Source of the DNA: Phenylobacterium sp.
GTDB taxonomy: Bacteria > Pseudomonadota > Alphaproteobacteria > Caulobacterales > Caulobacteraceae
Assembly: GCF_004799395.1 (NCBI RefSeq)
Contig: NZ_SSMZ01000262.1
Span: 1-33,605, forward strand
DNA: 33,605 nt
Direction of reading: 5' to 3'
Shown: positions 1-33,605 of the stretch, one piece after another
How the letters are laid out: every line of letters begins with the position of its first letter
Position numbering within the stretch: the stretch's first letter is position 1
Position numbers and translations under genes: made by a program
Notes under the pieces: model-generated
Databases searched by the model: none
What the model saw: the letters and a program-made list of their open reading frames with translations, nothing else
Told to the model about the DNA's origin: nothing

Positions 1-1049
1 CAGGGCGGCAAGTCGGCCGGCATGGCGAGCGTCTGAGCGACCTCCGCCCAGAGGCGCCGGGCCAGGCTCTCCCTCGCCTCGCCGATGATGGCGTTGGCCC
101 CGCTCACCGTGACCGAGATGCGGTCCTCGAAGCAGAAGATCCATTCGGCGGTGGAATTGAGCACCCCGGTGATCAGCGGCGCGCCGGCTGGCGGCGTCAG
201 GCGGAAATGCCCGTTGACGATGCCTTCGAAGGCGTCGGGGACGGTGAGCCCGGGCAGCAGGTCCGCGGCGATCCATGGCGGCACCGCCAGGATCACCCGA
301 TCCTGCGGCGCGAGGCTCACCTCCCCGTCGGCGAACGTAAGGCCGGAGACCCGGCCGTCCTCGGTCTGGAGACCTGTCAGGCGCCGCTGCAGCCGCACCG
401 CCGCGCCACGGGCTGAAAGGAAGGCCAGCGCCGGATCCACGAAGGCCGCCGCCAGGCCGGGCGTCGGGATCCGCGGCGCATAGGCCGCCCCGCCCTTGGC
501 CAGGGTCTCGCGGATGACATTGGCCGCCAGCTCAGCCGAACCGGCCTCCGGGGCCAGGTTCAGGGCGGCCAGCAGCACAGGCCGCATCAGCCGGTCCCAC
601 ACCGGCCCGCGGCAGTCGATCGCCTCGTCGACCCGCTGCCCAGGCTTGGCGCGCAGGAGACCGGCGAGGCCGAGGTAGTCGCCAAGCCGTGCGCCCGGCA
701 CGCCGCGGGCGCGGCTGAAGATCCACCAGGGCCATGGGCCAGGATTGGGCCGCACCGTCCAGCGCTCCCCCGTGGCGAGGTCGACGAACGGGAACTCAGT
801 CTCGCGCGGTCCGGTCAGGCGGTCGGCTGCGCCCAGGCGCGCCAGGTAGGCCTGCACGGCCGGATTCCCCGAAAGGACCAGGTGGTTGCCGTTGTCGATG
901 GTGAGGTCGATCTGGGCATCGAAGTAGGACCGGCATCGGCCACCCGCCTGAGCGGCCGCCTCGGACACCTCCACGCTCAGCCCGGCCTCGGCGAGCGCCG
1001 TCGCGGCGCCGAGGCCCGCAAGCCCGGCGCCGACCACATGGATCGTCAT
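1..1049 (-). CDS. hpnE: HpnE, FAD-dependent hydroxysqualene dehydroxylase (partial, C-terminus outside window)
   Basis: About 349 codons are visible; the frame is open to the left edge, so the C-terminal part (roughly 70 residues by family length) is missing. The protein starts MTIHVVGAGLAGLGAA, a Rossmann GxGxxG FAD-binding motif typical of squalene-associated desaturases, followed by an acidic residue after the second strand (VSEAAA). From family knowledge, HpnE reduces hydroxysqualene to squalene, the last step of the HpnC/HpnD/HpnE route that replaces squalene synthase in many bacteria. The ATG at 1049 shares an ATGA overlap with the hpnD stop, which fixes the start and indicates translational coupling. 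It is the last visible gene of the minus-strand hopanoid arm; a squalene-hopene cyclase gene might follow outside the window, but this cannot be seen. Confidence 0.93.
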   Translation of the reverse strand, partial: MTIHVVGAGLAGLGAATALAEAGLSVEVSEAAAQAGGRCRSYFDAQIDLTIDNGNHLVLSGNPAVQAYLARLGAADRLTGPRETEFPFVDLATGERWTVRPNPGPWPWWIFSRARGVPGARLGDYLGLAGLLRAKPGQRVDEAIDCRGPVWDRLMRPVLLAALNLAPEAGSAELAANVIRETLAKGGAAYAPRIPTPGLAAAFVDPALAFLSARGAAVRLQRRLTGLQTEDGRVSGLTFADGEVSLAPQDRVILAVPPWIAADLLPGLTVPDAFEGIVNGHFRLTPPAGAPLITGVLNSTAEWIFCFEDRISVTVSGANAIIGEARESLARRLWAEVAQTLAMPADLPP

Positions 1050-1894
1050 CCGAACAGACCCTGGGTCAGCAGGAGCCAGATCAGCGCGGCCTTCTTGACC
1101 TTCACCCGCGTGCGAGGCGGCGCCCAGCCGCGCGCCTGCATCTGACGCAGCAGCCCCGCATAGGCCGCCTCCATCAGCCGCGGCGCCGCCAGTCGGCCCG
1201 GCGGTCTGGCGGTCAGAATCCGGTTGGCCTCGCGGTAATGGCCCTGGGCCGTCTCGGCGAGCTGGCGGCAGACGGCGTCGACACCCTGGGCGTTGATCGC
1301 CTCGTGCGGATCGCGCGCGGCGATCTCGGCTTCTGTCAGGAGCTCGTCGGGCAGGTAGAGCCGGCCGATGTCGGCGTCCTCATCCAGGTCGCGCAGCACA
1401 TTGGTGAGCTGCAGCGCGCGGCCCAGATGGTGGGCCAGGGCCTCGCCGGGGGCGTCCGGCATGCCGAACACCTTCACCGACAGCCGGCCGACCGCCACCG
1501 CCACCCGGTCGCAGTAGAGGTAGAGGGTTTCCAGATCGGGCCTGACGATGCCCTCCAGGTCCATCTGCATCCCGTCGATCACCGCCAGGAAGTCCGCCTT
1601 GTCGAGACCGTAGCGGCTGACCGCATCGGAGAGCATGGCCGCCTGGCCAGGGTCGCCGCCCGCGTAGAGGGCCTCAATGTCGGCGCGCCAGGCGTCCAGG
1701 GCGACGCGCTGGTCGGGGATCGGCAAGGTCTGGTCGTCGGCAATGTCGTCGACGATGCGGCAGAAGCCGTAGACGGCGAACATCGCCTCGCGCTCCGGCT
1801 TCGGCAGCACCTTCATGCCGGCGTAGAATGAACTGCCTGACGCCGCCTGGGCGGCGGACGCGCTGGCGTCTTGACGGGAGGCGGTCAGGGTCAT
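1046..1894 (-). CDS. hpnD: HpnD, presqualene diphosphate synthase
   Basis: A 282-residue protein of the squalene/phytoene synthase superfamily. It shows the two aspartate-rich Mg-diphosphate motifs: VDDIADD near residue 50 and the NVLRDLDEDADIGRLYLP region in the middle. HpnD condenses two farnesyl diphosphates to presqualene diphosphate (family knowledge). The start chosen is the ATG at 1894 (MTLTASRQ). The frame is open further upstream, but that would run through the end of hpnC and adds sequence unlike the family. The gene begins 10 bases after the hpnC stop and ends in an ATGA overlap with hpnE, so the three squalene genes are one transcriptional unit. The order hpnC-hpnD-hpnE matches hopanoid clusters elsewhere and separates HpnD from HpnC, which are easily confused. 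Confidence 0.94.
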   Translation of the reverse strand: MTLTASRQDASASAAQAASGSSFYAGMKVLPKPEREAMFAVYGFCRIVDDIADDQTLPIPDQRVALDAWRADIEALYAGGDPGQAAMLSDAVSRYGLDKADFLAVIDGMQMDLEGIVRPDLETLYLYCDRVAVAVGRLSVKVFGMPDAPGEALAHHLGRALQLTNVLRDLDEDADIGRLYLPDELLTEAEIAARDPHEAINAQGVDAVCRQLAETAQGHYREANRILTARPPGRLAAPRLMEAAYAGLLRQMQARGWAPPRTRVKVKKAALIWLLLTQGLFG

Positions 1895-1904
1895 GGCGCG
1901 TCCG

Positions 1905-2768
1905 TTAGTCTGCGATTTCGACACTGCGGCCAAGCGTTGGACGGACGAGACGTCCGACGGCCGATCCGGCGAGACCGATGAGCTCCAGCTTGCGATGATG
2001 CACCCGCTCGGAAAGCGGGTCACGCACGATCAGGCGCGCCGCGAGGTCTTCCGCCAGCCGCTGGATGACGGCGATCTCCAGCCGCAGGCGGCGGTTGCGG
2101 ACGGCGTGGGCGAGAGGCCGACTTTGGCGAAGCAGCTCCTGGGTCCGTCGGGCAAGATCGGCGATCACCCGGCGAAGCCCCGGCGAAGCTTCGGGGGCCG
2201 CCAGGGCGGTGACGTCCTGATCCGCCGCCGCCAAATCCTCCAGAGGCAGATAGACGCGGTCCAGATCACGGTAGTCCCTGCCGCAGTCCTGGAGGTGGTT
2301 GATCACCTGCAGGGCGGCGCAGAGCGCATCGGAGGCGGGCCAGACGCCGGGCCGTTCGCCGTGGATGTCGAGCACCATCCGCCCCACGGGAGCTGCAGAG
2401 TAGCGGCAGTAGTCCATCAGCTCGTCCCAGCTGGCGTAGCGCGACTTGACTGCATCGCGGCGGAAAGCTTCCAGAAGGTCGAAAGCGTGCGAGGTCGAAA
2501 GGCGGCGCTCGGCCAGCACCTGGCGCAGCCCCAGCGCCGGCGCGTCGCGATCGTCCTCGCTGGCCAGAGTGGCGCGCATCGTCTCGAGGTCGCGCAGCTT
2601 CTCGTCCGGCTGCGCGGCCGCGTTGTCGGCGATGTCGTCGGCCGTGCGCGCGAAGCGGTAACAGGCCATGATCGGCCCGCGGTAGCGCGCCTCGATCAGC
2701 ACGGAGGCGACCGGGAAGTTCTCGTCCCGGCGCCCCTTGCTCGGAGACACCTGCGTCGGCTCGCTCAT
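1905..2768 (-). CDS. hpnC: HpnC, hydroxysqualene synthase
   Basis: A 287-residue member of the squalene/phytoene synthase superfamily. The first aspartate motif is RTADDIAD near residue 42; the second is the degenerate LQDCGRDYRDLDRVYLP stretch, where the family usually has DxxxD. HpnC converts presqualene diphosphate to hydroxysqualene (family knowledge). The ATG at 2768 (MSEPTQVSP) overlaps the hpnB stop as ATGA, which decides the start over longer possibilities reading into hpnB. The protein is soluble, with no signal peptide or membrane span evident, as expected for a cytoplasmic enzyme acting at the membrane surface. It lies directly upstream of hpnD in the same operon. Assignment to HpnC rather than HpnD rests on gene order and the degenerate second motif. 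Confidence 0.93.
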   Translation of the reverse strand: MSEPTQVSPSKGRRDENFPVASVLIEARYRGPIMACYRFARTADDIADNAAAQPDEKLRDLETMRATLASEDDRDAPALGLRQVLAERRLSTSHAFDLLEAFRRDAVKSRYASWDELMDYCRYSAAPVGRMVLDIHGERPGVWPASDALCAALQVINHLQDCGRDYRDLDRVYLPLEDLAAADQDVTALAAPEASPGLRRVIADLARRTQELLRQSRPLAHAVRNRRLRLEIAVIQRLAEDLAARLIVRDPLSERVHHRKLELIGLAGSAVGRLVRPTLGRSVEIAD

Positions 2769-3913
2769 TGGGACCTTGCCTGAGCCTGGGCGCGGCCCTT
2801 CCACATGCCGCCCTGGCCGCGCCAGTCCTGGATCGCCGACTGCAGGGTGAAGACCCCGTAGAGCACGCCGATCGCCGGCAACGCCAGGCCCCACAGCGGC
2901 GAGCGGCGGTAGAAGCGCAGCATCGGCTGGAAGCACAGCGCCATCTCCGCCCAGGCGAGCAGTCCCAGGCCGCGCGCGGCGCCGGTCCCGAACAGCGCCA
3001 GGGCCGGTGGCAGCAGGTAGGTCAGCGCCAGGCCGAGCACCGTCCCGGCCAGCGCCCAGGGCGAGAAACCCAACTGGGCATAGGCCGAGCGCGAGACCAT
3101 GTGGCCGATGGCCCCGATGCTGGGATAGGGACGCAGGCTGCGCGCTCGATGGGTCAGCCCGAGCCAGATCGGCCCCTGTTTCTTCATGAGGGCTCCCAGC
3201 GCGCAGTCGTCGATGATCGCGGTGCGGATGGCGCCGACGCCGCCGGCCCGCTCGAAGGCGGCGCGGGAGACCAGCATGCAGCCGCCCGCCGCCGCCGCCA
3301 TTGGATGCTCAGGCCGGTTCACCTGGCGGAACGGGTAGACCATCTGGAAGAACAGCACGAAGGCAGGGATCAGCAGCTTCTCGGCGGGCGTCGCGCAGTG
3401 AAGTTCCGCCATCAGCGACGTGAGGGTGAAGCCGCCGGCCTCAGCGCGGCTCACCAGCCGCCGCAGGTTGTCAGGGTCGTGGGCGATGTCGGCGTCGGTG
3501 AGCCAGAGATACTCCGGCGCCTCGCCCGCCACGGCGACGCCCTGCGACATCGCCCAGAGTTTTCCAGTCCAGCCGGCGGCCAGCGGCTGTCCGCGGAGCA
3601 CCGTCAGGCGGTGCGGGCCCGCGGCGGCCGCGTGGGCCGCGTGGGCCGCGTGGGCCGTGCCATCGGCGCTGTCGTCATCCACCACGATCACCTCGAAGGC
3701 CCCAGGATAGTCCTGCGCCAGGAGGCTGCCCACTGAGCGGGCGACGACGTCGGCCTCGTTGCGCGCGGGCACGACCGCGGTGATCGCCGGCCAGACGGCC
3801 GGAGCCGGAGGCGTGTCGGCGTCGGTCTGGTCGACGCGCCAGAAGCCGCCACGGGCCAACAGCAGATAGGTCCAGACGCCCAGGGTCAGCAGGCCGAGCA
3901 GGGCGCCGATCAT
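2765..3913 (-). CDS. hpnB: HpnB, hopanoid-associated glycosyltransferase
   Basis: A 382-residue family-2 glycosyltransferase. It begins with an N-terminal membrane span (MIGALLGLLTLGVWTYLLLA), then the GT-A core with AVVPARNEADVV near residue 49, VDDDSADGTA near residue 80 and LTDADI near residue 138. Hydrophobic C-terminal segments suggest a membrane anchor at the inner membrane. HpnB is found in hopanoid clusters; its substrate is not firmly established. The ATG at 3913 overlaps the hpnA stop as ATGA, so it is preferred to the longer upstream frame. A perfect triple 9-base tandem repeat encodes an Ala-His-Ala run right after the VDDDSADGTA motif, an unusual low-complexity insertion close to the nucleotide-sugar site. 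Confidence 0.92.
   Translation of the reverse strand: MIGALLGLLTLGVWTYLLLARGGFWRVDQTDADTPPAPAVWPAITAVVPARNEADVVARSVGSLLAQDYPGAFEVIVVDDDSADGTAHAAHAAHAAAAGPHRLTVLRGQPLAAGWTGKLWAMSQGVAVAGEAPEYLWLTDADIAHDPDNLRRLVSRAEAGGFTLTSLMAELHCATPAEKLLIPAFVLFFQMVYPFRQVNRPEHPMAAAAGGCMLVSRAAFERAGGVGAIRTAIIDDCALGALMKKQGPIWLGLTHRARSLRPYPSIGAIGHMVSRSAYAQLGFSPWALAGTVLGLALTYLLPPALALFGTGAARGLGLLAWAEMALCFQPMLRFYRRSPLWGLALPAIGVLYGVFTLQSAIQDWRGQGGMWKGRAQAQARSQ
3631..3657. repeat. Three perfect 9-bp tandem copies inside hpnB
   Basis: The unit cgtgggccg is repeated three times without change and is followed by a partial copy. In the hpnB frame it encodes an alanine-histidine run. Because the unit is a multiple of three, copy-number change would lengthen or shorten a loop without breaking the frame. 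Confidence 0.85.
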
Positions 3914-4971
3914 CGCAGGTAACCCGCGGCTCGGAACCATTCCAGGGCGTCTTGGATCGCCTCCTGATGCGGCCGTGCGGAATAGCCGAGTTCGGACTGC
4001 GCCTTCTGCGACGTGAAATACATGTGCTGGCGCGCCATCTTTAGGGCGTCGCGAGTGAGGAAGGGCTCGCGGCCGGTGACACGGCCCGCCAGCTCCGCCA
4101 GCTCCGCCAGGGGCCAAAGAGGGCCGAGCGGCAGCTTCACGACCGGTGGCCTACGGCCGGCCAGCCGGGCGATCTCGGCCAACATCTGCTGCAGCGTGAT
4201 GTCCTGGCCGCCCAGGATGTAGCGCTCGCCGATCCGGCCTCGATCGAGAGCCAGCAGATGGCCCTGGGCGACATCGTCCACGTGGACAAGGTTCAGGCCG
4301 GTGTCGACGAAGGCCGGCATGCGCCCGGTGGCTGCTTCCACGAGGATGCGCCCGGTGGGCGTCGGCCGGACGTCCCTGGCCCCCACGGGCGTCGACGGAT
4401 TGACGACCACCGCCGGCAGGCCGCGTTCGGCCACCAGGCGAAGGACCAGGGCTTCCGCCGCCACCTTGCTGCGCTTGTAGGCGCCGACGGCCTCGCCTTC
4501 CGAGAGGGGCTGGGTCTCGTCCGCCGGCGACCGGTCCGGGCGGAGCCGTAGGGTGGCGACGCTGCTGGTGTAGACCACCCGCTCGACGCCGCTGGCCAAG
4601 GCCGCTTCCATGGCGCTGCGGGCGCCGTCGAGGTTGTTGCGCACGATCTCCTCCGGGTCGCGCGCCCAGAGCCGATAGTCCGCTGCGACGTGGAAGAAGT
4701 AGCGCATCCCGTGCAGCGCGGCGGCCATGCTGGCCGGATCTCGCACGTCGCCTTCCATCACCTCGGCGTCCAGACCCGCCAGGTTCACGGTCGGGCTGGA
4801 GCTGCGCACCAACACGCGCAGGCGCGCGCCTCTCGCCGCCAGGGCGTGGGTGACCGCCGAGCCCACGAAGCCCGAAGCACCGGTGACCAGGACCGGCGTC
4901 CCGCGCAACGACAGGAGCGCCGCCCCGCCGCCACCGCCGCCAAGCCGCGCCTTTCCCTTGCCGAGGGTCAT
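3910..4971 (-). CDS. hpnA: HpnA, hopanoid-associated NAD-dependent sugar epimerase/dehydratase
   Basis: A 353-residue extended short-chain dehydrogenase. The nucleotide-binding motif TGASGFVG is at residues 30-37, the strand-4 region FFHVAADY follows near 92-99, and the catalytic Tyr-x-x-x-Lys is YKRSK at 165-169. HpnA is thought to act on the sugar part of composite hopanoids, but its reaction is not proven (family knowledge). The start at 4971 is fixed by an ATGA overlap with the mlaA stop. This gives a 25-residue N-terminal extension before the Rossmann fold, including six consecutive glycines coded by a GC-rich microsatellite. Most family members start close to the TGASGFVG motif, so the extension is odd. 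The downstream overlap with hpnB is again ATGA. Confidence 0.93.
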   Translation of the reverse strand: MTLGKGKARLGGGGGGAALLSLRGTPVLVTGASGFVGSAVTHALAARGARLRVLVRSSSPTVNLAGLDAEVMEGDVRDPASMAAALHGMRYFFHVAADYRLWARDPEEIVRNNLDGARSAMEAALASGVERVVYTSSVATLRLRPDRSPADETQPLSEGEAVGAYKRSKVAAEALVLRLVAERGLPAVVVNPSTPVGARDVRPTPTGRILVEAATGRMPAFVDTGLNLVHVDDVAQGHLLALDRGRIGERYILGGQDITLQQMLAEIARLAGRRPPVVKLPLGPLWPLAELAELAGRVTGREPFLTRDALKMARQHMYFTSQKAQSELGYSARPHQEAIQDALEWFRAAGYLR

Positions 4972-5858
4972 GAGAGGGCCTGGTCAGGGGCCAGCGCCTT
5001 CGGGGCGTCAGGCGTGGCCTCGCGTGGCGGCGGCGCAGCTTGATTCGAAGGGGGCGATGTCGGCCCGACCGACGGCGGCGGGGAATTCGACGGACGATCG
5101 TCGGGAGACGCCGGCTTGGCTGGGCCCGTCTCCGGAGAATCCAGGTCCGGCAGCGCGCCGATGTCCGCGGCCTTGCCAGTGATCTCCGCCTGGCGGTTCT
5201 GCAGATAGTAGGAGCGAAGGGTCGCGTAGGGATCGGTGGAGGTCTCGCGGATGGTCATCAGGTCCCGCTCGCTGTCGACGCGCTCGCCCAGCCCCTGGAC
5301 GACGGCGATGCCGGCGCTGATCTCGAACTTGTAGCGGTAATGGACATAGGTGAGCGGATTGAGTCCGATGTCCGCGACGGATCCGAACGCATCGCGGAAC
5401 GTGGTCGGGCCGACCAAAGGAATGAAGAGGTAGGGGCCGGGCCCAGCGCCCCAACGGCCCAGCGTCGTGCCGAAACTGTTGTCGTGATGCGGCAGGTGAT
5501 TCTTCTTGGCCACGTCCAGCAGGCCACCCAGGCCGAAGGTGGTGTTGACCACGATCCGCACCGTCATCCCGGCGGCCTGTTTCAGGCGTCCCTGCAGCAG
5601 GTCGTTCACCACCACCACCGGCTCGCCGAGGTTGCGGCCGAAATTGCGCAACGCGCTGCGCAGTGGCGTGGGCGCGGCCCCGAACCCATGGGCGATCGGC
5701 CCGAAGACATGCCGATCGAAGGCCTCCTGCATCCCGAACAGGCGCCGGTTCATGCCTTCCAGGGGATCGCTGGGATCGGCGGCGCGGCACGGGCCGGCGA
5801 AGGCTGCGGCGGCAATCAGGGGAAGGACGAGCGGCAGGCGGGCCGAACTCGACTGCAT
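4968..5858 (-). CDS. mlaA: MlaA/VacJ-family outer-membrane lipid asymmetry protein
   Basis: A 296-residue MlaA (VacJ) family protein. Recognisable blocks are DPLEGMNRRLFGMQEAFDR just after the signal peptide, NDLLQGR, NTTFGLGGLLDVA, and TLGRWGAGPGPYLFIPLVGP. MlaA extracts misplaced phospholipids from the outer leaflet and passes them to MlaC (family knowledge). The start at 5858 (MQSSSARLPLVLPLIAAAA) has the Shine-Dalgarno-like ggaagtgaag just upstream. The signal peptide ends AGPCRA-AD. There is a Cys, but AGPC is a poor lipobox, so cleavage by signal peptidase I is possible. The last 65 or so residues are rich in Pro, Ser and Ala and absent from the E. coli protein. It is the first gene of the minus-strand hopanoid arm, coupled to hpnA by ATGA, tying phospholipid asymmetry to hopanoid production. 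Confidence 0.93.
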   Translation of the reverse strand: MQSSSARLPLVLPLIAAAAFAGPCRAADPSDPLEGMNRRLFGMQEAFDRHVFGPIAHGFGAAPTPLRSALRNFGRNLGEPVVVVNDLLQGRLKQAAGMTVRIVVNTTFGLGGLLDVAKKNHLPHHDNSFGTTLGRWGAGPGPYLFIPLVGPTTFRDAFGSVADIGLNPLTYVHYRYKFEISAGIAVVQGLGERVDSERDLMTIRETSTDPYATLRSYYLQNRQAEITGKAADIGALPDLDSPETGPAKPASPDDRPSNSPPPSVGPTSPPSNQAAPPPREATPDAPKALAPDQALS

Positions 5859-5944
5859 CGCTTCACTTCCCTGTCTAAAGGGGCTCAGAATGGACGGCTG
5901 GTGCACCATATAGGACCCGGATTCGGGATGCGAAGTACGCGCGC
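5859..5944. promoter_or_regulatory. Divergent promoter region between mlaA-hpnABCDE and hpnIJK
   Basis: These 86 bases separate the two divergent hopanoid arms and must hold the leading promoters of both, unless transcripts start further inside. I cannot assign convincing -35 and -10 hexamers by eye. The only other content is the ggaag ribosome-binding site of mlaA. Confidence 0.45.
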
Positions 5945-7099
5945 GTGTCATTTTTGCTGACGTTCATCGGTTGGGGGTTTGCGGTCCTGGCCCTGGCCGG
6001 GTGCGCCTATCAGCTGCTGGCGGTCCGTCTCCTACGCCGGCTGCTGGCCCCGCCGCAGCCGCAGGATCCGGAAACCTGGCCGGGGGTCACGGTTCTGAAG
6101 CCGCTGCACGGCGCCGAGCCCGGCCTTGAGACGGCGCTCGCCAGCCTCCTGACCCAGGACTATCCGGGGCCCGTGCAGGTGGTGTTCGGACTCCAGGACC
6201 CTACCGACCCCGCTCAGGCTGTGGTCGGAACGCTGCGCCGCGCGCACCCTGCCGCCGACGTCGCGCTGGCGGTGGACGCCAGCGAGCATGGCGCCAATCG
6301 CAAGGTCTCCAACCTGATCAACATGGTTGGGCGGGCCAAGCACGAGCTGCTGATCGTGGCGGACAGCGATATCACCGTGGACCCTGGTTATCTTCGCGGC
6401 GTGGCGGCGGCGCTTGGCGATCCTCAGGTCGGGGTCGTCACCTGTCCCTACCGCGGCCTGCCCGGGCGAGGACTGTGGTCCCGCCTGGCGGCCATGGGGA
6501 TCAGCTATCAGTTCCTGCCCAGCGTCGCCGTCGGGGTGGGGCTGAAAATGGCGCACCCCTGCATGGGCTCGACCGTCGCCCTGCGTCGCGAGACGCTTGC
6601 AAGGATCGGCGGATTTGCAGCGTTCGCCGATCAGTTGGCGGACGACTACGCCATCGGCGCGGCAGTGCGGGCGAGCGGCCTGCGCAGCGTCGTGGCGCCG
6701 GTGCTGGTGGGCCACCTCTGCACCGAGGACAGCCTCCATGCGCTGGTCCGGCACGAGCTGCGCTGGGCGCGCACGGTCCGCGGTGTCGATCCTGCCGGCT
6801 TCGCCGGCAGCGCCGTGACCTACCCCACGCCGCTTGCGGTCCTGGCCATAATCTTTGCCGGCGCGGCGCCAATTGGGTTGGCGGCGCTGGGGATCGCGCT
6901 TATTTGCCGGTACCTGTTGCAGCGCGACGTCGATCGGATGGCGGGCGCGCGGACGGGGCCGTGGTGGCTGACGCCATTACGTGATGGTCTTTCGTTCGCC
7001 GTCTTCTTCGCGTCATTCTTCGTTCGTGCGGTGGATTGGCGTGGGATGCGGTTTCGGGTCGACGCTCAAGGGGTCCTGGAGCGCATAGAGGAACCTTGA
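5945..7099 (+). CDS. hpnI: HpnI, hopanoid N-acetylglucosaminyltransferase
   Basis: A 384-residue membrane glycosyltransferase related to ceramide glucosyltransferases. It has an N-terminal membrane span (residues 3-26), the VTVLKPLHGAEPGLE block at 48-62, the nucleotide-sugar DSD motif near 140-142, ADDYAIG in the middle, and RHELRWART (the R/QxxRW motif), followed by C-terminal hydrophobic segments. HpnI adds N-acetylglucosamine to bacteriohopanetetrol (family knowledge). The start is a GTG at 5945, the first start of this frame in the divergent intergenic region. The stop shares one base with the hpnJ start (TGATG). With hpnJ and hpnK it forms the head-group arm. Confidence 0.93.
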   Translation: MSFLLTFIGWGFAVLALAGCAYQLLAVRLLRRLLAPPQPQDPETWPGVTVLKPLHGAEPGLETALASLLTQDYPGPVQVVFGLQDPTDPAQAVVGTLRRAHPAADVALAVDASEHGANRKVSNLINMVGRAKHELLIVADSDITVDPGYLRGVAAALGDPQVGVVTCPYRGLPGRGLWSRLAAMGISYQFLPSVAVGVGLKMAHPCMGSTVALRRETLARIGGFAAFADQLADDYAIGAAVRASGLRSVVAPVLVGHLCTEDSLHALVRHELRWARTVRGVDPAGFAGSAVTYPTPLAVLAIIFAGAAPIGLAALGIALICRYLLQRDVDRMAGARTGPWWLTPLRDGLSFAVFFASFFVRAVDWRGMRFRVDAQGVLERIEEP

Positions 7100-8526
7100 T
7101 GATGCGAAGTCTCTTCCTGCAGGCGCCGTCCTTCGACGGCTACGACGGCGGGGCCGGCGCGCGCTATCAGATGAAGCGCGAGGTGAAGTCGTTCTGGTTC
7201 CCCACCTGGCTGGCGCAGGCCGCCGCCATGGTCCCGGGCTCCAAGCTGATCGACGCCCCGCCGCACAAAACTTCGTTCAAGGACATCGAGGAGGACGTGA
7301 AGAGCCACGAGCTCATCGTCATCCACACCTCGACGCCCTCGTTCAAGTCGGACTGCCGCACCGTGCGGATGATCCGGGAGCTCAATCCCACGGCCAAGAT
7401 CGGCTTCGTCGGCGCCAAGGTGGCCGTCGAACCGAAGGAGAGCCTGGAGGCCTGCCCGGAGCTCGATTTCGTCGCCCGCAACGAATACGAGTTCGCCATC
7501 CGGGAGCTGGCCGAGGGCCGCGAGTGGAAGACCATCCGCGGCATCACCTGGCGAAACGCCCAGGGCGAACTGATCTCCAATCCCGAGCGCGAAATCCTGA
7601 TGGACATGGACCAGCTGCCGTCGGTCCTGCCGTTCTATAAGCAGCTGAAAGTCGAGAACTATTTCGGTGGCTACCTGCTGCATCCCTATATGAGCTGGTA
7701 CACTGGCCGCGGCTGCAAATCGCGCTGCACCTTCTGCCTCTGGCCCCAGACCATCGGCGGCCACAAGTACCGCTATCAGTCCATCGAGCGAGTGGTGGAA
7801 GACGTGAAGTACGTCCAGCGGGAGTTCCCGCAGGTGCGCGAGATCTTCTTCGACGACGACACCCTCACCGACGATCACGCCCGGGTGGAGGATCTGGCCC
7901 GCGCGCTCGGCCCGCTGGGCGTCACCTGGTCCTGCAACGCCAAGGCCAATGTGCCGCGCAAGACGCTGGAGGTAATGAAGGCCAATGGCCTGCGCCTGCT
8001 GCTGGTCGGCTATGAGTCCGGCAACCAGAAGATCCTGCATAACATCAAGAAGGGCATCCTGGTCGACGTCGCCCGCCGCTTCGCCAAGGACTGCCACGAC
8101 CTGGGCATCATCGTGCATGGCACATTCATCCTGGGCCTGCCCGGCGAGACCCGCGAGACCATCCAGGAGACCTTGGCCTTCGCCAAGGAGGTGAACCCAC
8201 GCACCCTGCAGGTGTCGCTGGCCGCGCCCTATCCGGGCACCTTCCTCTACAACCAGGCCAAGGAGAACGGCTGGTTCGCGTCGGACATCGACCTCCTGAC
8301 CGACGACGGAACCCAGATCGCCCCTCTCGACTATCCGCACCTCAGCCACACGGAAATCTTCAATTCGGTCGAGGACTTCTACAAGAAGTTCTACTTCCGC
8401 CCGTCGAAGATCGCCGAGATCGTTGGCGAGATGCTGACCTCGCGCGACATGCTGGTCCGCCGGCTTCGGGAAGGCGTCGAGTTCTTCCAGTTCCTGCGCA
8501 CCCGCGAAGACATGATCGTCTCCTGA
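7099..8526 (+). CDS. hpnJ: HpnJ, B12-binding radical SAM enzyme forming the cyclitol ether hopanoid head group
   Basis: A 475-residue radical SAM protein. An N-terminal cobalamin-binding-like domain covers about residues 1-180 (IVIHTSTPSF, IGFVGAKVAVEP), and the iron-sulfur motif C-x3-C-x2-C is at Cys206, Cys210 and Cys213 (GRGCKSRCTFC). HpnJ is required to convert glucosaminyl-bacteriohopanetetrol to the cyclitol ether, a proposed ring contraction (family knowledge). The start is ATG at 7099, next to agaggaacc as ribosome-binding site and overlapping the hpnI stop; the next codon is also ATG. A longer frame from 7036 lies inside hpnI and is not used. The stop TGA is embedded in the apparent CTG start of hpnK. 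Confidence 0.94.
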   Translation: MMRSLFLQAPSFDGYDGGAGARYQMKREVKSFWFPTWLAQAAAMVPGSKLIDAPPHKTSFKDIEEDVKSHELIVIHTSTPSFKSDCRTVRMIRELNPTAKIGFVGAKVAVEPKESLEACPELDFVARNEYEFAIRELAEGREWKTIRGITWRNAQGELISNPEREILMDMDQLPSVLPFYKQLKVENYFGGYLLHPYMSWYTGRGCKSRCTFCLWPQTIGGHKYRYQSIERVVEDVKYVQREFPQVREIFFDDDTLTDDHARVEDLARALGPLGVTWSCNAKANVPRKTLEVMKANGLRLLLVGYESGNQKILHNIKKGILVDVARRFAKDCHDLGIIVHGTFILGLPGETRETIQETLAFAKEVNPRTLQVSLAAPYPGTFLYNQAKENGWFASDIDLLTDDGTQIAPLDYPHLSHTEIFNSVEDFYKKFYFRPSKIAEIVGEMLTSRDMLVRRLREGVEFFQFLRTREDMIVS

Positions 8527-9365
8527 CCCCTCGGCTGATCATCACCGCCGATGATTTCGGCGCGGCGGTCCAGGTCAATGAGGCGGTGGAAATCGGTCAT
8601 CGCGATGGGGTGCTGACGTCGGCGAGCCTGATGGTCGCCGCGCCAGCGTTTGCCGACGCCGTGGCGCGCGCGAAGCGCCTGCCGAAGCTGCGCGTGGGCC
8701 TCCACCTGGTGCTGGTGGAGGGCCGGCCTGCCCTGCCGCCCGCGGAGTTGCCGGACCTAGTGACCGGCGAGGGCCTGTTCCGCACCGACATGGCCGCCAT
8801 GGGCGCCGAGATCTTCCTGCGGCCCAAGGTCCGGCGCCAAGTTGCCGCCGAGATCGAGGCGCAGCTCGCGGCCTTCGCCCGCACCGGCCTGGCTCTGGAC
8901 CACGTCAACACCCACAAGCACTACCACCTGCATCCCACCGTCGCCGGGCTGATGCTGCGAATCGGCCGTCGCTTCGGCATGGCCGCCAGCCGCGCGCCTA
9001 TTGAACCGCGCGCCATCCTGGCCGCCGTCGAGCCGACGGCCGCGCCGCCGCCGGCCCTTGTGACCGAGCCCTGGGCCCGGATGGTGCGGGCGCGCTATCG
9101 GCGGGCGGGGATCGCCATGGCGGACCAGGTGTTCGGCCTGGCCTGGTCCGGCGCGATGACGGCGGATCGCGTGGCTGGTGTCGTGCGCCGGCTGCCGCCA
9201 GGCCTCAGCGAACTCTATCTGCATCCGGCGACCGCAGGCGGGTTCGAGGGCGCCGCGGCCGGCTACGACTACGCGGGAGAGCTGGCGGCGCTGGTTTCGC
9301 TCGACACCCGCGCGGCGATCGCCGAGGCGCGTGCCCAGCTCGGCGCTTTTTCCGATTTCATTTGA
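8523..9365 (+). CDS. hpnK: HpnK, YdjC-type hopanoid N-deacetylase with a probable CTG start
   Basis: The reading frame clearly encodes a YdjC-family carbohydrate deacetylase. RLIITADDFGAAVQVNEAVE holds the catalytic/metal aspartates, followed by GLHLVLVEGRP and DHVNTHKHYHLHP with the metal-binding histidines. HpnK removes the acetyl group from GlcNAc-hopanoid made by HpnI (family knowledge). The first ATG, GTG or TTG in frame is the GTG at 8586, which would delete the ADDFG motif. I see no such codon upstream of it for more than 100 bases inside hpnJ. The best start is CTG at 8523, overlapping the hpnJ stop as CTGA, giving 280 residues, a normal family length; CTG at 8535 is a second option. 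Coordinates therefore rest on homology, not on a canonical start. Confidence 0.88.
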   Translation: MTPRLIITADDFGAAVQVNEAVEIGHRDGVLTSASLMVAAPAFADAVARAKRLPKLRVGLHLVLVEGRPALPPAELPDLVTGEGLFRTDMAAMGAEIFLRPKVRRQVAAEIEAQLAAFARTGLALDHVNTHKHYHLHPTVAGLMLRIGRRFGMAASRAPIEPRAILAAVEPTAAPPPALVTEPWARMVRARYRRAGIAMADQVFGLAWSGAMTADRVAGVVRRLPPGLSELYLHPATAGGFEGAAAGYDYAGELAALVSLDTRAAIAEARAQLGAFSDFI

Positions 9366-9454
9366 GGCCCAGGCGGTTTTCTCCGCCCCAGGACGATCCT
9401 ACATCGGCGTTTGGGCCGCTCGCGGGCCAGCTGATCAAGTGGAGAGGTTCGTCC

Positions 9455-10361
9455 GTGGCCGTGAACGCATTCACCGGCTTTGCCGATATCGAGATCGATA
9501 TTCCGGCGCCCGAGATGCCGATCCGACTGGGCAGCGAGGCGCACAAGGCGCCGTTCTGCGACGCCCTCCTCAGCACCCACGGCCCCCTACAGGCCAGCGG
9601 TCATCGACTGGCCGAAACTCGACGAGACGACCCGCGGACGCATCATCGCGCTGCCCATCTGGGACATCGCCGTTCGGACCGAGGAGAAGGCCGGCTGGAA
9701 CGTGCGCAACTATGGCGAGAGCGTCAGCGATCCCCTGCTGAAGTCCGCTGTCGCCATGGACGCCTTTGAGGAGAGCCGCCACAAACTGGTGCTGGCCAAC
9801 ATGGTCGAGGCCTATGGCATCAAGCTCGATCCGGAGCCCGCCTACCGCCGCCCGAAGGACCCGGAATGGGCCTTCATGGTCACCGGCTACTCCGAGTGCA
9901 TCGACAGTTTCTTCGGCTTCGGCCTTTTCGAGATCGCCCGCGGCTCAGGATTCTTCCCGACCGAGCTGGTGGACACCTTCGAGCCGGTGATGCGCGAGGA
10001 GGGCCGCCACCTCCTGTTCTTCGTGAACTGGGTCGCCTGGTGGCGACGCAACATGCCGTTCTGGCGCCGCCCATGGTTCGAGCTGAAGGTGATTGCGGTC
10101 TGGCTGTTCTTGATCGCCGAGCGGATCGGCATCGCCGGCGACATGGAAAAGAGCGACAAGGCGCAGGACAACAACTTCACCCTGAACGGCTCCAAGGTGC
10201 TGGGGGTGGAGATCACCTTTCCCGAGCTGGCCCGCGTCTGCCTGCGGGAGAACGATCGGCGACTGGCGCCCTACGATGCGCGCTTGATCCGGCCGATGTT
10301 CGTCCCCAACATGATCCGGTTCGCGCTGCGGTTCATGAAGGCGCCGCCCGTCGCGGCCTGA
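9455..10361 (+). CDS. Ferritin-like diiron domain protein of the hopanoid cluster, frameshifted by one extra C
   Basis: The GTG at 9455 has an excellent ribosome-binding site (ggagagg, 7 bases upstream). It opens a frame reading VAVNAFTGFADIEIDIPAPE and on to ALLSTHGP. At the run of five C's (9583-9587) the coding signal jumps one frame and continues as YRPAVIDWPKLDETTRG to the stop at 10361. Dropping one C joins the halves as HGPYRPAVIDW, about 301 residues. The second half carries likely diiron ligands: FEESRHK, YSECIDSF and MREEGRH (ExxRH-type motifs) in a helical context. I recognise a ferritin-like fold but no proven function; an oxidase or oxygenase acting on hopanoids is inference from its place between hpnK and hpnL. 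The frameshift may be a real mutation, a sequencing error or a slippery site. Confidence 0.75.
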
Positions 10362-10391
10362 TCCTTCCGCACGGCCGGAGATGGGGGCGTC

Positions 10392-11369
10392 TTGAGTAAG
10401 GTCACCCGTGGCGGGGTTTTTGTGGCCCTGGTGGTGGGCCTTGCCCTCCTCACCCTGGTGGTGGCCCTGGTCGGCTACCGCTCCGTGCTGGCGGCGATCG
10501 AGCGCGCCGGCTTGGCGGGCTTCGCCGCCTATACCCTCTATTGGCCGTTGGTCATCCTAGTGCTGGGCGGCGCCTGGTTCGCGGTGGCGCCGGGGTTGGG
10601 ATCCAAGGGCCTTGGGATCCTGGTCTGGGCCCGACTGTTGCGCGAAGCCGGCTCCGACATCCTGCCCTTCGCCCAGGTCAGCGGCTTCCTGCTGGGCGCC
10701 CGGGTGGCCCGCACGGAGGGTATCGCCGAGGATCTGGTCGTCGCCTCGACCATCGCCGACGTCACAGCGGAACTCAGCGCCCAGGTGCTCTACACCCTGC
10801 TGGGGGTCGCCCTCCTCGCGGCCCAGCTTCGCGGCGGACCCGGCGGCGCGCCACTGGTCTGGCCGATGGCGGGCGCCCTGGGATTCCTCGTGTTCGCCGC
10901 CATCGCTTTCGGACTGGTGCAGGGGCGCGGCGTGACCTGGCTGGGCGGTCTGGCGCAACGCTGGTGGCCGGATTCGGTCAGTCGCGCCGACGCCGTGCGC
11001 GCCGCCCTGGATGCCATCTACCGCCAACCGCTCCGCCTCCTGGCGGCCCTGACGCTGCACAGCGCGGGCTGGGTCGGCAGCGGTCTGGGATCGTGGATCG
11101 TGCTCCAGGCCATGGACGCCCATGCGCCGCTGTGGGCGGTGCTGGCGGTGGAAAGCCTGATGTACGCCGCACGCGGCGCAGCGTTCATCCTGCCCGGTGG
11201 CCTCGGAGTCCAGGAAGGCGCCTATGTATTGCTGGCGCCTCTGTTCGGCCTGCAGCCCAGCGACCTCCTGGCCGTCTCGCTGCTGCGGCGCGCCCGTGAC
11301 CTGGTGGTGGGCGTTCCGACGCTGCTGATCTGGCAGGCGAGGGAGGGCCATAGGCTGCTGGGCCGCTAG
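10392..11369 (+). CDS. hpnL: HpnL, hopanoid-associated integral membrane protein
   Basis: A 325-residue polytopic membrane protein of the family related to the lysylphosphatidylglycerol synthase membrane region. Hydrophobic segments start at residues 8-29 (GVFVALVVGLALLTLVVAL) and recur through the protein; RGAAFILPGGLGVQEGAYVLL near the C-terminus is the conserved glycine-rich block. The function is not established; roles in hopanoid movement or head-group modification have been proposed. The start is TTG at 10392 with ggag 11 bases upstream. The ATG at 10381 is in another frame and soon meets a stop. It follows the ferritin-like gene by 30 bases. Its stop lies in a CTAG palindrome shared with the stop of convergent hpnN. 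Confidence 0.9.
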   Translation: MSKVTRGGVFVALVVGLALLTLVVALVGYRSVLAAIERAGLAGFAAYTLYWPLVILVLGGAWFAVAPGLGSKGLGILVWARLLREAGSDILPFAQVSGFLLGARVARTEGIAEDLVVASTIADVTAELSAQVLYTLLGVALLAAQLRGGPGGAPLVWPMAGALGFLVFAAIAFGLVQGRGVTWLGGLAQRWWPDSVSRADAVRAALDAIYRQPLRLLAALTLHSAGWVGSGLGSWIVLQAMDAHAPLWAVLAVESLMYAARGAAFILPGGLGVQEGAYVLLAPLFGLQPSDLLAVSLLRRARDLVVGVPTLLIWQAREGHRLLGR

Positions 11370-13963
11370 GTTTTCGCGCCCTCCTTGGGGGGCCCCAGCA
11401 GCGCCGGCTCGAAGATCAGCGCCGCCACCAGCGTCCAGATCAGCGAGATCATCAGGATCTTGCCCATGCTGGCGGTGCCGGGGTGGCTGGAGAGCATGAG
11501 ACTTCCGAATGCGGTCCCGGTGGTGAGCGCGCTGAAGAACACTCCGCGCGCCAGGCTGGATTGCAGCAGGTTCGTCGTTCCCGCCCGCCAGGCCATGACG
11601 AAATAGATGTGGAACGCCACGCCGACCCCGAAGAGCAGCGGGAAGGCGATGACATTGGCGAAATTGATGGGCTGGCCGATCACCACGCAGGTCCCCAGCG
11701 TGAGGAAGCCGGCCAGCACGATGGGCGCCAGGGTGAAGGCCACTTCCCGCAGGCTGCGCAAAACGAGCAGCAGCAGGCCGGTGATCGCCACCAGCGAAAG
11801 CAGGCCCGCCTCGATGAAGGCCCAGCTCACTGTCCGGCCCGCCTCCTGGATTGAGATCGGGGCGCCGGAGGCGTCGGGCGCGACGGCGCGGACGGCCCTC
11901 GAGAAGGCCTTGAGGACGGCGTTGTCGTTGGAATCGCCCTTCGGCGAGACCTGGATGCGGGCCCGGCCGTCGGGCGTCACCCAGTCGCGCACCATGTCCT
12001 GCGGCAGGCTTTGCAAGGTCACCGGCTCCGCGGTCAGGAGGGCGCGGAGTTCGTCCAGCAGGGTGTTGAGCGGCGGGATCAGCGCCTCCGTCGCCCGGGC
12101 GCGCAGGGCCGGCGGTCCGGCCGCGATCGCATCCAGCGCGCCGGCCAGCCGAAGCGCATCGCCGCCTCCGGCCGCCGCGCCAGTCCCCGCCGCGGCGCGC
12201 AGCTTGGCCGCCGTGCTCTTGAGAACGGTGACGACCTCGGCGTCGCTGGGCGCGGGCTGTGTTTCGAAGGGGTTTAGGGTCGGATCCAGCAGCAGCTGGG
12301 CGTCGGAGATCGCCGCCAGCTTGGCGGGCTGGTCGTCAGGCACGAAGCTGGAAAGCGTGATCGTCTGGGCGACATCGGGGAGCTTGCCCAGCCGATCGGC
12401 AAGGTGGTCCGCGGCGGCGAGGGACGGCGCCAGCACGTCGATGGTGTTCGGGGTCTGGATCGGGTCCCTGATGATGTCGCTCAGCGTCGACATCGCCTCG
12501 CCGTGCACATTGCGCAGGTGCATCGGGTTGAAGTCGAACCGCACGAAGGGCAGCAGGGCGATGCTGACCAGGGTCGAGACCGCGAAGGCCCAGAGCACCA
12601 GCTTGCGTCGTTCGATGAGGAAACGGTCCACCGGCGCCATGCGGCTGGATCCGACCTCCTCGGCCTGCGGTGGGGGCTGCAGCAGGCGGATCAGCGCCGG
12701 CAACAGGGTCAGGTTCAGCACCAGGCCGATCACCATGCCGACGCCGGCGATGATGCCCAGTTCGGAGACGCCCACATACTGGGTCGGCAGGAACGCCAGG
12801 AACCCCAAGGTGATCGCCACGGCGGCGAGCGTCAGGGAGCCACCGATGCCGGTCGCCGCAGCGGTCAGCGCCGCGTTCAGGTCCTGCGCGGACGTCCGTT
12901 CCGCCCTGAAGCGCACGCTGAACTGGATCCCGAAGTCGACGCCCAGGCCGACGAACAGGGGAATGAAGGCCACCGAGATCAGGTTGAACCGCCCGACCGT
13001 CACCAGACCCATGGCCGTGGTCAGCAGCAGGCCGATCAGCGTCGTGGCCAGGATCGCGACGACCAATCTGATCGACTTCACCGCCAGCCACAGCATCACC
13101 AGCACGGCCAGCAGCATGGATCCGCTCACCAGCCAGGCGCGGTCGGCGAGCGATCCGAACTCTTCGTCTGAAAGCGGCACCGCGCCCGTCAGCCGCAAGC
13201 GGACCCCATGCGAGGCGTCGAGCGCCAGGCTCCTTGCCGCCGCGCGGATCGCGTCGCTGGAATCGACGCCCGGCATCAGCGCATCATAGTCGAGCTTCGG
13301 CCGGGCGATGATGAAGCGCCGGGTCGGCGCCTGAAGGCCGTCGCCGCCGCCGGCCACCATGGCCTGCCAGGAGAAGAAGGCGGGCTTGTCCGCCGCGACG
13401 GTCTGAAGGGCGTCGGCGAGGGCGGCGATTGGCTTTCCCACGGCGTCGAACGAGGTCTGGCTATGGGTGACGCCATCGGCCAGGGTCGAGACGGCGTTCA
13501 TCACTCCTCGCAGGCTGGGATCCGCCGCCATGGGGCCGAGAAAGGGCTGGGCGGAAACCAGCTGGTCGGCTGTCGCGCGCACCTGCGGCGTGGGCAGGAA
13601 GAGCAGGCCCTCGCGGGCGAAGAACGGCCCGCCATCCGGACGACGCACGCTGTGGAACAGCTGGGTCTCTGTCGCCAGCTTCGCGGTCAGGACTGCTGCG
13701 GCCGACTCGGCCAGTTCGGGGGTGGCGCCGTCGATGACCACAACGGTCGAGTCGGTGTTCTGCGGGAACGCCTTGTCCATGGCGATCTCATGCTGGCGCC
13801 AGGCGACCTTGCTGGAGATCAGGGCGGCGGTGTCGCTCGTCATGCTGAAATGACCGATGACGAACCACAGGGCCGCCGCCGAAAACGCCAGGACCACCGA
13901 AAGGGTGAGCCAAGGGTGGTCGGAGCCCGCCTTGACCGCCGAGCGAATGGGGGTCGCCCTCAT
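11366..13963 (-). CDS. hpnN: HpnN, RND-family hopanoid transporter
   Basis: An 865-residue RND/MMPL-type membrane protein with the usual two-fold layout. An N-terminal span (LTLSVVLAFSAAALWFVIGH) leads into a large periplasmic domain, followed by a membrane bundle with GLGVDFGIQFSVRFRAER, a second periplasmic domain, and a second bundle with PLLFGVGVAFHIYFVMAWR. HpnN is needed to move hopanoids to the outer membrane in Rhodopseudomonas (family knowledge). The ATG at 13963 overlaps the stop of the small upstream frame as ATGA. The gene converges on hpnL and the two stops overlap in CTAG, leaving no space for a terminator between them. Confidence 0.93.
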   Translation of the reverse strand: MRATPIRSAVKAGSDHPWLTLSVVLAFSAAALWFVIGHFSMTSDTAALISSKVAWRQHEIAMDKAFPQNTDSTVVVIDGATPELAESAAAVLTAKLATETQLFHSVRRPDGGPFFAREGLLFLPTPQVRATADQLVSAQPFLGPMAADPSLRGVMNAVSTLADGVTHSQTSFDAVGKPIAALADALQTVAADKPAFFSWQAMVAGGGDGLQAPTRRFIIARPKLDYDALMPGVDSSDAIRAAARSLALDASHGVRLRLTGAVPLSDEEFGSLADRAWLVSGSMLLAVLVMLWLAVKSIRLVVAILATTLIGLLLTTAMGLVTVGRFNLISVAFIPLFVGLGVDFGIQFSVRFRAERTSAQDLNAALTAAATGIGGSLTLAAVAITLGFLAFLPTQYVGVSELGIIAGVGMVIGLVLNLTLLPALIRLLQPPPQAEEVGSSRMAPVDRFLIERRKLVLWAFAVSTLVSIALLPFVRFDFNPMHLRNVHGEAMSTLSDIIRDPIQTPNTIDVLAPSLAAADHLADRLGKLPDVAQTITLSSFVPDDQPAKLAAISDAQLLLDPTLNPFETQPAPSDAEVVTVLKSTAAKLRAAAGTGAAAGGGDALRLAGALDAIAAGPPALRARATEALIPPLNTLLDELRALLTAEPVTLQSLPQDMVRDWVTPDGRARIQVSPKGDSNDNAVLKAFSRAVRAVAPDASGAPISIQEAGRTVSWAFIEAGLLSLVAITGLLLLVLRSLREVAFTLAPIVLAGFLTLGTCVVIGQPINFANVIAFPLLFGVGVAFHIYFVMAWRAGTTNLLQSSLARGVFFSALTTGTAFGSLMLSSHPGTASMGKILMISLIWTLVAALIFEPALLGPPKEGAKT

Positions 13964-14232
13964 CGGGAGCCTCGCGCCGTGGGTCTAGGCGCCCTGCTCG
14001 ACGGGAAGCCCAGGGACATTGCGGTCGACCATGTGGTTGTCATTCTTGTCCTGGCAGGTCTGGGCCGCAGAGCCCCCCGCGGCGCGTTGGTGACCGTGGT
14101 CACACCCGGCGCCGAGGCGGTCGCGCCGCTGTCGCGGCAGTCTTTCAGGAACTCCACGGCAGGGCAAATCTCGACCCGGATTTGCCCCTGCCCGAACCGC
14201 GCCTTGGCTGCGGCCAGCGTTTTCCAGGCCAT
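13960..14232 (-). CDS. Small hypothetical protein upstream of hpnN, frame uncertain after a run of six C/G
   Basis: An ATG at 14232 with ggggaag upstream opens a frame reading MAWKTLAAAKARFGQGQIRV and then an ICPAVEFLKDCRDSG segment with sensible GC-rich codons. After the G run (plus-strand C's at 14073-14078) this frame becomes rich in AGA, AGG and ACA codons, while the next frame (AAQTCQDKNDNHMVDRNVPG, stop at 13985) has normal codon use. One additional G would join the good halves into about 82 residues. As written, the first frame ends at 13960 with an ATGA overlap to hpnN. I do not recognise the family. It has no signal peptide or membrane span. Its position suggests co-transcription with hpnN. 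Confidence 0.45.
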   Translation of the reverse strand: MAWKTLAAAKARFGQGQIRVEICPAVEFLKDCRDSGATASAPGVTTVTNAPRGALRPRPARTRMTTTWSTAMSLGFPSSRAPRPTARGSR

Positions 14233-14296
14233 GCCACTTCCCCATCGGGCGAACCGCACTACATGGAATGAAGACGGGATTTCCTAAGAGGTGGCT

Positions 14297-14497
14297 ATGC
14301 GCGCGGGTCTGATCGCGCTCCTTGTCGTGGCGTGTGCGACAAGCGCCTGCAGCAAGAAAAGTTCGCTCTACCTGGAGCCGGGCGAGCGCGCGCCATCGGC
14401 GAACGCCGGGCCGCCGCCGGCGACGTCATCGAGCCCGCCGAGCGCTCCGCCAGGAGCTTCCTCGCCGCAAACCTCCGCTTCCGGGTCAAAGGAATAA
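14297..14497 (+). CDS. Small LptM-like lipoprotein
   Basis: A 66-residue lipoprotein precursor. MRAGLIALLVVACATSAC gives a signal peptide with lipobox TSAC and lipid-bearing Cys18, followed by SKKSSLYLEPGERAP and a low-complexity Pro/Ser/Ala tail. The residues after the Cys resemble the C-x-K-K-x-x-LYLP pattern of LptM (YifL), which helps LptD mature in the outer membrane (family knowledge). The match is short, so function is inference. The ATG at 14297 is preferred to the GTG at 14291 because aagagg sits 5 bases before it. It is divergent from the small gene upstream of hpnN and not obviously in an operon. Confidence 0.7.
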   Translation: MRAGLIALLVVACATSACSKKSSLYLEPGERAPSANAGPPPATSSSPPSAPPGASSPQTSASGSKE

Positions 14498-14691
14498 GAC
14501 GGCAACCTGAGGCGATAGCGCGAACGATAAATCCCATTCTCGATCGATGCGCGCCCGAAGACTCCAGATTCCCGGGGCCGTATGGGTCCCGACCGCCGCC
14601 GACGCGAACCTGCGGACCGCGAATCCACATCGATCCCTTATGCGAAAGGGGCGTATGAGACGCCGGCTTCATGGCCGCAAAGGAGGCTTCC
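14498..14691. other. Intergenic leader region before the DUF4118 gene
   Basis: These 194 bases hold no gene that I can support. Near the downstream end are a short hairpin (CCCTT at 14635-14639 pairing with AAGGG at 14646-14650) and a near-perfect Shine-Dalgarno aaaggagg at 14679-14686. Confidence 0.4.
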
Positions 14692-15552
14692 ATGGCCAGC
14701 GATGTCACCGCTCCGATCCTATCTCCCGAGATGGACGCCACGGCGGCCGACGCCGGAACGCCGGCGCGGATTTCGACCACCCTTAGCTACGGGCTGTGCC
14801 TGCTGCTGGTGGCGGCTGCCGGTCTCGTGGCCTTCGTGGTCGATCACCTCGTGTCGACGCCAAACCTGTCCCTGATCTTCGTCCTGCCGGTGATCGTGGC
14901 GGCGCTCAGCTTTGGCTGGGGGCCGGCGCTGATCTCGGCCATGCTCAGCGTCGCCATCGACGACTTCTTCTTCATCGAGCCGCGCTTCACCTTCCGGGTC
15001 GCCAGTCCGTCGGATGTCTGGGCCCTGGCGCTGCTGCTGGTGGTGGCCGCCATCGCCAGCACGGTAGGCGCCCAATCGCGCAGCCGCGCGCTGGCGGCCC
15101 GCCGCGCGGCGCAGCAGGCCGAGGCGCTGCACAGCCTTGCCCACGCGGTCATCGAGGCCGAGCCTCCGTCCGCCCTGCTGAAGACCGCGGCTGCGGCGCT
15201 CAGCCGGATTTTCGACGCCCCGGCGGTGGTCCTGGCCGAGAAGTCCGGGAAGCTCTGGCCGGCCGCCGCGGGCGGCGGCGCCACCCTCTCCGCGGCGGAC
15301 GAGGAAGCCGCGCATTGGGCGTTGGCCAATGACAAGCCGACGCGCGGCGAGACCTACCCCTTCGATCAGGCGACCTTCGACTTCTGGCCCGTGCAGACGC
15401 CGGCAAGCCACCGCCTAGTGCTGGGCGTGAGGCTGGAGGACGCGTTCGGCGGCCGACCGAAAAACCCCAGCCGGCAGGTGGAGCTGGTAGCCGCCTATCT
15501 CTCGGCCGCCACGGCGCGCGCGGCGGACGCAAAGCGGACCGCACGGTCCTAG
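14692..15552 (+). CDS. Kinase-less KdpD-like sensor: DUF4118 membrane domain plus GAF-like domain
   Basis: A 286-residue protein with a four-helix DUF4118 membrane domain (about residues 30-125) containing SLIFVLPVIVAALSFGWGP and FFFIEPRFTF, then a linker helix and a GAF-like domain ending near residue 280. Both parts align in order with the centre of KdpD encoded at 24551-27241 (NLAMIFLLSVLGAGLAFG, FFFLEPRLSF, then a WTFWPLQ segment matching FDFWPVQ here). The N-terminal KdpD/USP domains and the histidine kinase are absent; no H-box or ATP-binding motif is seen. The start is ATG at 14692, decided by the strong aaaggagg 5 bases upstream; another ATG lies at 14671. It may be a membrane sensor without output, or a partner of KdpD; that is inference. 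Confidence 0.88.
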   Translation: MASDVTAPILSPEMDATAADAGTPARISTTLSYGLCLLLVAAAGLVAFVVDHLVSTPNLSLIFVLPVIVAALSFGWGPALISAMLSVAIDDFFFIEPRFTFRVASPSDVWALALLLVVAAIASTVGAQSRSRALAARRAAQQAEALHSLAHAVIEAEPPSALLKTAAAALSRIFDAPAVVLAEKSGKLWPAAAGGGATLSAADEEAAHWALANDKPTRGETYPFDQATFDFWPVQTPASHRLVLGVRLEDAFGGRPKNPSRQVELVAAYLSAATARAADAKRTARS

Positions 15553-15569
15553 GCGCCAAGACAGCGCCT
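15551..15569. terminator. Candidate hairpin between convergent genes
   Basis: AGGCGC (15551-15556) and GCGCCT (15564-15569) form a 6-bp stem with a 7-base loop, starting in the stop codon of the DUF4118 gene and facing the winged-helix gene. There is no T-run, so the call is weak. Confidence 0.35.
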
Positions 15570-15589
15570 CACCCGATCGGCTCAGCCGC

Positions 15590-16060
15590 TTACCGGTCGT
15601 CCTTGGCGTAGAACTGCAAGGTGCGCACGAACTGGTCGATGTCGGCGACGTAGAGCCGGAACGCGTCGAAGATGTTCAGATCGAAGAAGGCCGAGATCGG
15701 AATGTAGATGTTCTTGGTCTTCTCCGAGACCGCCACGTAGCCCAGATCGGTCAGGGCCTTGACCTTGCGGCGCACCGTCTCGCGCGGGATGCCGGAGGCG
15801 TCGGAGATGCCGAACAGCGAGACGCCGATTGAGGCGGACTCCAGATAGATCTGCTCGATCGAGTCTCGATCCGACGAGGCGCCGCCAAGGTTCAGAATGG
15901 CCTGGAAACAGGCTTCCACGACCACGAAGAAGATCATCACCATCTCGTAGTCATAGGCGAAGATCTCGGCAAAGCGGCGAGTGGTGCGGGTGAATTGGCG
16001 GATCGAGAAATAGAGTTCCAAGCGCGTGAGCACCGAGATATCCGCGTTGGGATCGTCCAT
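15590..16060 (-). CDS. Winged helix-turn-helix transcriptional regulator
   Basis: A 156-residue protein, probably cytoplasmic. The C-terminal half carries a winged helix: SLFGISDASGIPRETVRRKV as the helix-turn-helix, followed by KALTDLGYVAVSEKTKNIYI as the wing. The N-terminal half is helical and aromatic-rich (FAEIFAYDYEMVMIFFVVVE) and may dimerise. I do not recognise a named subfamily; MarR- or Crp-type HTH domains are the nearest by pattern. The ATG at 16060 (MDDPNADIS) is chosen over a longer open frame whose added residues look non-coding. It converges on the DUF4118 gene and follows the TetR gene on the same strand by about 150 bases. The target is unknown. Confidence 0.82.
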   Translation of the reverse strand: MDDPNADISVLTRLELYFSIRQFTRTTRRFAEIFAYDYEMVMIFFVVVEACFQAILNLGGASSDRDSIEQIYLESASIGVSLFGISDASGIPRETVRRKVKALTDLGYVAVSEKTKNIYIPISAFFDLNIFDAFRLYVADIDQFVRTLQFYAKDDR

Positions 16061-16161
16061 GTCACACCTGGCTGGGCGCCGGTCCTGAAAGCGAGACCCC
16101 ATCTTGCAGACGCCGCCCGAGATGGCCAGGGCGCAGGCGTTGGCGGGGTCGGCGCCCGTGC

Positions 16162-16178
16162 TGGGCGGGCTTCGCCCA
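16162..16178. terminator. Weak hairpin downstream of the TetR-family gene
   Basis: TGGGCG (16162-16167) pairs with CGCCCA (16173-16178) across a 5-base loop, 32 bases after the TetR stop on the minus strand. There is no T-run. The rest of 16061-16209 holds nothing I can identify. Confidence 0.28.
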
Positions 16179-16209
16179 ATACGGCGGCGCAACCGCTGGG
16201 CGCGAAGAC

Positions 16210-16863
16210 CTAGGCCTGGCTCGGGGCCAGAGTCTCTGAGCCGGGGATGACGGAAAGGCTCGTCGTGGCCCGCGCTGTCGACCGCGCCGCCGCGTCCAGG
16301 ATGCTCACCAGGCGGTCGAAGTTCTCATCGATCTGCTGCTGCCGGCTTCTGCGGTCGCTGGCCTCGAGGCAGATCGCGCCGTGGGCGGCGGCGCGGCAGC
16401 ACCAGGCCAGCGCCTCCGCGTGGGGATCGGCCACCCCGCACGCGCGCAGGGCGGCGCATTCGGCCCGGGTGAGCGCGTCCTGCTCGCGAACGCTTTCCGG
16501 TCTTGAGTTGGCCGGGCGCAGAAGGGCGGCCTCATACATTCCGGGCTGCGCCTGGGCGTAGAGCCGCTGGGATTCGAACAGGGCCTCCAGCGCCGCCCGG
16601 CCGCGGCGGCCGCCAATCGCTCCCTCCACGAGTTCGGCCAATTCCGACTGGGCGCAGGCCGTGACCGAGTCGCAGACCTCGTCGAGGTCGCGGACGTAGC
16701 GCAGGATCGTTTCCGGCCGCATGTGCAGGACGCGCCCGATCGCCGCCAGGGTCAGGGCCGCGAGGCCCTCCTGGCGAACGATCTCCTCGGCGACGCCCAG
16801 TATCCGTTCATGAAGCAGATCGCCCCCGTCGCGGCTGTTGCGCCGCCGACCATCCACACGCAT
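16210..16863 (-). CDS. TetR/AcrR-family transcriptional regulator
   Basis: A 217-residue regulator. The N-terminal DNA-binding domain spans about residues 15-65: ERILGVAEEIVRQEGLAALT, then LAAIGRVLHMRPETILRYVR, the typical helix-turn-helix ending where TetR proteins have the LYxHF-like block. The C-terminal ligand domain is helical and Ala-rich. The ATG at 16863 (MRVDGRRRNS) has a near-perfect aaaggagg 5 bases before it, which decides the start; the open frame further upstream reads into the porin gene. It lies 44 bases downstream of the porin gene on the same strand, so they may form one operon in which TetR controls porin expression (inference). The ligand is unknown. Confidence 0.85.
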   Translation of the reverse strand: MRVDGRRRNSRDGGDLLHERILGVAEEIVRQEGLAALTLAAIGRVLHMRPETILRYVRDLDEVCDSVTACAQSELAELVEGAIGGRRGRAALEALFESQRLYAQAQPGMYEAALLRPANSRPESVREQDALTRAECAALRACGVADPHAEALAWCCRAAAHGAICLEASDRRSRQQQIDENFDRLVSILDAAARSTARATTSLSVIPGSETLAPSQA

Positions 16864-16907
16864 GAGTCCTCCTTTCTGCGCCGCGAAGAGAGGGCGGCGA
16901 TCGCCGT

Positions 16908-18629
16908 CTAGAAGTGGAAGATGATGTCGCCGGAGAGCACGGCCTCGGTCTTCTTGTTCGGCGCGATGCCGGCGAAGCCGTCGCCGTTGAAGGCCGGCTT
17001 GCTCGCCCAATAGTAGGTGACTTCGGGCCGCAGCTCGATCTGCGGGCTCAACCAATGCTGCAGGCCGATCCCTAGGTCTTCGTAGACCGCCGCGACGCCG
17101 GTCCTTTGGCCCACCGTGTCATCGAACCATTCCGTCCGCAGGGAGATGTTGTCGCGCGGGGTCGGCTGGTAGTTCCAGTAGGCGAGCACCGCATAGGTGT
17201 TCGAGCGGCAGGAGAGGGCCGCCGCGTCCCGGCACTGCGCGCCGTCGGGTGCGTTGAACGGGACATATTGCGGCGAGAACGGAGTGCCGCCGTTGGCGAT
17301 CGCCGTTGCGGCTATCGGATTGTTGACGTTCGGAACGTTGTTTTCAAATGTATCGTACGCTTCGAACGAAACATGGAATTTATCGTTGAATTTGTGATAG
17401 TAAGTAAATCCATACCACTGAAGATTATTGTATCCCCAGGATCCTTTATTGATGCCGTCTGCACAGAAGTAAGCATTGTCATGACCTGAATTGCTTTGGA
17501 AGCGCGCGCAGGCCGTCAGTGACGGCGTAGCGCCCGGATCCTTCAGCATCGTGGTCTCGGGGAACAGCGGATTGGGGTCCGGGTTCGGAATCTTCGTACC
17601 CACATGCCAGATCGCGGCCTCAGTTCCGACGTTCACACCGAGCTGCAGCATGACGTTCTTGTTGACCGCCAGCGTCCCCTGGATCCCCTCGTTGGTGTAG
17701 TTGTCGAAAGAATAGCCCATCGAGTGCGAGTACATGTAGTTGTTCGGTGCGAGCTGCGCCTCGATGTCCGGCACGGAGATGTACCGCCCGACGCGGATCA
17801 TCAGGCCGTCGGCGACTTGGGGAATGTAGAGCTCCCCGTAGACCATCGGGAAATCATAGCCGTAGGTGTCGTTGCGCTTGAGGAGCTGGTAGCTCGCGAC
17901 GCCGTAGGAGGTGGTGTAGCGGTAGTCGGTCCCGTATATGGCTGACAGCCTGAACCCCCAGTCGACGTGATCGGTCTGCACAGTGTCAGGCGCGCGCTCC
18001 AGATAGATCACGGCTTGGTCCATCTGCACCGTGTTCGGGGTGAAGTCGTAGGCCGCGGGCGCATTGCCGAACTTGCGGCTGCTGGTGCTGAGGTTGCCAC
18101 CCACGTCCACCCAGCCGTAGGCTTGGATGCCTTCGCTTGCCATCGCCTTGCCAAGCCCGGTCGGCGCGATCGCCACCATCAGGGGGCTGTCCACGGAGGC
18201 GGTGCGGTTGTTGCCGATCAGTGTGCTCGCGCCATAAGGCCAGTCGGTGAACGGCATGGGCGGGGCGCTCTGCGGCGGCGCGGTCCAGCCCTCCTTTGTC
18301 GAGGCCGGGGCCTTGGGGTCGGTCGGCGCCCCCGCCTGACCCCATTCGGCGCCATAGTATTTGATGAAGCGCTCGACGGGATTGGTCCCGATCGCGGCAT
18401 TGACCGCATCGACCGTATATGTCGACGGCATAGCGGCGTCGGTATCGACCGCGTGCGATCCCGCCGAGAGCGCAGCGGCCGCATTCGCCGGCGGCGCTGG
18501 GTCGGCTCTCGCGGCGTCCGCGACCGCGCCGATTGCAAAGGCCGTCGCCAAGGCCGCAAGGCTGCTCGCGCCCCGACAGAAACGCTCGGCCTTCGCCTGC
18601 GACTTCGGCTCGTCTTTCAAGTTCAACAT
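16908..18629 (-). CDS. Outer-membrane beta-barrel porin-like protein (BBP2/OmpL-like)
   Basis: A 573-residue outer-membrane protein. The N-terminus has a long signal region (ASSLAALATAFAIGAVADAA, cleavage probably after ARA). The body is rich in alternating aromatic and polar residues (GWVDVGGNLSTSS, YGWVDV, MVYGELYIPQVADGLMIRVG) and the protein ends in FHF, the C-terminal aromatic typical of assembled barrels. It resembles putative beta-barrel porin-2 proteins; the solute is unknown. The central segment at about 17330-17500 is much richer in A and T than the rest, so its origin may be mosaic. The start is ATG at 18629 with a weak gagg upstream. The TetR gene follows by 44 bases. The upstream intergenic region is long and AT-rich. 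Confidence 0.85.
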   Translation of the reverse strand: MLNLKDEPKSQAKAERFCRGASSLAALATAFAIGAVADAARADPAPPANAAAALSAGSHAVDTDAAMPSTYTVDAVNAAIGTNPVERFIKYYGAEWGQAGAPTDPKAPASTKEGWTAPPQSAPPMPFTDWPYGASTLIGNNRTASVDSPLMVAIAPTGLGKAMASEGIQAYGWVDVGGNLSTSSRKFGNAPAAYDFTPNTVQMDQAVIYLERAPDTVQTDHVDWGFRLSAIYGTDYRYTTSYGVASYQLLKRNDTYGYDFPMVYGELYIPQVADGLMIRVGRYISVPDIEAQLAPNNYMYSHSMGYSFDNYTNEGIQGTLAVNKNVMLQLGVNVGTEAAIWHVGTKIPNPDPNPLFPETTMLKDPGATPSLTACARFQSNSGHDNAYFCADGINKGSWGYNNLQWYGFTYYHKFNDKFHVSFEAYDTFENNVPNVNNPIAATAIANGGTPFSPQYVPFNAPDGAQCRDAAALSCRSNTYAVLAYWNYQPTPRDNISLRTEWFDDTVGQRTGVAAVYEDLGIGLQHWLSPQIELRPEVTYYWASKPAFNGDGFAGIAPNKKTEAVLSGDIIFHF

Positions 18630-18844
18630 AGATTTTCACGCCTCTGTAATTGCGCCGCCGAGCACAGCCGCGGCGCTGATTGAGCCGGGTTGAATCCCGG
18701 CGTCACCCGATGGCTTGGGTTGGCGGCCACACCTCGTTCGGTTCGCACCGCCTCAGCTCAGTCCTCGCCACACCCGTAAAGAGGGTGGCGATTGCCTTAG
18801 ACTATAGCTGCCCATTTTGGTGCGGCGGGAATAGGCGAGAGGCC

Positions 18845-18861
18845 CATAAAGGAACAATGAG
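18845..18861 (-). promoter_or_regulatory. Candidate KdpE-like direct repeat upstream of the porin
   Basis: On the minus strand the sequence reads CTCATT-GTTCC-TTTATG: two TTTATA-like hexamers separated by 5 bases, as in the kdp promoter and upstream of the TonB receptor. It is the weakest of the three copies and lies 216 bases before the porin start. Confidence 0.25.
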
Positions 18862-18994
18862 GTCTTTACCCACACCTCGTAAGGGAGCCATAAGCAAACG
18901 ATCTAAAGTGTAATTATTACCGTAATTTAGTGGATTTCTGGGACGTCGGCGCCGGGGTTGTTCTTGAGTCCTACCTTACGGCATAGTGGGCGTT

Positions 18995-19014
18995 AATGAC
19001 CCATTATGGGTATT
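18995..19014. promoter_or_regulatory. 20-bp near-perfect palindrome, likely operator
   Basis: AATGACCCATTATGGGTATT has perfect ACCCAT/ATGGGT arms around a single T and AAT/ATT outer ends, with one mismatch pair. It lies 50 bases before the start of the small secreted protein gene. The symmetry fits a dimeric regulator; the TetR and winged-helix proteins nearby are possible binders (inference). Confidence 0.5.
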
Positions 19015-19063
19015 GAAAGCCTCGGGACTTGCGAGGCCCTCTGAGCCAAGAAGGAACTACGCT

Positions 19064-19471
19064 GTGCGTTTCGACATGAAGCTTTGCGCCCCCGCCGCGA
19101 CCCTACTCGCTGGGACCCTTTCATTTGCCGCGCCCGCCATTGCGGCGCAGATGGGCGCCTTGCCGATCTATGAGGTCGCCGCGGCCACGCCGCCGACCGA
19201 GCGGGTGATCGGTCCCGTCCGCGTGCGGGAGTGCCGGACGGATTCGACGGAGGCGCGTTCGGCCGCGCTCGCCCGGCTGAGCGAGAAGGCCTCTTCCATG
19301 GGCGCCACCGGACTGGTGAACGTCCGGGTCGACGTGGCCCAATCGTACCAACACTACATCAAGAACGGCCTACCCAACCCCTGCCTCTATCAGACGGTGG
19401 CCAGGGGCGACGCCGCGGTGCTGAGCGGCTCGGGGCGCGTAGCTGCGCAACTCGCAGCCACTCCGAAATAG
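19064..19471 (+). CDS. Small secreted (periplasmic) protein of unknown function
   Basis: A 135-residue protein with an N-terminal signal peptide (KLCAPAATLLAGTLSFAAPA, cleavage probably after IAA). The mature part has ERVIGPVRVRECRTDSTEAR, then a helix ALARLSEKASSMGATGLVNV leading to VRVDVAQSYQHY, and a second Cys in PNPCLYQ. The strand-helix-strand pattern with MGATGLVNVRV recalls RcsF/YbjQ-type small domains, and the two Cys could form a disulfide; this is only a resemblance. The start is GTG at 19064, 8 bases after aagga; ATG at 19076 is an alternative. It is alone on the plus strand, preceded by an operator-like palindrome and followed by a strong hairpin terminator. Confidence 0.75.
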   Translation: MRFDMKLCAPAATLLAGTLSFAAPAIAAQMGALPIYEVAAATPPTERVIGPVRVRECRTDSTEARSAALARLSEKASSMGATGLVNVRVDVAQSYQHYIKNGLPNPCLYQTVARGDAAVLSGSGRVAAQLAATPK

Positions 19472-19517
19472 CCCGCGAGCGAGCCGCACCCACCCCCTCC
19501 CGGGGCGCGGCTTGGGA

Positions 19518-19550
19518 CCGGTGTGGCGAGCCCCACGCTCGCCACACCGG
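19518..19550. terminator. Strong bidirectional hairpin terminator
   Basis: CCGGTGTGGCGAG (19518-19530) pairs perfectly with CTCGCCACACCGG (19538-19550), a 13-bp stem with a 7-base loop. It sits between the stop of the secreted-protein gene and the stop of the convergent response-regulator gene. A T-run is lacking, as is common in GC-rich genomes. Confidence 0.7.
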
Positions 19551-19581
19551 GTTGGCCTTGGCAACCGCGCGCCGCGGCGAC

Positions 19582-20295
19582 CTAGGCGCCGGAGTGGCGG
19601 ATCGCCTCGTCGACCATCAGCCGATAGCCAATCCCGGGCAGGGTGCGGATCAACTTGGGCGCGGAGGGATCAGCCTCGATCTTCTGGCGAAGCTGGCCAA
19701 TGAACACGCGCAGGTACTGCATGTCCTGTCCGTGCGCCGGCCCCCAGAGCGAGATCAGCAATTCCTTGTGGGTCAGCACCTTGCCGTCCGCTTCCGCGAG
19801 TTTGATGAGTAGCTCATATTCCTTCGGGGACAGGTGGACCGGCTCGCCGGCGCGACTGACCAGCCGGCGCGGAATGTCGATGGTGAGGTCGCCGCTCTGC
19901 ACGATGGCCGGCGACGCGTCGGTCTGCCGGGCGTGGCGGCGGATAATCACCCGGAGGCGCGCCAGGAGCTCGCCCACCCGGAATGGCTTTTCGACATAGT
20001 CGTCGGCGCCAGAGTCGAGCGCCTCGATCTTCTCCATCTCCCGGTCACGGGCCGATAGAATGACGACCGGGCCATCGTAGAATTCACGCGCCTTGCGGAG
20101 CACCTCCTGCCCATCGATGTCGGGGAGCCCGAGGTCGAGCACGACGGCGTCCGGCGGGCGCCGCGCGATCTCCGCCAGGGCCTGGCGGCCGTTGTCCGCG
20201 CGGGCCGGCTCATAGCCGGCGGCGTTGAGCGCAGGACCCAGGAACCGATGGATCTGCGGCTCATCATCGACGACCAGGATTCGCAGCTTATGCAT
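19582..20295 (-). CDS. Orphan KdpE-type response regulator (OmpR family)
   Basis: A 237-residue OmpR-family regulator. The receiver domain has the acidic pocket VVDDE (8-12), phosphoacceptor Asp54 in VLDLGLPDIDG, the ILSARD switch region and the EKPF lysine. The C-terminal winged helix includes HLSPKEYELLIKL and YLRVFIGQLRQKIEADPS, a signature shared with KdpE. It is closely similar along its whole length to the KdpE at 23832-24554, including IHRFL, KAREFY and LLISLWGPAHG, so they are paralogues. No sensor kinase is adjacent. The ATG at 20295 follows a ggagg site. It is divergent from the small gene at 20552. Whether KdpD phosphorylates it is unknown. Confidence 0.93.
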   Translation of the reverse strand: MHKLRILVVDDEPQIHRFLGPALNAAGYEPARADNGRQALAEIARRPPDAVVLDLGLPDIDGQEVLRKAREFYDGPVVILSARDREMEKIEALDSGADDYVEKPFRVGELLARLRVIIRRHARQTDASPAIVQSGDLTIDIPRRLVSRAGEPVHLSPKEYELLIKLAEADGKVLTHKELLISLWGPAHGQDMQYLRVFIGQLRQKIEADPSAPKLIRTLPGIGYRLMVDEAIRHSGA

Positions 20296-20551
20296 GCGCC
20301 TCCGGCGGGTTCGCGGCGGGAATGGCGACCGGCATCTCGGACCAACCTCGCGCATCCATGGCAAGGTCTCTGATACGGTCTGCGCAGCTAAGGAGACCAT
20401 TCGGAATCGGCCCGAAAGAGATCAGCATTTCATAAAGATGCGCCCCGAGAGGTGAGCCACGCGCCCGTCCGGCGTCCGTGCGCCGCCACAAATCCCCGAT
20501 TGCCTTGATGTCTCGCTTACGGCGGCCGCTGCTGATCCGAATGGAGGTCTT
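20296..20551. other. Divergent intergenic region (orphan KdpE / small conserved gene)
   Basis: These 256 bases should hold both promoters. The only candidate site I see is a weak KdpE-like arrangement on the minus strand at 20420-20436 (TTTATG-AAATG-CTGATC). Ribosome-binding sites ggagg lie before each gene. Confidence 0.35.
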
Positions 20552-21055
20552 ATGCGCCCGCGTGGGACATTGGGACGGGTCGGAGCTGGGCTCCATCTGT
20601 TGAGGGCGTCCATGCCGAAATCCGCAGCGCGCTGCACCTCCCGGGCCGCCATGCTCACCACCCTACTTGATGGGGCCGGGATCACCCGGTCGAGCGTCAT
20701 CCGGGTGACGGGAGACGGCGCGCTCGCAGGTCTCCTTTGGCTTCGTCGGCACGGCTATGAGGGTGTCGGCTATGGCTGGTCGGGGGCGAACGCGCCGCGC
20801 CTTGAGCCGGACGCCGTCCTCGTCGCCCACACCTGCGACGAGATCACGCTCAAGCGCCTCCTGGCCGTCGGCCGGCAAGTGCGTCCCGGCGGCGTCTTCG
20901 TCTTTCAGCACCGCCTGGAATCCGAAGGCTGCGCGCTGGGGATCGAGTGGCTGCTCGACCAGGCCGGCTTCATCACGGAACGGCGCCTCAACGGCGCCCG
21001 CCGAGCGCTGATCATCGCGCGCCGCCGCGATTCTGCGATGTGCAAGGCTGCGTGA
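20552..21055 (+). CDS. Conserved small protein, paralogue of the 32291 gene (degenerate methyltransferase-like?)
   Basis: A 167-residue protein without signal peptide. The core reads SSVIRVTGDGALAGLLWLRR, HGYEGVGY, PDAVLVAHTCDE, LRxxGG-like VRPGGVFVFQ, and ends with LIIARRR. It matches the protein at 32291-32755 over about 125 residues, notably IRVTG, RHGYE and VAHTCDE. The order of blocks resembles a shortened SAM-dependent methyltransferase (glycine-rich loop, acidic turn, post-loop RPGG), but the classic motif is degenerate, so catalysis is doubtful. The ATG at 20552 has atggaggt upstream; ATG at 20612 with gaggg is closer to the paralogue's length. It is divergent from the orphan KdpE, just as its paralogue is divergent from the kdp operon. 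Confidence 0.75.
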   Translation: MRPRGTLGRVGAGLHLLRASMPKSAARCTSRAAMLTTLLDGAGITRSSVIRVTGDGALAGLLWLRRHGYEGVGYGWSGANAPRLEPDAVLVAHTCDEITLKRLLAVGRQVRPGGVFVFQHRLESEGCALGIEWLLDQAGFITERRLNGARRALIIARRRDSAMCKAA

Positions 21056-21116
21056 CATCGCGGGGTCTCCGGTCCGGCAGAACACCCATCGCAGCCGCAC
21101 GCCCTACGATCGGCTG

Positions 21117-21209
21117 ATGTTACACCGGCGGCGCGCCCGGGCCTTCGCCTGGTGTCTCTTCCTGCTGTTCATCGCGGGCGTCGCCAGCACGCGGTATCTA
21201 CATCTCTGA
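21117..21209 (+). CDS. Possible 30-residue membrane peptide
   Basis: This short frame encodes an Arg-rich start (HRRRARAFAW) and one hydrophobic stretch (CLFLLFIAGVAS), ending YLHL. It lies 61 bases after the small conserved gene and before the terminator at 21230. Its basic-then-hydrophobic layout is like the larger membrane peptides downstream of the paralogue at 32291. There is no clear ribosome-binding site, so it is a tentative call. Confidence 0.35.
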   Translation: MLHRRRARAFAWCLFLLFIAGVASTRYLHL

Positions 21210-21229
21210 ACCGGCGGCGCGGCGGGTCG

Positions 21230-21259
21230 GGCGAGCTCCCGGCGGACCGGGAACTCGCC
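21230..21259. terminator. Bidirectional hairpin terminator
   Basis: GGCGAGCTCCCGG (21230-21242) pairs with CCGGGAACTCGCC (21247-21259) with one mismatch across a CGGA loop. It lies between the plus-strand small genes and the stop of the convergent TonB-dependent receptor at 21270, so it could serve both. Confidence 0.65.
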
Positions 21260-21269
21260 GGCGCCTGGG

Positions 21270-23687
21270 TCAGTAGCGATAGGTCAGGTCGATCCCGACC
21301 GTAAGCGGCTGGTTGGTGACGATCCGATTGAACGACGCAGCGGGCAGCGTCTCCTGGAACAGGCTCTCCAGCTGGGCGTGCTTGTTGAACAGGTTGTTGG
21401 CGAATAGCGAAGCGCCCCAGCCGTCCGTCGACTGGATCCCGGCGCGGATGTTGGTCAGGTCATAGTCCGGCAGTTGGATGTACTTGCCGTTCAGCGAGAA
21501 CCCGAACGGGAAGGCGAGCGAGTAGCGCCGGCCGACGTAGGCGCTCTCCGCCCGGGCCGTGAAGGTGTACTTCGCGGTCAGGTCCTTCGAATAGCTGAGC
21601 CCGAGGTTGCCGTTCACCGGCGCCACGTCCGACAGCTTGTCGAGCGGTGTAATCTGCCAGTGCGGGCCGGGATCCACCCAGGCATGGGTCAGACCCAAGG
21701 AGGCGTCCAGCTGGAAGCCGCCGCCCAGGACGGCGCGGGACTCGATCTCCCCGCCGTAGATGGTGGCCTTATTGCCGTTGATGTTGAGCGCCCAGTCGCC
21801 GGGCAGCGCCTCGAGCTGGATGTTTTTCCAGTCCTCGTAATAGAGGCTGGCGTTGACGATCAGGCGGCGGTCGAAGAACCGCGCCTTCTCGCCCGCTTCG
21901 TAGCTCCAGACCGAGTCCGGCTGGTAGCTGGTCGGCCACTTGCCGCCGGGGAAGTTGTAGGGCGCGAAGACCGCGCTCCAGTAGGGACCGGTCACCGGAT
22001 AGACAGCGTTGCCGCCGCCGGGCCGCGAGCCTCGGGCGATGGTCCCATAGACCATCAGGTCGCTGTCGAAGGTGTAGGAAAGGTCGAACTTCGGGTTGAG
22101 GCCGTTCTCCGACTGCCGGATGAGGCCCGACACTGACGGCGTCGCCGCGCCCATTCCCGAGCCCCAGCCGCTGATCGAAGATGAGAAGTGGTAGTCGTAG
22201 CTGTACCAGCGCAGCCCTAGCGTCGCCTTGAGCTGATCGGTGAGGGCGTAGGTTCCCTCGCCGAACACCGCGTACTGCTTGAGCTCGGTGGGCGACCGGG
22301 CGATGAACCACTGAGTGGTGGTGGCAGGCGCGAAGGTGCCCAGGTCCATGTAGGCCGACGGGTTGGAGGTGATCCCGTCGAACTGCCACTTGGCGCTGAA
22401 GTCGCTGTAGTAGACGCCGCCGACCCACTTCAATTTGCCGTCGCCCTTGGAGGCGATGCGCAGCTCCTCGCTGAACTGGTGGGACGGATCGTCCTCCTTG
22501 CCGGAGACCATGCCGCTCCCCGTCGGGCCGAAGTAGCCGGGATTCGGCAGGCCGTTGTTGGAGGCGAAGGTCGCACCGGTGTTCGGGTTATTGAAATCCT
22601 CGCTGCCGTCTTCGATCTGCGTCGACTTGCGGTTCCATTGCGCCGTGCTGGACGTCACCTCGAAGGCGTCGAAGCTGTAGTTCACATTCAAGGCGAAGAC
22701 CGCGATGCTGTCGGTCAGCGGCTCGGCGATGTCGAACGGCTGGTAGTGCGCCTCGGTCCCAGGATCGCTGTCGTAGGCGCTGATCCCATTCTGCTTGCTG
22801 GTCTGGTAGAAAATGGAGGGCGTGACCGTCAGGTCCTCGGTCGGCGCCCACAGGAGGGTCGCGCGCACGGCATAGGCCTGTTCGTCGTTGGCGCCCTTGT
22901 AGTCCTTCAGAACCGGTGCAGCCGCGACGTTCCCACGGGTCGAGCCGTCCACGCTGGGCAGCGGATAATTCCCGGCCACGATCCGATCGATCCAGCCGCT
23001 GGTGTAGGCCTCCGTGCCCACCAGGCGAAGCGCCAGCTTGTCCTGGACCAGAGGGATGTTCAGCATGACGTTGTCGGTGTGGTTGAAGCCGCCGCCCTCG
23101 GTGCCCGAAAGCACAGTCTGGGCGGAGACATGAAAGCCGGTCAGGTCGGGCTGAATGGTGATCAGCCGCACTGTGCCGCCCATCGATCCCGAGCCATAGA
23201 GGGTCCCCTGCGGTCCCCGCAGAATCTCCACCCGGCTCAGATCGTAGAGTGTGGGGTCGATCACCACCTTGCCGTTCTGCGCGCCCGCCGGGGCGGTCAT
23301 CGGGATGTCGTCGAGATAGAAGCCGACCGTCGCGGAGTTCCCGCCGCTGGAGGTCATGCCGCGCAGCTCGATCTCGGTCTGCCCCGGACCCTCGCTCTTC
23401 AGCGAGACGCTGGGCGTCGACTGGGCCAGGTTGGTGAAGTTGGCGACGCCGCGGGCCTGCAGGTCGGCGCCGCTGACGGCGGAGATGCTGACCGGCGTCC
23501 CCTGCACCGTCGAGGTGCGCTTTTCCGCCGTCACGATGACCTCGGCGACCGAGTCGGCGCTATCGGCAGCGCCCGACGCCGCGGAGCCCTCGGCGGCTGC
23601 GGCCGGCTCTGCGTGGGCCGTGGGTGCGAAGGCGATCGCTGTGCTGCTGAGCAGCGCGGCTATAGTGGTGTTGCGGCGCGAATTCAT
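21270..23687 (-). CDS. TonB-dependent outer-membrane receptor
   Basis: An 805-residue TonB-dependent receptor. A signal peptide (TTIAALLSSTAIAFAPTAHA) is followed by a TonB-box-like VAEVIVTAEKR at about 46-56. The plug domain has GTPVSISAVSGADLQARGV, ELRGM, GFYLDDIPM and VEILRGPQGTLYGSGSMGGT. A 22-strand barrel should follow, ending LTVGIDLTYRY; the last residue is Tyr rather than Phe. These proteins take up siderophores, vitamins or sugars using TonB-ExbBD energy (family knowledge). The substrate cannot be told from sequence; no adjacent transporter or degradative gene gives a clue. The ATG at 23687 is preceded by gggggac. It is downstream of kdpE on the same strand, with its own upstream repeat. 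Confidence 0.94.
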   Translation of the reverse strand: MNSRRNTTIAALLSSTAIAFAPTAHAEPAAAAEGSAASGAADSADSVAEVIVTAEKRTSTVQGTPVSISAVSGADLQARGVANFTNLAQSTPSVSLKSEGPGQTEIELRGMTSSGGNSATVGFYLDDIPMTAPAGAQNGKVVIDPTLYDLSRVEILRGPQGTLYGSGSMGGTVRLITIQPDLTGFHVSAQTVLSGTEGGGFNHTDNVMLNIPLVQDKLALRLVGTEAYTSGWIDRIVAGNYPLPSVDGSTRGNVAAAPVLKDYKGANDEQAYAVRATLLWAPTEDLTVTPSIFYQTSKQNGISAYDSDPGTEAHYQPFDIAEPLTDSIAVFALNVNYSFDAFEVTSSTAQWNRKSTQIEDGSEDFNNPNTGATFASNNGLPNPGYFGPTGSGMVSGKEDDPSHQFSEELRIASKGDGKLKWVGGVYYSDFSAKWQFDGITSNPSAYMDLGTFAPATTTQWFIARSPTELKQYAVFGEGTYALTDQLKATLGLRWYSYDYHFSSSISGWGSGMGAATPSVSGLIRQSENGLNPKFDLSYTFDSDLMVYGTIARGSRPGGGNAVYPVTGPYWSAVFAPYNFPGGKWPTSYQPDSVWSYEAGEKARFFDRRLIVNASLYYEDWKNIQLEALPGDWALNINGNKATIYGGEIESRAVLGGGFQLDASLGLTHAWVDPGPHWQITPLDKLSDVAPVNGNLGLSYSKDLTAKYTFTARAESAYVGRRYSLAFPFGFSLNGKYIQLPDYDLTNIRAGIQSTDGWGASLFANNLFNKHAQLESLFQETLPAASFNRIVTNQPLTVGIDLTYRY

Positions 23688-23705
23688 GACGTCCCCCAGC
23701 CGCGT

Positions 23706-23720
23706 TGTTGCGGTGCAACA
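23706..23720. other. Small inverted repeat in the TonB receptor leader
   Basis: TGTTGC-GGT-GCAACA is a perfect 6-bp inverted repeat beginning 19 bases upstream of the receptor start. It could be a leader hairpin or an operator. It does not resemble a Fur box. Confidence 0.4.
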
Positions 23721-23772
23721 CGGCGGTATCAGGGGGGTGCGTCAGGGTTCCATTCGTGTCCGTGCAAGGAGT

Positions 23773-23789
23773 GATAAACGGAACATAAG
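23773..23789 (-). promoter_or_regulatory. Candidate KdpE-like direct repeat upstream of the TonB receptor
   Basis: On the minus strand this reads CTTATG-TTCCG-TTTATC, two TTTATA-like hexamers 11 bases apart. It lies 86 bases before the receptor start, nearly the same distance as the kdp site from its first gene. KdpE of E. coli binds head-to-tail repeats of this type (family knowledge). Binding here is inference. Confidence 0.4.
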
Positions 23790-23831
23790 GCGCCCGATCT
23801 CATTGCCTTCGGCTGAGGCCGGCCGGCGTTT

Positions 23832-24554
23832 TCATGCCTGCGGCAGGATCCGGAACATGTCGTCGGTGACGAAGCGGTAGCCGATCCCAGGCTCGGTCAT
23901 GATCACCTGCGGCTCGGAGGGGTCGCCCTCGATCTTCTGCCGCAGCTGGCCGATGAAGACCCGCAGGTACTGAGTGTCCTCGACGTGCGCCGGTCCCCAG
24001 ATCGAAATCAGCAGGTCGCGGTGCTGCATCACCTTGCCGGCGTTCTGCGCCAGCTTGGCTAGGAGGTCGTATTCCTTGGGCGACAGGTGCACGAGTTCGT
24101 CGCCCTTGGTGACCAGACGCCGCGGAAAATCGATCGTCAGCGTGCCCGATTTCACGATGGGCGGCGGCGGCTCGCCGGCGTGAAGGCGCTGTCGCAAGGC
24201 CGCGCGAAGCCTCGCCAGCAATTCGCCGACGCCGAAGGGCTTTTCCACATAGTCGTTTGCGCCGTTGTCCAGCGCGTCGATCTTCTCGGTCTCCCGGTCG
24301 CGGGCCGACAGGATGATGATCGGCTCGTGATAGAATTCGCGGGCCTTGATCAGGACCTGGCGTCCGTCCATGTCCGGCAGCCCAAGGTCGAGGACCACGG
24401 CGTCCGGCGCGGCGCGGGCGATCTCCCGCAGGCCTTCGGCGCCGGTGTCGGCCCGCAGCGGCTCGAACCCGGCGGCCTCCAGCGCCGCGCGCAGGAAGCG
24501 ATGGATCTGAGCCTCGTCGTCGATGACCAGGACGCGAGGGTGGTGCGCACTCAT
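23832..24554 (-). CDS. kdpE: KdpE, potassium-limitation response regulator
   Basis: A 240-residue OmpR-family response regulator. The receiver domain shows VIDDE (10-14), phosphoacceptor Asp56 in VLDLGLPDMDG, ILSARD and EKPF. The winged-helix output domain contains HLSPKEYDLLAKL and YLRVFIGQLRQKIEGDPS, as in KdpE. It activates kdpFABC when phosphorylated by KdpD (family knowledge). The ATG at 24554 overlaps the kdpD stop as ATGA, so the sensor and regulator are translationally coupled at the end of the kdp operon. It has a close paralogue at 19582-20295. Its adjacency to kdpD identifies this copy as the cognate regulator. Confidence 0.95.
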   Translation of the reverse strand: MSAHHPRVLVIDDEAQIHRFLRAALEAAGFEPLRADTGAEGLREIARAAPDAVVLDLGLPDMDGRQVLIKAREFYHEPIIILSARDRETEKIDALDNGANDYVEKPFGVGELLARLRAALRQRLHAGEPPPPIVKSGTLTIDFPRRLVTKGDELVHLSPKEYDLLAKLAQNAGKVMQHRDLLISIWGPAHVEDTQYLRVFIGQLRQKIEGDPSEPQVIMTEPGIGYRFVTDDMFRILPQA

Positions 24555-27241
24555 GGGGTGATCTCAGGCCTCTGCGGCGATTTCGGCAGGCTGATCAACA
24601 CACGAGTGCCGTGATCGCCGTGGATCGGGCTGGCGGCCGCGATCCGTCCGCCCATGGCCTCGATGAAGCCCTTCGAGATCGACAGGCCGAGCCCTGCGCC
24701 CTTGGTCCGGTCGGTCGGCTCCTCCATGCGGCGGAACTTCTCGAACACGCGTTCCAGCTCCGCGGTGGGGATGCCCTTGCCCTCGTCCTCGATACTGATA
24801 ACCACGTTGTTGCGGTCCTCATAGGCGGCCAGATCGATCGCCGTGTCGTCGGGACTGTAGGCGATGGCGTTTTCCAGGATGTTGACCACAGCCTGCTCCA
24901 ACAGGTTCGGGTCAAGCCTGACCGGCGGCAGGTCCGGCGGGAAGTCCCGCTCGATATGTCGTTTTCCAAGTCGGCGCGAGACCCGTTCCGCGGCGCCCAT
25001 CAGCACGTCGCGGACGTCGATCCAATCTTCGCGGATATTCAAGCCGCCGCCTTCAAGCCGTGTCATGTCCAGGAGGTTGCCGACATAGCGGTTGAGGCGT
25101 TCGGCCTCCTCGCGGACGCTCTGCAGCAGGTCGGCGCGGGTGGCCGGCGGCATGCCTTCGCCATATTCGATCATGGTGGTGGTCGAGCCCAGCACCGTCG
25201 AGAGCGGCGTACGCAGGTCGTGGCTGATGGAGTTCAGCAGGGCGGCGCGGAAGCGATCCGAGCGGCGCAGGGTCTCCGCCTCGACGGCGGCGAGCGCCAG
25301 GTCGGCGCGCTCCAGGGCGACCGCGCCCTGGTCGAGCAGCGCCAGGACCAGCTTCTCCTCGTCCGAACCGGGCCTCAGCATGTTGGCCTCCACGCCGGCG
25401 ACGCCAACGCGGTTGCGCACCCCCTGCAGCGGCCAGAAGGTCCAGCTGGTCTGCGGCAGGGTGCCGGTCCCGGAGCCGGCCGCCTCGCCCTTCTCCCAGG
25501 CCCAGCGGGCGGCGGCCATGGCGGCGGCGCCCAGGTCTTCGAGCACGGGGGCGCCGGCCACCGGCACGATCTCCTCGCCCTGCGGCAGCAGCACGATGGC
25601 CTTGGCGTTTCCGGCGGCGGAGATCTGGTCGGCCAGGGCGTGGGCGGTGTCGTCACGGGTCGCGGACCCCGAAAGCCGTCGGCTCGACGCCAGCAATGCG
25701 GCGATCGCCGAGGCCCGGGCCGAGGTCCTCAGGGACTGGTCGCGGACGCGTCCGGTCAGCCAGCCGGTGGTCATGGCCACCACGAAGAAGACCGCGAAGG
25801 TCAGCACATCGGTGGGATGGCCAATCACGAAGGACAGGCGCGGCTCGAGGAAGAAGAAGTTGTAGGCGAGCGCCGCGGCGGCTGCGGCGGTGACCGCCGG
25901 CCAGAGGCCGAACGCCAGGCCCGCGCCCAGCACGCTCAGCAGGAAGATCATCGCCAGGTTGGCGCCCGTGGCGAACTGGTCGAGCAGGCCGGCGATGGCG
26001 CCGGTGACCGCCACGAGGACCAGGGCGCCGGCGTGGCCGCGCCAGCCGGCAAGGCTGAACGGCGGCATGTCCACCAGAGGCGCCTTGCCGTCGTCCACCC
26101 CACGCTCGGTGACCACGTGGACCGCGGCGCCTCGCGCCTGGCGCAGCAGCGCCGTGGCCAGGGTGCGCCCGAGCAGCTCGCGCAGGCGGCTGTCGCGCGA
26201 CTTGCCGATCACGATCTGGGTGACGTTGTTGCGCCGCGCATAAGCCATCACCGAGGCCACCACGTCATCGCCGGTCAGCACGACCGTCGATCCGCCCAAC
26301 TGCTCAGCCAGCTTCAGCGCCTCGCTGAGCCGGCCTTGAGCCGCCGGCGAAGGCGGTTTCTGATTGGGGCGCTCGACGTGGGCGACAGTCCAGGGCGCGT
26401 CCATCATCATGTCCGAGAGGCGCCGGGCCGTGCGCACCAGGGCGCTCGCCATGGCGTCGCCGCCGACCAGGACAACGATGCGCTCGCCGGCCGCCCACGG
26501 GCCCTCGACGCCTTTCTCTCGCATGGTGGCGATCAGCTGATCGTCGACGGTCTGGGCCATGCGGCGTAGCGCGAGTTCGCGCAGCGCCGTGAGGTTCTCG
26601 GGCTTGAAGAAGTTGTCCGCCGCGAGCCGGGCGGTCTCAGGCACATAGACCTTGCCGTCGGCCAGCCGTGCGCGAAGCTCATCCGGCGTGATGTCGACGA
26701 GCTCGATGTCGTCGGCGCGGGACAGAGCCGAGTCCGGAACGGTTTCGCGCTGGCGCACGCCGGTGATGCGCAGCACCACGTCCACCAGGCTTTCCAGGTG
26801 CTGGACGTTCAGCGTGGTCCAGATGTCGATGCCGGCGCCCAGCAGCTCTTCGACATCCTGCCAGCGTTTTGGGTGGCGCGAGCCTGGCGCGTTGGAGTGG
26901 GCGTACTCGTCGACGATCAGCAGCTTCGGCCGGCGAGCGAGCGCACCGTCGATGTCGAACTCCATGAGGGTCCGAGCTTTGTACTCGATGGGTTTGCGCG
27001 GCAGCACCTCCAGGCCGCGCAGCAGGGCCTCGGTCTCGCGCCGACCGTGGCTTTCGACGACGCCGATCACGACGTCGTCGCCCTCGGCCTTGCGTCGCCT
27101 GGCGGTGCGCAGCATCTCGTAGGTCTTGCCTACGCCCGGCGCCATGCCGAGAAACACCTTGAGGCGCCCGCGCCGCGCCTTGTTGGCGGCGGCGAGGAGC
27201 GCCTCGGGGTCAGGCCGGCGCGGTTCGTCGGTGGTCGTCAT
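24551..27241 (-). CDS. kdpD: KdpD, potassium/turgor sensor histidine kinase
   Basis: An 896-residue sensor kinase of normal length. The N-terminal KdpD domain has the Walker A motif GMAPGVGKT at 32-40 and VDEYAHSNAPGSRHPKRW further on. A universal-stress-like domain (IVVLVGGDAMASALVRTARR) follows, then the four-span DUF4118 region with FFFLEPRLSF, a GAF-like domain, the phospho-acceptor His near 674 in SISHDLRTPLS, the N box NILENAIAYSP, DEGKGIP and GLGLSISKG. It phosphorylates KdpE under K+ limitation (family knowledge). The ATG at 27241 has gggag 5 bases upstream and is preferred to an earlier start at 27268. It lies 43 bases after kdpC and overlaps kdpE by 4 bases. Confidence 0.96.
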   Translation of the reverse strand: MTTTDEPRRPDPEALLAAANKARRGRLKVFLGMAPGVGKTYEMLRTARRRKAEGDDVVIGVVESHGRRETEALLRGLEVLPRKPIEYKARTLMEFDIDGALARRPKLLIVDEYAHSNAPGSRHPKRWQDVEELLGAGIDIWTTLNVQHLESLVDVVLRITGVRQRETVPDSALSRADDIELVDITPDELRARLADGKVYVPETARLAADNFFKPENLTALRELALRRMAQTVDDQLIATMREKGVEGPWAAGERIVVLVGGDAMASALVRTARRLSDMMMDAPWTVAHVERPNQKPPSPAAQGRLSEALKLAEQLGGSTVVLTGDDVVASVMAYARRNNVTQIVIGKSRDSRLRELLGRTLATALLRQARGAAVHVVTERGVDDGKAPLVDMPPFSLAGWRGHAGALVLVAVTGAIAGLLDQFATGANLAMIFLLSVLGAGLAFGLWPAVTAAAAAALAYNFFFLEPRLSFVIGHPTDVLTFAVFFVVAMTTGWLTGRVRDQSLRTSARASAIAALLASSRRLSGSATRDDTAHALADQISAAGNAKAIVLLPQGEEIVPVAGAPVLEDLGAAAMAAARWAWEKGEAAGSGTGTLPQTSWTFWPLQGVRNRVGVAGVEANMLRPGSDEEKLVLALLDQGAVALERADLALAAVEAETLRRSDRFRAALLNSISHDLRTPLSTVLGSTTTMIEYGEGMPPATRADLLQSVREEAERLNRYVGNLLDMTRLEGGGLNIREDWIDVRDVLMGAAERVSRRLGKRHIERDFPPDLPPVRLDPNLLEQAVVNILENAIAYSPDDTAIDLAAYEDRNNVVISIEDEGKGIPTAELERVFEKFRRMEEPTDRTKGAGLGLSISKGFIEAMGGRIAAASPIHGDHGTRVLISLPKSPQRPEITP

Positions 27242-27284
27242 CGCCGCTCCCGCATGTCGGCGCCTCAATCTCGACGTCCATGGG

Positions 27285-27878
27285 CTAGCTGGCCGGCGGT
27301 GTGGGACGAGCCGGAGCCGCCGCGTCCAGCGCGAGATTGGTCTTTAGCACGTTGACGTGCGGTTGGCCGAAGATCCCCAGCCAGGCGTCGGTCGTGTTGG
27401 CGGCGATCGCGCGCTCGACCTCGCCCACCGGGACGCCCCGGGCCGCCGCGACCCGAGCCGCCTGGCGATGGGCGTTGGCGGGCGAGATGTCGGGATCCAG
27501 GCCCGAACCCGAGGTGGTGACCGCGTCGGCCGGAACGGGACCGGCGCCCTCGCTCTGCAGTCCCGCTGTGTCCTTGGCGATGCGCTTGGCCAGATCGGGA
27601 TTGAGCGGGCCCAGGTTCGAGCCGGAGGAGTTGGAGGCGTCGTAGCCGTCGTTGCCGGCCGCCGACGGACGCGGATGCAGATACTGTGGCTTGGCGAAGT
27701 TCTGGGCGATCAGCGAGGAGCCGATCACCTGGCCCTTGGCGTCGCGGATCAGGCTGCCGCCGGCCTGGGCCGGGAAGGCCACATGGGCGATGCCGGTGAT
27801 GACCAGCGGATAGATCACGCCGAGCAGCAGGGTGAAGAACAGGGTGGCGACGATGGCGGGACGGATTTGGGCGAACAT
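27285..27878 (-). CDS. kdpC: KdpC, potassium-transporting ATPase subunit C
   Basis: A 197-residue subunit with one N-terminal membrane span (residues 6-30, IVATLFFTLLLGVIYPLVIT) and a periplasmic domain. Conserved blocks are GSSLIAQNFAKPQYLHPRPS, LDPDISPANAHRQAARVA and NTTDAWLGIFGQPHVNVL. KdpC stabilises KdpA-KdpB and may help capture K+ (family knowledge). The ATG at 27878 has taggag 6 bases upstream. The C-terminal tail after NLALD is a short Ala/Pro extension. It follows a small unidentified frame instead of directly following kdpB, which is unusual. Confidence 0.96.
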   Translation of the reverse strand: MFAQIRPAIVATLFFTLLLGVIYPLVITGIAHVAFPAQAGGSLIRDAKGQVIGSSLIAQNFAKPQYLHPRPSAAGNDGYDASNSSGSNLGPLNPDLAKRIAKDTAGLQSEGAGPVPADAVTTSGSGLDPDISPANAHRQAARVAAARGVPVGEVERAIAANTTDAWLGIFGQPHVNVLKTNLALDAAAPARPTPPAS

Positions 27879-27887
27879 GGCGGGCTC

Positions 27888-28070
27888 CTAGAACGTCGCC
27901 TTGAGGGGGACCGCGACGCTGGCGCGTTCGGCAGGCTTGGAAGTCGGCGGCGGGCGCCGGGGGGGCCCCGGGGCACGGGGGGTGGCGTCCGCCGCCTCCG
28001 CCGCGCGGGGCTGAGCGCGCGCGAGCAGAAGTGAGGGTTTGATCAGCGGAATGAACGACGGGGTCATCAC
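27888..28070 (-). CDS. Small hypothetical ORF between kdpB and kdpC
   Basis: A 60-codon frame starting at GTG 28070, overlapping the kdpB stop as GTGA (ATG at 28067 is an alternative start), and ending 9 bases before the kdpC start. It reads [20 protein letters not shown], then a Pro/Arg/Ala-rich middle and VAVPLKATF at the end. Third-codon positions are mostly G or C. There is no membrane span or recognised domain. Its position, filling the gap exactly with a coupled start, argues for translation, but the low-complexity composition argues for caution. Confidence 0.45.
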
Positions 28071-30130
28071 GCCAGACCCACGCTGGAGACGATGATGTCG
28101 ATCAGCTTGATACCGATGAAGGGCACGATAACCCCACCGATGCCGTAGATCAGCAGGTTGCGCTGCAGGAGCCGGCCGGCGCCGATCGCCTGATACTTCA
28201 CCCCGCGAAGCGCCAGCGGGATCAGGGCGACGATCACCAGGGCGTTGAAGATCACCGCCGACAGGATGGCGCTCTTCGGGCTGTGCAGGCCCATGATGTT
28301 GAGCGCGCCCAAGGCCGGCAGGGTCAGGACGAACAGCGCCGGGATGATCGCGAAGTACTTGGCCACGTCGTTGGCGATGGAGAAGGTGGTGAGCGCGCCG
28401 CGAGTGATCAGCATCTGCTTACCCACCTCGACGATCTCGATGACCTTGGTCGGATCGCTATCCAGGTCGACCATGTTGCCGGCCTCGCGAGCGGCCTGGG
28501 CGCCGGTCTGCATGGCCACGCCGACGTCGGCTTGGGCGAGCGCCGGGGCGTCGTTGGCGCCGTCGCCGCACATGGCGACCAGGCGGCCGCGGCCTTGCTC
28601 GTCGCGCATCAGCCGCAACTTGTCCTCCGGCGTCGCCTCGGCCAGGAAGTCGTCGACGCCGGCTTCGGAGGCGATGGCCGCGGCGGTGACCGGATTGTCG
28701 CCGGTGATCATCACCGTACGAAGGCCCATGCGGCGCAGGTCGGCGAAACGCTCCTTCACGCCCGGCTTCACCACGTCTTTCAGATGGATGACCCCGAACA
28801 GGATGCCGTTCTCGGAGACCGCCAGGGGCGTGCCCCCCGAGCGGGCGATCCGGTCGACGGCGGCGGTGAATTCCGCGGGCGCCTGACTGGCTTCGAGCCC
28901 GGCGTCCTTGAGGACCGCATCGACGGCGCCCTTGCGCCACTTGCTGCCGTCGGCGTCCAGGCCGGACTGGCGGGTGGTGGCGCTGAACGGGATCACCGTG
29001 GCGCCCTTCGGCGCTTCCAGGACGAGGCCCTCGTTGCGGGCCAGTTCGACGATGGAACGGCCTTCCGGCGTCTCGTCGCCGAGCGAGGCCAGCAGGGTCG
29101 CGCGCAGCATCATCTCCGGGCGCACGCCCGGCGCGGCGATCAGCTCAGTGGCCATGCGGTTGCCGAAGGTGATGGTGCCGGTCTTGTCGAGCAGCAGGGT
29201 GTCGACGTCGCCGGCGGCCTCCACGGCGCGGCCGGAGGTGGCCAGAACGTTGAACTTCAGCAGCCGGTCCATGCCGGCGATGCCGACCGCCGAAAGCAGG
29301 CCGCCGATGGTGGTCGGGATCAGGCAGATGAAGAGCGCACCCAGCACCATCGGGTCGATCTTCACGCCGGAATAGGTGCCGAGCCCGAGCAGGGTCACCA
29401 CCGCGATCAGGAAGATCAGCGTCAGGCCGGCCAGCAGCACAGCGAGCGCGATCTCGTTCGGCGTCTTGCGGCGGTCCGCGCCCTCGACCATGGCGATCAT
29501 CCGATCGAGGAACGTCGAGCCGGCCTCGGAAGTGATACGCACCTTCAGCCAGTCGGACACCACGGTGGTGCCACCGGTCACGGCGGACCGGTCGCCGCCG
29601 CTCTCGCGGATCACCGGGGCGCTTTCGCCGGTGATGGCGGCCTCGTTGACCGAGGCGATGCCTTCTACGATCTCGCCGTCCGAGGGGACGACGTCGCCGG
29701 CCTCGACGAGGACGACGTGGCCGACCTTCAGCTCATTGGCCGGCGTGAGGACGACTGCGCCGGCGGCGTTGAGCAGCTTGGCCTTGGTGGTCACCCGCGT
29801 GGCCCGCAAGCTGTCGGCGGCGGCCTTGCCGCGGCCCTCAGCCACGCTCTCGGCGAGGTTGGCGAACAGCACGGTGGCCCAGAGCCAGAGCGCGATCTGT
29901 AGCGCGAAGGCCCAGTCTCCGCCGTCCTTGATCGCCAGGACCGTGGACATGGTCGCCAGGACTGCGACGATCCATGTGGCGAAGATCACCGGATTGCCGG
30001 TCAGCTTGCGCGGATCGAGCTTGACGAAGGAGTCGCGGGTCGCGCGGGCCAGGATCGGCCCCGAGAAGCTGCCGACAAGGGTTGCGGCCTTGCGGCGGCC
30101 TTCACCCAGAGGTGCGGTTGCGGTGGTCAT
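28067..30130 (-). CDS. kdpB: KdpB, potassium-transporting P-type ATPase subunit B
   Basis: A 687-residue P-type ATPase. TGES at 167-170 is in the actuator domain (its Ser is the inhibitory phosphorylation site in E. coli KdpB), the phosphorylated Asp315 is in [15 protein letters not shown] and [14 protein letters not shown] are in the nucleotide domain, and [19 protein letters not shown] is the hinge. It hydrolyses ATP to drive K+ entry through KdpA (family knowledge). The ATG at 30130 ([20 protein letters not shown]) has ggggatc upstream. A much longer open frame continues upstream, but that is an out-of-frame reading of kdpA. The stop overlaps a GTG start of the small ORF before kdpC. Confidence 0.97.
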
Positions 30131-30162
30131 GTGATGATCCCCAAAGCTTTCAACGGGGGGTT

Positions 30163-31875
30163 TCAGCGGGCCGCGGCGACGGCGTTGAGCACCTGGAAGT
30201 GCTCGACGATCGGGCCGAGGGCGAGGGCGGGGAAGTACTGCAGGCCGCCCATGATCAGGATCACCCCGATCAGCAGGCCGATGAACAGCGGCCCGTCCGT
30301 GGGGAACGTGCCGGCAGTGGCGCCCAGCTTGGGCTTCATCGCCATGGAGCCGGCGATGGCCAGCACCGGAATGGCATAGGCGAAGCGGCCCAACAGCATG
30401 GCGACGCCGAGCGTGGCGTTCCAATAGGGTGTGTTGGCCGAGAGGCCCGCGAAGGCCGAGCCGTTGTTCCCCGTGGCCGACGAGTAGGCGTAGAGGATCT
30501 CCGACAGGCCGTGCGGACCCGGATTGGCCAGGCCCTTCAGGGCCACCGGAACCACCGCGGCGACGCCGGCGAAGCCCAGGATCGAGACCGTCAGGATCAG
30601 CACCGCCAGCATGGCGTACTTCACCTCTCGCGCCTCGACCTTCTTGCCCAGGTATTCCGGCGTGCGTCCGACCATCAGGCCGGCCACGAAGACCGCGATG
30701 AGCGCCAGCACAATCATCCCGTAGAGGCCTGAACCGACGCCGCCGGGGACGATCTCGCCGAGCTGGATCATGAACATCGCCATGCCGCCGGCCAGCGGCA
30801 TGAAGCTGTCGTGCATGGCGTTGACGCCGCCGTCGGACGCGCCAGTGGTGGCCGCGACCCAGATCGCCGTCGAAGGCGCGCCGAAGCGGACCTCCTTGCC
30901 TTCCATGTTGACCGAGGCGTCGGCGTGGGCGGCGACCAGGGCCGGCGCGGGCTGGGTCTCGGCGGCGTAGACTACGGCTGCGGCGGTGAACACGAAGATC
31001 GCCATCACCGCCACCAGGGCGCGGGCGTCCTTGCGAGCCAGGACGATCCGCCCGAAGGCGACGGCGCAGGCGTAGCTGAGGACGTTCATGATCACGATCT
31101 CGATGAAGTTCGTGATCGCATTGGGGTTTTCGAACGGATGGGCGGAATTGACGTTGAACAGGCCGCCGCCGTTGGTGCCGAACTGCTTGATGGCTTCCTG
31201 GCTGGCGACGGGGAACAGGGCGATGGTCTGCTTGCCGCCTTCCACCGTGTGGGCGATGGCGTTGGCCGCCAGCGTCTGCGGCTCGCCCAACGCCACGAAG
31301 ACCAGGGCGATGACGATCGAGAACGGCAGCAGGATGTAGAGGCTGATCCGGGTCAGATCGACCCAGAAGTCGCCCAGGTTCTCGCTGCGGTTGGCGGCGA
31401 AGGCGCGCGCCAGGGCGGCGGCGACCGCGATGCCCGCGGCGGCCGAAAGGAAGTTGTGCGAGGTCAGCCCAGCCATCTGCGAGAAGGTCGAGAGCGTCGT
31501 CTCCGGCACATAGGACTGCCAGTTGGTGTTGGTGATGAAGCTGATCGCGGTGTTGAACGCCAGGTCCGGCGAGCAGCCGGGGAAGCCCTGCGGATTGAGC
31601 GGCAGGAAGTTCTGGAATCGCAGGATCAGGTACAGCACCACGAAGCTGGCGACGCTGAACGCCAGGAAGCTCATGGCGTAGGCGATCCAGTTCTGGCCCT
31701 TGTCGGGCTTCACGCCGCAGCCGGCGTAGACCAGCCGTTCGACGGGCTTCAGCACCGGGTCGAGCCAGGTCTTCTCGCCCTGCCAGACGCGGGCCATGTA
31801 GATGCCGAGCGGCCACGCGAGCGCGACCGTGACGGCGAGCGTAAGGGCGATCTCCGCCCAGCCCTGACCGTTCAT
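30163..31875 (-). CDS. kdpA: KdpA, potassium-binding channel-like subunit
   Basis: A 570-residue membrane protein with about ten spans, starting [20 protein letters not shown]. The four selectivity-filter loops are recognisable: [52 protein letters not shown] and [20 protein letters not shown]. KdpA forms the K+ pore of the KdpFABC pump at the inner membrane (family knowledge). The ATG at 31875 shares its A with the kdpF stop (TGATG). The gap to kdpB is 32 bases. Length and filter residues look intact. Confidence 0.97.
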
Positions 31876-31961
31876 CAGAACTTCTCCGGCTTTAGGAGGG
31901 CGACCACCATGTAGGCGCCGATGACGAGGGCGCCGACGCCCCAGATGATGTTTGCGAGCAT
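31875..31961 (-). CDS. kdpF: KdpF, small membrane subunit of the Kdp pump
   Basis: A 28-residue single-span peptide. It begins [19 protein letters not shown] and ends ALLKPEKF; the ending LL-x-PE-x-F is the KdpF hallmark. KdpF stabilises the KdpABC complex (family knowledge). Its stop overlaps the kdpA start by one base, and its ATG shares a base with the stop of the small peptide upstream. A longer in-frame reading to the left of the ATG is not supported. Confidence 0.92.
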
Positions 31962-32044
31962 CAGATGCGCCTCAGGCTGTAGGCGTAGGCCGCGAAGACC
32001 ACGAAGATGGCGACGCCGCCGAGAATGTAGAGGATGTCGAGCAT
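31961..32044 (-). CDS. 27-residue membrane peptide leading the kdp operon
   Basis: The frame encodes [20 protein letters not shown] followed by AYSLRRI: one hydrophobic span with a positively charged end. ATG 32044 has ggag 7 bases upstream (GGTGGAGCGGCCCA before the ATG), and the stop overlaps the kdpF start (TGATG). Both signs support real translation. I do not know a named family. Coupling to kdpF suggests an accessory or regulatory peptide of the pump (inference). Confidence 0.7.
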
Positions 32045-32116
32045 TGGGCCGCTCCACCGGAAAGCTAGAGGGGGAACCTACTAAGCCTGGGCGTAAGGAC
32101 GCCATGCGGAAGCACG

Positions 32117-32130
32117 TTGATCGATATCAA
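32117..32130. promoter_or_regulatory. Perfect FNR/FixK-type box
   Basis: TTGATCGATATCAA matches TTGAT-N4-ATCAA at all ten defined positions. This is the site of Crp/FNR-family oxygen or nitric-oxide regulators (FNR, FixK, Anr). Its centre is about 80 bases before the first codon of the kdp operon. No FNR-type gene is in the window. Confidence 0.6.
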
Positions 32131-32141
32131 GGAAGTATAAG
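32125..32141 (-). promoter_or_regulatory. Candidate KdpE binding site of the kdp operon
   Basis: On the minus strand this reads CTTATA-CTTCC-TTGATA: two hexamers like TTTATA in direct orientation, 11 bases apart. The layout resembles the E. coli kdp site (TTTATA and TTTACA with a 5-base spacer, from memory). It overlaps the FNR/FixK box by 6 bases, so both proteins may not bind together. Confidence 0.5.
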
Positions 32142-32290
32142 GGTTCTGCCAGCCGGGGCGCGAGCCCGATCCTTGACGTTTTGCTTATCCGGCGGGTCGT
32201 CTTCGGTATCGAACGCTTACGGCCGGCCGCGCGAAAATGCGGGCATTCCAGGAGGCGCCGTTCGCCCCCGACCATGGAGTTCCGAGTTCG

Positions 32291-32755
32291 ATGTCCCAAG
32301 AGCCGTCGCCCAAAGATTCGTCTTCCGGCCTGCTCAGCAGCGATCCCCTTATATCGCTGCTTGAGCGGGCGCACGTCACCAAATCGAGCCTGATCCGCGT
32401 GACCGGCTCCAGCGGCCTGTCGGCCATGCTCTGGCTTTGTCGGCACGGCTACGAACAGGTCGGCTATCTGCGTCCCGGCGCCGGCCCGCATGAGCAGCCC
32501 GACGCCCTGATCGTCGCCCACACCTGCGATGAAGCCACCCTGCAGAACCTGCTGCTCACGGGCCCCCACGTCCGCGAAGGCGGCGCGCTGGTGTTCCAGT
32601 CGCCCCTGCCCCGCGTGCTGGCCTTCCGCGCCGACCCCATCCACCGGCTCCTGAAAAGCTTCGGCTACGCGGTCGAGGAATGCCACCACGGCCAGCGGCG
32701 CGAGCTCCACGTGGCGCGCCGGCTTTACCAGGCGCCGCTGAAGCAGGCCGCCTGA
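32291..32755 (+). CDS. Conserved small protein divergent from kdp, paralogue of the 20552 gene
   Basis: A 154-residue protein without signal peptide or membrane span. Its core, SSLIRVTGSSGLSAMLWLCR, then HGYEQVGY, PDALIVAHTCDE, VREGGALVFQ and HVARRL at the end, matches the protein at 20552-21055 block by block. The pattern recalls a degenerate SAM-methyltransferase fold; I would not claim activity. The start is ATG at 32291; an in-frame ATG at 32237 exists but adds residues lacking in the paralogue. The first gene of a plus-strand operon, it is followed one base later by the next gene. Its promoter region is shared with kdp. Confidence 0.78.
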   Translation: MSQEPSPKDSSSGLLSSDPLISLLERAHVTKSSLIRVTGSSGLSAMLWLCRHGYEQVGYLRPGAGPHEQPDALIVAHTCDEATLQNLLLTGPHVREGGALVFQSPLPRVLAFRADPIHRLLKSFGYAVEECHHGQRRELHVARRLYQAPLKQAA

Positions 32756-32756
32756 G

Positions 32757-33116
32757 ATGATCCCGGCTTCCGATCTGTGGATGCTGGGCCTGCGGCCGGT
32801 CCGCAATGACGAGGACGACGCGGCGGCCGTGGGCGATGTTGTCCGCCCGGCGCGCTCGACGAAGTTCGTTGTCGACCAGCGGCTCGGCCGCTGGCGCGTG
32901 CAGCTGAACGATGAGGACGCGGGCGCCTTCGCCAGCCTGGACGACGCCGTGCGTTTCGCTTGCGGCCAGGCGCGCGAGCAGGCCAAGGCCGGGACCCTCG
33001 GCGTGGTGGTGGTGCAGTCCGAGGTCCAGGAAATGCACTGCTTCACCCCGCCGGCCGGGGCCTATGTCGCCCCGCCCGAACCCAAGCTGCGCGTGGTCGG
33101 AGGCGCGGGCCGATGA
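32757..33116 (+). CDS. Small hypothetical protein in the kdp-divergent operon
   Basis: A 119-residue protein, probably cytoplasmic. The middle reads KFVVDQRLGRWRVQLNDEDA, then FASLDDAVRFACGQAREQA and LGVVVVQSEVQEMHCF: strand, helix, strand, a layout like small DUF2188-type domains, without certain homology. The ATG at 32757 lies one base after the preceding stop, and its stop overlaps the next start as ATGA, so translation is coupled. No catalytic motif is seen. Confidence 0.75.
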   Translation: MIPASDLWMLGLRPVRNDEDDAAAVGDVVRPARSTKFVVDQRLGRWRVQLNDEDAGAFASLDDAVRFACGQAREQAKAGTLGVVVVQSEVQEMHCFTPPAGAYVAPPEPKLRVVGGAGR

Positions 33117-33307
33117 CGCCTCGCGCCTCCAGCTCCTACGAGGCCTGGTACGCCAGGCTCAAGGTCGCGCATCGCAGAGCCTTGGCCCGTCACTGGCCGC
33201 TGGTGCTGGTGGCTTTCGCCATCGCGATCGTCGTCGGCGTCCTGAGCCCTGACCGCAGCAAACCGCCCGCGTCCCCAGCGACCACGTCGGCGGAGTCGGT
33301 CAGATGA
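33113..33307 (+). CDS. Small single-span membrane protein
   Basis: A 64-residue protein. A basic N-terminal part (YARLKVAHRRALARHWP) precedes one membrane span (LVLVAFAIAIVVGVLS) and a short Ser/Pro tail. The ATG at 33113 overlaps the previous stop and the stop overlaps the next ATG, both as ATGA. The basic residues before the span predict an inside N-terminus. I do not recognise the family. Confidence 0.72.
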   Translation: MTPRASSSYEAWYARLKVAHRRALARHWPLVLVAFAIAIVVGVLSPDRSKPPASPATTSAESVR

Positions 33308-33525
33308 GGTCCCCTTCACAAGGACCGGCGCCGAGCCTGACCCGGAGCGACCTCTCGCCCTGCGATCGGTTCCTGGCCAGGCGCAGGGCCATCTTCCTGC
33401 GGGACTGGATCCTGGCGCTGATCGCCCTGGGTCTGGTCCTGGCGGCCACCCTTTTGCGCTCCGAGCCCCGTCATCCGGCGCCTGACGCGCCTCAGGCTGC
33501 GCACCCCGGCGCCCCGCAGATCTGA
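33304..33525 (+). CDS. Small single-span membrane protein
   Basis: A 73-residue protein similar in layout to the one before it: an Arg-rich stretch (RFLARRRAIFLRDW), one membrane span (ILALIALGLVLAATLL) and a Pro/Ala-rich periplasmic tail. It may be a distant duplicate of the preceding gene. The start overlaps the previous stop as ATGA. It is the last gene of the four-gene operon and converges on the efflux gene at the right edge with only 13 bases between them. Confidence 0.7.
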   Translation: MRSPSQGPAPSLTRSDLSPCDRFLARRRAIFLRDWILALIALGLVLAATLLRSEPRHPAPDAPQAAHPGAPQI

Positions 33526-33538
33526 CGCAGGCGCCGTC

Positions 33539-33605
33539 CTAGCTGTCCTGACGCCAGCCGCCGCCCAGGGCGCGGAAGGTGGCCACCGCGGCGCGGGCCG
33601 CCGCC
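33539..33605 (-). CDS. RND efflux outer-membrane factor (NodT/OprM family), C-terminal end only
   Basis: Only the last 21 codons are in the window, reading ARAAVATFRALGGGWRQDS before a TAG stop at 33539-33541. The ending x-x-(Y/F)-x-ALGGGW is characteristic of TolC/OprM/NodT-type outer-membrane channel proteins of tripartite efflux pumps (family knowledge). The rest lies beyond the right edge, so no further statement is possible. Confidence 0.72.
   Translation of the reverse strand, partial: AAARAAVATFRALGGGWRQDS

Follow-up and report, generated by a model that had tools for sequence, protein, structure and literature searches.

A probable KdpE regulon island in Phenylobacterium with a small methyltransferase-fold-like protein family and outer-membrane genes

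Introduction

The closest described counterparts of the locus analyzed here are the kdp systems of Escherichia coli and Caulobacter crescentus. For E. coli, the available portions of two reports describe KdpE half-sites in the arrangement TTTATA-N5-TTTACA (PMC3264566) and name kdpFABC as the sole known KdpE target, to which adeP, uxaA, and uxaC were added as direct targets in a study that reported 31 ChIP-exo peaks (PMC7657598). For C. crescentus, the available portion of PMC8552747 describes kdpF upstream of kdpA, induction of kdp at low K+, and a second promoter that is suspected to depend on KdpDE.

The window, which is the whole stretch of 33,605 nucleotides from Phenylobacterium sp. that was analyzed, shares the KdpD-KdpE kinase/regulator pair and the kdpFABC order with E. 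coli, and its box has the TTTATA/TTTACA half-site layout with a 5-bp spacer that is given in the accessible part of PMC3264566. As in C. crescentus, also a member of the Caulobacteraceae, kdpF precedes kdpA. In contrast to E. coli, boxes in the window also precede a second KdpE, a kinase-less half-sensor, porins, and a new small protein family, and the accessible part of PMC8552747 mentions neither a KdpE box nor porins, a small gene, or a half-sensor for C. crescentus. As judged from the sequence, we consider it probable that the analyzed span is a KdpE regulon island that includes a proposed regulator and outer-membrane pores.

Results

The features of the window are compiled in Table 1. A first-pass annotation had placed a full KdpD at 24551, and this open frame indeed contains all four domains (KdpD, DUF4118, HisKA, and HATPase in Pfam); it is the one copy of full KdpD (PF02702) that a search of the genome returned. 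The KdpE-type regulators assigned at 19582 and 23832 are both open frames. The former, RR2, has a receiver and an OmpR-type DNA-binding domain (Pfam) and is an orphan in that it does not adjoin a KdpD gene; its best NCBIfam model is the KdpE model NF007820 with 224 bits, under the 325-bit cutoff, which the window's own KdpE with 246 bits likewise does not reach. A further pair of KdpD-like (516 aa, 34%) and KdpE-like (232 aa, 53%) proteins is encoded on another contig of the genome (C14), so that "two KdpE" counts the local copies only. Absent from the first-pass annotation were kdpF, the 27-aa micro-ORF, the BBP2 porin, the TonB-dependent receptor, and the partner gene of smallB, for which a very weak likeness to DUF2188 (E 0.14) was seen in the copy of a relative.

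Table 1. Genes and KdpE boxes of the window
Feature	Position	Strand	Basis or remark
Kinase-less half-sensor with DUF4118 (KdpD membrane domain)	14671-15552	+	Pfam; KdpD model; kdp-linked relatives
BBP2 family outer-membrane porin	16908-18629	-	PF07642, 120.7 bits vs cutoff 26.2
RR2, second KdpE-type response regulator	19582-20295 (ORF to 20400; likely start 20295)	-	Pfam; tree
smallA, methyltransferase-fold-like family	20612-21055 (ORF from 20552)	+	start 20612 inferred from relatives
TonB-dependent receptor	21270-23687	-	Pfam
KdpE	23832-24554	-	Pfam; tree
KdpD, full length	24551-27268 (possible ATG start 27241)	-	Pfam
KdpC	27285-27878	-	
KdpB	28067-30130	-	
KdpA	30163-31875	-	
KdpF, 28 aa	31875-31961	-	PF09604
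Hydrophobic micro-ORF, 27 aa, conserved, 5' of kdpF	31961-32044	-	without Pfam match
smallB, methyltransferase-fold-like family	32291-32755	+	
Partner gene	32757-33116	+	starts 1 nt after smallB
KdpE box 5' of half-sensor	14623-14644	+	11.8 bits
KdpE box, second, 5' of BBP2	18843-18864	-	12.2 bits
KdpE box 5' of BBP2	18876-18897	-	16.5 bits
KdpE box 5' of RR2	20418-20439	-	17.2 bits
KdpE box 5' of smallA	20502-20523	+	17.1 bits
Weak second box 5' of smallA	20535-20556	+	6.2 bits; 33 bp further
KdpE box 5' of TonB receptor	23771-23792	-	12.8 bits
Second box 5' of kdpF	32090-32111	-	8.4 bits
KdpE box 5' of kdpF	32123-32144	-	20.3 bits
KdpE box 5' of smallB	32170-32191	+	14.9 bits

The KdpD sensor half without kinase that had been noted at 14692 was confirmed as an open frame, within which 14692 is an in-frame ATG. 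DUF4118 is its sole Pfam domain, and the KdpD N-terminal and histidine kinase domains of a KdpD sensor kinase were not found in it by Pfam. As Pfam reports DUF4118 only and the KdpD model covers residues 43-248, the GAF-like character of the remainder is putative.

The KdpE-box model was built by expectation maximization (EM) from random seeds only, using the part lying 180 bp or more 5' of kdpA in 37 upstream regions of relatives, including that of the close relative G093. No small gene had been seen at these loci at that time; one of them (L165) later proved to contain one. An earlier motif run, which used two read-off seeds in addition to random ones and upstream regions that included kdpF, was discarded, as its top motifs resemble kdpF coding sequence.

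In the window, which is 89% coding, eight matches of at least 11 bits were found, all of them outside called genes and pointing at kdpFABCDE, RR2, smallA, smallB, the half-sensor, the BBP2 porin, and the TonB receptor. The expected number per window was 0.27 in 100 Markov simulations, 0.4 (maximum 3) with 200 column-shuffled models, and 0.48 according to a sample of the same genome (5 in 350,735 bases, on contigs that were not chosen randomly). Each proposed member has a correctly oriented promoter box, with the weakest cases being the TonB receptor and the half-sensor. In 5% of the simulations, the highest-scoring match was at 13.9 bits or above, so that the TonB receptor box, the half-sensor box, and the second BBP2 box are individually unsafe, and each of these three could singly be of chance origin; genes elsewhere in the genome contain matches of 13.8-14.1 bits. 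The genes at about 1-14 kb of the window have no box of at least 11 bits.

Boxes of this strength recur in relatives. Within 420 bp, 28 of 35 small genes had one, versus 4 of 917 unlabelled genes. Where a locus was present in several records (e.g. L065, L068, L069, L072, and L200), the duplicates were excluded from the small-family trees and box counts. Among small genes fetched later, 5 of 12 had a box of at least 11 bits, four of the five being from one already-sampled genus, and the six divergent Caulobacteraceae small genes of this set had none. Half-sensor genes with boxes of 11.8-17.1 bits were found at five loci, at one of which (L061) the box overlaps the called gene start, and the half-sensors of L063 and L204 have no own box of at least 10.5 bits. 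Another BBP2 porin of the same genome, on contig C84, has a box of 23.3 bits, and outer-membrane barrels from three Pfam families occur within kdp operons.

Direct repeats of this type are common binding sites of OmpR-family regulators, and the boxes could in principle belong to another regulator of this kind, with an incidental linkage to kdp. We regard this as very unlikely, as the model was built from kdpA promoters and fits the half-site layout of E. coli KdpE, and as the seven exact matches to the box pattern in nine chosen genomes comprised six sites 5' of kdpA and one 5' of a small gene, which lies 500 kb away from kdp in genome G096. With looser patterns, there was no genome-wide excess over the reversed controls (43 versus 44, and 30 versus 38 with up to one mismatch), and only exact or high-scoring matches are informative.

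The first-pass annotation had proposed a search of related genomes for co-occurrence of the small paralogue with kdp, and this association was found. Strong matches to the small family (E <= 1e-10) occur in 28 of 99 Caulobacteraceae genomes, two borderline genomes without KdpA (G013 and G017) having been dropped from 30. KdpA is present in 27 of these 28 genomes (in G050 by a fragment only), compared to 28 of the 71 genomes without a strong match (Fisher 6e-8 over the 99 genomes, uncorrected for kinship). The kdp contig of G040 also bears a small homologue, which had no called open reading frame and was left unscored. Small genes recur adjoining kdp genes in relatives, and in a genome of another family of the same class (G728), a full kdp operon has a distant homologue (E 4e-8) directly beside its kdpE. 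G093, the closest kdp relative, has no small gene. On the small-protein tree, clustering of the label "kdp-linked" was unclear, with 81 of 500 shuffles being equally low, so the linkage to kdp appears to come and go.

The small proteins have no Pfam or NCBIfam match. A related-locus search with smallA alone recovered none, and 15 loci were recovered with alignment A1 as the query. The AlphaFold2 model (pLDDT 82) matched 3p9n in Foldseek (E 1.1e-5), with TM-scores by query length of at most 0.59 (3grz), and class I methyltransferases were the majority of the 50 matches listed. The small proteins are thus predicted to share a Rossmann-like fold with class I SAM methyltransferases such as RsmD and PrmA, at modest TM-scores. 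They could accordingly be active methyltransferases, e.g. of RNA or protein, that are induced at low K+ and are not regulators, and SET-domain-like genes do adjoin some family members. We consider this unlikely, as the proteins are shorter than RsmD and PrmA and a profile search of PDB sequences gave nothing significant (best E 0.031). Moreover, their SAM motif looks degenerate: as read by eye, the sequences in alignment A3 appear to be missing the complete glycine-rich motif and, following strand 2, the acidic residue expected for SAM binding.

Two terminal alanines are a common ClpXP degron, e.g. in CdnL, according to the available portion of PMC11034885. Both smallA and smallB end in -AA, as do 28 of 35 small proteins versus 53 of 1363 other genes, and 7 of 12 in the later-fetched set. 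By their sequence, the small proteins are therefore probably short-lived via this putative ClpXP-type degron.

The earlier reading was that a sensor-regulator-partner set had been duplicated within the genome and had then diverged. Much of what suggested it is real: RR2 and KdpE are 67% identical over 232 aa, the two small proteins at 20552 and 32291 are open frames and paralogous (46% over 148 aa, E 3e-36), and smallA/RR2 and smallB/kdpA show the mirrored divergent layouts that had been described. The trees that had been suggested as a check nevertheless contradict a recent duplication, which we now consider highly improbable. RR2 forms a clade with the KdpE of the SZAS-8 and G090 kdp operons (support 100/100), whereas the window's KdpE is placed with other Phenylobacterium (100/99), and a sister relationship of smallA and smallB was rejected (p-AU 0.00094; 32 rows, with three long-branch rows left out). 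In Phenylobacterium GW715, a tandem of both small types already lies opposite kdpA. A second full KdpD was not found in the genome, and the half-sensor is nearest to those of other genomes, with 70-71% identity to half-sensors adjoining kdp there and 41% over 74 aa to the window's KdpD.

RR2, smallA, and some neighbours may instead be what is left of a second kdp operon, or may have been acquired from an SZAS-8/G090-like lineage, and may now simply lie close to the native kdp operon, perhaps without a working role. In addition to the RR2 clade, the 86% identity of RR2 to the KdpE of SZAS-8, the nearest relative of smallA, which is likewise found in SZAS-8, and the small and half-sensor genes in kdp loci of SZAS-8/G090-type relatives speak for this, but the frames of RR2 and smallA are intact and each has a strong, correctly oriented box. 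We hold this account to be possible, at somewhat less than an even chance; it concerns origin and is compatible with a KdpE regulon island.

Discussion

The sequence directly shows the boxes, the way they are oriented, and that they recur in relatives, and it supports an expanded KdpE regulon well; that the small protein has a regulator role is what we infer. The common KdpE boxes on scattered genes point to one K+-response circuit rather than a recent duplication. The K+ circuit with further parts that the first-pass annotation had envisaged is thus upheld as a candidate by these boxes and by the small gene recurring beside kdp.

In such a circuit, KdpD would phosphorylate KdpE, and perhaps RR2 too, when K+ is scarce. 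KdpE and RR2 would then bind the 22-bp boxes, which are often in tandem, and switch on kdpFABCDE, RR2, smallA, smallB, the half-sensor, the BBP2 porin, and the TonB receptor. The porin and the receptor could pass K+ towards the inner-membrane pump. The small protein may be a short-lived, catalytically degenerate methyltransferase-fold adaptor that exerts feedback on the Kdp system, with the coupled gene downstream of it possibly encoding a helper.

By the available account, KdpE of E. coli has essentially one target operon (PMC7657598), whereas several candidate targets are seen here. If the KdpE regulon includes outer-membrane barrels, this would bear on the question of how K+ gets across the outer membrane when it is limiting, and the regulon would place the uncharacterised family of small proteins in a definite physiological context. 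For the Caulobacteraceae, we tentatively suggest, as a minority expectation, that KdpE recurrently targets an uncharacterised family of adaptors with a methyltransferase fold, which would be labile and non-catalytic and would feed back on Kdp. With the KdpD-like sensor that has no kinase and with outer-membrane pores under KdpE control, this family may form a two-membrane, multi-regulator response to K+ starvation.

Layout of the window

The window is the entire 33.6-kb contig C182 of its genome. Positions ~1-14 kb hold a cluster that is hopanoid-type by gene families. It is followed by the half-sensor (a kinase-less DUF4118 protein), TrmB-like and TetR-like genes, the BBP2 porin, the second, orphan KdpE-type regulator RR2, the small gene smallA, the TonB receptor and the minus-strand genes kdpEDCBAF. 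The small gene smallB and its coupled partner gene come last. The gene coordinates of the first-pass annotation proved correct. The genome yielded one full KdpD; on contig C14, a separate KdpD-like protein of 516 aa that lacks the KdpD N-terminal domain adjoins a KdpE-like regulator (53%). The micro-ORF before kdpF, which had no match in Pfam, was matched by regular expressions in 44/44 kdpA upstream regions examined (kdpF in 36/44) and possibly encodes a second small Kdp subunit.

Features of the window and scores of the candidate KdpE boxes that precede them
Feature	Position	Strand	Box (bits)	Remark
Half-sensor	14671-15552	+	11.8	
BBP2 porin	16908-18629	-	16.5 and 12.2	
RR2	19582-20295	-	17.2	
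smallA	20612-21055	+	17.1	
TonB receptor	21270-23687	-	12.8	
KdpE	23832-24554	-		
KdpD	24551-27268	-		
kdpF		-	20.3	
Micro-ORF	31961-32044	-		27 aa, hydrophobic, ends LRRI/LRRV; before kdpF
smallB	32291-32755	+	14.9	
Partner gene	32757-33116	+		

Candidate KdpE boxes in the window and in relatives

The 22-bp candidate box was learned by EM, using random seeds only, from 37 kdpA upstream regions of relatives, at loci where no small gene had been seen up to that point; one of these loci (L165) later proved to contain one. The consensus, atCTTTATGc.tCCcTTATGCc, comprises two half-sites of 6 bp separated by 5 bp, the same layout as that reported for the E. coli KdpE site, TTTATA-N5-TTTACA (PMC3264566). 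Eight boxes of at least 11 bits were detected in the window, all of them outside called genes at a coding share of 89% and oriented toward the genes listed with a score in the table, whereas 0.27 to 0.48 were expected by chance and column-shuffled models yielded at most 3 matches in 200 trials. As the best match reached at least 13.9 bits in 5% of 100 simulated windows (maximum 16.4), the three weakest boxes, each taken alone, count little. Second, weaker boxes usually lie 32-33 bp beyond the first.

In relatives, a box of at least 11 bits was present within 420 bp of 28/35 small genes, mostly ~95-120 bp from the start, and of 47/58 kdpA-like genes, compared with 4/917 unlabelled genes. A strict pattern applied to nine chosen genomes gave seven exact matches, six before kdpA and one before a small gene located 500 kb from the kdp operon of the same genome (G096). 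In a later set, 5 of 12 small genes had a box, four of these from genus g22, which had already been sampled, and six divergent Caulobacteraceae genes of this set had no box of at least 11 bits; the link between box and small gene is therefore not universal within the family.

At the level of sequence, the view that the boxed genes of the window form a KdpE regulon is well supported. Our confidence in it is fairly high, and was lowered by a very small step because L165 turned out to contain a small gene and three of the window boxes cannot be relied on singly. As inspection by eye indicated that RR2 and KdpE both retain the phosphorylation residues and the DNA-binding-domain stretch QYLRVFIGQLRQKIE, RR2 probably reads the same boxes as KdpE. 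In a literature search that covered few subscription papers and preprints, we found no paper on a KdpE box, regulon or motif, and none on truncated DUF4118/KdpD proteins; the novelty of the KdpE box regulon is not proven.

Half-sensors and outer-membrane barrels

Half-sensor genes were preceded by boxes of 11.8-17.1 bits in the window and at four loci of relatives, L061 (where the box overlaps the called start), L157, L018 (a fragment) and L030, and no box of at least 10.5 bits was found at the half-sensors of L063 and L204. Besides the window, BBP2 genes with boxes occurred at L198 (30.3 bits), at L018 (23.1 bits; Pfam-tested) and on contig C84 of the same genome as the window (23.3 bits). 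At L030 the protein behind the box is just 26% like BBP2, and at L165 the box lies 678 bp from a BBP2-type gene.

Within kdp operons of relatives, barrel genes were located between kdpB and kdpC or between kdpC and kdpD. They encode BBP2 at L020 and L027 (Pfam-tested) and at L166 (by similarity), a Gcw_chp/porin-like barrel at L064 (Pfam-tested), with similar proteins at L168, L171, L177, L187, L190 and L195, and a Phenol_MetA_deg-type barrel at L182 and L170 (Pfam-tested). The occurrence of unlike barrel families at one operon suggests a need for an outer-membrane route, and we infer that these barrels carry K+.

KdpA-like proteins (53-55%) with no adjoining kdpB were observed at L164, L192 and L198, the last of which has TrmB-like, TetR and BBP2 genes as in the window. 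In genome G050, half-sensor pieces lie at the ends of two contigs, C315 (L018) and C385 (L201); on C315, separate boxes accompany a small gene, a BBP2 porin and the half-sensor piece, an accessory set on a contig from which kdp is absent.

Distribution and origin of the small genes

With a single small protein as query, 14/99 sampled Caulobacteraceae matched, and with a 16-row profile 30/99 (E<=0.001) or 28/99 (E<=1e-10). KdpA, present in 55/99, occurred in 27 of the 28 genomes with the small family at E<=1e-10, that of G050 resting on a fragment only, versus 28/71 others (Fisher 6e-8, ignoring kinship). Small genes lie less than ~10 kb from kdp genes in the window and in G070, G009, G061, G008, G027 (with kdpA on another contig), G090 and G062, as well as in G040, judged by coordinates, and in the named records L061, L063 and L064; in the remaining genomes they are located away from kdp. 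Order-wide, 28/398 genomes matched (E<=0.001), all strong matches being Caulobacteraceae, and class-wide 3/385 (E<=1e-5), including the genome of the window. In G728, one of the other two and a member of another family of the class, a distant homologue (L322, 9976-10311) with a box of 11.4 bits adjoins kdpE of a full kdpABCDE operon.

The proposal that one sensor-regulator-partner set had been recently duplicated and diverged was not borne out. A tree built from 54 proteins of KdpE type placed RR2 as sister to the SZAS-8 KdpE (99/82) in one clade with G090 (100/100), and the window KdpE clustered with G093, GW715 and G006 (100/99). Among the small proteins, one each from SZAS-8 and GW715 clustered with smallA, and the group of smallB comprised L061, L062 and the kdp-linked SZAS-8 protein; constraining smallA and smallB together was rejected (p 0.00094) in a 32-row tree that left out three long-branch rows. 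GW715 (L064) carries both small types in tandem, divergent from kdpA. These are therefore old lineages, both known beside kdp and united in the window, where they may have met through transfer or differential loss.

The small protein and its coupled genes

Neither smallA nor smallB matched a family in Pfam or NCBIfam. The core of the AlphaFold2 model was confident (mean pLDDT 82), and class I methyltransferases made up most of the 50 Foldseek matches listed for this predicted structure. Judged by eye, the alignment appears to retain the glycine-rich SAM motif in part and to lack the acidic residue that follows strand 2.

Of 35 small genes listed, 14 are followed on the same strand by a gene that begins 1-4 nt further on. 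The coupled genes differ in type (a small protein that very weakly resembles DUF2188, a lone LysR-type ligand domain, a membrane-like protein), and five of them, at L064 (10474), L066 (10398), L063 (8160), L069 (10422) and in the window (32757), begin alike with ~MI..SDLW.LGL. The bodies behind this start are as unlike as the LysR ligand domain, the membrane-like protein and the partner type; the start is possibly a docking peptide. SET-domain-like genes, over the Pfam cutoff only for L025, adjoin or sit near small genes at L029, L030, L327, L329 and L025; at L030 the two genes have one 23.3-bit box in common.

A C-terminal -AA was found in 28/35 distinct small proteins, with varied alanine codons, versus 53/1363 other genes, and in 7/12 of the later set. 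Caulobacter CdnL is described as carrying a common -AA ClpXP degron (PMC11034885). We infer a role of the small family in the Kdp system, in which the small protein would act as a short-lived adaptor.
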